NCBI GenBank assembly: GCA_947172415.1
Contig: OX359198.1
Coordinates: forward strand, 3,565,401 to 3,629,400
DNA: 64,000 nt
Reading direction: 5' to 3'
Source: Chondrosia reniformis
Lineage: Eukaryota > Porifera > Demospongiae > Chondrillida > Chondrillidae
Shown here: piece after piece, positions 1-64,000 of the stretch
Numbering within the stretch: the first letter of the stretch is position 1
Layout of the letters: each line of letters begins with the position of its first letter
Program-made: the position numbers and the translations under genes
Notes under the pieces: generated by a model
What the model was told of the DNA's origin: nothing
Seen by the model: the letters and a program-made list of their open reading frames with translations, nothing else
The model's database searches: none

Positions 1-1880
1 ACTACATATACCTAGTATATACAATTTGTATATACAATTTTGTACATACAAATAGTACATACAACTAGTACATAAAACTACACCATACAACTATTAACTA
101 GTACATACAACTAGTACATATAACTGGAATTAGTACATAAAACTAGTACATACAACTACTACTAACAACTAGTAACGAGTAAATACAATTAGTACATATA
201 ACTAGTACAGACAAATAGTAACACATACAGTACGTACTGCTAGTAAATATAACTAGTACACACTACTAGTACATAAAACTAGTACATATAACTGGTACAT
301 ATAACTGGTACATATAACTAGTACATATAAACAGTGCATACAACTACTTCATAAAACTAGTCCATACAACTAGTACATGCAACAAGTATCTAGTACATAC
401 AAATAGTAACACATACAGTACATACTGCTAGTAAATATAACTAGTACACACTACTAGTACATAAACTAGTACATATAACTGGTACATACAACTGGTCCAT
501 ACAACTAGTACAAAGAACTTGAAACCAGTAAATACTACTAGTTCATAGAACGAGTACATAATACTATAGAGAACATACAACTTGAATATACATCTAGTAC
601 ATAGCTAATATTAAAAACTAGTATATACATACAACTATTAAGTACAACTGGTACATAACTAGTACATTCCAAATAGAACACACACCTAGCACATACAATT
701 AGTACCTACAACTAGTACATTCAATTAGTCCATACAACTAGGACAAACAACTAAGACATATAACTAGTACATACATCTACTACATATAACTAGTAAATAC
801 ACATATACCTAGTAATTATGAATAGTACATACAACTAGTACATACAGCTAGTGCATATAATTACTACATATAACTAGTACACAAAAATATAACAAGAAAA
901 TACACATATAACTGGAACTTATAAATAGTACATACACATAGTTCATACAATTAGTACATACAACTATAACATACAACTTTTACATACAGCTAGTTCCTAC
1001 AACTACTAAATATAACTAGGACTAGTACATAAAACTAGTGAATACAAGTAGTATATACAATTAGAAAATACAACTATATAGTACATGCATCTAGTACATA
1101 CAACTAGTACACACTAAATAGGACCCACAACTGGTACATACAATTAGTACATACAACTAGAACATTCAACTAGTCTATACAACTAGGACAAACAGCTAGG
1201 ACATATAATTAGTACATACACCTACTACATATAACTAGTAAATACAATTACCTTGTAATATTAATAGTACATACAACTGGTAAATACAACTAGTACCTAA
1301 AACTAGCACATACAACTAGTACATACAACTAGAAACTAGTATGTACAACTAGTTCACTGAATGAGTACATAATACTAGAACGTACAACTTGTATATTCAA
1401 CTAGTATATAACTGCTACACACAACTAGGAAAAACAACTAGGATATATAACTAGTACATACACCTACTACATATAACTAGTACATACAATTTTACCTAAT
1501 AATTATAAATAGTACATACAACTAGTATCTAGTACATACAACTAGTACCTTCCTTGCACCTAGTTTAACTAGTACAAGAATCTACCACTTGTACATACAA
1601 CTAGTACATACAACTAGAACATACAACCAGTACATAGCTAGTACATACAGCTAGTAGATACATACAACTAGTACATACAACTAGTACCTACAACTAGTAC
1701 ATATACCTAGTACTAGTCCATACAACTAGTGCATACAACTAGAACTTTTAATTAGTACATATAACTAATACACAATCTACCATATATAACTAATATAGAA
1801 AAATATAACTAGTACATATAAATAGTACATAAACATAGTACATAGAGGTAGTTCATACAACTACTAGTACATCACTGGTA
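1..1880. repeat. 13-bp minisatellite array, block 1
   Basis: Degenerate tandem repeat with a unit near AACTAGTACATAC (13 bp). The core ACTAGT is self-complementary. Units vary by point changes (AATTAGTACATAC, AACTGGTACATAC) and are often shortened or joined out of phase, so the array is old or fast-changing. No open reading frame of note crosses it. The left edge is the window edge, so the true length is unknown. Confidence 0.95.
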
Positions 1881-3180
1881 CCTTATAACTGTTCCTTAGG
1901 GATAGGCTGCCTTATAGCGATCAACACGTAACAAGCGCTAATTAATAAAGAATTTTCGTTTTCAATCGTTAAGAGTGAATGCGTCGTTTAGTGTTATCGG
2001 TTACACACAGGAAGGAATTTAAAATCGTCCATTGTTAAATTGGTTATAGCATCCTTTGGCTTAATTGATTTACATATCGTATATAATCATCTCGCTTCGT
2101 ATCATTGTCTTATAATCGTCTCACTTCGTATCCTATTAATGTTTTATTTAATTGTCTCACTTCGTACGTATTGTATTATACAATTAATGTCTAATATAAG
2201 TCTTAAGTGTGAAAACGGCTTTTCAGAGCTCTTTGCATAGTAGCTATAAAATGATTTACTTCTCTAGCTATTGTCGAATACTTACTTTTTACGTACCTTT
2301 TGTTAACGAAAAATTCGTATGCAGCAACTCTTGCAAAGCCGCAGTTGAACTTCAGAGCAATCTGATTATTGACTGATATCCCTCTTGCCTTTTTGGGGGG
2401 CATAATCTTCTCTGTTGTAGACGAAAATTCGAAAATTGGCGATCCTTAGTGTGAATAACACCTTACGGCGATCCTTGATCACTTGTGTCAACATACATAA
2501 TTACATATATATATCCCAGTTACACAACTTAGGATTTGCGCAATATTAACATCCGGCTGTAAAATTTCACCGTTTGCGCTTCAAATGTGTAAATCATCCC
2601 ATGAATAAACTTATTTGCTAATGAATATGATTTAAATGTTAAGAAATGGCGTCTGTTGCAGAAGTGAAGGAAAATTGCCTATGCGCTTAAGTTAGAAGAT
2701 GCTCATAGTCGTGTAGTCAGCTTAAATGGATTCAGTGAGTGTCATTTAGTAAGAATTAAGAAGTTCGTTTGCGTCTGAGCTTTATTTCCCAAGATATGAA
2801 AGATTAAATAGCATTTACTAATCTATTAAAAGTGTATTTTCACAGTTTTCTTCTCAACGGATGGGCGAATCGAAACGGACTTCTTAATTTTGTTAGAATA
2901 CATTGTAACCTTTCCAATAAAGTATAGAACGTAGTTCTAGCTTTTTCTAGACTAAGCGCCTAGTGTCCGTGAGTTTTAAAATCGGCCCTTTTTAACACGT
3001 TATATCTTCGATATTGGTTGTTCAATCTCGCTCAAATTTTTGATTTCGCTGACATTTAAATAAGCACTTCGATGTATACCAGTTTAAGTTAGAAAATCGT
3101 TTCTGTTAGAACGAAACTTGCTTTTAAAAGTGTTTATAAAAAAACGTAAAAACACGCAGATCAGTCATATGGCACCTGTG
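1881..3180. other. unique island inside the minisatellite
   Basis: About 1.3 kb of non-repetitive DNA separates the two minisatellite blocks, probably an insertion. The only notable frame is a 66-codon minus-strand ORF (2403-2203, starting MPPKKARG, basic), which I do not recognise and which has no visible splice sites or domain. No clear terminal inverted repeat or target duplication was found. It could be a decayed non-autonomous transposon. Confidence 0.5.
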
Positions 3181-6100
3181 ATAGAACGAGTACATAAAAC
3201 TAGGACCTACACACATACTACATATAATTAGTATATAAATATTTAACTAATAAATATGAATAGTGCATCCACATAGTATATATAATTGGGATATTTAACT
3301 TGTTCATACAACTATTATATACAAACAACTAGCATTCAAATTAGTATTTAAAATAAGGTCGTAAAACTAGTTCACACAACTATTAACTAGTACATATAAC
3401 CAGTACAAGCAACTAGTACATACAAATAGTACATACAACTAGTTCATAAAACCAGTACATACAATTAAGTTCATACAACTAGTATTTACAATTAGTAAGT
3501 ACAACTAGTTCATACAACTAGTAACTAGTACATATAACTAGTACATTCAACTAGTACATACAACTAGGACAACCAACTAGGATATATAACTAGTACATAC
3601 ACCAACTACATATAACTAGTAAATACACATATACCTTGTAATTATAAATAGTACATACAACTAGTACATACAGCTAGTGCATACAACTATATAGTATATA
3701 TAACTAGTTCACAAACATATAACTACTACATACATATAACTGGCACTTATAAATAGTACATACACATAGTACATACAAATAGTACATACATCTGCTATAT
3801 ATAACTAGTCCCTACAACTAGTAAAAAGAGAACTACTTCATAAAACTTGTGCATACAACTAGTACATGCAATTAGTACATACAACTAGTACATCCTAACA
3901 GTACACACAAATAGTACATACAACTAGTACATAGAATGGGTCCATAAAACTACTACATACAACTAGAAACTAGTCCATACAACTAGTATATATATAACAC
4001 TAGTACATTTAACTAGTACATAAAACTAGTATATACATACAAAGAGTACATACAACTAATACATAAAATTAGTAAGTACAACTAGTTCACACAACTATTA
4101 ACTAGTACATATAATTAGTACATGCGACTATTACAAACAACTTGTATATACAACTAGTACATACAGCTACTTCATAAAACTAGTATATAGCTAGTACAAA
4201 CAACTAGTGCATACATCTTGTACATACAACTGGTTTATTTCTAGTACATACAACTAGTACATACAACTAGTACATACAACTAGTACCTACAACTAGTAAG
4301 TATGACTAGTATTAGTACATACAACAAGTACATACAATTAGCACATACAAACAGCACATACCACTAGTACATACAAATAGGACATATACCTAGTACATAA
4401 ACATATAAATAGTACATATAAATAGTACATACAACTAGGACAATTACACACAACTGGTACATACAACTAGTACAAAGAATTAGTACATAAAACTAGTTCA
4501 AACAAACAAACAAGTAGTATATAGAAGGGGTTCCTTCCTAGTTCCTAGTATAACTTGTGCTAGAACCTACAACTAGTTCACAAAACTAGTACATACAACT
4601 AATACATACAACTAGCACATATTAATACTACATTTGATTGGTACATACAAATAGCATCAATTACATACAACTAGTATATACAGCTAGTACATTCAACTAG
4701 TATATACAACAACTACATAAACAGGAAGCTACACCTACAATTAGTATATACATACAACTAGTACGTAAAACTGGTACATAACTAGTACATACAACTTGTA
4801 CATAACTAGTACATACAACTTGTACAAAGTACGAGTACATAAAACTAGCATATACAGCTACTACATATACAACAAACTAGTATATACACACAACTAGTAC
4901 ATAATTAGTATTTACAATTAGTATATACATATAACTAGTTCACAAAACTACTACAAACAAATAGTACATACAACTACTACATCCAACTACTGCATACAAC
5001 CAGTACTTACATCTAGTAAATATAACTCGTTCTAGTACATAGAACTAGGACATAAAAGTTATTACTCTTTAGTACCTACTATAACTGGTACTAGAACCTA
5101 CAATTAGCACATACAGCTAGCACATACAACAAGTTCAGGAAACTAGCACAATCAACTGGTGCATACAACTACTACATATAACCAGTACATACACATATAA
5201 CTACTATATAAAAATAGTACATAGACCTAGTACATAAAACTAGTACATACAAAAAGTACATACAACTAGTATATACAACTAGAAACTAGTACATGCAACT
5301 AATTCACAGAACGAGTACATAATACTTGAACATACAACTAGTATATACATTCAACTCGTACGTACAACTAGCCCAAACAGCTAGGACATATAACTAGTAC
5401 ATACACCTACCACATATAACGAGTACATATGCATATACCTAGAAAATATAAATAGTACATACAACTAGTACATACAGTTAGTGCATACAACTTGGATATA
5501 AAACTAGAAAAACACCTACTACATATAACTAATACATAAAAATATAACTAGTTCAAATAAATAGTGCATCCACATAGTACATACAACTAGAACATAAAAT
5601 TAATAGGTACAACTAGTTCATACAACTAGTAACTAGTACTTATAACTAGTACATGCGACTAGCACATACAACTAGTACATACAACTAGTACATTAAACTA
5701 GTCCATACAACTAGGACAAACAACTAGGCCAAATAACTAGTACAAACATCTACTACATATAACTAGTAAATACACATATACCTAGAAATTATGAATGGTA
5801 CAGTCAACTAGTACATACAGCTAGTGAATACAATTAGTACATACAACTAAAACATACAACTGTAAACTAGTACATATAACTAGTTCATTGAACGAGTACA
5901 TAATACCAGCAAGTACAACTTGTATATACAACTAGTGGATAGCTTTTATTTATAACTAGTATATACATACAACTAGTATATACAACTGGTACATAACTAG
6001 TACATACAGCTAGTACCTACAACTTCTAAATATAACTAGGACTAGTACCTAAAACTAGTGAATACAACTAGTACAAACAATTAGTACATAAAACTAGTAC

Positions 6101-7540
6101 ATGCAACTAGTACCTACAACTACGACAAACAGCTAGGACATATAATTAGTACATACACATACTACATATAACTAGTAAATACACATACCTTGTAATTATA
6201 AATAGTATATACAACTAGTACATAAAACTAGTACACACAACTAGTACATACAACTAGAAACTACTATATACAACTAGCTCACAAAATGAGTAATGCTAGA
6301 ACGTACAAATTGTATATTCAACTAGTACATAACTACTACACATAACTAGGAAAGACAACTAGAACATATAAATAGTACATACACCTATACACTACATACA
6401 ACTAGTACATACAACTAGTACATACAACTAGTATATTCTTAGCACTTAATATAACTAGTACAAGAACCTTTTACCTGAACATACAACTAGTACCTACAAC
6501 TAGTGAATATAACTAGTATTAGTACATACAACAAGTAAATACAACTGGTACATGCAACTAATACATACAATTAGTACATAAAACTGGTTCAAACAAACAA
6601 CACAAGTAGTATAGAGAACGAGTTCCTTCCTGGTTGCTAGTATAACTTGTACCAGAATCTACAACTAATTCAAAAAACTAGTACATACAACTAGTACATA
6701 CAACTAGTACAAAGCTAGTACCTACAACCTGTATAAACATACAACTAGTGTATACATACAACTAGTACACAGGATGTGTGCATACAATTAGCACGTACAA
6801 ACTAGTACTTTCAACTAGTACATATAACAAGTACACACACCTACTGCATATAACAAGTACACACACCCACTACATATAACTTATACATAAGCATAAAACT
6901 AGAATATGTAAATAGTACATACACATTGTACATACAACTAGAAACTAGTACATACAACTAGTATACATATAAAGCTAGTACATTTAAATAGTACATACAA
7001 CTAGTACATACAAGTAGTACATAAAATTCCTAGGTACAACTAGTTCATAAAATTTGTAACTAGTAAATTTAATTAGTACATGCGACTAGTATATACAACT
7101 AGTACATACAATTAGTGCATGCAATTAGTATATGCAACTAGGACATATACCTAGTACATAAACCTACTACATATAACTAGTACATACACGTATACCTAGT
7201 AAAAGTAAATAGTACATACAACTAGTACATACAGCTAGCGCTACAACTAGTACAAATAACTTGTAAAAACACTTATAATTAGAACATACAAATAGTAAAT
7301 ACAACTAGTACATACAACTAGTACGTACAACTAGTATATACATACAATTAGTACACAGAACTTGTACATTCAATTAGTACATACAACTACTACATACAAC
7401 TAAAACATACAACTAGTACCTAAAACTAGAAAATATAGCTAGTTCTTCTACATACAACTACTTCTTACAAATAGTACTTTCAACTAGTACATGACACTTA
7501 TAATTAGAACATACAAATAGTTAATACAACTAGTACATTT
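3181..7540. repeat. 13-bp minisatellite array, block 2
   Basis: Same AACTAGTACATAC unit as the block at the left edge, continuing for about 4.4 kb with similar divergence. Occasional local duplications of longer phrases occur. No genes are seen. The array ends just before a reverse-transcriptase remnant. Confidence 0.95.
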
Positions 7541-9700
7541 CTAGCCACACTTAAAGCGATACTTTTGCATTACCAGCTCGACACCTTCATCGTTTGTTAA
7601 ACTCGGTACATCGTCTCATCGATACCCCAGAAACACCTTTTCTGCTTAGACTTATGCTAATGATTAAAGACGTTATTAAAGCACGCGCTTCAGCCAGCCT
7701 TCCCAAACACCCAACAAAAACAACAAGTCCAGAAGGGTTTTTTAAAATTGTGTTTCATAATAAAGGTGTAGAAAAATAGGCCTCTCAGGTATCTTAAACC
7801 AAACGTTAGTGTTAGAAACTGTCCCACCCTTTATACAAAACAAAGAGCCCCCATGTGTAGTATATAAGTATACCCAACCAATAGGACCTCAAATCTTTAA
7901 CTTTTCACAAGCCTCTAAGTCAGATGTCTTTAGAAAACCAGAACCATGTGATTGTCACCAGTCCCCCTTCATTTACAAGCCCCTAGGCCATGTTTTAACA
8001 GGTGACCTAAGTATTGTTAGTAACCCAAAACTTAGAAAACTTCTTAAGAAAGGACCAAAATTTACAGAACCTAATAACTTTAATTGGGTAACTGCTTTAA
8101 AAATGTGTAAGGAAGGTCTTAGAAAATATAAGATTACCTGGGCCCGTAGAGAAAATGTATCTACTTCTGTATATAGTGAGTGGGAAAATGCTGTACTTAA
8201 GAAAATTAATGAAAGGATCTCTAAGCTGTCTAAATCGTATACCAAATCCTCAGTAGCCAAGAAGACCCTTACTTGTCCTAAAATTAAGAAATTCTTAGCA
8301 GACCTACATGATAAGTATGTTATAGCCCTTGCCGATAAGGCCTCTAATAATATAATATTTATATGTAAGTCCTACTATAGACAAATTATTAATGAAGAAC
8401 TAGGCAGTACCTCCACTTATGCTAAACGTACAGTAGAACCCCAACAGTTAATTAGGAAACACATAGATTTCTTAAAACTAGAGAACTTAGAACCTAAACC
8501 AGACTGGTGTAACCTTCCCTCTTTTTACTGGATGCCTAAGCTACATAAAAACCCTTACAGCTACAGATTCATAGCTGCCTCTCACAAATGTTCTACCAAA
8601 CCCCTTTCTAGATTTCTAAATTCGGCACTCAGACTAATTCTCAAACATTTTAGAGAATACTGCCTAGGTATATATAGGAATACTGGTGTTAATGCCTTTG
8701 GATAGTAGAAAACTCACTAGAAGTCTTAGATAGTCTTAGGTCTATACCCACCAGAAAAGCCCAGCTAGCTAGTTTTGATTTTTCTACATTATATACAGTG
8801 ATCCCCCATAACATACTTAAAGATAAGATTACTAACCTTATTCATAGTGCCTATACCTGTAGGAAGTCCCAATATATAGAAGTCTGTCAGTAGCCTTTTG
8901 GTTTAACAATGTCTCCAATAAAGCAGTCACAGTTGTTCATTTAGTAGAGCTCTTTAATTACCTTATTGACAACATTTATGTATGTGTAGACGGTTCTGAA
9001 TTTAAGCAATGTGTAGGTATCCCTATGGGTACTGACTGTGCCCCTGTAGTTGCTAATCTTTTTCTGTTTGCCTATGAGTATGAGTTTATGAAAGGATTAC
9101 TTAAGGATAACATCACCTTAGCTAGTAAATTTTCCAATACTTATAGGTATATTGATGACCTTTTATGTATTAACAACAAGAATGTTGAACTGTCAATTAG
9201 TGATATTTACCCCAAAGAACTTATTCTTATAAAGACAAATACCAGCCCTAAAAATCCCCCTTTTTAGACTTAGATATAACCATTACTAACAATCAATTTA
9301 TCATTAAAGTATATGATAAGCGAGAGGACTTTAACTTTGATATAGTAAATTTCCCCCATTTAGATAGTAATATTCCTAATACCCCAGCCTATGGTGTCTT
9401 TATTTCACAACTAATTAGGTATTCCAGAATATGTAGTGACTTCTCCAGTTTACAGGCTAAACATTTGCAGTTATGCAGTAGGCTTATTAAGCTGGGTTAC
9501 AAATACTTTAAGCTAAAATCAACCTTTAAAACCTTCCTATCCCGGCAGCCTCTAGTTAGAATCAAGTATAAGCAAAAAGTAGCTAGTATGCTTAAGGACT
9601 GTCTTGTGTAACCCCATATTGTGTTACCCCACCTCCAAAGAAATGTTACTACTAAAAGACCTAAGGGTAGACTTACATAATATGTCCTACTTGTGTCTAT
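7541..9700 (+). mobile_element. Penelope-like retroelement remnant
   Basis: A ~2-kb stretch, open in pieces, lies between the minisatellite and the satellite. It reads as one reverse-transcriptase protein spread over several frames. Its right end runs into the first satellite monomer at about 9775. No LTRs, poly-A tail or target duplication were seen. The wording of the protein (FHNKGVEK, HVLTGDLSIV, YWMPKLHKNPYSYRF, MGTDCAPVVANLF, YRYIDDL, YDKREDFNFDIVNFP) is that of a family common in cnidarians, sponges and fish. I place it with Penelope-like elements; no GIY-YIG endonuclease was identified. Confidence 0.65.
7594..9611 (+). pseudogene. reverse transcriptase, Penelope-like type, broken
   Basis: The N-terminal piece (7594-7779) ends FHNKGVEK. 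The next piece (7809-8705) carries the conserved block with HVLTGDLSIV and the fingers motif YWMPKLHKNPYSYRF. A third frame (9025-9267) has MGTDCAPVVANLF and the catalytic YIDD box, in YRYIDDL. After a further stop the C-terminal thumb-like part (about 9265-9611) reads YDKREDFNFDIVNFP and YGVFISQLIRYSRICSDF. Stops and frame changes separate these pieces, so it is a dead copy. The family assignment rests on remembered motif wording. A LINE is less likely because no endonuclease or typical LINE RT blocks are present. Confidence 0.65.
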
Positions 9701-9774
9701 AGTTAATCTGAGTCTGTTTTACCTTTACAAGCAAGAATACTAATAGATTGATAATTAATTCATAAAAGTTAATT

Positions 9775-11606
9775 GGACCTCCATCCTCGTACAATGATGT
9801 TATCCGTAACACCATCGGTCACGTGGGTTCCACAATATATGTTGTAAATGAAGTCCTATTTATATACCACTCACTTTTGACTCTACATATATATGCAATA
9901 TATAAGATATATAATATGCATATAAGATATATACAATATATATTACATATAAGATATATAATACATATATAAGATGTATGCTTTTTTTTCTTTTTTCTGG
10001 ACTCAGCCTTCTATTGAACCAGGGCATCATCGTACCTTGTATCCAGACGATGTCATCCGTAACACCATCGGTCACGTGGGTCACCCTATATATGTTGTAA
10101 ATGATCTCCTATTTATATACCACTAACTTTTGAGTCTACATATATATGCAATATATAAGATATATAATATGCATATAAGATATATACAATATATATTACA
10201 TATAAGATTTATAATACATATATAAGTTTTTTCTTTTTTTAGGACCCAGCCTGGTATTGAACCACGACATCCTCTTAACTTGTGTCCGGAAGATGTCATC
10301 CTTAAGACCATCGGTCACGTCGGTCACCCAATATATGTTGTAAATGAAGTCCTATTTATATACCACTCACTTTTGACTCTACATATATATGCAATATATT
10401 AGATATATAATATGCATATAAGATATATACAATATATATTACATATAAGATATATAATACATATATAAGATGTATGCTTTTTTCTTTTTTTCTTTTTTCA
10501 GGACCCAACTTGGTATTGAACCAGGGCATACTCGTACCTTGTATCCAGACCTTGTCATCCGTAACACTATCGGCCACCTGGGTCACCCAATATATGTTGT
10601 AAATGAAGTCCTATTTATATACCACTCACTTTTGACTCTATATATATATGCAATATATATATATATATATAACATGCATATAAGATATATACAATATATA
10701 TTACATATAAGATATATAATACATATAGAAGATGTATGCTTTTTTTCCTCTTTTCAGGACCCAACCTCGTATTGAACCAGGGCATCCTCGTTCCTTGTAT
10801 CCAGTTGATGTCATCTGTAACACCATCGGTCACCTGGGTCACCCAATATATGTTGTAAATGAAGCCCTATTTACATACCACTAACTTTTGAGTCTGCCAT
10901 ATATATGCATTATATAAGATATATAATATGCATATAAGATATATACAATATATATTACATATAAGATATATAATACATATTTGAGATGTATGCTTTATTT
11001 TCTTTTTTCTTGACCCAACCTGGTATTGAACCCGGGCATTCTCGTACCTTGTATCCAGATGATGTCATCCGTAACACTATCGGTCACCTGGGTCACCCAA
11101 TATATGTTGTAAATGAAGTCCTATTTATATACCACTCACTTTTGAATCTACATATATATGCATTGTATAAGATATATAATATGCATAGAAGATATATACA
11201 ATATATATTACATATAAGATATATAATACATATATAAGATGTATGCTTTTTTTCTTTTTTCACGACCAAACCTGGTATTGAACCACGACATCCTCGTACC
11301 TTGTATCCAGACGATATCATCTGTAACACCATTGGTCATGTCGGTTACACAATATATGTTGTAAATGGAGTCCTATTTATATACCACTCACTTTTGACGC
11401 TACATATATATGAAATATATAAGATATATAATATGCATATAAGATATATACAATATATATTACTTATAAGATATATAATACATATATAAAATGTATCTTT
11501 TTTCCCTTTTTTCTTGATCCAACCTGGTATTGAACCCGGGCATTCTCGTACCTTGTATCCAGATGATGTCATCCATAACACCATCGGTCACGTGGGTTCC
11601 TCAATA
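9775..11606. repeat. ~244-bp satellite array, segment A
   Basis: About seven tandem monomers. Each has a conserved GC-richer half (GGACCCAACCTGGTATTGAA ... GATGTCATCCGTAACACC, then GGTCACGTGGGT and TTGTAAATGAAGTCC) and an AT-rich half built from ATATAAGATATATA sub-repeats, ending in a T-rich tract before CAGGACCC. ORFs of 60-100 codons appear on both strands in every monomer because the unit is short and AT-rich; I treat none as genes. The array is interrupted at 11607 by a DDE transposon and continues at 15454. Confidence 0.95.
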
Positions 11607-11608
11607 TA

Positions 11609-11638
11609 CAGTGATCCACATCTTAAGAGTACATTTTC
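11609..11638 (+). repeat. left terminal inverted repeat of DDE transposon
   Basis: Starts CAGTG directly after the TA at 11607-11608 and pairs with 15424-15453. About 22 of the first 28 positions match, including CAGTG, TCCAC and AAGAGT. Confidence 0.85.
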
Positions 11639-11880
11639 CGTATAAAAACGACAAAACGTTATCAGTCATTTCTTTTACATATTTCCTTACCTTAGCAAGT
11701 GTTATCAAACAGGATTATACCTTTTCCCTTGTCCAGATTGCCAAGGTAAAATTTCCGCTGTTGTTAATACAAACGCATAGGGAAAAATCGCCATTTTTAC
11801 TAAAAGACATAATTGGTCACATTCGATGATGTGACTATAAATTACATAATTCGCGATTTAGCGGCAAATTTAAAGTTACA

Positions 11881-13677
11881 ATGGAACGGACAATTGTTAA
11901 TGAGAATAGCTTATCCAGCAAACGTGTAAACTCTGTTTCTAACCAAAATATTCTTAGAAAAAGAGGTATCAATACCATACTTTGTGACCAAAATGATACT
12001 AATGTCATGCTTCCTAAAAGAAAATCTAAATTGAATGCTGTGGACAAAATTATGGAACAGCAAAGCACTCCTAAACAGGCACGTGGTAATCCTGCTAAGG
12101 CAGCATCAAAACGATTACATAAAAAGAAAAGCAGGGTAAGAGTGCAAAGGTTTAGTAAAAAAAGTAAGGGCCTTTACAAGATGATTAAAGATGAAAGTTA
12201 CCATGTTGAAGAAGCCTGCAATGCCATTGGTCTTTTTCTAGAAAGAACTTTGTCACCAGAATGCAACAAGGCATTATCCATCCACACTTTTTCATGGCTG
12301 TAAAGACTCTTAGGCTTAATCTTTCAGAAGCCAGCAAATTCAGTTCTGACATCACTGGTAACTCTGATCGGGTAATCCAGAAGTGGGCATTAGAGTTTTT
12401 GCTATCCTATTCTCTTGATGAAGACAATCTGGACGAAAGTTTCTTCAGCAATAACAGGGGTAAACACAATAAAGTGGAGAACAGTCTCGTGACCCAGGAA
12501 GACTTCATTGATGAAGCAAGGCAGTTCATTCGGGAGAATGCTAACAAAAGAGGGCAACCAAATCTAACATGCAAAGATTTTGCAGGATGGGTGAGCAACA
12601 AGTGGCAAGTAGACATTGCAGAAGAGACAGCAAGACGATGGATGCATAAATTAGGCTTTGAACAGAAAAGAATCGGAAAGTCTGTATATTTTGATGGTCA
12701 TGAACGGGATGATATTGTGGAGGCCAGACAGGAATACCTGAAAACATTGGAGGAATCTGATCTAAGGGCATATGGTAGCAGTACTGTTCTACAGCAAGGT
12801 GAAAAGGCACTGATTCGGTTATATCATGATGAATCAATTTACTATGTGAATGCCTGTCAAACATTCTACTGGAATGATGGCACCAATACTTCTTTGAAGC
12901 AGAAATCCTTAGGTCAGGCAATAATGGTTTCAGACTTCATCGAAGAAGTGGATGGGTTTCTGAAATTTGGTAATCTGGAGGCAAGAGAGTTGCTTGAGCA
13001 CCAGAAAGACAGCTACTTTGACAATGACAAGTTCGTTAATCAAGTACTTAAAGCAGTAGATATATTTAATGCCAAATACCCAAATGCCCAAGGGCTGTTT
13101 ATATTTGATAATGCACCGTCCCACTGTAACCTCCCAAATGATGCTCTAAATGTCTCAAAAATGAATGTTGGATCTGGTGGACGGCAACCAGTAACGCGTA
13201 ACACATATTTTCATGGAAAGCAGCAGATGATGACCCTTCTGAATGGACAACCCAAGGGTATGCGCATGGTTTTAGAGGAGAGAGGAATCAGGACCAATGG
13301 AATTAATGCAAGCCGGATGAGGGAGGAGCTGCTGAAATTTGATGATTTCAAAAGGACAATCACCTATAGTGAAGGAGAAGATAGAGAGTATGGGTCATTT
13401 GTGCTTGTTCCTCCCAAAATTCCATTGTGAACTAAACCTTATCGAGAGAGTCTGGTGCCATGCCAAAAAATACAGCAATGGACATTGCAATGGCACAATA
13501 ACAAAACTTAGGAAAGTTGTCCCAGAATCCTTAGCAACAGTCACAAAAGAACTAATACTTAGGTTTTTTCATACAGTAAAGGACTATGAACACGGTTACA
13601 GAAATGGACATGATGCATTAGATATTGACTCTGTGGTTAAAACATATAAATCACACAGACGAGTTTATAATTAATGT
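11881..13677 (+). pseudogene. IS630/Tc1/mariner-type DDE transposase, long-spacer clade
   Basis: Three overlapping frames (11881-12303, 12261-13430, 13339-13674) form one transposase of about 590 codons. The first part is lysine/arginine-rich. The second has a probable helix-turn-helix (LTCKDFAGWVSNKW) followed by the catalytic core: first Asp in YHDES (12828), second in FDNAPSH (13107), then MNVGSGGRQPV and PKGMRMVLEERG. The third holds the Glu in FHCELNLIERVW (13444). Spacing is D-92-D and D-~111-E, much longer than classic mariner. Two one-base frame changes are visible, near 12265-12300 and 13345-13355, so this copy is probably dead. Transposases with the FLPKFHCELNPIERVW wording are, as I recall, widespread in fungi and invertebrates. 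Confidence 0.85.
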
Positions 13678-13717
13678 AACGTATAGTCAATACAATTATA
13701 TCATTTAATTTAAAAAC

Positions 13718-14586
13718 TTACTGTGAGTCAGAATCTAATGTTTCTGTGCTACTTCCAGATGTGGGATCATTTGGAGCACTGATGTACTGATTACCAGGCA
13801 ATGTTGTATAGGTGCTAGGTTTGTCAGTGTCTGAGGAACTTTCTATAGTTTCAGTACTAGAGGTGTTATCACTAGCCTCTTCATCAGATGGTCAAGATTC
13901 AAGAAGTGGAGGTTCATAAAACTACAAAGGAAATGAAGTTACACTGTCTTGTGATCAGTAACTTTCACATCATATATACCTACCATCAATTCGCTACACG
14001 TTAGTATTCCAGGTTTTAGATGGCCTTTCACCTCCTGCAACTGTCGTATATCACCAAAAACTTCAACACGAACGTCACACACTCTAAAACCCCACCATTT
14101 GCTACCAGAGGTAGACTTTGAATAAGGAACAGATGTAATGGTCCTATCATGATAGCAAGACTATGTAGTTCATGTTTAATTTAATATCGCTACTATCTCA
14201 TTTACTAACCCAGTAACATTAAATTCTTTTAGAAATAATGGAGATATGAATTGAGCTGCCTCTTTGGCTAAGTGTCCAAAGAATAGATTTCCATGTAAGG
14301 ATGTAACAAGAAGATCTACAGCATTGATATCATAACGGCTTGGACTCCTCCGTAGAATAACTGTCATTCCAACCTGAACCCGGCTACAATCAACATAGTA
14401 CAAGCGAATTCCTTTAGCCTGCGTTATAAATTGGGCAAGCTTAAGCGATCGTTCCGTACGCGAAATGGCCATCAACGCTGGCAATGGAGCATGTGACTGC
14501 GCGTGACCTGACGTCATTAAAATTATCAGAATAGAGAAATTTTCCCGTTGTTGTAATTTTTTTCTTCGTACGTAGCATACGTTCAA
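13718..14586 (-). pseudogene. HIRAN-domain gene carried by the DDE transposon
   Basis: Exon 1 (14586-14206) encodes a HIRAN-like domain: VGMTVILRRSPSRYDINAVD, then GNLFFGHLAKEAAQFISPL. HIRAN domains, as in HLTF/Rad5, bind DNA ends or stalled forks. I infer a 45-nt intron (14161-14205, GTAAAT...ATAG), exon 2 (14160-13984, 59 codons, KWWGFRVCDVRVEVFGD), a 62-nt intron (13922-13983, GTAGGT...TTTGTAG) and exon 3 (13921-13718), which is acidic and Ser/Thr-rich and ends DSDSQ. All three exons stay in frame. One TGA lies in exon 3 near 13889, so this copy may be broken; alternatively the protein may end soon after exon 1, at 14176. It converges on the transposase with ~40 bp between them. The start could instead be the later Met in MAISRTERS. 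Confidence 0.7.
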
Positions 14587-14688
14587 GGCTTGCTGCTAGC
14601 TTGAAGTCTATCAATAGCACAACTCTTAAGCTAGCTTTTGACCTGTCTACAGCTCTTAACTAAAAAGATGGCAGTGGAACGTATCTAA

Positions 14689-15103
14689 CAAATATTTCGA
14701 GTTTAAAAACTCGTGGGGCTGCCGCCCCCGAATCAACTCGAACTACTTGGCCGTATCGTTGGCATTTAATATATATATTCGTAATACTAACGATTGAGGA
14801 CGCTTAAGTGTCCTGAACACAATAAATAGCGACAGAAAAGCTTCGTTAACTAAAGCTTCCTGAACGCCGCCAGTTGCAAAACGATGTATTGATGTATAAA
14901 TTAAGTATTATAAAGTATTATAATAGTTGCGCATATATGAACCTGTATTAATTATATAGCGACGTATAAATAAAGTGTTATAATAGTTGCGTATCAACCC
15001 GTAGTATATATATATATATATATATATATCTTTCCGTAACATGAAGCCATACAGCGTAATCGGCAAATGAAAACAATATAAGGGGCTGCCTATGGCAGCC
15101 CCT
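14689..15103 (-). mobile_element. 415-bp non-autonomous Helentron-type element
   Basis: Read on the minus strand it begins at 15103 with a perfect hairpin (AGGGGCTGCC, TAT loop region, reverse arm), preceded by a T-run. It continues TTATATTGTTTTCATTTGCC and contains CGCAACTATTATAACAC and CAGGACACTTAAGCG. It ends with CCAAGTAGTTCGAGT, GGCGGCAGCCCCACGAG and AAACTCGAAATATTTG. Its first ~80 bases match 22624-22705 and its last ~55 match 59932-59991, the two ends of the large element further right. No coding capacity. It lies inside the DDE transposon, so it is younger than that insertion. Confidence 0.85.
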
Positions 15104-15423
15104 AAAAAAACTAAAGGTACCTTAAATTAACCTTTTCGACTCGTTTTCTCAAATGGAACGTTGAATTCAAGTTTTCTTCACACCAAGTCTCACGAATCTT
15201 GGGAGCAATGTCATACTGAAGTAAGAGTTCTTAACTAATATCTATTCGTTAGTTAGTATCTAAAAACTGTTTTTTGGAAAATGGGCTGCAACTAAGTGGG
15301 CGTGTCACAAACCATGCCCATCCACCCACATAGCATTCATTAACATCTACTTGATCCATCAAATTATAAAAATTAGCTAATCCCATCACCCTTAACTAAC
15401 TAGAGCTATTTTAGGCAAACCAG
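15104..15423. other. right part of DDE transposon, no gene seen
   Basis: About 320 bp between the nested Helentron-type element and the right terminal repeat. It holds no ORF or RNA gene that I can support. It is probably the transposon's own subterminal non-coding DNA. Confidence 0.5.
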
Positions 15424-15453
15424 CAAAATACACTCTTTAGACGTGGAGCACTG
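15424..15453 (-). repeat. right terminal inverted repeat of DDE transposon
   Basis: The reverse complement begins CAGTGCTCCACGTCTAAAGA and pairs with 11609-11638. TA (15454-15455) and satellite sequence follow directly. Confidence 0.85.
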
Positions 15454-18261
15454 TATGTTGTAAATGTCCTATTTATATACATATATATGCAATATATAAG
15501 ATATATAATATGGATATAAGATATATACAATATATATTACATATAAGATATATAATACATATATTAGGTGTATGTTTTGTTTTCTTTTTTAGGACCCAAC
15601 CAAGTATTGAACCAGGGCATCCTCGTACCTTGTATCCAGAAGATGTCATCCATAACACCATCGGTCACGTCGGTTCCACAATCTATGTTGTAAATGAAGT
15701 CCTATTTATGTACCACTCACTTTGACTCTACATATATATGTAATATATAAGATTTATAATATGCATATAAGATAAATGCAATATATATTACATATAAGGT
15801 ATATAATACATTTATCAGATGTATGTTTTTTCTTTTTTCAGGACCCCACCTGGTATTGAAACAGGGCATCCTCGTACGTTGTATCAAGACGATGTCATCC
15901 GTAACAGCATCGTTCACGTGGGTTCCACAATAAATGTCGTAAATAAAGTCCTATTTATATACCACTCACTTTTGACTCTACATATTAATGCAATTTACAA
16001 GATATATAATATGCATATAAGATGTATACAATATATATGACATATAAGATATATAATACATATATAAGATGTATGCTTTTTTTCTTTTCCAGGACCCAAC
16101 CTGGTATTGAACCAGGGCATCATCGTACCTTGTATCCAGACGATGTCAACGGTAACACCATCAGTCACGTTGGTCACTCTATATATGTTGCAAATGAAGG
16201 CCTATTTATATATCACTCACTTTTGACTCTACATATATATGCCATATATAAGATATATAACATGCATATAAGATATATACAATATATATTACATATAAGA
16301 TATATAATACATATATAAGCTTTTTTCTTTTCTTTTTTTCAGGACCCCACCTGGTATTGAACCAGGGCATCCTCGTAAGACGATGTTATCCGTAACACCA
16401 TCGGTCACGTGGGTTCCACAATGTATCTTGTAAATGAAGTCCTATTTATATACCACTCACTTTTGAATCTACATATATTTGCAATATATAAGATTTATAA
16501 TATGCATATAAGATATATACAATATATATTACATATAAGATATATAATACAAATATAAGATGTATACTTTTTTTCTTTTTTCAGGACCCAACCAGGTATT
16601 GAACCAGGGCATCCTTGTACGACGATGTTATCCGTAACATCTTCGGTCACGTGGGTTCCACAATGTATATTGTAAATGAAGTCCTATTTATATACCACTC
16701 ACTTTTGACTCTACATATTAATGCAATTTATAAGATATATAATATGCATATAAGATGTATACAATATATATGACATATAAGATATATAATACATATATAA
16801 GATGTATGCTTTTTTCTTTTTCAGGACCCAACCTGGTATTGAACCAGGGCATCATCGTACCTTGTATCCAGACGATGTCAACGGTAACACCATCAGTCAC
16901 GTTGGTCACTCTATATATGTTGTAAATGAAGGCCTATTTATATATCACTCACTTTTGACTCTACATATATATGCCATATATAAGATATATAACATGCATA
17001 TAAGATATATACAATATATATTACATATAAGATATATAATACATATATAAGCTTTTTTCTTTTCTTTTTTTCAGGACCCCACCTGGTATTGAACCAGGGC
17101 ATCCTCGTAAGACGATGTTATCCGTAACACCATCGGTCACGTGGGTTCCACAATGTATCTTGTAAATGAAGTCCTATTTATATACCACTCACTTTTGAAT
17201 CTACATATATTTGCAATATATAAGATTTATAATATGCATATAAGATATATACAATATATATTACATATAAGATATATAATACAAATATAAGATGTATACT
17301 TTTTTTCTTTTTTCAGGACCCAACCAGGTATTGAACCAGGGCATCCTTGTACGACGATGTTATCCGTAACATCTTCGGTCACGTGGGTTCCACAATGTAT
17401 ATTGTAAATGAAGTCCTATTTATATACCACTCACTTTTGACTCTACATATTAATGCAATTTATAAGATATATAATATGCATATAAGATGTATACAATATA
17501 TATGACATATAAGATATATAATACATATATAAGATGTATGCTTTTTTCTTTTTCAGGACCCAACCTGGTATTGAACCAGGGCATCATCGTACCTTGTATC
17601 CAGACGATGTCAACGGTAACACCATCAGTCACGTTGGTCACTCTATATATGTTGTAAATGAAGGCCTATTTATATATCACTCACTTTTGACTCTACATAT
17701 ATATGCCATATATAAGATATATAACATGCATATAAGATATATACAATATATATTACATATAAGATATATAATACATATATAAGCTTTTTTCTTTTCTTTT
17801 TTTTCAGGACCCCACCTGGTATTGAACCAGGGCATCCTCGTACGACGATGTTATCCGTAACACCATCGGTCACGTGGGTTCCACAATGTACCTTGTAAAT
17901 GAAGTCCTATTTATATACCACTCACTTTTGAATCTACATATATTTGCAATATATAAGATTTATAATATGCATATAAGATATATACAATATATATTACATA
18001 TAAGATATATAATACAAATATAAGATGTATGCTTTTTTTTCTTTTTTCAGGACCCAACCTGGTATTGAACCAGGGCATCCTCGTACGACGATGTTATCCG
18101 TAACATCTTCGGTCACGTGGGTTCCACAATGTATATTGTAAATGAAGTCCTATTTATATACCACTCACTTTTGACTACTTATATATGCAATATATAAGAT
18201 ATATAATATGCATATAAGTTATATACAGTATATATTACATATAAGATATATAATACATATA
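15454..18261. repeat. satellite array, segment B, with 732-bp higher-order repeat
   Basis: Continuation of the ~244-bp satellite. From about 16070 to 18250 three-monomer blocks repeat with a 732-bp period: 16718-16909 and 17450-17641 are identical or nearly so, as are 16802-17050 and 17534-17782. The three subtypes differ in the junction after the AT-rich half (GATGTATGC versus TATAAGCTTTTTTC) and in short deletions such as TCGTAAGACGATG. This indicates recent unequal exchange or replication-slip duplication of trimers. Confidence 0.92.
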
Positions 18262-18658
18262 CGGTGGAACCTCCGTTAACGGACCTTCCCAATTGCGAAA
18301 ACCTCCATTACAACGTCCCGGAAGTAAAGCACCGACTCAACTTCGTTTTAAAGTAGTATGTAAGAACCCTCCGCATAGCGGAAACCTCTCAGTTCCGTAA
18401 TAACGAACTTATCTCCTTTGCTAAAGTGTAAATTCTATCTCTATTTAACGGAAAAGGGATTCACAATTCGAACGTCATATATTGGGAATTAACGTGTGTG
18501 GCGAATTGCGAGTAGTATATACAATCTTTTGACACGTATTGATTTGACACCTCAGTAACTTCGTATACCCATCCCGTACACTTAAGCATTCTTTTAACCA
18601 CAATGTTTACTTATACCCGAATTTTCGACCAGATTCAAATCCTGTGATATTATTAGGT

Positions 18659-19095
18659 AAGCAGCTGCCACCTACGGACAGGAGGAGCATCTCGAATAAG
18701 ATGAACAGAACCGACAGAGTAAGGAAAGCTTCCATAAGGACAAAGAACTGTTGTTCTTAAATGTCCTTTAAAAAGCTTTGTAAATGAGCACGTACAGAAC
18801 ACAGGATCAAATTACAGGTTTCATATGGTGTGAAATCTATTTGAAACTTCTTGAACGGCCAGGTTTCAAAGGGTGCTCAAAAATGTGCTAACAGATTAAT
18901 TTCACTGGTTTCAAATTTTAACAGCCCCCTTTCAGAGTTTATACATACTTTCATACCTTTTGAAACCTGGCAGTTCAGAGAGTTTCAAAAAGGTTGCATG
19001 CCATCTGAAACCTGATATTTGATCCTTTGGAATAAAGTTATCTTGAAAAGTATCTTCTTAGAGATGCTCCTCCTGTCCATAGATGGCAGCTGCTT
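18659..19095. mobile_element. foldback element nested in the pogo-like element
   Basis: Arms of about 36 bp, beginning TAAGCAGCTGCC and running to GGAGGAGCATCTC, are inverted at 18659-18694 and 19060-19095. A second inner inverted pair follows (AGGATCAAATTACAGGTTTC near 18801 with GAAACCTGATATTTGATCCT near 19010), plus several GGTTTCAAA/TTTGAAACC pairs. The whole could fold into one long hairpin. No coding potential seen. Confidence 0.7.
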
Positions 19096-19106
19096 AACTA
19101 TCACTG

Positions 19107-19256
19107 GATTCGAAAGAATCCCTGCAGGCCATCAAATACTTTTTGGAGAGCTATTCCCACCTTATTGAAGCAGCTACTACCAGCAACCTTATTGATAGAG
19201 TTGCAATGTTGCATTCAGTTTGTGCCGGACAGACTACTATAGATGATCATAATTAA
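19107..19256 (+). pseudogene. C-terminal scrap of a pogo-type transposase
   Basis: Fifty codons are open from the edge of the nested foldback to a TAA, reading ESLQAIKYFLESYS and ending AGQTTIDDHN. The QTTIDD ending and the preceding amphipathic helix resemble the extreme C-terminus of pogo/Tigger transposases. The rest of the protein is missing. The call rests on this short motif and on the TIR type. Confidence 0.5.
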
Positions 19257-19399
19257 GGACTATAGTTACATGTGTGCATGAAAATGTATATATATCAAGT
19301 CTGAGTAATTATTTCTGTGTAAAAACAAGAAATGCGCAAAACCTCCCTTTAAAGAAATGAAATTGTCCCAATGATGTTTGTTATTCGGAGGTTCCACTG

Positions 19400-22300
19400 T
19401 AATAGATGTATGCTTTTTTCTTCTTTTCTGTTTTCAGGACCCCACCTGGTATTGAACCAGGGCATCCTCGGACGACGATGTTATCCGTAAAATCATCGGT
19501 CACGTGGGTTCCACAATGTATCTTGTAAATGAAGTCCTATTTATATACCACTCACTTTTGACTATACATTTATATGCAATATATAAGATATATAATATAC
19601 ATAAAAAATATATACAATATATATTACATATAAGATATATAAAACATATATAAGATGTATGCATTTTTTCTTTTTTCTTTTTTCAGGACCCAACCTTGTA
19701 TTGAACTAGGGCATCCTCGTACCTTGTATCCAGACGATTTCATCCGTAACACCATCGGTCACGTGGGTTCCAGAATATATGTTGTAAATGATGTCATATT
19801 TATATACCACTCACCTTTGACTCTTCCATATATATGCAATATATATATATATAATATGAATATAAGATATATACAATATATATTACACATAAGATATATA
19901 ATACATATATAAGTTGTTTTCTTTTTTTCGTTTTTCAGGATCCAACCTGGTATTGAACCAGGGCATCCTCGTACGACGATGTTATCCGTAACACCATCGG
20001 TCACGTGGGTTCCACAATGTATCTTTTAAATGAAGTCCTATTTATATACCACTCACTTTTGACTCTACATATATATGCAATATATATGATATATAATAAG
20101 CATATAAGATATATACAATATATATTACATATAAGATATATAAAACATATATATTATGCATGCTTTTTTCTTTTTTCAGGCCACAACCTGATATTGAACC
20201 AGGACATCCTCGGACCTTGTATCTAGACAATGTCATCCGTAACACCATCGGTCACGTGGGTCACAGAATATATGTTGTAAATGAAATCCTATTTATATAC
20301 CACTCACTTTTGACTCTACAAATATATGCAATATATATATATATATAATATGCATATAAGATATATACAATATATTTTGGATATAAGATATATAATACAT
20401 ATATAAGTTGTTTGCTTTTATTTCTATTTTTCTTTTTTCAGGACCAAACCTGGCATTGAATTGAGGCATCCTCGTACCTTGTATGCAGACGATGTCATTC
20501 GTAACACCATCGGTCACGTGGGTCACCCAATATATGTTGTAAATGAAGTCCTATTTATATATCACTCACTTTTGAATCTACATATATATGCAATATATGT
20601 ATATATAGAATATGCATATAAGATATATAATTCATAAATATTTTGTATGCTTTTTTCTTTTTTCATGACACAAACTGGTATTGAACCAGGACATCCTCGT
20701 ACCTTGATTCCAGACGATGTTATCCGTAACACCATCGGTCACGTGGGTTCCAAAATATATGTTGTAAATGATGTCCTATTTATATACCACTCACTTTTGA
20801 CTCTTCCATATATATGCAATATATATATATATAATATGCATATAAGATATATACAATATATATTACATATAAGATATATAATACATATATAAGTTGTTGC
20901 CTTTTTTCTTTTTTCAGGACCCAACCTAGAATTGAACTAGGGCATCCTCGTACGACGATGTTATCCGTAACACCATCGGTCACGTGGGTGCCACAATGTA
21001 TCTTTTAAATGAAGTCCTATTTATATACCACTCACTTTTGACTCTACATATATATGCAATATATATGATATATAATAAGCATATAAGATATATACAATAT
21101 ATATTATATATAAGATATATAATACATATATAAGTTGTTGGCTTTTTTCTTTTTTCAGGACCCAACCTGGAATTGAACTAGGGTATCCTCGTACCTTGTT
21201 TCCAGACGATGTCATCCGTAACACCATCGGTCCCGTGGGTCACCCAATATATGTTGTAAATGAAGTCCTATTTATATACCTCACACTTTTGACTTTTCAT
21301 ATATATGCAATATATATATATATAATATGCATATGAGATATATACAATATATATTACATATAAGATATATAAAACATATATATTATGCATGCTTTTTTCT
21401 TTTTTCAGGCCACAACCTGATATTGAACCAGGACATCCTCGGACCTTGTATCTAGACAATGTCATCCGTAACACCATCAGTCACGTGGGTCACAGAATAT
21501 ATGTTGTAAATGAAATCCTATTTATATACCACTCACTTTTGACTCTACAAATATATGCAATATATATATATATATAATATGCATATAAGATATATACAAT
21601 ATATTTTGGATATAAGATATATAATACATATATAAGTTGTTTGCTTTTATTTCTATTTTTCTTTTTTCAGGACCAAACCTGGCATTGAATTGAGGCATCC
21701 TCGTACCTTGTATGCAGACGATGTCATTCGTAACACCATCGGTCACGTGGGTCACCCAATATATGTTGTAAATGAAGTCCTATTTATATATCACTCACTT
21801 TTGAATCTACATATATATGCAATATATGTATATATAGAATATGCATATAAGATATATAATTCATAAATATTTTGTATGCTTTTTTCTTTTTTCATGACAC
21901 AAACTGGTATTGAACCAGGACATCCTCGTACCTTGTATCCAGACGATGTTATCCGTAACACCATCGGTCACGTGGGTTACCCAATATATGTTGTAAATGA
22001 AGTCCTATTTATATACCACACACTTTTGACTTTTCATATATATGCAATATATATATATATAATATGCATATAAGATATATACAATATATATTACATATAA
22101 GATATATAAAACATATATATTATGCATGCTTTTTTCTTTTTTCAGGCCACAACCTGATATTGAACCAGGACATCCTCGTACCTTGTATCCAGACAAGGAC
22201 ATTGTCATCCGTAACACCATCGGTCACGTGGGTCAAAGAATATATGTTGTAAATGAAGTCCTATTTATATACCACTCACTTTTGACTCTACAAATATATG

Positions 22301-22623
22301 CAATATATATATATATAATATGCATATAAGATATATACAATATATATTATATATAAGATATATAATACATATATAAGTTGTTTGCTTTTATTACTTTTTT
22401 CTTTTTCAGGACCAAACCTGGTATTGAATTGAGGCATCCTCGTACCTTGTATACAGACGATGTCATCCGTAACACCATCGGTCACGTGGGTCACCCAATG
22501 TATGTAGTAAATGAAGTCCTATTTATATACCACTCACTTTCTAATCCACATATATATGCAATATATATATATATAGAATATGCATATAAGATATATAATT
22601 CATACATATTATGTATGCTTTTT
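19400..22623. repeat. satellite array, segment C, with 1229-bp higher-order repeat
   Basis: Same monomer family. Here a five-monomer unit of 1,229 bp is duplicated: 20160-20348 matches 21389-21577, 20293-20526 matches 21522-21755, and 20647 onward matches 21876 onward. The final monomer belongs to the TATATAGAATATGC subtype and stops in its poly-T tract at 22623. In its two sister copies this subtype continues into CATGACACAAACTGGTATTG, which is what appears (slightly changed) at 60006. Confidence 0.93.
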
Positions 22624-22705
22624 AGGGGCTGCCACAGGCAGCCCTTATATTGTTTTCATTTGCCGATTACGTTGTACGGCTTCATGTTACGGAAAGATAT
22701 ATACA
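22624..22705 (+). repeat. 5' terminal sequence of the Helentron
   Basis: Begins AGGGGCTGCC followed by an inverted copy (GGCAGCCC), then TTATATTGTTTTCATTTGCC and CTTCATGTTACGGAAAG. It is a near-exact reverse complement of 15022-15103. The preceding bases are a satellite T-run. Confidence 0.85.
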
Positions 22706-23480
22706 GTACAAGTTACAATATACTAAGGTAATCTAATATAAATAAATAATATAATTAATTAAATAATTCGTATGGCCCCAAGAAAGGACCTAGAAACAAA
22801 ATAGGCATATCATCATAAAGTTTAGGGTATAAAACTCATTTTAAATTAAGGGATTTTGAATTTAGGCCGAAGGACAAAGTCTGCATATAAAAGGCCATAG
22901 GACTATAGAAAACCTATGGGAAATTTATATGCAAACAATGTGTTATATTGATAAAAAATTTCAATTTGTCAGATAACTGTGAAATCAACATATATCATGG
23001 TACATGTGTATAAGAAACGTCTGACGAAGTTTTGCTTAATTAAATGAGCAAAATAATCAAGATATAATGAAGAATTCAAAGTTACGATTGCGCAAGCTGG
23101 TGATGTATTGTGATGTTTTTCTAATGTGTCACCAACACCTTCGTATGTCGCTCCGTACACACATTTTGTGAATCATGTGACGTTGCGTAAACGTCACCGA
23201 CTCGTTGCTAAAGAAGATCATCCTTCGAGAACGGCTATGACAAGTCGACGCTCTCCTACGAGAAGGAGCTACCGAACAGGCGAGTTGTAGCGAAGGTTAG
23301 ATAAAGCGTTTTTGTATACGTTCCCGTCAAGTTTGAGGCAGATTTGTTCCTATATTGATGCGAAAGACTGGATTCGTTTGGTCGACCGTATTACTTTGGT
23401 AATTTAAGCTCTGTCTTCTCTTCTTACGTTATCGGTTAATATTTTTACTTGTCCATGTGTAGGAATAAGGTGTGTTTGTT
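22706..23480. other. no recognised gene, Helentron 5' region
   Basis: AT-rich DNA with a few short frames. A 63-codon minus-strand frame (23160-22969) and a short plus frame starting MTSRRSPTRRSY near 23236 are not recognised. No signal peptide or exon that would complete the fibrocystin-like gene downstream was found. Confidence 0.4.
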
Positions 23481-23494
23481 GCGATCATTACGAG

Positions 23495-23665
23495 AATAAA
23501 GCTTTGTTGAGTGTCAGCAACATGAATTTACTAATTTCCTATTTATACTGAATTGTATTCCCACTCCTCATATATTGCTGATGCATGAAGACCTCTGGGT
23601 CGAAACGTCCAGAATTAGTAAATTCATATTGCTGACTTTCAACTAGGCTTTATTCTTATCCATGT
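23495..23665. repeat. short foldback with GGTCGAAACGTC motif
   Basis: The inverted arms GAATAAAGCTTTGTTGAG and CAGCAACATGAATTTACTAA pair with AATTAGTAAATTCATATTGC and GGCTTTATTC. Between them lies GATGCATGAAGACC with GGTCGAAACGTCC. A diverged, rearranged relative with CAGCAACATGAATTGATAAA and GAACGTTTCGACCC lies at 34690-34790, so this is a dispersed repeat family present at both ends of the cargo gene. Confidence 0.6.
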
Positions 23666-23920
23666 TAGTACGTTTTCCATGTGTACTACATACAGTAACG
23701 AAATTGCTTATAGCGAATGTCTATAAGTATAGTGAAATACTTTGTTAGCTAATTACACTCAAGTACACTACACAGTGCAAGTTACTAGCAAATATATAAA
23801 ATATTAAATTACAATCAAGTACTACACAGTACAAGTTACAAATTTAAGAGATCCAAGTGACTATGTAATATTAAAATTACAATCAAGTACTAGCTACACA
23901 GTGCAAGTTACAAATTTAAA

Positions 23921-24683
23921 GAGATCCAAGTGACCCCTAGGATAATCAGTATTTTAAACAGTACAAGACTTTAGTCACACTAGTACTGTTGCAGGCTTTG
24001 AAATCCTCAACTACTGCATAGAGAGTAGTAGTTAATACAGATTATCCAATTGCAAGGTAGAACACATGGCCTACCAATTACCTTTTCACACCTTAGTATA
24101 GACTGAAGATGATGCATCTGCATGCCATATATCAACAAAGGCTTCAGTATTAAAGGGGTCTCAGCTAATAACCACAGCAGATTTGATTTGCCTTGTGAGG
24201 GAGCTAAGAACACCGACGGTTGGTTGCATGCATTGGCATAATCAACAGGGTTAGAGACCATTTTGTAACTTGTACACAAGGGAAATCATATATGTATATA
24301 AAGGCCTTGGCCTTTTATGTCCCTTGTGTAAAAGTTACAAAATGGTCTCTAACCCTGTTGATTATGCCAATGCATGCAACCAACCGTCGGTGTTCTTAGC
24401 TCCCTCACAAGGCAAATCAAATCTGCTGTGGTTATTAGCTGAGACCCCTTTAATACTGAAGCCTTTGTTGATATATGGCATGCAGATGCATCATCTTCAG
24501 TCTATACTAAGGTGTGAAATGGTAATTGGTAGGCCATGTGTTCTACCTTGCAATTGGATGATCTGTATCAACTACTACTCTCTATGCAGTAGTTGAGGAT
24601 TTCAAAGCCTTCAACAGTACTAGTGTGACTAAAGTCTTGTACTGTTTAAAATACTGATTATCCTAGGGGTCACTTGGATCTCT
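23921..24683. mobile_element. large foldback palindrome, upstream of cargo gene
   Basis: Two nearly identical arms of about 360 bp in inverted orientation around a centre near 24300 (AAAGGCCTTGGCCTTT). The arms start GATCCAAGTGACCCCTAGGA. Because of this, the same ~60-residue frame (MVSNPVDYANACNQPSVF...) appears on both strands (24279-24007 and 24270-24596); I treat it as a by-product and not a gene. A direct ~110-bp duplication of the outer edge precedes it (23815-23935). A diverged relative sits at 35217-35942. Confidence 0.85.
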
Positions 24684-24768
24684 ATATATATATATGTATA
24701 TACAAGTATACGTGAATATCTACATATATAATGTTTAAGATTTTATTAGTGTTATTTCCTTTCTCTAG

Positions 24769-27497
24769 ATAACTCATTTACAAGTTTTGCATGGAATCCT
24801 GATACTATTGATGTTGAAATTGGAGATACTGTAATTTGGTCTTGGGATTATTCCAGTATTAATGTTGCATTTGGATTATCTCAGGTGGATCCTGGGAACA
24901 ACAGCTCAGTTCCCTATCTTGATCACTTCAGAAGTTCTCGAGTAACTTCTGGCTCGTTTGAATATCAATTTGATATCCAAGGAGTATATTATTACCAAAA
25001 TTATCCAGTAATTGGTTTTACAGATTTTTTAGGTGAAGTTAAAGTAAGACCTCGTTTATCCATTCAAGGTGATGTTTCTGTAAGTGTAGGCAGATTTTCG
25101 ACCTATCTTGACAATAGTTACTTTGAATTCGGCAACAGTGTAGATTACCTCTTCTATAACTACAATGTTAACTTTACATACAGCTTGAGAACAACACCAG
25201 AAGTGCTTTCTTTCTATGGTTCCTGGGCCAGCCCAAATGATGAAATTTTCATTTATCTTTCACTGGTCAACAGTTCAAGTAACTTTACTTTTGTTACAGC
25301 TAGTCTAGAAAGCCCAAATGAAAGTAATTATCCATGTTATATACACTTTGTCTCTGATGATATGATATCCTGCCAATTGGATATTACAGATGAGCCACCA
25401 GTGGGTGTTCCATTCCAGTTATATGTCAATGTCTTTCCTTATGGCAAGGCAATGATTGCTTCACCAGATGGACGTGATAGAATTACATTCTACCCTGAAA
25501 TATTTGAAGTATTTCCACCTTCTGTGTCAATTGTGGGAGGAGCAGTTATAAGCATATTTGGTTATGGATTTTCAGGGTACCCTTCAGTAGAAATTGGCAG
25601 TTACTCTTGCTTAATTGTTGATTTTGATTACTTAGAAATCAGATGCCTTGCCCCTGATATTTTCTCTAACCAAACTGAAACACTTTCCATCAATGTTACT
25701 GTTACTCTACCAGATGGAGAAACCTTATTAGCTGGCTGTAATGGTGACTGTAATATTACTTACTCGTATAACTCTACAGTGATATTCGATTCATTAGGAC
25801 CATCCTCTGTTCCTGGTACTCCTAATTCTACCATTATCATAAGTGGATCACTTTTGCAACAATACACAAACAGCACCAATGTTAACGAATCTACCATCAC
25901 TGTTTATTTCGCCCCATATATTTCCAGTTTCAGCTATGATGAATATACAGAATACTACCTTTTGCTACTTAATTCTAAAAACAATGAGGTTTTTAGGAAA
26001 AGGAGGTCCCTCAGTCATATAACCAGAAGTACTCTGGAGACAGACACCAATGGTGATGTCTTACCTAGTTGCAGTGAAGTAGTGTTTATGGATGGAATGT
26101 TTAGTTGTGTATTGCCTGAACTCTCTGCTGGTCAGTATGCAACACTGGTTAAACACTCTGTATATGGTTACACTGTAGCACCCAATGACACTATCCCTGA
26201 TGTCACGGTAGAACTTGTTGTAGAATCTATAACTCCCAGTACTGGTAGCACAGTAGGTGGCACTGTAATAGCTTTAAGTGGTGGAGGATTCTCTGAATCT
26301 CTTGAGGATATTTCTGTATTTCTGAATGGTTCTGTCTGTGCAGTGACAGCTGTCAGTTTTCATAGTGTCACTTGTGTAACTCCATCCCATACTGAAGGAT
26401 TGGTAAAAGGAGTAATAAGAGTGCTTGGAATACCTGCAGAATTTAGCTACAATTATTCCTCTGATGCTACCCCTTTTATTGAATCAGTCAGTCCAACAGT
26501 TGGTAACTTTGGTGACAATGTGACATTGAATGTATCCAATGTTGCTTCAGAAAGCAATTTAACTGTACATTTTGGTCAGAAAAGATGTGAGCTACTATCT
26601 GTACTTTACAGTAATGAAGCAGTTCAGATTTTCTGTGAAGTTCCTGCATACTTTGTTGGAATGCAAGCCATTAGAGTGTGGGTTAACCCATTTGGCTTTG
26701 CAGAGGGAGAAGAATACTTTGAGTATGTCTTAGTGTTAGAAGATGTCACACCGAAACAAGGAAGCTTTGCAGGTCAATCAGAGTTGGTAATAACTGGTAG
26801 AGGATTTGACCCAGTTGATGTGAGAGTTGACGTTTGTGGCCTTCCTTGTACTTCATCACTCAAACAGCCAAGTATTAGTGAGATTAGTTGTATTCTTCCA
26901 GAAATTAGCAAATATACACCTGGCTCAGGTGAAGTACTTTCTTGTAGCGTACTTGTAACTACAAGTGGGGTTAGCAAAACTCTTTATGGAGCATTCAATT
27001 ACAGTGATGAACTCACCCCTTTGATTAAAGAAGTAACTCCTACCCAAGGAGGTTCTGCTGGTGGAACATTCATAATTTTAGAAGGATATGGGTTTGAAAA
27101 TGAAAACATTACTGTTACCATTGCAGAAACTCCTTGTAACATTAGTGAACAGAATTCCAGTCACATAACATGCCGAACTGGTGCTAGTCGAAGAACTGTC
27201 ACCTCCCAGGTAGAAGTTTATGTGGAAGGCAAAGGACTGGCATATACAGCTAATCCAGTACTAACTAGGTATCGCTATGTTGACTTATGGAGTTCAGTGT
27301 ATACCTGGAATGGTTCTAGACTACCTGAATAAGGTGACTTTGTGATAGTCCCTAAAGGTCAGACACTATCACTAGATGTACACACACCCGTGTTGAAGAT
27401 TCTGCTAATTGATGGTGGTACACTTCTGTTTGATGACAATTAAAATGTTACATTGAGAGCTGAGAATATCTTAAAAGTTAATGATGGAGTATTTCAG
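24769..27497 (+). pseudogene. PKHD1L1-like exon: cupredoxin-like and IPT/TIG repeats
   Basis: After the acceptor TTTCTCTAG the frame reads FAWNPDTIDVEIGDTVIWSW and GSFEYQFDIQGVYYY, a cupredoxin-like module. Six IPT/TIG immunoglobulin-like domains follow, with typical starts: PEIFEVFPPSVSIVGG, IFDSLGPSSVPG, VESITPSTGSTVGG, ESVSPTVGNFGD, EDVTPKQGSFAG and KEVTPTQGGSAGG. A furin-type site RKRRS lies near 26000. The exon ends in the first G8 domain (VYTWNGSRLPE, then LLIDGGTLLFDD). It is open for 815 codons from 24885, then TAA at 27330 and 27423 interrupt a frame that otherwise continues perfectly to the donor at 27498; both sit where Glu would be expected (GAA to TAA). Confidence 0.82.
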
Positions 27498-27608
27498 GTA
27501 AGTTATCAGTATATTATACATACTCTTTTTTACCTTAGGCATTTATTATTTATATTGTACTCCTCATACATCAATAATCTATTTTCCATTTTTGGGTTTG
27601 TTATTTAG

Positions 27609-30213
27609 GTTGGAACTGAACATGAACCTTTCCAACATCATGCAGAGATAGTTTTATATGGTCATGTTTTGTCTACAGAGGTGCCCTTGCTTGGAGCTAA
27701 GACATTAGCTGTTCGCCAAGGTACTTTGGATCTTCATGGCAAGCCTTTAAATGTCACTTGGACCAGACTGTCCCAAACTGCTCAGCCGGGAGATACCACA
27801 CTTTATCTCCAGGAACCTGTTGACTGGGAGATAGGAGGGAGAGTCGTCATAGCAGCCACAAATTTCAGTCAAAGAGAAAATGAGGAAGCATACATCACAG
27901 GTATAGACAAGTCAAGAACTGCTATTACAATAGAAAGAATTCCAAGGCCTTATGAATCACAATCCCTAGGCCTATTGTATCAACATATTTCTGTCAAAGA
28001 GACTTATGATGGCCAAGTTGTAGATATGAGTGCTGAAGTTGGTTATCTGACAAGAAATGTAATAGTCAGGGGTAACCTAAATAAAGAATGGCTAGAGGTG
28101 GTTGAAGCCTGTCCACAGGAATTCAATGTGGGCATGTTTGAAACTCAGACTTGCTTTAGAGGTAGATTTGGAGCTGAAATCGAAACAGATCAGTTTGGAT
28201 CTCAGATAATGCTTCATGCTAGGGAGCAGGATCAACATCATGGAACTGGGAGAATAGAATATGTTGAGGTGACACATGCAGGACAAGCATTTAGACTAGG
28301 AAGATATCCGATCCATTTCCATCTGAATGGAAATGTGTCTGGTTCATATGTAAGAGGTTGCGGTATTCATCATACCTTCAACAGAGCTGTCACAATTCAT
28401 GGTGTCAACTACCTTCTGGTAGAGAAGAATGTGGCCTTTAATGTTCTGGGTCATGCCTATTTCTTGGAGGATGGCATTGAAATTGGAAATGTAATACAAG
28501 ATAATCTTGGCATATTTGTGCGTGCATCAAGTAGCTTGCTAAATGTTGATATCACACCAGCTACCTTCTGGGTCGTCAATCCCAACAACACTGTTAGAAG
28601 GAACGCAGCTGCTGGAGGCACACATTTTGGTTTCTGGTATAGATTGGAGCAGCATCCTACTGGCCCCTCTGCAACCAGAACTGTTTGCCCAAGACACATT
28701 CCAGTACAAGAATTCTCTGGTAACACAGCACATTCCTTTGGTTGGTACGGTATTTGGGTATTTCCTTCCTATCATCCTCGAGTTGGAGGTTCTTGCTCTT
28801 CCAGTGCTCCTTTTGAAAAATCTGTTTTCTCTGACTTTGTTGCCTGGAGAAACACACGTGGGGTGGAATTTACAGAAGTGGGATCATTGCAATTGACTAA
28901 TTCTATACTGGTGGATAATCTATTAGCTGGTGTGGAAGTTGTTGAACTCAGCCAGACATGCTGGGGTGACGAGGGTCCTTTAATTAAGAATGTAACAATT
29001 GTTGGTCATTCACAAGGAATAGATGAAACGGAAAATGATTTTTGCACAGAGTCTGGAATTAAAACACCAAAATCTGACTATCTTACAGTTTCTGATATGA
29101 AATTTTTCAATTTCAACAGAAGTCGTTGCCATGCTATAACAGCCTGTGCACATTGTAAGATATTTCAAGGTGGCATTAGAACCAACTTTGAAGGTTTAGA
29201 ATTTATTAACTCACCTGAAAAGGTAGACTGGAAATGGGAGCATGAACATGTTTATTTCGATTTAGATGGCTCACTGACAGGTCGACATGCAAAATCCTCT
29301 CTAACACCTTACCATGCAGCGTTAGACCCAATTGAATGCCAAAGGATTATAACCAGTTCCACAAGAAATGATAGACCTCAAAGTGCAGTCTGTAATCCTT
29401 CAATTAAACTACAGAGAGTAGCTATTGACAGTTTACTGCCACCATCACTTGATTTCAGATATCTCCTTATCACCAACAGCAAAGGAGAAGGTACATCAAG
29501 AGTACCCTGGGCACTTAAAAGGTTGACTGGTATCCCAGGACTTATGGCAGTTCTTCCTCTATGGAGTCATTTTAATCTCCAATGGCAGAACACCAGCCTG
29601 ACAAATATATCATACATTGCTAGATTCAACAAAATGAACTCAACTGATTATCTTTGGTTTAATCATAAATTTCCCTTCAAGATAGACAGACTACTTATTA
29701 ATGGTGTAATGAGTGAGCCCAAGGAATCTATACCTGATGCACAGGACGGTGAGAATGGGGACTGGTACTATAGTGATGTGCTAAAATCTGCTTACTATTT
29801 AATTGAAGGACATGGGGAGGCTTCCTGTTCAGAGGGAGTAGACAACACTATTAGATTTACTACATACAAGTGTGAATATTTAGATTGTATTCCTCCACCT
29901 CCACCTCCTGATCCTACTCTTCCTCCCCCACCAAATGCTACATTTTACTGGTCTGACAATGAGACATGGCCTGGAAGACTGTTACCACAAGAGGGTGAAG
30001 CTGTTTTCATCAATTGTAGTCAGTTTGTTATCTTAGATACTTCTATTCCAAGGCTGAAATCAATTGAAATTTGCGGTGTGTTGAAACTTAATGACTCTAT
30101 GTCCCATATAATTGAAACTGAAGTAATATTCATCAAAGGAGGCAAGCTTATTATTGGTGATGAGACAGAACCATTCCAAAACAATGTTACATTTATCATG
30201 AATGGAAATACCA
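27609..30213 (+). pseudogene. PKHD1L1-like exon: rest of G8-1, beta-helix, start of G8-2
   Basis: Begins VGTEHEPFQHHAEIVLYGH, completing the first G8 domain, then a right-handed parallel beta-helix region: HHGTGRIEYVEVTHAGQAF, YPIHFHLNGNVSGSYVRGC, then GHAYFLEDGIEIGNVIQDNL. This is the long conserved core shared with TMEM2/CEMIP-type proteins. A proline-rich linker near 29890-29935 (PPPPPPDPTLPPPP) precedes the second G8 domain (FYWSDNETWPGRLLPQEGEA). Open for its full 2.6 kb. The frame ends at donor CCA|GTAAGT and continues in phase after a 78-nt intron. Confidence 0.85.
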
Positions 30214-30291
30214 GTAAGTTATAACACTATATGACCCCAACTGTGAAATGTTTCAATGATTTATGCACTGTTCTCCTTTTCAATTCCTTAG

Positions 30292-33076
30292 CAACTCCTG
30301 AATTTCCAGTACCGCTGAGGGCCCCAGCAGTTGGCAGCAAGGCAATTGGCGTATTTGGAGAGCTATCCATGTATGCAAATACACATGCAGTTACATGGAC
30401 ATTCCTAGCTAAGTCTGTATGTCCAAATGACACTACCCTGACTTTGATTGAGCCTGTTACTTGGGTAGAAGGTGAAGAAATTGTGATTAGCTCTACTTCT
30501 TATGAGCCACTTGAAGCAGAAACATTTACTATTTCCGATGTCAGTAGTGACGGCCTTACCATATCCATTGATGGAAAATTCAAATATGAACATTTATCCC
30601 AAACTGGTGTGATTGATACCTCTCCATATGGAATCCGTTCTGAAGTTGGAGTCCTAAGTCGTAAAATTAAAGTTATAAATGGAAATCCAAATTTGAGTGA
30701 CAATGAAGCTTTTGGTTGTAGACTGCTAGTTGGTCACATGACTGAAAATGGTCTCTCCTATGTTGGTAGAGCTCAAATCCATGGTGTAGAGTTTGACGGC
30801 TGTGGACAAAAGGATTATACCTTTGTTAAGGACCCAAGGTTTGCATTAGCCTTTTTGAATATTGGTGATGCTGGTAATGCTTCATACGTACGTAAGTCAT
30901 CCTTTCATGATGGGTATAACATTGGAGTTGGATCAAGTGGAACAGATTATCTACAACTTGAAGAAAATGTAATTCACAATCAAGTTGGGCACTCATTTCA
31001 GCTGGCTGGAAAGAGATTTGTTTTGAAGAAGAACTTGGCTGTAGTTGCCTTATTTCCTGGATTATATAGAGGAGCTGATGAACCTCAAAATTCTGACTAC
31101 ACTGCCAATTATGAGCTATTTAATTCTGAAGATCTGACTTTAATAGCAAATTCTGCAGCTGGTGGCCAAAGAGTGGGATTCAGAACAAGAGGAGAACCCT
31201 GTAATGATGACAAATCTTTAGAATCATGGTATGGGAATATTGCTCATTCTACCCTCCACGGAGTGTTTACTCTGTATGGAGACGGGCATCCTTCAGGATG
31301 TGGCCTCTATAGAGAATTTACTGTATATTCCTGTCACCAATACGGACTCATGGCTTATAGTAGAGCCAGTGTTATGGTGAAGAGAAGTATCTTTGTCAAT
31401 AATAAAGCAGCTATTCATACTAATGTGATTGGACCAGCTTCTTTAACACATGTAATTGATGACAAGAATGTCATACTTGATCATGTCTTGATCTCATCGT
31501 ACTTTCCATTGAAAGATGGTCTCTGCAATTATGATGTTTGTGAGAGTGATAAGAAGGTACCAGTTGTAACTAGACATCCAAAATCATTTCGTGGAATATC
31601 CACAACATCAGGAAGACATGTTGGTATTATCATGTCAGCCTTTACTTCATCAAGTGGACTCTTTCCTAAAAGTGCTGTGCATACTATTACTTCTTATCCA
31701 GCAATTAATGGGTCATCATTGTATAGAGATGTACTTTTTAATGACTTCAACACTACATGTGGGAGCTGTGATATAGCATTAATGACAAACCCTTTTGCAG
31801 ATGCTGCCATCCATCCAGTAACCACAGAAGGAATTAATTGGCAAAATAGTGATACAAATCAGTGCAGTTTATATATGCATGAGCCACCACTGGCTCATGT
31901 TAATCCTTCAGACTGTGTTGATATGGACTGTGATGGTCATAAACATGCTCTTATCAAAGACTTGGATGGAAGTTTTACAGAAAGTGGTTTTAGGAGAACT
32001 ATCACAGCAGTGGCTCAATTTGAATGGAATGGAGATAGAAAAAGAGGATTTGGAGATTTCCGCATACCAAAAACCATGCTTACGAATCCAGATGGCTCAC
32101 GGATCCCAACTGATAGCATTTACCCTTACCAAGGAATAGTAAGAGGTTATAATGATTAAGACGACTGTTTGTATAATAAAAATTGGAGAGCATATGAGTG
32201 CAGAGACCTTGATCATGTGTTGCTTCTGTTGGAGAGCCTTGATCCTGACACAGAAGTTTGAAGACTTTCACCCATTGGTATTGGTGGCTCCGGTTTTATA
32301 GACCTACTGAATGGGCCACAAGATCATGGATGGTGCGGAGGATACACCTGTCAAGAAAGAATCTCTACATTCTATGGGATAGTGGCCACTGGACTCAATT
32401 ATTCAATAGCATTAACCAGCACTAATCCTCAGCAGATGCGGATCCTCATGCTAGATGCTGAACCTAAGTCATTTATTATCATCAATATAATCTACTTTAC
32501 ATCCCAGAGACTAGATGTCTACATTAATGGACATTTTAATCCAGCAACAGGTCAGTATGAGAATGGTCAATATATATCTCCAAACTACAATGAAGCCGTC
32601 TCAATGGATGATACTCATGGAAGCAATTCCTACAATAGACCACAGAAGGCTCTTACTGTTATCCTGAGAGGATCAAGAGAAATTGTCATCAAAATTGCCC
32701 CAGTTATCCAGCTCTCCCTCCACATGGCTGCAGTTACTGTGGATGAATTCTTTGAAACCAACTTGATCCAAAATTTGGTTCTATTATTTAATATTCCTAA
32801 GCAAAAGATAAGAATTGTACAAGCCATAGCTGAAGACTCGCAAATTAGTAGAAAGAAACGGGAAAGCACAACAGTAGTAGACATTGAAATTGGGGATGAA
32901 GGAATGTCTGATAATGCTACTAATGTAAGTGGTAATGCAAGTACAAGTGATGGGTTTACATATACTCAACTAAGAAATCTTACAACAGAAATAGTCAACA
33001 AAGTACAGACAGGTGAGCTAGCTAGTGGCTTGAATGTCACTATACTATCTGCAGCTGTACAAGAACCGACTATCAG
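30292..33076 (+). pseudogene. PKHD1L1-like exon: second G8 and beta-helix
   Basis: Continues the second G8 (APAVGSKAIGVFGELSMYAN) and a second parallel beta-helix (GRAQIHGVEFDGCGQKDY, NQVGHSFQLAGKRFVLKKN). Downstream is the highly conserved block LLNGPQDHGWCGGYTC near 32306-32353. A second furin-like site, SRKKRE, lies near 32850. TAA at 32157 and TGA at 32260 interrupt one continuous frame; the sequence between them (DDCLYNKNWRAYECRD, SLDPDTEV) still reads as family sequence, so the stops are recent or are errors. Confidence 0.82.
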
Positions 33077-33120
33077 GTATACTTTATGGTATCCTATCCA
33101 CCAACAGCTGCTTTCTCTAG

Positions 33121-33604
33121 TGATTATCCAGATGACATAACTATTGCAGAGAGACCATGGAAACTAAGAGTAAGGACACAACCTACTTCCAGTTATCCTG
33201 GCCTTCCTCAAAGTGATAATGTTACAGTTGAATTAGTGGAGCGTACTTCTGGTGCACTCGTCACTAACCATGGTTGGAGAGGTAGAACTTGGAATATTGA
33301 GGCTACTTTCTTGTTAGATGGACAACCTGTTAACAATCTTACAGAAAAGTTGATGGATGGAATTGCATACTTTTCAAATATCACCCTCATTACAGTGGGT
33401 GCTTATGTAATTAGGTTTACAGCTTTAACTGTCCCTGAAACAACCTCATTTGAAGAATCATTTCCATCTTCCATTGAAAGTCTTTCCTTTGAAATCAAAG
33501 CTGTAGCTGTGGCTACACTTCAGGTCATTTTCGAAGCTGACTTTGGAGTAGTTGTTGTTGGAATGGAAAATGAGTTTATATCAGCTTTTAAGGAATACTT
33601 AGAG
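33121..33604 (+). pseudogene. PKHD1L1-like exon: extracellular stalk
   Basis: Reads SDYPDDITIAERPWKLRV through EEDFG-type stalk sequence to EYLE before the donor GAG|GTAAGA. I infer a 44-nt intron (33077-33120, AG|GTATAC...TTTCTCTAG|T) between it and the previous exon because this keeps phase. The alternative is an exon read-through with a one-base slip, since the frame upstream of 33121 (YPPTAAFSSDYPDD) is also open and protein-like. Confidence 0.7.
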
Positions 33605-33884
33605 GTAAGAGTTATGTAGCATTTAGCCTTTTAAGAAGATAGATGTATATGCATTTGTATTATGCATTATGTACATATACGCGTATATACATTATGGCTT
33701 TCCCTATATACGTACATATAAGTAACGTATATACATATGTATATATATAGGAAAACAATAATCCATTCAATTCTATTCAAAAGGGTACATATATTTACTC
33801 AATGCACATGTATGTACGTATGTTGACAAATATACGTATATAGGTATTAATCTAAAACATTGTAATTCTTTATCATATCTATAG

Positions 33885-34419
33885 CAATTGCTTGGCACTA
33901 CAGTATATGACATTGAGGTGACTCAAGGAAGTATCATAGTTGAATTTAGTCTGTCATCTCAAGATGAAAGCACATTAAGAGCAATAGTCAATGATTTTGT
34001 GGATCTTTCTCCAAATTCTATCAACTTCATTTTCAATGGACATAACCTCACTGCTGACTCACTGACTCTTAAATCATTTGTTTCACCTAATGCAGTGAGG
34101 CAGTAGACTTTCCTACCATCCTTGGTGCGTCTCTTGGAAGTGTTGGAGGGTTGCTGATTGTTGTCATTTTGGTGGAAGTTGGGATGGCTTGCTTGTGCAA
34201 GATAAAAACACATAATAAGATAAAGAGGGTCCAAGTAACTCCAATCTGTGATGGGAATTATTATGATGCACCATCTGCTGAAGCTTATTACAAAAACAGC
34301 ACTCTATCTTTGTCTCAAGGATCTGTAGCTTTTCAGTCGTACCTAGGTGATGACCAAAAGGGAATTGAGATGGATATGTATAAATATCCCAAAATGTATG
34401 ACCACACTGCTTATGAAAG
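33885..34419 (+). pseudogene. PKHD1L1-like exon: SEA-like end and transmembrane segment
   Basis: Starts QLLGTTVYDIEVTQGSIIVE after a 280-nt AT-rich intron. The first frame stops at 34104. A frame shifted by one base then encodes FPTILGASLGSVGGLLIVV and the rest of a hydrophobic segment, a Cys-rich stop-transfer edge (ACLCKIK) and a cytoplasmic tail to TAYER|GTAACT. A 12-nt intron is not credible, so this is a frame break or a sequence error. The membrane position matches a type I receptor. Confidence 0.72.
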
Positions 34420-34961
34420 GTAACTATTTTCTATATACCATCCTACATACACTATATAAAAGAGACACTATACGAATTATACATGAAAAATCTAAGATAC
34501 CATTTTCCTACATGCTATATGCCTATTCTGTAAAAAAGAGCCTATAGGGGAACTAAACCTAAAGAGAGCTTTAGATGAAGATACAGGAGTCTTTTCTTCC
34601 TTCTTTTCCCTTCTTTCATCTTCCTCTCCACTGGGTCATGCATGATAAGTATATAATATGTCCATACATGTATCTGTATAAGAGATGAAGGTTTATTGAG
34701 CTTCAGCAACATGAATTGATAAATTCTGAACGTTTCGACCCTGAGATCTTCATCAGCAATCTCTTATAATGATCGCAACAAGCACTCCCAATTCCTTCAT
34801 ATATCTGTATGTATATATATATAGTATATTGTAACTTGTACTGTATATAGCTAGAGAGTTATCATATACTGTACGTATATACTGTTATATTTGTAGTATG
34901 TATGTATATACGTATATATGCATGTTAAATGGACTTCATATTTTACCTAATTTGTATATAG

Positions 34962-35043
34962 TATTTCGGCATCCACTGCGTCAGCTCCTCCACCTCTGTA
35001 TGATGATGTCGTGAACAACACCTATGAGAAAGTAAATCTTTGA
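34962..35043 (+). pseudogene. PKHD1L1-like last exon: cytoplasmic tail
   Basis: After acceptor GTATATAG the frame reads SISASTASAPPPLYDDVVNN and ends TYEKVNL followed by TGA at 35041-35043. PPLY is a WW-domain-type ligand. The phase matches the donor at 34420 (AG|T makes Ser). The 542-nt intron before it contains dispersed repeat sequence with GAACGTTTCGACCC. Confidence 0.72.
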
Positions 35044-35216
35044 AAAATCTGCAGTATATTCAATGTGCTGCTTTGCAACATTGTGTACTTTTAAAATTAG
35101 GTGATAAAAATGGTTACATATATATATGGTACAAACATTCTCTGCAAACAGCTCTGCATTTACCTCATTTCATTATATTTGAAAGTTTTATTAGTGTATA
35201 TATATATATATATAAT

Positions 35217-35942
35217 TTATACACGGATGCAAGTGACTCCCAAGGTAATCACACTGAGGTATATAATATAATACGGATGCAAATGACTCCCAAAATAATC
35301 GCAATCAGGTATATTAAACGCTACAAGACTTTAGCCACACTGAAATTCTCAACTGCTGCATACAGAGTAGTAGTCTCTACAGATCATCACCGCAGATTTG
35401 ACTTGCCTTGAGTGTGAGCTAGGAGTACCATTGGTTGCTTGCATGCATTCACATAAACAACAGGGTTAGAGACGATTTGGTAACTTGCACACAAGGGACA
35501 TTGTTCATGAAATAGATTAAAGGCCCCAGCCTTTATGTCCCTGTGTGCAAGTTACCAAATCGTCTCTAACCCTGTTGTTTATGTGAATGCATGCAAGCAA
35601 CCAATGGTACTCCTAGCTCACACTCAAGGCAAGTCAAATCTGCGGTGATTATTGGCTGAGATCCCCTGCATGAGACTGGAATTTTTGCTGATAATGGCAT
35701 CCAGATGCATCATCTTCAGTCTATACTTAGGTGTGAAAAGGTAATTGGAAGGCCATGTATTTAACCTTATATGATCTGTAGAGACTACTACTCTGTATGC
35801 AGCAGTTGAGAATTTCAGTGTGGCTAAAGTCTTGTAGCGTTTAATATACCGGATTGTGATTATTTTGGGAGTCATTTGCATTCGTATTATATTATATACC
35901 TCAGTGTGATTATCTTGGGAGTCACTTGCATCCGTGTATAAA
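35217..35942. mobile_element. large foldback palindrome, downstream of cargo gene
   Basis: Inverted arms centred near 35515; the edges read ATTTATACACGGATGCAAG and its reverse complement. The left arm lacks about 110 bp present in the right arm. It shares many phrases with the palindrome at 23921-24683 (GCATCATCTTCAGTCTATAC, GGTTAGAGACNATTTNGTAACTTG), so the same foldback family lies on both sides of the fibrocystin-like segment. ORFs on both strands here are by-products of the symmetry. Confidence 0.82.
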
Positions 35943-36212
35943 TTTGTAACTTGCACTGTGTAGTACTTGATTGTATTTAAACAAGCATAATATATAACAC
36001 TCCTTATTCCTACACATGGACAATTGCAAGTATATATATATATATATAGTGAAACTCATTATCTCAACTCATCTCAACTCAACTCATGAGCCTGCACGCA
36101 CGCATATTTATCCAAATCCACCCCTACGTATCCAATTACACTCCTGCACACGTGCACACATGGATAAGTAATAGAAAACATAAGAAGAGATGACGGAGCT
36201 TAAAGTACCACA

Positions 36213-36500
36213 GTTATACGAGTTCATACGTAACTATTGTTACACTTAATTTATACGTCAATATATCGTTTTTGCAAATGGCGGCCTTCATGAAGCTGAA
36301 GCCTTTCTATCATGTTCAGGTCATTTAAGCGTCCAGAATCGTTTGGATTACCACTAGGTAGCCATATTGTAGCCCAACGAAGTGGCCAAGTACTTTCAGT
36401 TTGAAGCGCAAAGAAAAAGACAAGTAAGGTTGGTCAATATCTATGAATCCTCTTTTATTTAAGTAAAAACGGTAATACTGAGTATGTCTAGGCCAATGTC
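36213..36500 (+). repeat. partial Helentron-family copy leading into minisatellite
   Basis: Matches 44960-45260 over about 290 bp and, more weakly, the middle of the 415-bp element at 14689-15103: GAGTTCATACGTAACTATTG, ATGGCGGCC, CTATCATGTTCAGG, GCCCAACGAAG. The terminal hairpin is missing. It ends in GGTCAATATCTATGAATCC and then the 45-bp repeats. Confidence 0.7.
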
Positions 36501-36518
36501 AGTCTAGACGTTCTAATG

Positions 36519-37282
36519 ACAGAGGCGTTCTAAGTCTGTCTAAAGCTGTTCGAGTGTAGCTTAGCAGAGGCGTTCTATGTCTGTCTAAATTTGTTCGAGT
36601 GTAGCTTAGCAGAGGGGTTCTACATTTGTCTAAAGTTGTTCGAGTGTCGCTTAGCAGAGGGGTTCTACATTTGTCTAAAGTTGTTTGATTGTAGCTTAGC
36701 AGAGGGGTTCTAAGTCTGTCTAAAATTGTTCGGTGTAGCTTAGCAGAGGGGTTTCACATTTGTCTAAAGTTGTTCGAGTGTAGCTTAGCAGAGGGGTTCT
36801 ATGTCTGTCTAAAGTTGTTGGAGTGTCCCTTAGCAGAGGCGTTTTAAGTCTGTCTAAAGTTGTTCGAGTGTAGCTTAGCAGAGGGGTTCTAAGTCTGTCT
36901 AAAGTAGTTCGAGTGTAGCTTAGCAGAGGGGTTCTAAGTCTGTCTAAAGTAGTTCGAGTGTAGCTTAGCAGAGGGGTTCTAAGTCTGTCTAAAGTTGTTC
37001 GAGTGTACCTTAGCAGAGGCGTTCAAGTCTATCTAAACGGTTGTTCGAGTGTATAGCTTAGCAGAGGGGTTCTACGTGTGTCTAAAGTAGTTCGAGTGTA
37101 GCTTAGCATTGGGGTTCTAAGTGTGTCTAAAGTTGTTCGAGTGTAGGTTAGCTGAGGCGTTCTAAGTCTGTCTGAAGTTGTTCGAGTGTAACATGACAGA
37201 GGCGCTCTAAGTCTGTCTAAAGTCGTTCGAGTGTAGCTTAGCTGAGGGGTTCTACATTTGTCTTAAGTTGTTCGAGTGTAGA
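36519..37282. repeat. 45-bp minisatellite, block 1
   Basis: About 17 units of GTTCTAAGTCTGTCTAAAGT + TGTTCGAGTGTAGCTTAGCA + GAGGG. Units alternate GAGGGG/GAGGCG and AAGTCTGTCT/ACATTTGTCT. Because 45 is a multiple of three, long periodic frames arise; I do not treat them as genes. Confidence 0.95.
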
Positions 37283-38640
37283 TACACTTACATTACAATG
37301 TTACGTTTATTCAAACTTAACACTTTAATTCGAAAAAGAGCTAAGCTTATCAGTAGCGTGAATGAATTATTAGAAGGCCTATGGCTACGTAGCTTAGCGC
37401 TTTAGCTTATCCTTAGCCTGTATGACATAATGTACGACTGCATGTGTTTCTATGTAGTATTCTTGCAGTGCTTAGTTGGTGTAGACATTCTTTAAATCTA
37501 TAATTATGGTTAGCAATAGCATTGAAGTGTTTCTGTGTGTGAGATTTCACTAATTTGTTGGTAATGAGGATATGCATTAAAGACTATCTAACAAAGTCTT
37601 GGCATCCCTCTTTGCTTGCTGGTTAGTGTTGAACGTCAACTTATGTTAAATGAGACAAACAAATATATAATAAATAATAAATCGATGTGGAGTTTATGTG
37701 GCACACGAAATGAGCCTTTGGCTGTACCTACTATCAATATTGATAGTAGGTACCGCCAAAGGCTCATTTCATGCGTATTTGCATATTTGGTGATAACCTT
37801 CGCCTTTACAGTCGACTGCAAAAATGAATGTTCAGTTTCAAGCTATATAAATGTCACGTAATTCTCACTGTAGGACTATAAGTTTAAAATATTTTCTAAA
37901 ACGTTGAATCTATAAGGTTGAATAACTGATCAGTAAGGTCAAAATCATATCCCCTTTCGATCTACACTTACTAAGAACTTCCGCTAAGTTAATTACTTTA
38001 GCTGCAATACAGCTGTCGAGTAAGCGTTATTTCCTCTCGTTTTGTTTAGTATAAACACTCTTTATTTATTATATACACCCTACTGTTTTGTATAAACATT
38101 CTATTATTAATTAATCACCTTTATAATGTATTGTTTTCATAACGCGATTTATGTTTAGCCTGGCCCAGGTGGCATAAACAACGAGGTCTACCATGCCCTT
38201 ATTTAATATATAATATATAATACATATTTTCAAGAGGTCACCAGGCATGCAAGTGCCAGGTTAATATTTGGAGCGTGGTACAGGACCAGGAGGGGCTACC
38301 AATTACAATTTCCTGCTAAATATTTCCTACTATAATTTGGTTAATGCATGCATGCGCCTAAATTTAATTGGTTTGGTTACTCCTTATATATATATACCAA
38401 GCAGTCCTATTCTGTTTCTATATATAACCGCACTTATTGGTTTTGATAGTTTGGGTGGAATATCATAACAGACCTATCGGGCAAGGCTGTTATGGCCCAA
38501 GGAGTTTCTCCACCCAATATAACCTTTCGAATTAAACCCTGAAGATAGTACTTTATATATCAGTCTGAGATTGTGATTATTAATACACACTAATTAGTTC
38601 TGCCTCCCTCAAGCATATACCAAAAGAATAAGATATGATA
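37283..38640. other. no recognised gene; contains a hairpin
   Basis: AT-rich DNA. A near-perfect inverted repeat at about 37708-37772 (arms GAAATGAGCCTTTGG and CCTACTATCAA, centre AATATT) makes a ~30-bp stem. The 81-codon frame across it (37616-37861) is not recognised and is probably a by-product. The rest shows no exon, RNA gene or mobile element that I can support. Confidence 0.45.
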
Positions 38641-38679
38641 AGCGCATGCACATGTACGTATATATTTGCTAAAGGCTGG

Positions 38680-39828
38680 TTATGAGTTGCTGGTTGCCAT
38701 AGCCTTGGACACTGAGGCTAGAGATTCTCTGGGGATCTTTATATACAGCTGATAAGCAGAGCTCCTCCACCTACCCAAAGTCTGAATTAAAGCCGCGTCC
38801 ATGCCTATTCGTGCCGCTGTAGTTGCTGCTCCAATATGAAAACTATGACCAGAGTATGGTGTGGGGTCTATGCCTGCTGATTGAAGCAGTCGCCTGACTT
38901 CTTGCACAAACTTCTCCCTGGTCAGAAAAGAGCCATCTGTAAATTGAAATAATGGCCCTGGCTGTGTGTTACGCAGTGCTATGAAGGGCAATAAAGCAGT
39001 CAGCGGGCAAAGTTGTTGGTCTGTCTTGCCTAGTGTGATTGTGACACCCTGCCTGAAGGGGTCAGTCTTGGAAGCCTTGATATTGATAAAGGCTTTAGTA
39101 GGGGAAGCGTGAGAGTCGACTGATACGTCTCTTAGACATAGATGCCAAGTTGGGTCGTAGGACGTGGCAGAGGGCATGCATACTTCACCTGCTCGAAGAA
39201 AACCAAAGAAACAGACATTCATTGCGGCCCATATCATTAATTTATCTGGGGTAGTAGGGGGAGTCCTTATGATGTCCCAGACTTTGCAGAGCATCACTGG
39301 TGTAATGGGAAGGCGAGGTTTCTTTGGTATCATTGAAGTCGCCTTACTTATTCCTTTCAACAGTAATTCCAAGCAGGGGCGGTTGCCATCTGGGAAAGGA
39401 GTGCTGGGACCATTGGTAATGTGGAGATGTCTAACCGCTGCTAGATATGTTTTGATGGTCTGCCACTTGAGTCCTTTTAAGGCGAGGAACACACTAAATA
39501 GTAGCAATTGCTGTTCTGAGGCAGGAAGAGGGGGGAGAGCCACCTGCTGACAGAAGGTCAGGTAATGTTTTTGGCCAGAGGCATAAGTCCGAGCTGTCGA
39601 GCTGGCTATACCTTCCTGAATATAGAAATCAACCGCTTTCTCCAATCGATAGCCAGTCCGGTTGCGGTTCTGCCAAAAATAGCTGGAGGAGATCCTGAGA
39701 TAGGGTTGTTGGTAGTGTGGCAGCTGCTGGTACCTGCAGAAGAAAAGAGGAAATTTTGTTACGAGAGAGAGCATCGGCTGGGCCATTTTCTTTCCCTGTG
39801 ATGTGTTCTGCCGAAATGCAAAAACCAT
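38680..39828 (-). pseudogene. DIRS-like tyrosine recombinase (fossil part)
   Basis: About 380 codons with the fold of DIRS-type tyrosine recombinases: an N-terminal SAM-like region (STARTYASGQKHYLTFCQQ) and a catalytic region with FLRAGEV, GHSFHIGAAT and LGRWRSSAYQLYI. In this family it inserts circular DNA in place of an integrase. It is part of the minus-strand DIRS-like element and overlaps the end of the RT-RNase H frame. Confidence 0.85.
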
Positions 39829-41372
39829 ATTCCATTGCGAACAGATGTAGCCCCCTTAGTAGGTGCATGACCAGTGCTTCTGTACTTTTGCCTGAAGTGA
39901 TGGCATGGACCATGGCGATGTTGTCACATCTGAAGCGTATTGATTTTCGCTGCCATTGAGGACCCCAAACTGCTGCTGCCAGCACGATAGGTAGCAGTTC
40001 CTTAACGGTTATATTCTTCTGACTCCATGTCAGGGGCCAACAGCCCTGAAACCATGCGGATGAAGACGGGCACCAGGCTCCAAAACCCCATGAGCCTGAG
40101 GCATCTGATAGAACTTGTATGTCAGGGGCTGCTAGTACCGCTGACAGTAAGAAGCTGCAGCCATTCCACCTGGGGAGAAATGTCTTCCACCATAGTAGGT
40201 CTGAGCGAAACTCTTTGTTCAGTCTGACAAAGTGATGGTCTTCCTTTGCCACCTTTGACAGTTCGATCATGCGGCGAATAAACACCCTGCCAAAACGAAC
40301 CACCATTGCTGCATGTTGCAGAACTCCCAAGAGCGATAACAGTTCCCTCTTTGTACAGGCCTTCCTGTCTTGCCACGCATCCACGAGAGCTGACAGCCGC
40401 TGGAGTTTCTCTTGTGGCAGGCGTGCTGTCAAGGTGTGGGTGTCCAGTTCGATGCCTAGAAATACTAAGCACGTCTGGGGGCCCTCTACCTTTTCTGGAG
40501 CCAAGGGGACCCCTAGGTCACTAAGGGTAGCACAGGCCATATGGAGAGCCTGTGCTGTGGCTGTGGGTTTTTCCACGAAGAGGTAATCATCCAAATAGTG
40601 GATGCAGCATTCAGTGCCTCTTTCCTTGATGAGCCACTGGATGGCATCTGCCAATGCTGTAAATAGTTTTGGTGCTGATCGAAGACCAAATGGGATACTG
40701 CCCCTTCCACAGCAAGCCCAGAAGGCCCCAGTCATCAGGGTGCACTGAAATGATGCGATAGGCATCCATGATGTGAAATTTTGAGAGTTGGGCATCCCTG
40801 CCTGCCTGTAGTATTTGTGTGACTGCCAGATCTATTGATGGGTAGCGAAGAGAACTCAACTCTGGAGAGACCCCATCGTTAATGCTGTGGCCCTCTGGGA
40901 ATGACAGATCTAAAATAAGACGCCACTTGCTAGGCTGTGACTTTTTAGGAATGACCCCAAATCGGCTGATTTGAAGAGGTACGAGAGGTGGGAGTGGAAA
41001 AGGGCCCAATATACGACCTTTTTGGCCTTCTGCCAGCAGATAAGCCTCCACCACTTCTGGGTGCTCATATGCTGAAGGAATATTACGCTTTGCTGGTCTT
41101 AGTTGGTGCCATGCGTGGCTGCAGCCTAAGCGAAAACCTTTCTGTAGTCCTTCCAGTATCCATTGAACCAAAGGCCTATCGGGGTAGGCTTGCAAGGCAT
41201 CCTGCCAGAGCGGCACCACTAGGGGGGATGGTGCTGGTTGAGGTGCCCTAGGCATGCGCCAATGAGGGGAAGGGCGGGTAGAGGCATTAGTAAATGCTTG
41301 AAGATCCTTTGTATAGGCATAACACCCGTGACCTGAATTAAATGGGAAGGGGTATGTGCTATATATGTGCAA
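39629..41372 (-). pseudogene. DIRS-like reverse transcriptase-RNase H (fossil part)
   Basis: Two overlapping frames (41372-40611 and 40795-39629). The first has the RT fingers (SRFGVIPKKSQPSKWRLILD). The second has GSIPFGLRSAPKLFTALADA and the catalytic HYLDDYLF, followed by an RNase H-like region (LSDASGSWGFGAW, ITVKELLPIVLA, ITGKENGPADALSRN). Typical DIRS/Ty3-like polymerase layout. Belongs with the recombinase downstream. Confidence 0.83.
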
Positions 41373-41818
41373 TCAGCAAGTTGTAGGTGTAGCTAGATAT
41401 AATGTGAGCAACTGTTGTATATATGGACTTGTGCAAACCACACATTTATTATTAAATATTATTGTATAATAGAGTGCAAGCTTCTATACATAACTGCCTG
41501 CTGTCGTGCCGGGTATGCGGCAATACTGTATGTCCTGCAATTGCCTATGGCTGCCAAGAAGACATTGTCTATATATACGTCCTGCTGCCCAACTTATGGA
41601 ATGCCTTAAGAGATAAATTAAATGCAGTGCCACAGATGTCGTCACAAATGAATATTTATTATATATAACAATAAACAAATCTTAAATGACCTGCATGCAT
41701 GTGCCCGAAATCAGTTATGCAACTAATATCGTACATCTCTATCTAACAATACTTGCCCACGTAGCGGCAAACTATACGTTAAATCACCTGCATGCGTTCC
41801 TCCATAGCGGCAGCCTGC

Positions 41819-42822
41819 CTATGGGGCTGCCCGTTTATTGGGGGGTGGGAGTAAGGCAAGGGGACCACGTTGTCTGAATGATGTGCGCTGGCATTCTATT
41901 GAGCGATGGCCAGTGGTTAGACAGATGGCACATGCGGGGCGATATCGACAAGATTCTGGGAATCTACATGCACCTCCATTCCACGAGAGGCATATGGGTG
42001 ATGTGGAGCGGTTGCCAACTGAAGTACTGCGAACTGGCGGCCAGGGGGTTGTAGTGGGCCCGTTCTGTTGAGAAGGCTCGTCCCCACCCCAAGGACAAGC
42101 TGATGATTTATGGCTAGAGCTGCAGCAAAAAATTGGCAGGTTGATGTACGGCGGCTCTGACAGGCCACAAAGCGTGCATAAAGGCTGGGATCCACTGCTT
42201 TCCAATTAGTATTTTTCCTGGAGGCCGCTTCAATCCTGAAGGCGTGATCATATACTCGCCAGCCATTGCCTTGAAACTGCAGGTAAGCCTGCAGTATTGT
42301 GTTGGCGTATGCTGTCATTTGTGGTAACATCATTGGGTGGAAGGAGCATAGTGCTGCTATGTACCTGTTAAAACACAGCACCCACGTGAAAATATCATCC
42401 ACTGTCTTCATGCTGCGCTTCGAGGTGGAATTAGGTGCACAGTGACAGTGGCTGTGAGGACATTCTTCAGTCGGAAAAGTGGCTTGCAGCAATGGAGCTG
42501 GCAAGAACCAATGGAGCTGCACAAAAGACATCTCTCTCAAGGATTGTACAAGCTTCAGGGGTAGGGGCTCTCCCGTGTCACACACTGCTTGCTGAGGTAT
42601 ATGAGATGCTGCTGTAGACTCCTTTGCAGGGTTGCCGAGTGAGGCCATGAGTGTAGTACCAATGGCATCAGCCTGCGTGGAGGGTAGCGTGGGAGTTGTA
42701 GTGTCCGTTGATGGTTGGAGAGCCAAGTGGGCTAGCTGCGCTGCTGCAGGAATTTGACCAGGCTGAATGAAGGCAAGTGGCTGGTCTGTATGGATAGAAA
42801 GACGAGGGGGCCAGTGAAACAA
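41819..42822 (-). pseudogene. DIRS-like Gag region with zinc knuckle (fossil part)
   Basis: Frames 42822-41917 and 42205-41819 overlap. The first is a Gln/Pro/Ala-rich N-terminus and a helical middle (VDDIFTWVLCFNRYIAALCS). The second ends in Cys/His clusters (CRFPESCRYRPACAIC, TTGHRSIEC) like the knuckles of DIRS-type Gag proteins. About 450 bp without a gene separate it from the RT. Confidence 0.65.
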
Positions 42823-43547
42823 GTCTCAACGCTTAGTGGAAAAAAGAGGGGGTGGGGGTCACTGGAAGCTCTCGTTTCCAGCCTATATGCTTAGTCAACT
42901 GGCCTGTATAGTGCTACAAAGTGTGTCTGTATACGTGTGTGCGGTCTGTTATATGCGTCGGGGTGTGCCTGAATGACTTATCTTTAGACTCCGTTATCTA
43001 GTGTAAAGAATATAGGAATGGTTGTGACGGTGGCCTGGTCGAGTTCAAGTGACTGGCTATGGTATATTTCATGTATAAGTGTCAGGGTCGGCTGGTGCAG
43101 TGGTAATATGGTGAATGAGTATATGTGGCTGTGTGTGGACGCTATGCATGCAGACTGGTCCAAAGGCTGCTGCGGCTGCGGTGGTGCTGCTAGCTTGTCA
43201 CTATGGACATCAATGATTGCCCTTGTTAACCTGTAGCTGTCATTGGTAGTCTGATGCCTTGGTGATATTAAGAAGGAGCTATAGACATGAAGTCATGATT
43301 GAGCCAACCTATATGCTATAGGTGGTGCCTTCCGTATTGACAAGTGTATATGCTTGGCTGCTGCTGCCGCTGCCTGTGAGCCAGATTGTTAAGGTTCCCT
43401 ACTCAGTATGCAGCCTGAGAGTTGGGAATTAAGGGGGGCGGGGGCGGATATTTACCCAACATGTGCGACGATCGTCGCATAAAGTAGTTATTTACGCGAT
43501 CGTCGCTGGACTAGCAAGGAATGGTAGCTGTGGCCGTTATATCTGTA

Positions 43548-43882
43548 TCATGCTGGCGATGTGTGGGCTGGCAGTGACGATGTGTACAAATATAAGGGCT
43601 TACCCGATTCAGAAGGTAGAATACCGCCGTTGAGTAGCGATGCTGTGGGTATTCGCGTGCCTGACGGCTGAGTCTCCGCATCGATCAGACGGAAGTGATG
43701 GAGCGCCGATTCCAAAACTCGTTGAGCCTGTGTCGGAGTGAGCTCGGCCAGGTCGGGTAACTGTGGAAGTTGCTGTTGTTCGCCTTGAGAGGGTTGTGAA
43801 GCGTTTGGGGAATCTGATGTAGCCATCGTCGAGTTTTATGCCGGTTAGCTGGATCTTTAATGTGGGCGGATTGCTCTAACAA
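43548..43882 (-). pseudogene. N-terminal Gag-like piece of DIRS-like element (fossil part)
   Basis: A short frame starting MATSDSPNASQPSQGEQQQ, Gln/Pro-rich, with LAELTPTQAQRVLESALHHF. Its composition and strand match the Gag region downstream, so I take it as the first part of the same element. The ~700 bp between them holds no clear gene. Confidence 0.45.
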
Positions 43883-44107
43883 GCACGAGGTAGTTTGCTT
43901 GCCGCACCTACGTCAGACCTCCTGCTGCTGCGCCGCACCCCTAAAGCTCTTATCTCTATTATGTAGTGATATGTATACCTCCCGCTTAGGAGAAGTAACT
44001 AAATTAATTGTATATCGATATCGTAATCCATTCGTGTCAATGACCTAGCCTTGCGTAATCCAATAAGCGCCGCCCCCCCTGGTCACGCTAACTCTGTTTA
44101 TATAAAT

Positions 44108-44876
44108 AGAGAACAATAAAAATTTTCTACAAAAATAGTGAAGATGTAGGGATGGTACAAAAAGCATAGAAACAAGAAAGGGATGTTACACAGTGAAGCA
44201 TTAGCTATATATGCATGAATCATACAACACCCTTGCTTGTAGGATTCATGCATAGCTAATGCTTCACTGTGTAACATCCCTTTCTTGTTTCTATGCTTTT
44301 TGTGCCATCCCTACATCTTCACTATTTTTGTAGAAAATTTTTATTGTTCTCTAGTTTCTGTACTTTTTATGGAGCATAAGCTAGGAATTCGTTGTATTTA
44401 AACCACTTTGGTTTTGCAATCTTCGACTGATTATGACGTCATTAAAATGGCGATTTTATTGAGGTCCTGACTCTGGAGCCATGAAAACTGTCATACTCAA
44501 TAATAGCGTTATCGCTCTCGCTTCTACAAAAGAATACAGCTCGGAAAATTTAGAGTAATTTTGATTAAGAAGTAGTCCGAAGGCTTATTTCGTTTTTTAG
44601 TTACAGCGGGCGAAGAAGATGAAGAAGAAGAAGAAGAAGATGAAGAAGAAGAAAACGAAAATGGGAGATTTCAAAGTTGGTTCATTTGCCAACGATACAC
44701 GGTCGCTTGCCTTCAAGGCCAATTTATAGCATGGCTGTTCTATATTTAACTCTACATAGTCTCGTTTCGGCGATTTTCAGCCTAATTCGGAATTTTGCTC
44801 CTATACCAATGTATGGGGAAAACGAAACAACCCGTACCATCCCTACATAGAGAGTACTACCGTACTCTCTGATATA
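44108..44876. mobile_element. TIR element with GAA microsatellite and terminal hairpin, copy 1
   Basis: The left part is a near-perfect 245-bp palindrome (44108-44352; edges AGAGAACAATAAAAATTTTC, arms with GTAGGGATGG...CCATCCCTAC, centre near 44230). It then holds a GAA-rich tract (about 44611-44655) and ends CCATCCCTACATAGAGAGTA + CTACCGTACTCTCTGATA, whose last bases form a hairpin. The same ending and GAA tract recur at 61510-62471, so this is a dispersed family. No coding sequence. Confidence 0.65.
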
Positions 44877-44879
44877 AAC

Positions 44880-45290
44880 TCCATATGGCTTCAGTGTTAC
44901 GGATATGTATTTATATCTATATAATACAAGTTAATACGCAACTATTATAACACTTATTTTATACGTCGATATAATACGAGTTCATACACAACTATTGTAA
45001 CACCCAATTTATAGGTCAATGCATCGTTTTTGCAAATGGCGGCCGTCAGGAAGCTGAAGCTTTTCTATCATGTTCAGGACACTTAAGCTTCCAAAATCGT
45101 TTGGAATACCAGTAGATCGCCATATTGAAGCCCAACGAAGTCGCCAAGTGCTTTCAATTAGAAGCGTAATAAAAAATGCAAGTAAGTTTGGTCAATATCT
45201 ATGAATCCTCGTTTGATTAAAGTAAATACTGTAATACTCCGTCTTTATAGGCCTATGTCAGTCTAGAAAGACTTTCTAATTAATGTCTGC
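44880..45290 (+). repeat. partial Helentron-family copy, 5' region
   Basis: Starts within the family's 5' region (GGCTTCAGTGTTACGGATAT compares with GGCTTCATGTTACGGAAAG at 22678) but lacks the terminal hairpin, which the TIR element on its left appears to have replaced. It continues as CGCAACTATTATAACAC and CAGGACACTTAAGC, then the same unique stretch as 36213-36500, and runs into 45-bp repeats. GGAGGCAGCCCCATACTTGA at 48388-48407, followed by CTACTTG, may be its degenerate 3' end. Confidence 0.7.
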
Positions 45291-45411
45291 GATCTGTGTA
45301 ACATCTGTCAATGCTAAGTTGTTATTGTAATTGAAGTTCTACCTGTGCAGCCCGTAGGACTGATTTTGTACAAATTTTGAACAGAGACGTTCTATGTGTT
45401 TGTAAATTTGT

Positions 45412-46485
45412 ACGTTCTAAGTCTGTCTAAAGTTGTTAGAGTGTAACTTGACAGAGGCCTTCTAAGTCTGTCTAAGGTTGTTCGAGTGTAGCTTAGCAGT
45501 GGGGTTCTAAGCGTGTCTAAAGTTGTTCGAGTGTACCTTAGCAGAGGCGTTCTAAGTCTGTCTAAAGTTGTTCGAGTGTGACTTGACAGAGGCGTTCTAA
45601 GTCTGTCTAAAGTTATTTGAGTGTACCTTAGCAGAGGCGTTCTAAGTCTCTCTGAAGTTGTTCGAGTGTATAGCTTAGCAGAGGGGTTCTAATTGTGTCT
45701 AAAGTAGTTCGAGTGTAGCTTAGCCGAGGCGTTCAAGTCTATCTAAACGGTTGTTCGAGCGTATAGCTTAGCAGAGGGGTTCTACGTGTGTCTAAAGTTG
45801 TTCGAGTGTAGCTTAGCAGAGGGGTTCTAAGTCTGTCTAAAGTAGTTCGAGTTTAGCTTAGCAGAGGGGTTCTACATTTGTCTAAAGTTGTTTGAGTGTA
45901 GCTTAGCGGAGGGGTTCTACGTGTGTCTAAAGTTGTTCGAGTGTGACTTGACAGAGGCGTTCTAAGTCTGTCTAAAGTTGTTCGAGTGTACCTTAGCAGA
46001 GGGGTTCTAAGTCTGTCTGAAGTTGTTTGAGTGTATAGCTTAGCAGAGGGGTTCTAAGTGTGTCTAAAGTTGTTTGAGTTTAGCTTAGCCGAGGCGTTCT
46101 AAGCGTGTCTAAAGTGGGACGAGTGTAGCTTAGCAGAGGAGTTGGACGTGTGTCTAAAGTTGTTCGAGTGTACCTTAGAAGAGGCGTTCTAAGTCTGTCT
46201 GAAGTTGTTCGAGTGTATAGCTTAGCAGAGGGGTTCTAAGTCTGTCTAAAGTTGTTCAAGTGTACCTTAGCAGAGGCATTCTAAGTCTGTCTAAAGTTGT
46301 TCGAGTGTAGCTTAGCAGAGGAGTTCTAAGTGTGTCTAAAGGTTATGAGTGTAGCTAACTTTGCTGAGGAGTTTTAAGTCTATCTAAGTTGTATGAGTGT
46401 AGCTTGACAGAAGTGTTCTACGTGTGTCTAAGGTTGTACAAGTGTAGCGTACAGAGGCATTCTACCTGTGTCTGATGTTGTCTGT
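45412..46485. repeat. 45-bp minisatellite, block 2
   Basis: About 23 units of the same 45-bp repeat as at 36519-37282, some lengthened to 47 bp by GTGTATAGCTTAGC. The sequence decays toward the right end. It follows a partial Helentron-family copy exactly as block 1 does. Confidence 0.93.
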
Positions 46486-46847
46486 AATTATAGCACTACA
46501 ACTGTAACTTATCTCATTGTACAAATTGTGTAGTCGATTATCGTCTTTACTCAACCCTTTTTTAACTGCATGTGACATAAAAAGTCCTGCAATGGATTTG
46601 ATCTCATGCTCATGAAAGAGAGTTGATTAGACATTAAACAACCTTAAATTAATATTGGTTAATCGTCTTGATTATCTTTTATTTTCCCGAATCAGGTTAA
46701 TTAATGAATAATAAATTACATAAACAGTGCATGTATATGTTTATAGTTCTACTGGAAGAAAATGTTCCCGCCTCCAGAAACATTTATTGAATGGAACGTC
46801 TAAAGGAAAAAAAGAGAAAAATCATTAATTTTTTTATTTTACATATA

Positions 46848-47333
46848 TTATACATTCAAGTGCATGTTGTTTACCATTGAACCCTTCCCCTGTCTACCCA
46901 CATTGCTTTTGGGGGAGTTGCATCTTTTGCACCTCCCCCTGAAGCCAAAGTTGTAGAACCTGCATCTACACATGGAAAAGAGGTTATAATAACATACACA
47001 AAAAACTGCTTAAGACACATCTTACGTGTTACATGTCCACCCTTTCTTTCCTGCCTTCTTTTGTGTTTGAGGGCGGGGAACTGGGTGACAGGGTGGGGTG
47101 GTGGAGGTAGTGGGTGTAGTGCTTGGAAGGGGGGGGGGTAAGTTATTGGGAGTAATGTTGGGTGGAGGTGGAGGATTGTTGGATGTGATAGGTGTTATGT
47201 TCAGTGGGGGTGGTGTATTGGTGAGGGTGGTGGGAGTAGGGTTGGGTGGGGGTGGTGAAGTGGTGGGGGTGGTGGGGTTAATGTTTGGTTGGGGGGGTGG
47301 GTTTATGCTTTCTTCAAGCAAGAGTGCATCGTC
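46848..47333 (-). CDS. proline-rich protein with RanBP2-type zinc finger (last two exons)
   Basis: Minus strand. The upstream exon (47333-47026) follows an acceptor TATTATAG and encodes DDALLLEES, then ~75 residues of Pro/Thr/Asn repeats (NPPPPPNITPNNLPPPLP), then KKAGKKGWTCNT. A 60-nt intron (47025-46966, GTAAGA...TGTGTAG) leads to a last exon reading CRFYNFGFRGRCKRCNSPKS and ending NMHLNV with TAA at 46850-46848. The joined sequence fits the RanBP2 zinc-finger pattern W-x-C-x2-C-x3-N-x6-C-x2-C exactly, split by the intron. Such fingers bind RNA or ubiquitin. No start codon is present: the 5' exons are missing or unrecognised. Cargo of the Helentron or a remnant of an older gene. Confidence 0.6.
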
Positions 47334-47339
47334 CTATAA

Positions 47340-48700
47340 TATATTTAAATAGAAAACGGGATCTAAACGATATTTACATAATCGTAACAGTATACCAATA
47401 CCATAGAAACTACAATATCTCAACCGGTTAGAGGCTTACCTACAGCTAGGGTATATGAAGACATTCTTATTGCAATGATATACGCTGTACAAGGATATAT
47501 GTCCGTATTACGGAATATTGAGGTGTCTATAAATCAGACTTTACTTAAATACGTACGTCTACGGGCAACAATCGGGACCTTATAGTTGTGTCCGCATAAT
47601 CGCGATGTCGCATTTCAGAGAGTCCCGTATAAGGGGTTACACTGTATTCTTCAATACATTCGTATGCACATGTTATACACTTCTTTTCGTTAAAATTCTT
47701 ACCAATTAATAAAATAAACTTGATAATAGTTTATTTTGTTTAGTTTAGGTACGCCTACGGGTGGTATAGTTTACTTGTCCCTAAAACAGGGCAAAGTGAG
47801 TCCGCCATTCTTTTTTTAGAGGAATATCGTCCGGTATATCATGCAAGAAATGAAACTCACTACTTCCATCGTATCCATTCTCGTGTTCGCAAGTGTCTGA
47901 AATTCTTATCGCACAGCTGGAATCTGGTCCAACAGCCGAAGTTCGCTATAACGGTTGAAATTTGGCGTTTTAAGCGAGCATTTGGCGGTAACAATATTAT
48001 CAATATCGCTATAAAAACCTACGCTACAACAATGAACGTCAAAAAGTGGCTATTGCTTATAACAGCGTTTTTCAACGCTACAGCTATCTATGACTCCCTT
48101 CGTGAACGCCAAACATCATCTCTAGTGAGTATATTGATTATCTTCTACTAAGCAATAACGCTTATATGTGTAAGTAGTAGACCTCCTATATTATATACGT
48201 GCTGCTTATACATTAACTGATAATAATTATGTAAAGACGATTTGGCCTTTGATCGCCGTCTCTAAACAAACAGTAGTGTACAATCCATATAAAGATTAAT
48301 ATTTACACTACTCAATGTCAAGAATCGGTGAACACAAAGACGTAGGGTGCTACACTGTAGAGTGAGGGAAACACATTATCAAATCAAGTTATAGGAGGCA
48401 GCCCCATACTTGAGCTACTTGCTCATATTTCAGTATTAAGGCATCAAGCGTGCGTTTCACCGGTTCCAATTCGTCGTTTGAAGTCCGTAAGTCTTTAAAA
48501 CCTTGTACGCAGGCTTTACTTTGGTTTTCATCAGTTCAGTTTTCATCAGTGCCATTTTCATCAGTGACGCTAGTGAAGAGAAAGCTAATTAAAGCTTAGA
48601 ATAGTATGCCCAAGTTAGCCTAAGCGTTGGGCATTTCGTTTACAAGTATTCGAAGATGGAAGCCATATCAAAATTTAATTTGAAATACAGCATAGGGATT
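47340..48700. other. no recognised gene
   Basis: Mixed unique DNA with no convincing exon. Upstream exons of the zinc-finger gene were looked for on the minus strand and not found. A short stretch at 48388-48418 resembles a worn Helentron 3' end. Confidence 0.4.
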
Positions 48701-48702
48701 TC

Positions 48703-49316
48703 ACGGTGCCTCCAAATACAGACTTTTCTGTTAGTCCTATAGTCTTACGGCTCATGACTTCCCTCTACTAAAGTCTTACAGTACATTTAGGCAGAGGGGT
48801 TCTACATTTGTCTAAAGTTGTTCGAGTGTAGCTTAGCAGAGGCATTCTAAGTCTGTCTAAAGTTGTACGAGTGTACCTTAGCAGAGGGGTTCTAAGTCTG
48901 TCTAAAATTATTCGAGTGTAGCTTAGCAGAGGGGTTCTACATTTGTCTAAAGTTATTCGAGTGTAGCTTAGCAGAGGCGTTCTAAGCGTGTCTAAAGTTG
49001 TTCGTGTGTAGCTTAGCAGAGGGGTTCTAAGTGTGTCCATCGAGTTGTTCGAGTGTAACTTGACAGAGGCGTTCTAAGTCTGTCTTAAGTTGTTCGAGTG
49101 TAGCTTAGCAGAGGGATTCTAAGTCTGTTTAAAGTTGTTCGAGTGTAGCTTAGCAGAGGGGTTCTAAGTGTGTCTAAAATTGTACGAGTGTAGCTTAGCA
49201 GAGGGGTTCTACATTTGTCTAAAGTTACGGTGCCTCCAAATATACCCTTTTCTGTTAGTCTTATAGTCTTACAGCTCATGACTTCCCTCTACTAAAGTCT
49301 TACAGTACATTTAGGC
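48703..49316. repeat. 45-bp minisatellite block 3 between direct repeats
   Basis: About ten 45-bp units (48792-49226), bracketed by two direct copies of a ~90-bp sequence (48703-48792 and 49227-49316: ACGGTGCCTCCAAATA, TTTTCTGTTAGTC, CTCATGACTTCCCTCTACTA, ACATTTAGGC). The minisatellite thus interrupts a duplicated unique sequence. This is consistent with one duplication event that captured or expanded the array. Confidence 0.85.
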
Positions 49317-51108
49317 TGTAAGTTTACTTCTAACTTAAATTAGATTCCCGTGTTTACAAACAGGACAGTATTTGTTTATAAACTGTTTATAATAAACACT
49401 GTAATGTTTGTATCATCTATTGATAATCATACTAATCAGTAATAAGAAGCGTAGGGCAAAGACATCGACGGCGCCTGCCAAATGAATACACTAGTCTTTT
49501 GCGCTCTGAAGGCCTTCTTTTGATTTTTAGCCATATTACATGATATCCTTAAATATTTCCGGCGCCGTACGTAATCATATTGTCTTTGTTTAAGAAAAAT
49601 TACATCTATGCGTAGTAATACCTTTACTATAACGTTTAATATACTTTTTCAAATTATCTTATCAATAAACAAGGGCAAATATTACAATGATAGTGATAAA
49701 GATGATGGTACTGTAAGGATTAGACAGTGACGTTTAATCATAGATTATGTATACTACGTAACGTTACGTAGTATACATAATTAATCTATGGTTTAATATA
49801 GGCACAATTCCTTTGGTGACGTTCCCTTGCTATGCTAAGGACGGCTGGTACCAAAGTTTTTAGCTACGTGAATGAAAAGAAAAGCTTACCCCTTTGTGTG
49901 AAACTCTTTGGATATGATTTAGGGATGAACAATCACCAGTGTCCACCTCCCAAAACCTTAAAGTACCATCATCTGAACCTACAGAAATGTATACTTAGCT
50001 GTCGGTCTGTGAATGCTGACACCAATTTTCAGCTGCACATCTATCCATTTGAAAGAGTTGTATTTCTTCATTCGGATTCCCTTCCTTTTCCTCCTACTTT
50101 CTTAAGCTGCTAAGATTCATCTTAAATTATTACTTAAATCCGACTTCTACTTAGGACGACTTCTACTTAGGAAAAGAACAATGACTATATTGGTATCCGC
50201 CAACGTGCGGCTGTCACCATGTTTGTTGAAATTTCGTTTTTGGGTACAGTGTTTCCGGGACGTATGATGAGCTAAAGCGCTTTTATAAATGACTTGATAC
50301 GTCAAATAGCCTTTGAAGAGGGATACTATAAAGGATTTCATATGATTCTCGTATATCAATATAGTGTAACGATATAGAACGATCGAGGTTGTTATACGCT
50401 TCCAGTTGTAGAGAATAAGCTATAGATCGTTAGCAATGACGCCAAGCTTCTCAAACTGTCGATCGAAAGGCTACCTTGCTAGGTATTGTATTATTATTGA
50501 TATATACAATGAAGCGGAAGCGCGTAAATCGTTTATGTACCTGTAGTAGTAGCACCACAAAGTTTTTAAATGAATGCAGCATATCCCTAATAACAGATAC
50601 ATGTACTAAACGGACTCTAGTAGTTAATAGTAAGAGATAGTAAAGTAGGCCATCCTTTTAGTACACTTAGGAAAAACGCTTTAGATGGGTAACTTGTCCA
50701 GCAACTTTGTGTGTCTTTATCTTAGAACATGGGGTCTCCTTATATTAATCTATTTAAGTAGAGTTACTCTCTGAACCCATTGTTACAATGTATATATCTC
50801 TCATTTGAATAATAAGAGAAATATATGCTTTTTAAATTATAGTAATGCAAAATGCGGTTCCAGAGAATGTACGCTGTCAAACAGAAACAATAAAGTGTGT
50901 CTGAATGCAACTATCTTCACACCTCCAAAACAAAAATTTGGAAGCATAACAACCCTTACTCACATCACGTTATGCCGTTTCCAATCAATTTAATAGTCTT
51001 ATACACACCTATATAGTCTTATTATTCAATACTTAATTGCCTTCTGAAAACTTACTGACACCTTCCATATTTATTGGAATGTAGTCATTGACATACTTTA
51101 TTTTACCG
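49317..51108. other. no recognised gene; 36-nt perfect palindrome
   Basis: At 49745-49780 lies a perfect 36-nt palindrome with half-site TTATGTATACTACGTAAC, extended by imperfect TCATAGA/TCTATGG arms. A 93-codon plus frame (49832-50113) and a 70-codon minus frame (50359-50147) are not recognised. Nothing else is supported. Confidence 0.45.
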
Positions 51109-51682
51109 CAGTGGAACATGTATAAGACAGTCAGCCTTGGGACCTGACCAACTGGCTCTTATACAGAGGTGGCCTGCTTATAGAGTTTGCATCAAATATA
51201 TTTACAATATATAATAATATGGCGAAACAGTATAATTTCGAAGGTGGGGATGATCAACTCCTTCGCCTTCAAAATTGCCTGCACCTGCGTATGTCCACAC
51301 TTAAAAGTGTCAGCGATCTTCCTCGTTCCAATGCCAAACAGTTTCATTTTTCTTCAGGAAGGGTGAGAGCATCGCCCTCTGTGAAGTGGCTGGGGGGATG
51401 GTTAACCGTGGCCTAGAAAATTCGTGCATGTACTGATTTTACGGATGCCTGGCCTACATAGAGAGGCTCAAGAACCTCTTTCCGTAGCAAAGAACTTTAC
51501 TGACAAGTGTATTATTTTGTTTGTACTCGAGCAGTGGCCGTTTAACGTAATAGAGAGTGACCGTTACTACAGGTTAATAATGGACACAAATTAATATGTA
51601 TTCATTCGGGACTTCCCCTATAGTTACCGGCTTATACTAGGATACCGCCTAACACAGGTAACTGCTGATACAGGTTCCACAG
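51109..51682 (-). mobile_element. pogo/Tigger-like remnant with TIRs
   Basis: The left end CAGTGGAACATGTATAAGAC pairs with the reverse complement of the right end, CTGTGGAACCTGTATCAGC. TA follows the right end. On the minus strand (51347-51228) a frame reads GIGTRKIADTFKCGHTQVQA then ILKAKELI, the helix-turn-helix of CENP-B/pogo transposases. The rest of the transposase is gone (574 bp total). Confidence 0.7.
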
Positions 51683-51972
51683 TATATATATATATACATA
51701 CATTTATAGCTTTTCCAAGGTATATAAATGAGTGAAAAACTGAATTTAGTTGCTTATGAAACTGCTTTTATGGTATGCACCGTGAAACCAGAACTGGCTG
51801 GCTGACAAATTAATTTTATTTACAAATTGCATGCTATGTTATTACTACATCCTTTTTATCCCATGCAGCAGGAATTATCCCAAAAAACAGAACATGAAAG
51901 AAACAGTAAGAAAAGTTGCACAGAACACAAGCCAACTAAGCCATCATTGATACCGTAAAGTGACAATATTGC

Positions 51973-52182
51973 ATGTATGTGTTTGTTTTATCTATAATTA
52001 TGCAAGGCAATGTCTGGGCGCATAAATTTCTATTGCATTATTTAATTACAACATTTATAAAGCTCGACCACACCAACTTCAAGTACGTCACAATGAATTC
52101 CTTTTCTAGCGTTGATAGTAAATGTGTTCGTAGAAGAATCGACGATAGTGGCAATAATGTTGAAGCAGCCATTTTTAAGTAA
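51973..52182 (+). other. possible first exon upstream of Helentron protein
   Basis: The frame from the internal Met (52093, MNSFSSVDSKCVRRRIDD) runs to a strong donor (TTTTTAA|GTAAGT at 52181). If spliced to an AG at 52525 (GCTATAG|ATG), it continues through CLKNEQYTVCMHSKTPFAYI into the plus frame crossing the 21-bp repeats, but that frame is not the main one of the Helentron protein. It is therefore unproven, and the exon may belong to nothing. Confidence 0.25.
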
Positions 52183-52642
52183 GTCGAAATCATCACTTCC
52201 ATTTACTCTATAATATAGTTATTATTAGTCCAGAATCGTGCCGTCATGTGATTCTAGAAGGCTGTGAGTGGGGCAGCTGCTTAGAGGTGATGGGTGGGGC
52301 AGCTAGCTGCTCAAGCGGTGGTGCTATATAATCTTGATCGACAAGATCACATGCATAAAAAACGCTAATGTGTTTAGAGGCCAAATTTTTAATAATCACA
52401 GTAATTTTTTCACATGCATGCAATTGTACCTTTACGGTAAGTTGCTCTATTCTGTGTGACTGGGTTTTGTTGATAATCATTTCTATATATATTAGCTGCC
52501 TTTCTATTTTTTATTCCAGGCTATAGATGTCTGAAAAATGAGCAATATACGGTATGTATGCATTCTAAGACTCCATTTGCATACATCTCAAATGAACAGA
52601 CTGTCATGATAGGCACTATCTACAAACATAATTACACTCAGT

Positions 52643-54055
52643 ATGTCAATTCTTTGCTCTGTTTCTGGAGTCAAAGTAAATCACCCTGTGGCTGGGGTCG
52701 ATTACCCTGTGGCTGGGGTTGCTCACCCTGTGGCTGGGGTCAATTACCCTGTGGCTGGGGTTGCTCACCCTGTGGCTGGGGTCAATTACCCTGTGGCTGG
52801 GGTTACTCACCCTGTGACTGGGGTTCTTCACCCTGTAGCTGGGATCCATTACCCAGTAGCTGGGGTTGCTCACCCAATGCACAAGCGTTTAAAGGCAGAA
52901 AGTGCTGAGCAACGTGAGGCCAGAGTTGCTACACTTTCTGAGAATCAAAGGAAGCGTTTAAAGTCAGAAAGTGCTGAGCAACGTGAGGCCAGAGTTGCTA
53001 CACTTTCTGAGAATCAAAGGAAGCATTTAAAGTCAGAAAGTATTGAAGAACGTCAAGCACGGCTTGCTACTCTCTCTGTAAATCGTAAGCAAAGGCTACT
53101 GTCAGAAACAGATGAAAATCTGGAGTCAAGACTAAGTGGTATGAAGGAATGGAAAAAATCAAGAAGCGTAAAAGAATCTGAACAGGAGCGTACTCTAAGA
53201 TTGAAGAGAGAAAAGGATCAAGCAAGATTAAGAATGCAGGCATTTAGAAAGCGAAAACAGGAATTGTTTACAAACCATGAGTCATTAGATGAATACCATG
53301 GAGTGCAAAAAACTGAAAATGTACAATGTGCCAGTGTTACTTCACAGGTAAATTTGGCTGTTGGAGATATAGATATTCTATCAAAAGAAGGACTACAAGG
53401 GGAACAAATATTGCTTTGCAACCATGCAGTTTTGTATGGTGCTGCTAAGCAAGATTGCACCTACCAAATGTCTGAAGAGAAAGACATGGAAGAGGATGCA
53501 GAAGTTACTGCTATTACAGTTTCAGAATCTGTTGTTACTGTACCAACACTTCAGATTGCATTGCCATCTAATCAAGGCAAAAAATTGAGAAATAATTTGC
53601 AAAAGTTTGAAAAAGTAATTCTGGAAGGGCCTACCCATAAATGTTATTCATGTGGAAAGTTGTGCTATAGACAGTTGGGTGCGACATTTAGCTTGGATGT
53701 TGCAGTTGAGTTACTTTCTACGATAAATGAATCAATTCAAGATAATATTAAGACTGTTTGGTTTTGTAACAGGTGTAAGAATTTGTTACAAAGAAAAAAA
53801 ATTCCAGCAGTGTCTCAGTTTAATAAAATGAAAGTGGTAGACATCCCTTCAGTGTTAATGGGATTAAATACATTGGAGCAACGTTTGATTTCAAAGGCCA
53901 CTGTTTTCATGAAAATGGTGATATTACCAAGGGGTGGACAAAGGGCTGTCCGAGGGCAAGTGATTAACTTTCCTTCAAATGTTGACTCTGTCATTTCGGA
54001 ACTCCCCCGTCTACCTAATGGGGAAGATATTGTTTACATTCAGCAGCCACAGTAA
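52643..54055 (+). pseudogene. Helentron protein N-terminal part: repeats and DUF6570-like region
   Basis: Starts MSILCSVSGVKV, then nine or ten 7-residue repeats (HPVAGVN/YPVAGVA) encoded by a 21-bp tandem repeat (52683-52880), then 23-residue repeats (KRLKSESAEQREARVATLSE) typical of the basic N-termini of Helitron proteins. After a charged coil there is a Cys pair region (CYSCGKLCYRQ ... FCNRCKN) and a block like DUF6570: FNKMKVVDIPSVLMGLNTLE, then VILPRGGQRAVRGQVINFPS. The frame ends at a TAA (54053), but the same frame continues beyond it (PESEDKSNG...) into the Rep part, so one stop separates the two. 470 codons are visible. Confidence 0.75.
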
Positions 54056-54121
54056 CCAGAAAGTGAAGACAAAAGTAATGGGCCTGATAAAGCTTACCAT
54101 TGCTGTCGGTACTCTAGAGTT

Positions 54122-56062
54122 ATGCAAGCATTGCAATGGCTAAAGCAGCATAACCCCTTGTATAGAGATGTCTCCATCAGCAACATATCAGAAGGTATGT
54201 TTGTTGATGGTGAAGAAGTAACCGAAGGTGAGAACAGCCGACAAGAAGAAAATCTTGAAATGGATGAAACTGGAATTGTCAGGTTGGATGCTCTCCAGCC
54301 TAATGTAGTTGCTGTTGAATTGGTACAAGAACGTAAATCAATTGAACACCAGGTTCATGAGTTACAAAGAATAACAGCTACACCATTGAGCGTATTTGAG
54401 GATCGGGATGATCTTGAAGGAATGGCTTTTCCAACTTTATATCCTGATGGTGAAAATAGCTTTGGTAAAATCAGAGAGACCAAGGTTTCACCTCTACAGT
54501 ATTTCCAAGCGAGATTGCTGAGTGCTGATACAAGATGGGCCTGTCATCCTTCATACATCTTTTGGGCATGCAACATTGTGGAAGCCCTGAAGTTGCAGAG
54601 CAGCATTTCCATTGCTATGAGAATGCGGTCTTTCAGAGTAAGCCACTTTGATAATAAGACTGACAATGAAACTGATGATAAGCGCTTACTCACAGCTGGA
54701 TTGCTTAGAGGACCATTGGATGACAATCCCGAATTGCGTGAAAACTGTTACAGTTTCATGAAAGACATTCGTGGTACGCAAGCTTATTGGAACTCAGTGA
54801 AGATCCAATTATTTGTTATGTTTCGCACTCTTGGTCCTCCCACATTCTTTATTACACTGAGTGCTGATGATAATAACTGGGTAGACTTGATGATAGTTCT
54901 AATCAAAAGTCGGGGTCAAAATCTCTCAGAGGAAGAAGCAGCCAACCTGTCATCCAGTGAAAAAAGAAACCTGATGAGGTCCAATCCGGTGGTTACAGCT
55001 AGGCATTTTGCCCATTGTTTTCAGTCCTTTGTCAAGGAGGTCATTAAAGGATCTGAACAACCCATTGGCGAGGTGGTTGATTACTTTTAGAGAATTGAAT
55101 TTCAGTTGAGGGGTTCCCCACATATCCATTCTATGTGGTGGATAAAGGATACTCCCAACCTAGACACAACAGTTGGAAGGCAGATTGCCCCACAGTACAT
55201 TGATCGGTATATATCTGTGAACATACCAAATGAAGGTAGCAAGGATGAACAACTGCATTCTTTGGTAATGCACGTGCAGCAACACCATCATACAGTCACT
55301 TGCAAAAAGGCAACAAACAGACATCCAAATGTGAAGGATTGTCGATTTGACTTTCCTCAGCCTCTCTCAGAGGTTACAAGGCTGAAAAACAATGACGATC
55401 CTGGAAACAAGTCCAGGTTTTATGTTCTGAAACGATCAGAAGGGGAGGAAAACTGCAATCCATACAATACACACCTTCTAAAGGCTTGGAAGGCTAACAT
55501 GGATATACAGTTGATTGGGTCTGTTTATGGGACAGCAGCATATGTTTGTTCATATATGTGCAAATCGGAAAGTGAGGAGGTTAGGAAAGCAATCCGGGAT
55601 GCACTGGAAAGCTTGCCTCCTCGGGCTACAGCAAGAAAGTGCCTCTCAAAGGTTGGCAACACCATGTTGACACACCGTGAATTGAGTGCCCAGGAGGCAG
55701 CATATCGATTATGTCATTTGCCTCTCAAGGAAAACTCCAGAAAAGTGGTTTTTGTTAACACCACCAAGCCAGAGAAGAGAACACGCTTGCTAAAATGTAA
55801 AGCTGAATTGCTTCAATTGGAGGATGATTCCACTGACATTTTTGCTCCTGGCATCTTTGATAGATATGCCTCACGACCAGACTCACAACACTTTGCCAAA
55901 ATGACGTTGGCTCACTTTGCCGTCTGGTATTATGTGGATGGATGTGATGGTTCCGTTGGAAGTGGATCAGGGCAGAGCCTCGTAGCCAACTGCAAAACAA
56001 CTTGGGATGGGTGCGCCTTCGAAGGAAGCAAGCTTGCCTTTGAATACCAGTACAGACAGTAG
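54122..56062 (+). pseudogene. Helitron-type Rep (Helitron_like_N) nuclease region
   Basis: Two pieces in one frame (54122-55090, 55106-56062) separated by a single TAG at 55088, where Glu would fit. The first has AFPTLYPDGENSFG, PLQYFQARLL and FITLSADDNNWVDL. The second has the HUH motif RGSPHIHS, HTVTCKKAT, and the catalytic-tyrosine region AAYVCSYMCKSE, with two Tyr four residues apart. In this family the protein nicks DNA for rolling-circle transfer. A stop and a frame change near 56062 separate it from the helicase, whose frame picks up at HGDDYYYSLLLLYIPWR. Confidence 0.82.
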
Positions 56063-56091
56063 AAAGTCATGGTGATGACTATTACTACAGT

Positions 56092-58400
56092 TTGCTGCTT
56101 CTTTACATTCCTTGGAGGAAGGAACCGGTGGATCTCCTACTACACCACTCTTCAGCAATGGAGGCTTTCATTGCAAGGGAGGGAGAAATGGTTGTTCTTA
56201 ATGCAGAGAACCACACTTTTGCAGACGAGGTGCAGAGGGCTGTTGTACAATTGCAAGCCTTGAAAAACGATGCTTATCAGGATGCAGTTGCACCTATGAC
56301 ACTCCAAGTTCATCGAGAGGATGCTGCCAAACCTCCTGTAGAGGCTGAGGGTGGATTGATGAACCCTGAGAATTTTGCTGATCCTCATTACTTTCAGGAT
56401 GACACTGAGGGTGCAGGAAATTTAGATGAAGGGATAATACATGATGACGACAATGCCATTGGGGCAATGATTAGATGCACCCTTCCTGATGAGTTCTTTC
56501 GGCAACTAGTTGCAAACCTCAATACACAACAACGGGTTCCATTTGACATAGTTGTTCAGTACACTCGAGAATTACATAAGTACCAAATGAAGCTACGCCC
56601 AAAAGCTCCAGAAGCTTTTCATCTGTTTGTGACAGGTGGAGCGGGCACTGGTAAATCACACGTAATTAGAGCAATTAAAGAGCATTTGGAGCGCTCGGTC
56701 TCCAGTGGGCCAGACAAGCATGCATGCATCTTGATGGCACCTCCAGGGGTTGCAGCTTTTAACGTTGGAGGCCTAACCATCCACAGAGCCCTGAGACTGC
56801 AAGTAGAGCATGGCAAGACGGCCCATCAGTTACAACTGCATGCTTTAGCATTGCATGATTTGAGAAAATTGTGGCAAGGGGTGCACACTATCATAATTGA
56901 TGAAATTAGTATGGTTTCATACCAGATATTGAAGTCTGTACACAGCCGTCTGTGTGAAATTTATGGCAATGATGAAATATTTGGTGGTTTGAATGTGATA
57001 GCTGTGGGAGACTTATACCAGCTGTCGCCTGTGAATGGGATCCATGTTTTCAGTAAGTCTTCACACCTTTGGAGAGATTTCTACAAGGTCATTGAATTAG
57101 AAGTTAATATGCGGCAGCAAAAAGATGCTACCTTTTCAGATATCCTTAATCGTCTCAGAATAGGCAACCACACGGTTGAAGATGTTAAAGTTTTGCACAC
57201 ACGATTGCTTTCCAGTGGATCTGTGGATTTACTGGCTCCTCCATTTGAGACTGCCCTCAGATTGTATCCTCGTTCAGTGGATGTAGAAGGATATAATGAA
57301 ACCCAGATTACATGTTTGGCAAAAGACAATCAACTGTATAGAATTGATGCAGAACATGCAATTCTACAGAGTCGAGGACAATTCTATGCCCATATTAATT
57401 ACAATGAGGTTCCTGAACGCCTCATTCCACAGGATGACAAAGATTGTGCTGCATTACCTCGTCAATTGAAGTTAGCAATTGGTGCCAGAGTGCTGCTTCG
57501 CCGTAACATCAACTGTGGTGATGGCCTTGTGAATGGTGCCAGAGGTATAATTGTGGGATTCAAATGGCCAGGAAAAACAAATAATCAGAGAAAACCTGGT
57601 GAAATGCCTACAGAGGTGTATGTCAAATTCTTTGATCCAAATGTGGGAAGCCTCTCAAGGTGACGATTGCCTCTGGTGATCAGGAAGTTGTGCCGATTGC
57701 AGCAATTTCAGCATGCTTCTATGGAAAGGAAGGCACACTCTTGCAGAGAACACAGATTCCTTTGATTCTCTGCTGGGCAGCTACTGTGCATAAAGTGCAA
57801 GGTTTGTCACTTGATGCAGCAGTCATGGATCTTGGTAAGGACGTTTTTGAACCTGGTATGGCCTATGTAGCTCTCAGTCGCGTGCGTACTCTAAATGGAG
57901 TGGCCCTACTGAACTTTGAGCCACAAAAGATGACAGCAAACAAGAGAGTTCATGAGGAAATGGCAAGGCTGCGACAACAGTCTACTTGTGGTAGTGTATT
58001 GCAAAGTGACGGGCAGACATCAGATCTATTGGTTCAGAACTGCAAACGTCCTGACAAATCAAACAGTGAAAACAGGGCCAATCCTTTGGTGGAGGACAAA
58101 AGTGCTGCATTGCATAGTGAGAAGCAGACATTGTCTACTAAAAATAGGGATGATGAGTTACAAGGCAAGCAGAAGCCTATAGTAGTCCACATGGAAGTCA
58201 GTCAATCTGTACACTTAAATCCGATTTTTAATGTTGATGCACAGCTGGTGTCCTCACTGAAAACGGCACTAGAAGTGATAGTAAATGAAAATAGTCCAAC
58301 TGTTGAGTCGATAACAAAATGGGCAAACTCTCACAGCCATGAACTAGACTGTATTTTAAAAGTGATAAATATACCTTGCAGGGCTACATTTAGCAACTGT
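56092..58400 (+). pseudogene. PIF1-family helicase domain of the Helentron
   Basis: Frame 56092-57663 carries Walker A GGAGTGKS (residues 182-189), APPGVAAFNVGGLTIHRAL, Walker B IIIDEISMV, NVIAVGDLYQLSPV and the start of the C-terminal core (ARVLLRRNINCGDGLVNGAR). A one-base change near 57640-57660 moves the rest into frame 57660-58775, with WAATVHKVQGLSLDAAVMDL and YVALSRVRTLNGVALLNF. These are the ordered motifs of PIF1-type 5'-3' helicases. It unwinds DNA during rolling-circle transposition. About 100 low-complexity residues link it to an OTU domain. Confidence 0.87.
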
Positions 58401-59221
58401 CATCTAGTAGATATTTTGGAAAAAGAAAAGATCTTTGCAGCTCTTACTTCTCAATATGTCCCAGTGTGCACTAAAGGAGATGGAAATTGCATGTATAACA
58501 TACTTTCTGGTACTGAGCAGTATATGTGGCACTTGAGGTTGTTGACTGCTTATAGTATAATTGTACATCGAGAACGCATGATAAAAGTCATACAACCAGT
58601 TGCAGGAATACATATACCGCCAGAGGAACGAGAGCCTCTTGCAGTTGCTAAGGCAGCAGAGAGACAATGGTTGGAAATCCTTTGCAGTTCAATCCACGAT
58701 AAAGCATGGGGTGACCAATTTCATTTGTATGCCCTAGCTCTGATTTTAAAAGGCCTATCTGGTTGTATGGCGTAATGTGCAACAGAAGTCTCTATCATGA
58801 AGGGGAAAGGCTCCAACCAATTAAGCATGACATTACACAAGCTGAATTAAAAGATCTTTTTAAAATGAGAGATAAGAGATTAAATAACAATTATTGCTAT
58901 TGTCCTGACTCAGTCCTGGAAGATAAAGTGCCACTTTTAGGTTTTTTGGATTCCTCTCATTTCACTGCCTTACTTCCAGTAGAATCTGCAAAGATTTCAA
59001 CAGATTTTGCTCCATTTGCCACCTTTTTGTCACAGTGTGGTCCTGAAGAATGATTAAAAGGAGCAGTGCAGTGGCAATGGGCCACTGCATTGGGATGTGA
59101 TTAAAGACAACCGTGGTGGTGATATATACATTCATATTAATTGTCCAGCAATACAGGGTGTTGATTTAAATGCATGCCTGTTAGTGATTGTGCATATTTT
59201 GTTTGCATGTCATAAGAGGTA
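58401..59221 (+). pseudogene. OTU-like cysteine protease domain and tail of Helentron protein
   Basis: KGDGNCMYNILSG (58471-58509) is the catalytic Asp/Cys block of OTU domains. WLEILCSSIHDKAWGDQFHL and, after a one-base change near 58747-58750 in an A-run, WLYGVMCNRSLY continue it. The His motif is in DSSHFTALLP (58950-58979). Fusion of OTU to Rep/helicase is known in Helentrons and some other Helitrons. After a stop at 59051 another frame stays open (GPLHWDVIKDNRGGDIYIHI, NCPAIQGVDL) to about 59221, so the original protein was probably longer. Confidence 0.75.
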
Positions 59222-59931
59222 ATTTGTTTTGTATACTTTTTAATTGTATGCATGTAGATGTGTTCACATACGTTTCTATTTCTATTGCAAAGAAGGATAA
59301 GGAGGAGTAAAGTCACTCGTAAGCCAATTATTAACCATTTTTTAAATTGCAATGAATATTTAATCATTTCAGGGAGGTTTTATTTAATTGCAGGTTATCC
59401 AGTTTTATAGCCACTTAAATTTAAGTCGGCACAATAAGGAAAATTTAGATCAAGTTACGCTTAGTGATTCTGGAGATGTCATAGAAAAGAAGCATTTTAT
59501 TTATTGTCACATGGTAAGTAGATGCTTTACACTATTGTTGGTTTGCACACATCATACATTCAGTGTTAAAATCTCTTTCTTTATACAGGGGAGACTAATT
59601 CTTGCAAACCCAAATTTGATAAACTGGACAAGTCATTTTGGAACCAGTCTGCTACAAATTTCTACATTGTTATAGTCACTTACATTAACTTAACTCGGAA
59701 CTTCAAGGTTCCTGACAAATTTATTTTTCCCACTAACTTTTGGTAACACTCTTTTAGAAGCCTCTGTTTATTAGTTCCATTTACTGTATTCATTTCTAAG
59801 TATTTCATATCATATCATAGATATATATGATAATAGAAGTTGCAAAAATATAATACAAATTCTACAATTTACATCTTGAGAATATTTTAAGCTTAGAATA
59901 TGACAGTATACAAAATCATCCAAAAGCCGCC
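59222..59931. other. Helentron 3' region, possible exon-like pieces
   Basis: Two stretches with splice-like borders are seen: 59394-59513 (after TTTAATTGCAG, before ATG|GTAAGT) and 59590-59675 (after TTTATACAG, ending TAG). They are in phase with each other but are not recognised and may be chance. The rest is AT-rich with no feature. Confidence 0.3.
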
Positions 59932-59991
59932 AAGTAGATCGAGTGCGTGGGAGGCGGCAGCCCCACGAGTTTTTTTAACTCGACCTACTTG
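59932..59991 (+). repeat. 3' terminal structure of the Helentron
   Basis: The outer arms CAAGTAGATCGAGT and ACTCGACCTACTTG pair in 13 of 14 positions. They enclose GTGGGAGGCGGCAGCCCCAC and a small hairpin CGAGTT/AACTCG. The last G is followed by a satellite T-tract. The same arrangement closes the 415-bp element at its 14689 end. GGCAGCCCC mirrors the 5'-terminal GGGGCTGCC. Confidence 0.85.
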
Positions 59992-61509
59992 TTTTCTTTT
60001 TAAAGGACACAAACTGGTATTCAACCAGGACATCCTCGCACCTTGTATCCAGACGATGTTATCCGTAACACCATCGGTTACGTGGGTTCCACAATAGATG
60101 TTGTAAATGAAGTCCTATTTATATACCACTCACTTTTGACTCTACATACATATGCAATATATAAGATATATAATGTGCATATAAGATATATACAGTATAT
60201 ATTACATATACGATATATAATACTTATATATTATGTATGCTTTTTTCTTTCTTCAAGACCCAACCTGGTATTGAACCAGGTCATCCTCGTACATTGTATC
60301 CAGACGATGTTATCCGTAACACCATCGGTAACGTGGGTTCCACAATATATGTTGTAAATGAAGTCATATTTATATACCACTCACTTTTGACTCTACATAT
60401 ATATGCAATATATAAGATATATAATATGCATATAAGATATATACAATATATATTACTTATAAGATATATAATACATATATAAGTTGTTGGCTTTTTTCTT
60501 TTTTCAGGACCCAACCTGGTATTGAACTAGGGCATCCTTGTACCTTGTATCCACACGATGTCATCCCTAACACCATCGATCACGTGGGTCACCCAATATA
60601 TGTTGTAAATGAAGTCCTATCTATATACCACACACTTTTGACTTTACATATATATGCAATATATATATATATATATATATAATATGCATATAAGATATAT
60701 ACAATATATATTACATATAAGATATATAAAACATAAATATTGTGCATGCTTTTTTTCTTTTTTCAGGACACAACCTGGTATTGAACCAGGACATCCTCGT
60801 ACCTTGTATCCAGACAATGTCATCCGTAACACCATCGGTCACGTGGGTCACCCAATATATGTTGTAAATGAAGTCCTATTTATATACCACTCACTTTTGA
60901 CTCTACATATACATGCAATATATATATATATATAATATTAATATTGGATATATACAATATATATTACATGTAAGATATATAACACTTATACATTATGTAT
61001 GTTTTTTTTCTTTATCAGGACCCAACCTTGTATTGAACCAGGACATCCTCGTAACTTGTTTCCAGACGATGTTATCTGCAACACCATCGGTCACGTGGGT
61101 TGCACAATGCATATTGTAAATGTCGTCCTATTTATATACCACTCACTTTTGACTCTATATTTATATACAATATATAAGATATATAATATGCATATAGGAT
61201 ATATACAATATATATTACATATAAGATATATAATACATATATAAGATGTATGCTTTTTCCTTATTTTCTTTTTTCAGGACCCCACCTGGTATTGAACCAG
61301 GGCATCCTCGTACGACGATGTTATCCGTAACATCATCGGTCACGTGGGTTCCACAATGTATCTTGTAAATGAAGTCCTATTTATATACCACTCACTTTTT
61401 ACTCTACATTTATATGCAATATAAAAGATATATAATATGCATATAAGATATATACAAAATTTATTACATATAGGATATATAATACATATATAAGATGTAT
61501 GCTTTTTTC
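59992..61509. repeat. satellite array, segment D
   Basis: Resumes mid-monomer with TTTTCTTTTTAAAGGACACA + AACTGGTATTCAACC, the continuation expected for the subtype that was cut at 22623. About six monomers follow. Interrupted at 61510 by a TIR element. Confidence 0.93.
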
Positions 61510-62471
61510 TATCATAATGGATATACAAGAAGTAGGGATCGATGCGCCCAAACATAGAAGTGATGTGTATAGTTAAGTTTCAGTATGCCACTTCTGCAAT
61601 GTTAGCCATACCATATGATCACTTTCTTGTTTCGTAACTTTTTCTAGACGTGCCTATCACTGTTATAGTGCCATCCCTACTTTTAACTTAATTTTTGAAT
61701 GTTTTTATTTAACTTGTATTGCCCCTTTTTTCTTGTTAATATTTGTTTTGAAAGTTTTCTTGGCGAAAACTCGAAATAAAGTAGCAGAATAGACGATATA
61801 ATAGAGAGCTCTAAATTAAAAACTGGCGTCCGAAAAGATCCCAAATTTGATAAGATATTTTCTACCGTTCTTTAACATTCAGTTTAGGATATTAAAGGGT
61901 CCATAATCGTTAAGAATACGACTGTATATAGGCCCTGCAAAGCGACTAAGAAATTCGATCGCGGGTAACGGCAGTACCACAAATATTACTCATTCGGGTT
62001 ACTTATTTTATATAGAGAGAATTTTAAACTTAATTAAGAAATGGCGTTCAAAGAGGCCCTAAATTTGGCACTTTCAAAAGTAACACGCTTCGGTTGGAGG
62101 GCGTTGAAATCTAGGGTAGCCTATTCCCTAGTTCGGAAACATTCATGACGATTTAGTATTTGTATGTACCTGCGTAAGTTCGCATGTTAGCGCTAGCTCA
62201 TTTGAAAAAAGAAGAAGAAGAAGAAGAAGAAGAAAAAATGAGGAATTGCAGAATTTGGCCTATTTCGGTTTAACCACTTTGCGAAGGCTGTAGAGCATCG
62301 TAACATGTTTTGGCGTTTAGAAAAGCATGCAAAAACGACTGCAAACACACGAATGCAACCGAAAATCTGAACGTTGTTGATTTATGAGGTGTTAATTGAT
62401 AATACATTGAATAGGGCGGCCATGTTTTTTTCGGCCATCCCTACTTATAGAGTACTACCGTACTCTATGAT
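61510..62471. mobile_element. TIR element with GAA microsatellite and terminal hairpin, copy 2
   Basis: Inserted in a satellite monomer. The left end reads ATCATAATGG ... AGTAGGGAT. The right end reads GGCCATCCCTACTTATAGAG + TACTACCGTACTCTATGATA. Both ends therefore carry TATCATA and AGTAGGGAT in inverted orientation, and the right one adds a hairpin (AGAGTAC/GTACTCT). A GAA tract lies at 62209-62235. It shares ends and the GAA tract with 44108-44876. No gene. Confidence 0.72.
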
Positions 62472-64000
62472 ACAATATATAAGATATATAATATGCATAT
62501 AAAATATATTCAATATATATTACATATAAGATATATAATACATATATAAATTGTTGGCTTTTTTCTTTTTTCAGGACCCAACCTGGTATTGAACTAGGGC
62601 ATCCTCGTTCCTTGTTTCCAGACGATGTCATCCGTAACACCATCGGTCACGTGGGTCACCCAATATATGTTGTAAATGAAGTCCTATTTATATACCACAC
62701 ACTTTTGACTTTACATATATATGCAATATATATATATATATAAATATAATAAGCATAGACGATATATGCAATATATATTACATATAAGATATATAATACA
62801 TATATATTACGCATGCTTTTTTTCTTTTTTCATAACCAAACCTGGTATTGAACCAGGATATCCTCGTACCTTCTATCCAGACGATGTTATCCATAACACC
62901 ATCAGTCACGTGGGTTCCACAATATATGTTGTAAATGAAGTCCTATTTATATACCACTCACTTTAGACTCTATATATATATGCAAGATATATATATATAA
63001 TATGCATATAAGATATATACAATATATATTACATATAAGATAAATAATACAAATATAAGGGGTTGGTTTTTTCTTTTTTCAGGACCCAACCTGGTATTGA
63101 ACCAGGGCATCCTCGTATGACGATGTTATCCGTAATACCATCGGTCACGTGGGTTCTACAATATAGGTTGTAAATAAAGTCCTATTTATATACCACTCAC
63201 TTTTGACTCTACATATATATGCAATATATAAGATATATAATATGCATATAAGATATATACAGTATATATTACATATAAGATATAAAATACTTATATATTA
63301 TGTATTTTTTTTTCTTTTTTCAGGACCCAACCTGGTATTGAACCAGGACATCCTCGTACATTGTATCCAAACGATGTTATCCGTAACACCATTGGTCACG
63401 TGGGTTCCACAATATATGTTGTAAATGAAGTCCTATTTATATACCACTCACTTTTGACTCTACATATATATGCAATATGTAAGATATATAATATGCATAT
63501 AAGATATATACAATATATATTACATATAAGATATATAATACATATACAAGTTGTTGGGTTTTTTCTTTTTTCCGGACGCAACCTGGTGTTGAACTAGGGC
63601 ATTCCTCGTACCTTGTATCCAGACGATGTTATCCGTAACACCATCGGTCACGTGGGTCACCCAATATATGTTGTAAATGAAGTCCTATTTATATACCACA
63701 CACTTTTGACTTTACATATATATGCAATATATATATATATATATAATATGCATATAATTTATATACAATATATATTACATATAACATATATAAAACATAT
63801 ATATTGTGAATGCCTTTCTTTCTTTTTTCAGGACACAACCTGGTATTGAACCAGGACATCCTCGTACCTTGTATCCAGACAATGTCATCCGTAACACCAT
63901 CGGTCACGTGGGTCACCCAATATATGTTGTAAATGAAGTCCTATTTATATACCACTCACTTTTGACTCTACATATATATATGCAATATATATATATATAA
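62472..64000. repeat. satellite array, segment E, to window edge
   Basis: About six further ~244-bp monomers of the same family, with subtype alternation (AT-repeat length, GTTGG versus TATTATGTATG before the T-tract). Runs off the right edge, so the array is longer than seen. Confidence 0.94.

Follow-up and report, generated by a model that had tools for sequence, protein, structure and literature searches.

The evidence supports the presence, in the 64,000-nucleotide stretch of Chondrosia reniformis DNA analysed here (the window), of a Helitron2/Helentron-group rolling-circle element inserted in a T-tract of a satellite array and containing host gene DNA. The initial annotation had read the 37-kb block at 22624..59991 as one coherent and giant element; it is instead a composite, made of a backbone and several nested inserts. 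Its history is probably that of a Helitron2-type element of about 17-18 kb which, once in the satellite array, decayed and then grew by accretion to 37 kb.

The array is built of a satellite of about 250 bp, one monomer of which is split at 22623/22624 and picks up again at 59991/59992 with subtype and register unchanged. The left monomer (22364..22623, forward strand) is cut in its T-tract and ends in ...GCTTTTT, after which the element opens with an A at 22624 followed by GGGGCTGCC. The element's 3' terminus at 59991 reads ...CCTACTTG and is followed by TTTTC and satellite sequence, the right monomer (59992..60251, forward strand) sharing subtype and register with the left one. A T-tract target was thereby confirmed at both junctions, as expected from the proposed insertion between Ts. 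The empty site was reconstructed by joining 260 bases of each flank (520 in total) and aligning them to satellite copies. The rejoined flanks matched 21623-22139 in a single alignment that covered 519 of 520 bases at 92.5%, and 20394-20911, also in a single alignment, at 91.6%; the runner-up by score reached 87.2%, and 88 of 114 matches crossed the join with at least 60 bases on each side. These two best-aligned stretches include 20642-20700 and 21871-21930, the sister copies from which the empty site had been predicted, and the interruption of a single satellite subtype is borne out, the same subtype lying on both sides.

Both ends of the element are well defined. The 5' end (22624..22703, forward strand), formed by the A-GGGGCTGCC hairpin and the first 80 bases, is near-identical in the copies on C4 and in the C10 neighbour. 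At the 3' end (59931..59991, forward strand), sequence and fold reveal a nested stem, with outer arms AAGTAG...CTACTT and inner arms CGTGGG...CCCACG, together with the second arm of the inverted repeat. As initially described, this repeat is asymmetric, with GGGGCTGCC at 22625 and GGCAGCCCC at 59956-59964, words that occur 4 and 3 times, respectively, in the whole window; its arms lie 1 base from the 5' end and 27 bases from the 3' end, as they do in sibling copies. As single-stranded DNA, both termini fold better than every one of 200 shuffles (z -4.34 and -4.04). Among the matches listed for the first 277 bases, 21 of 45 start within bases 1-3, and in the best 40 of 557 candidates for the last 121 bases 18 reach at least 108 bases, the window being included in both counts. 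TTTTTA precedes 13 of 17 distinct 5' ends and an ATTA-type sequence the other 4, a count restricted to ends with the full hairpin motif in the examined loci; TTT follows the 3' end in all of the eight best loci.

A search of the genome for other copies with both ends, as suggested by the initial annotation, returned relatives with spans of 18.3-18.7 kb as well as enlarged ones. Paired-end spans in four relatives are 18.3, 18.3, 18.6 and 18.7 kb, of which the first alone was read over its full length. This copy, C4:4079853-4098157 (18.3 kb), likewise lies in satellite and is colinear with the window backbone, yet carries no gene piece, NA-A, NA-B or retroelement. The window backbone comprises a first part at 36216..38154 (forward strand), from which about 160 bases at the start are missing and which was delineated by colinearity with the relatives, and a remainder at 44885..59991 (forward strand) that runs to the 3' end and is colinear with the C4 copy. 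In comparison with that 18.3-kb relative, the window element's own sequence amounts to about 17.1 kb, while the remaining 20 kb are inserts; great size is thus no property of the element itself. Three other relatives are also enlarged, namely the C10 neighbour (31.7 kb), a C6 copy (32.0 kb) and a C14 copy (26.7 kb, only the span between its ends). The C10 neighbour has its own, different insert of 25.6 kb, 11 bases from the site of the window's retroelement. On C13, a 5' end at 3001949 and a 3' end at 3052805 stand 50.9 kb apart; these may belong to two elements and were left out of the count of relatives.

The Rep-PIF1-OTU genes noted near the 3' end persist as the remains of a transposase gene at 52613..59053 (forward strand), where domain matches delineate STPR repeats, DUF6570, Helitron_like_N (Rep), PIF1 helicase and OTU protease in a broken frame. 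In the profile search of the window, Helitron_like_N and PIF1 were matched at 54.1-57.7 kb and OTU, below the cut-off, at 57.7-58.8 kb; a tRNA search of the window found no tRNA genes. Measured against the open 1770-aa frame at C4, the window's Rep-helicase frame is interrupted by three frameshifts and by two stops in frame. In the open C4 frame, Helitron_like_N, REP_ORF2-G2P, PIF1 and OTU, the last (PF02338) passing its cut-off, all fall within the final 1500 aa, where no endonuclease domain was found at E<=0.1. None of the 125 PF03372 matches listed lies within the window's element or within either C4 copy, and no endonuclease was found in the nine further frames scanned, a subset of frames. 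The two C4 copies differ by 0.02% over the 4.6-kb Rep region and retain open frames of 1752 and 1770 aa; to judge from their sequence, these relatives look active.

The combination of Rep and helicase without endonuclease expected of Helitron2 was found in the C4 frame, the window frame itself being broken, and the other Helitron2 characters were found as well: an asymmetric terminal inverted repeat, a hairpin at both termini and insertion between T-rich sequence and T. Regarding the characters of strict Helentrons, an OTU-like cysteine protease is present in the C4 frame, but an AP endonuclease fused to Rep/helicase was not found in the frames scanned. Because no AP endonuclease was found in the scanned sequence, assignment to Helitron2 fits better than assignment to the strict Helentrons on present sequence grounds. 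The initial name of Helentron is therefore supported in the wide sense of a Helitron2/Helentron-group rolling-circle element and not in the strict one.

Four pieces interrupt the backbone or separate it from its 5' end. NA-A (22704..24689, forward strand), recognised by repeat matches, is a partly palindromic, (TA)n-flanked repetitive element located in the (TA)n that adjoins the 5' end, and its last 690 bases recur at 97-99% in at least 39 other places of the genome. NA-B (35214..36215, reverse strand) is related to NA-A but oppositely oriented, and it is cut short at 36215. The two are members of a single (TA)n-flanked family whose ends are of the CAGTACAAG/CAGTGCAAG type and for which no transposase was identified. 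The third piece is a retroelement with broken frames (38155..44884, reverse strand), absent from the C4 and C10-neighbour copies and recognised by weak matches to a reverse transcriptase and a tyrosine recombinase, neither of which reaches the Pfam cut-off. Its end was matched at 97-99% in five other genome places, its junction with the backbone was found in the window only, and at 15 other places the backbone was matched up to this junction and then stopped.

The fourth piece, between NA-A and NA-B, is a 10.5-kb part copy of a host fibrocystin/PKHD1L1-like gene with TIG, G8 and CEMIP beta-helix domains (24690..35213, forward strand), about 98.8% identical to C13:4297567-4308395. The native locus is that on C13, whose upstream continuation is colinear with a C7 paralogue past the captured boundary, a continuation that led to rejection of the reverse direction of transfer, with the window as donor and C13 as recipient. 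Outside the window, the piece matches only C13, the C7 paralogue and, in separate pieces, a more distant C5 locus; this restricted distribution and the same upstream colinearity led to rejection of the idea that the element has been spreading the fibrocystin-like genes as genes of its own. The upstream exons are absent from the window copy, which also carries one frameshift, a 421-bp deletion and four premature stops. The initial description as cargo-bearing is retained for host gene DNA inside the element and withdrawn for functional cargo, since the piece lacks its 5' part and is disrupted at six or more points; in the window copy, the gene and the transposase are both predicted to be incapable of yielding a full protein.

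Regarding the arrival of the gene, capture by read-through at the 3' end (end bypass) was rejected, given the position of the gene towards the 5' end, flanked by NA-A and NA-B. Both boundaries of the piece correspond to (TA)n tracts in the donor locus, where (TA)>=5 makes up 0.49% of a 20-kb region, and for this reason arrival most likely involved either a (TA)n-guided copy event (break repair, filler DNA) or a composite with NA-A and NA-B, with no dedicated cargo mechanism. In the composite version, NA-A and NA-B, inserted in opposite orientations in the two (TA)n tracts that bound the stretch on C13, would have carried the stretch by cut-and-paste into the element's own (TA)n. This route, which is compatible with growth after insertion as well as with movement of a larger unit, is a tentative proposal. 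It is favoured by the common family of NA-A and NA-B, by the (TA)n bounding the gene stretch on both sides and by the C6 relative, in which an NA element occupies the 5' (TA)n where NA-A lies in the window. The right end of NA-A in the window, GGATCTC followed by TA, recurs at three other places and may be a natural end, although most listed NA-A copies continue differently beyond this point. The outer end of NA-B is moreover missing, which leaves the composite incomplete, both tracts are free of NA-A and NA-B in the reference C13 locus, and the search identified no transposase for the family.

It is also conceivable, though unlikely, that the gene stretch, NA-A and NA-B were acquired before the last transposition and entered the satellite within a rolling-circle unit of at least 30 kb, only the retroelement being later. 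The clean single insertion with both ends would agree with this, as would the 5' end running into NA-A sequence at several sites, which implies that the joint moved or recurred, and the maize Helitrons of up to 39 kb described in PMC6431247. An attempt to show that the gene insertion clearly postdates the element copy failed: private substitutions of the window lineage number 35/4552 in the backbone, 45/6954 in the gene, a figure that donor-haplotype polymorphism could inflate, and 7/684 in NA-A (17/1975 over its full length, against two other copies only). Since these rates do not differ significantly (Fisher p 0.49 for gene and likewise for NA-A against backbone), there is no sign that the gene is younger than the copy that holds it, and it may already have been on board when the element last jumped. 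However, the gene piece was found in no other element of the genome, the order 5' end, NA-A, gene, NA-B, backbone occurs in the window only among the matches listed, the backbone start at 36216 is likewise confined to the window (best 40 of 1220 candidates), and the roughly 160 missing backbone bases suggest a local deletion. That rolling-circle transposition of at least 30 kb moved the 10.5-kb stretch and two (TA)n-inserting elements, with the 5' (TA)n as a docking site for modules, is held with low confidence. An assembly artefact joining unrelated repeats is very improbable: the block consists mostly of repeats within a satellite array, where assemblers can fail, but the satellite register is preserved, the gene stretch shows 1.1% divergence from C13 as well as the 421-bp deletion, as a misplaced duplicate would not, and the nested boundaries coincide with the ends of independently placed elements.

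Growth by accretion remains the preferred reading, and it builds on ends, target, register, 18.3-kb relative and nested-piece boundaries that were all observed directly. A Helitron2-type element would have inserted between Ts of the 250-bp satellite, Rep presumably nicking and strand-transferring the 5' end and the PIF1 helicase unwinding the strand until the 3' hairpin stopped it, by analogy with the family. After insertion, the copy would have decayed and grown, plausibly in the following order: NA-A settled in the (TA)n adjoining the 5' end, the 10.5-kb C13 stretch was placed beside it with NA-B on the other side, and the retroelement jumped into the backbone.

The element can be set beside known systems, as far as the cited accounts describe them. 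With Helitron2 of Chlamydomonas and Fusarium (FoHeli; PMC4067079, PMC5148889) it shares the asymmetric terminal inverted repeat, hairpins at both ends, a T-rich target (TTTT|T) and Rep plus helicase without endonuclease, but it differs in its OTU protease and in the enlargement of the window copy by nested inserts. With Helentron/HINE/DINE-1 elements, as portrayed in PMC4067079, it shares inverted repeats near both ends, the 3' stem, insertion in Ts, the OTU gene and short non-autonomous partners, yet no AP-endonuclease domain was found in the scanned sponge sequence. The repeat distances here are 27 bases (3') and 1 base (5'); those given are 38-60 (3') and 2-4 (5') for strict Helentrons and roughly 20-40 for Fusarium Helitron2-type elements. 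For the Helentron group, PMC4067079 states sizes of 87 bp and 1688 bp for two gene captures, whereas the stretch in the window measures 10.5 kb. Like the gene-bearing maize Helitrons outlined in PMC6431247, the window block is large and holds host gene DNA; unlike them, it has one long single-gene stretch beside (TA)n elements, is single-copy and has a broken transposase. Among the papers listed from the open-licence PMC literature, none describes such an element from a sponge or a Helitron that contains fibrocystin.

What appeared to be a giant cargo transposon thus becomes a readable history of nested insertion, within a mid-chromosomal rolling-circle family that looks recently active and whose copies span 18 to 37 kb, owing to nested insertion in the cases read. 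How far apart two intact ends stand is not necessarily the length of a transposing unit. A long stretch of a single host gene inside a rolling-circle element, with a known donor locus, makes mechanisms of arrival testable at base level, and the active-looking relatives would allow the reading of transposition over at least 30 kb with a (TA)n docking site to be tested in turn.

The window lies at C10:3565401-3629400 of the genome searched, which comprised 117,379,552 bases in 15 contigs; the published description of the kidney sponge Chondrosia reniformis assembly gives, in the part cited here, 117.37 Mb, with 14 chromosomes and the mitochondrion (PMC12181767). In this assembly, the insertion of the block (22624-59991) in the satellite array is real. 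Two sister satellite stretches matched the joined flanks over 519/520 bases at 92.5% and 91.6% identity, the third-ranked match by score reaching only 87.2%; thus, left and right flanks represent a single monomer of the same subtype, as the initial annotation had proposed. The T-tract of the joined flanks exceeds that of the sister stretches by three Ts. Five Ts precede the 5' end of the element, A-GGGGCTGCC, and folding forms a hairpin at each of its ends. Among the distinct 5' ends with the full hairpin motif, the only ones counted, 13 of 17 are preceded by TTTTTA and 4 of 17 by an ATTA-type sequence, and TTT directly follows all eight of the best-matching 3' ends examined.

On top of the 250-bp monomer, the satellite at 20394-22620 is organised into higher-order units of about 1.23 kb, successive ones being 91% identical. 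The same array holds a second insertion (11609-15477) featuring CAGTG.TCCAC-type inverted ends adjoining TA, a frame of 389 aa (12261-13430) that weakly matches a winged-helix domain, and a minus-strand, non-autonomous rolling-circle element of about 420 bases (from 15103 to around 14690), both ends of which belong to the same family as the block. A 13-bp minisatellite (TACATACAACTAG) extends over several kb at 3-1863 and 3385-7492, and related sequence flanks other element copies, at C4:3284020-3302314 and on C14.

An 18,305-base copy with satellite at either side was identified at C4:4079853-4098157. By comparison with it, about 17.1 kb of the block is the element's own sequence, or backbone (22624-22703, 36216-38154 and 44885-59991), with identity mostly of 96-99%, falling to 90-92% in two tandem-repeat stretches. 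The C4 copy carries Rep, PIF1 and OTU domains within a 1770-aa open frame, relative to which the window transposase frame has three frameshifts and two in-frame stops. The block had been called a Helentron, a name that, in the passage cited, derives from a C-terminal AP endonuclease (PMC4067079). A domain search found no endonuclease in the C-terminal 1500 aa of the open C4 frame, none was found in nine further frames examined, and a whole-genome search gave no PF03372 match inside the window element or two C4 copies, which leaves the label without its naming feature in the frames and copies searched. Helitron2 is described in the cited passages by asymmetric repeats, hairpins at both ends, no endonuclease and TTTT|T targets (PMC4067079, PMC5148889). 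The window element is therefore best filed, by its features, as Helitron2-type with an OTU domain, the latter distinguishing the sponge family from Helitron2.

Several pieces are nested within the backbone. NA-A (22704-24689), a repetitive element with (TA)n on either side, shares its last 690 bases with at least 39 other genomic places at 97-99%, and matches on both strands indicate a palindromic stretch about 776 bases long; the rolling-circle 5' end is absent in front of three NA-A copies read elsewhere. NA-B (35214-36215), a reversed relative, ends abruptly at 36215, after which the backbone restarts about 160 bases inside its own start, a point at which no other match begins among the best 40 of 1220 candidates. 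The NA family is high-copy, (TA)n-flanked and palindromic; its ends are of the CAGTACAAG type, and no transposase was identified for it. The piece at 38155-44884, on the minus strand, is probably a retroelement; its type is tentative because its matches to reverse transcriptase (E 1.4e-6) and tyrosine recombinase (E 0.001) are weak and fall under Pfam's cut-offs. Its end is shared by five other places at 97-99%, and backbone matches at 15 other places run to its insertion point and then stop. Eleven bases from the corresponding position, the neighbouring element copy on C10 holds a different 25.6-kb insert (C10:3672500-3698100), with inverted ends and CTTCGTG at either side.

Between NA-A and NA-B lies a host gene piece (24690-35213), about 98.8% identical to C13:4297567-4308395. 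Its G8, TIG and CEMIP beta-helix domains together make up a fibrocystin-L/PKHD1L1-type architecture. Upstream of the captured boundary, the C13 gene continues through five more blocks colinear with a paralogue on C7 (67-74% identity), which makes C13 the native locus and leaves the window copy without upstream exons. Relative to C13, the piece shows 117 substitutions per 10,404 aligned bases and deletions of 421 bases at 33067/33068 and of one base near 34097. Four stops (27330, 27441, 32157 and 32259) interrupt reading frames that C13 keeps open and that align with the C7 paralogue; the piece is a pseudogene fragment.

That the whole block transposed as a unit seems unlikely. Private substitutions do allow it, at 35/4552 in the backbone (against seven siblings), 45/6954 in the gene piece (against C13 and C7) and 7/684 in NA-A (against three copies), neither of the latter rates differing significantly from the backbone (p 0.49 each); the gene piece may therefore match the window copy itself in age. 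Part of its count could reflect donor polymorphism, since C13 has 27/6954 private changes of its own. However, the gene-bearing order occurs once in the genome search, and other inserts enlarge the C10 neighbour and C6 copies, two of the three further large copies (the third being on C14). Copies thus do grow. Spans between the two ends, which were paired by position and strand and connected by a complete reading in the first C4 copy alone and an almost complete one in the C10 neighbour, are 18.3, 18.3, 18.6, 18.7, 26.7, 31.7, 32.0 and 37.4 kb. As for the arrival of the gene, the piece begins and ends inside (TA)n tracts of the donor, tracts of at least five TA units making up 0.49% of the 20 kb examined; (TA)n also adjoins the NA elements, and the C6 copy has an NA element inside (TA)n beside its 5' end. 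Filler-DNA repair at (TA)n and composite transposition by NA-A and NA-B are both consistent with this arrangement, neither being favoured.

Judged by end positions, C13:3001949-3052805 may hold a further relative, 50.9 kb in span and with an open transposase frame. Across the 14 chromosomes, the family's 87 listed helicase matches, among which some genes are represented by more than one piece, all lie at 0.31-0.66 of chromosome length, 82 of them in the central third, which suggests pericentromeric accumulation. Two C4 copies differ by only 0.02% over the 4.6-kb Rep region, from which we infer that the family has probably been active recently.
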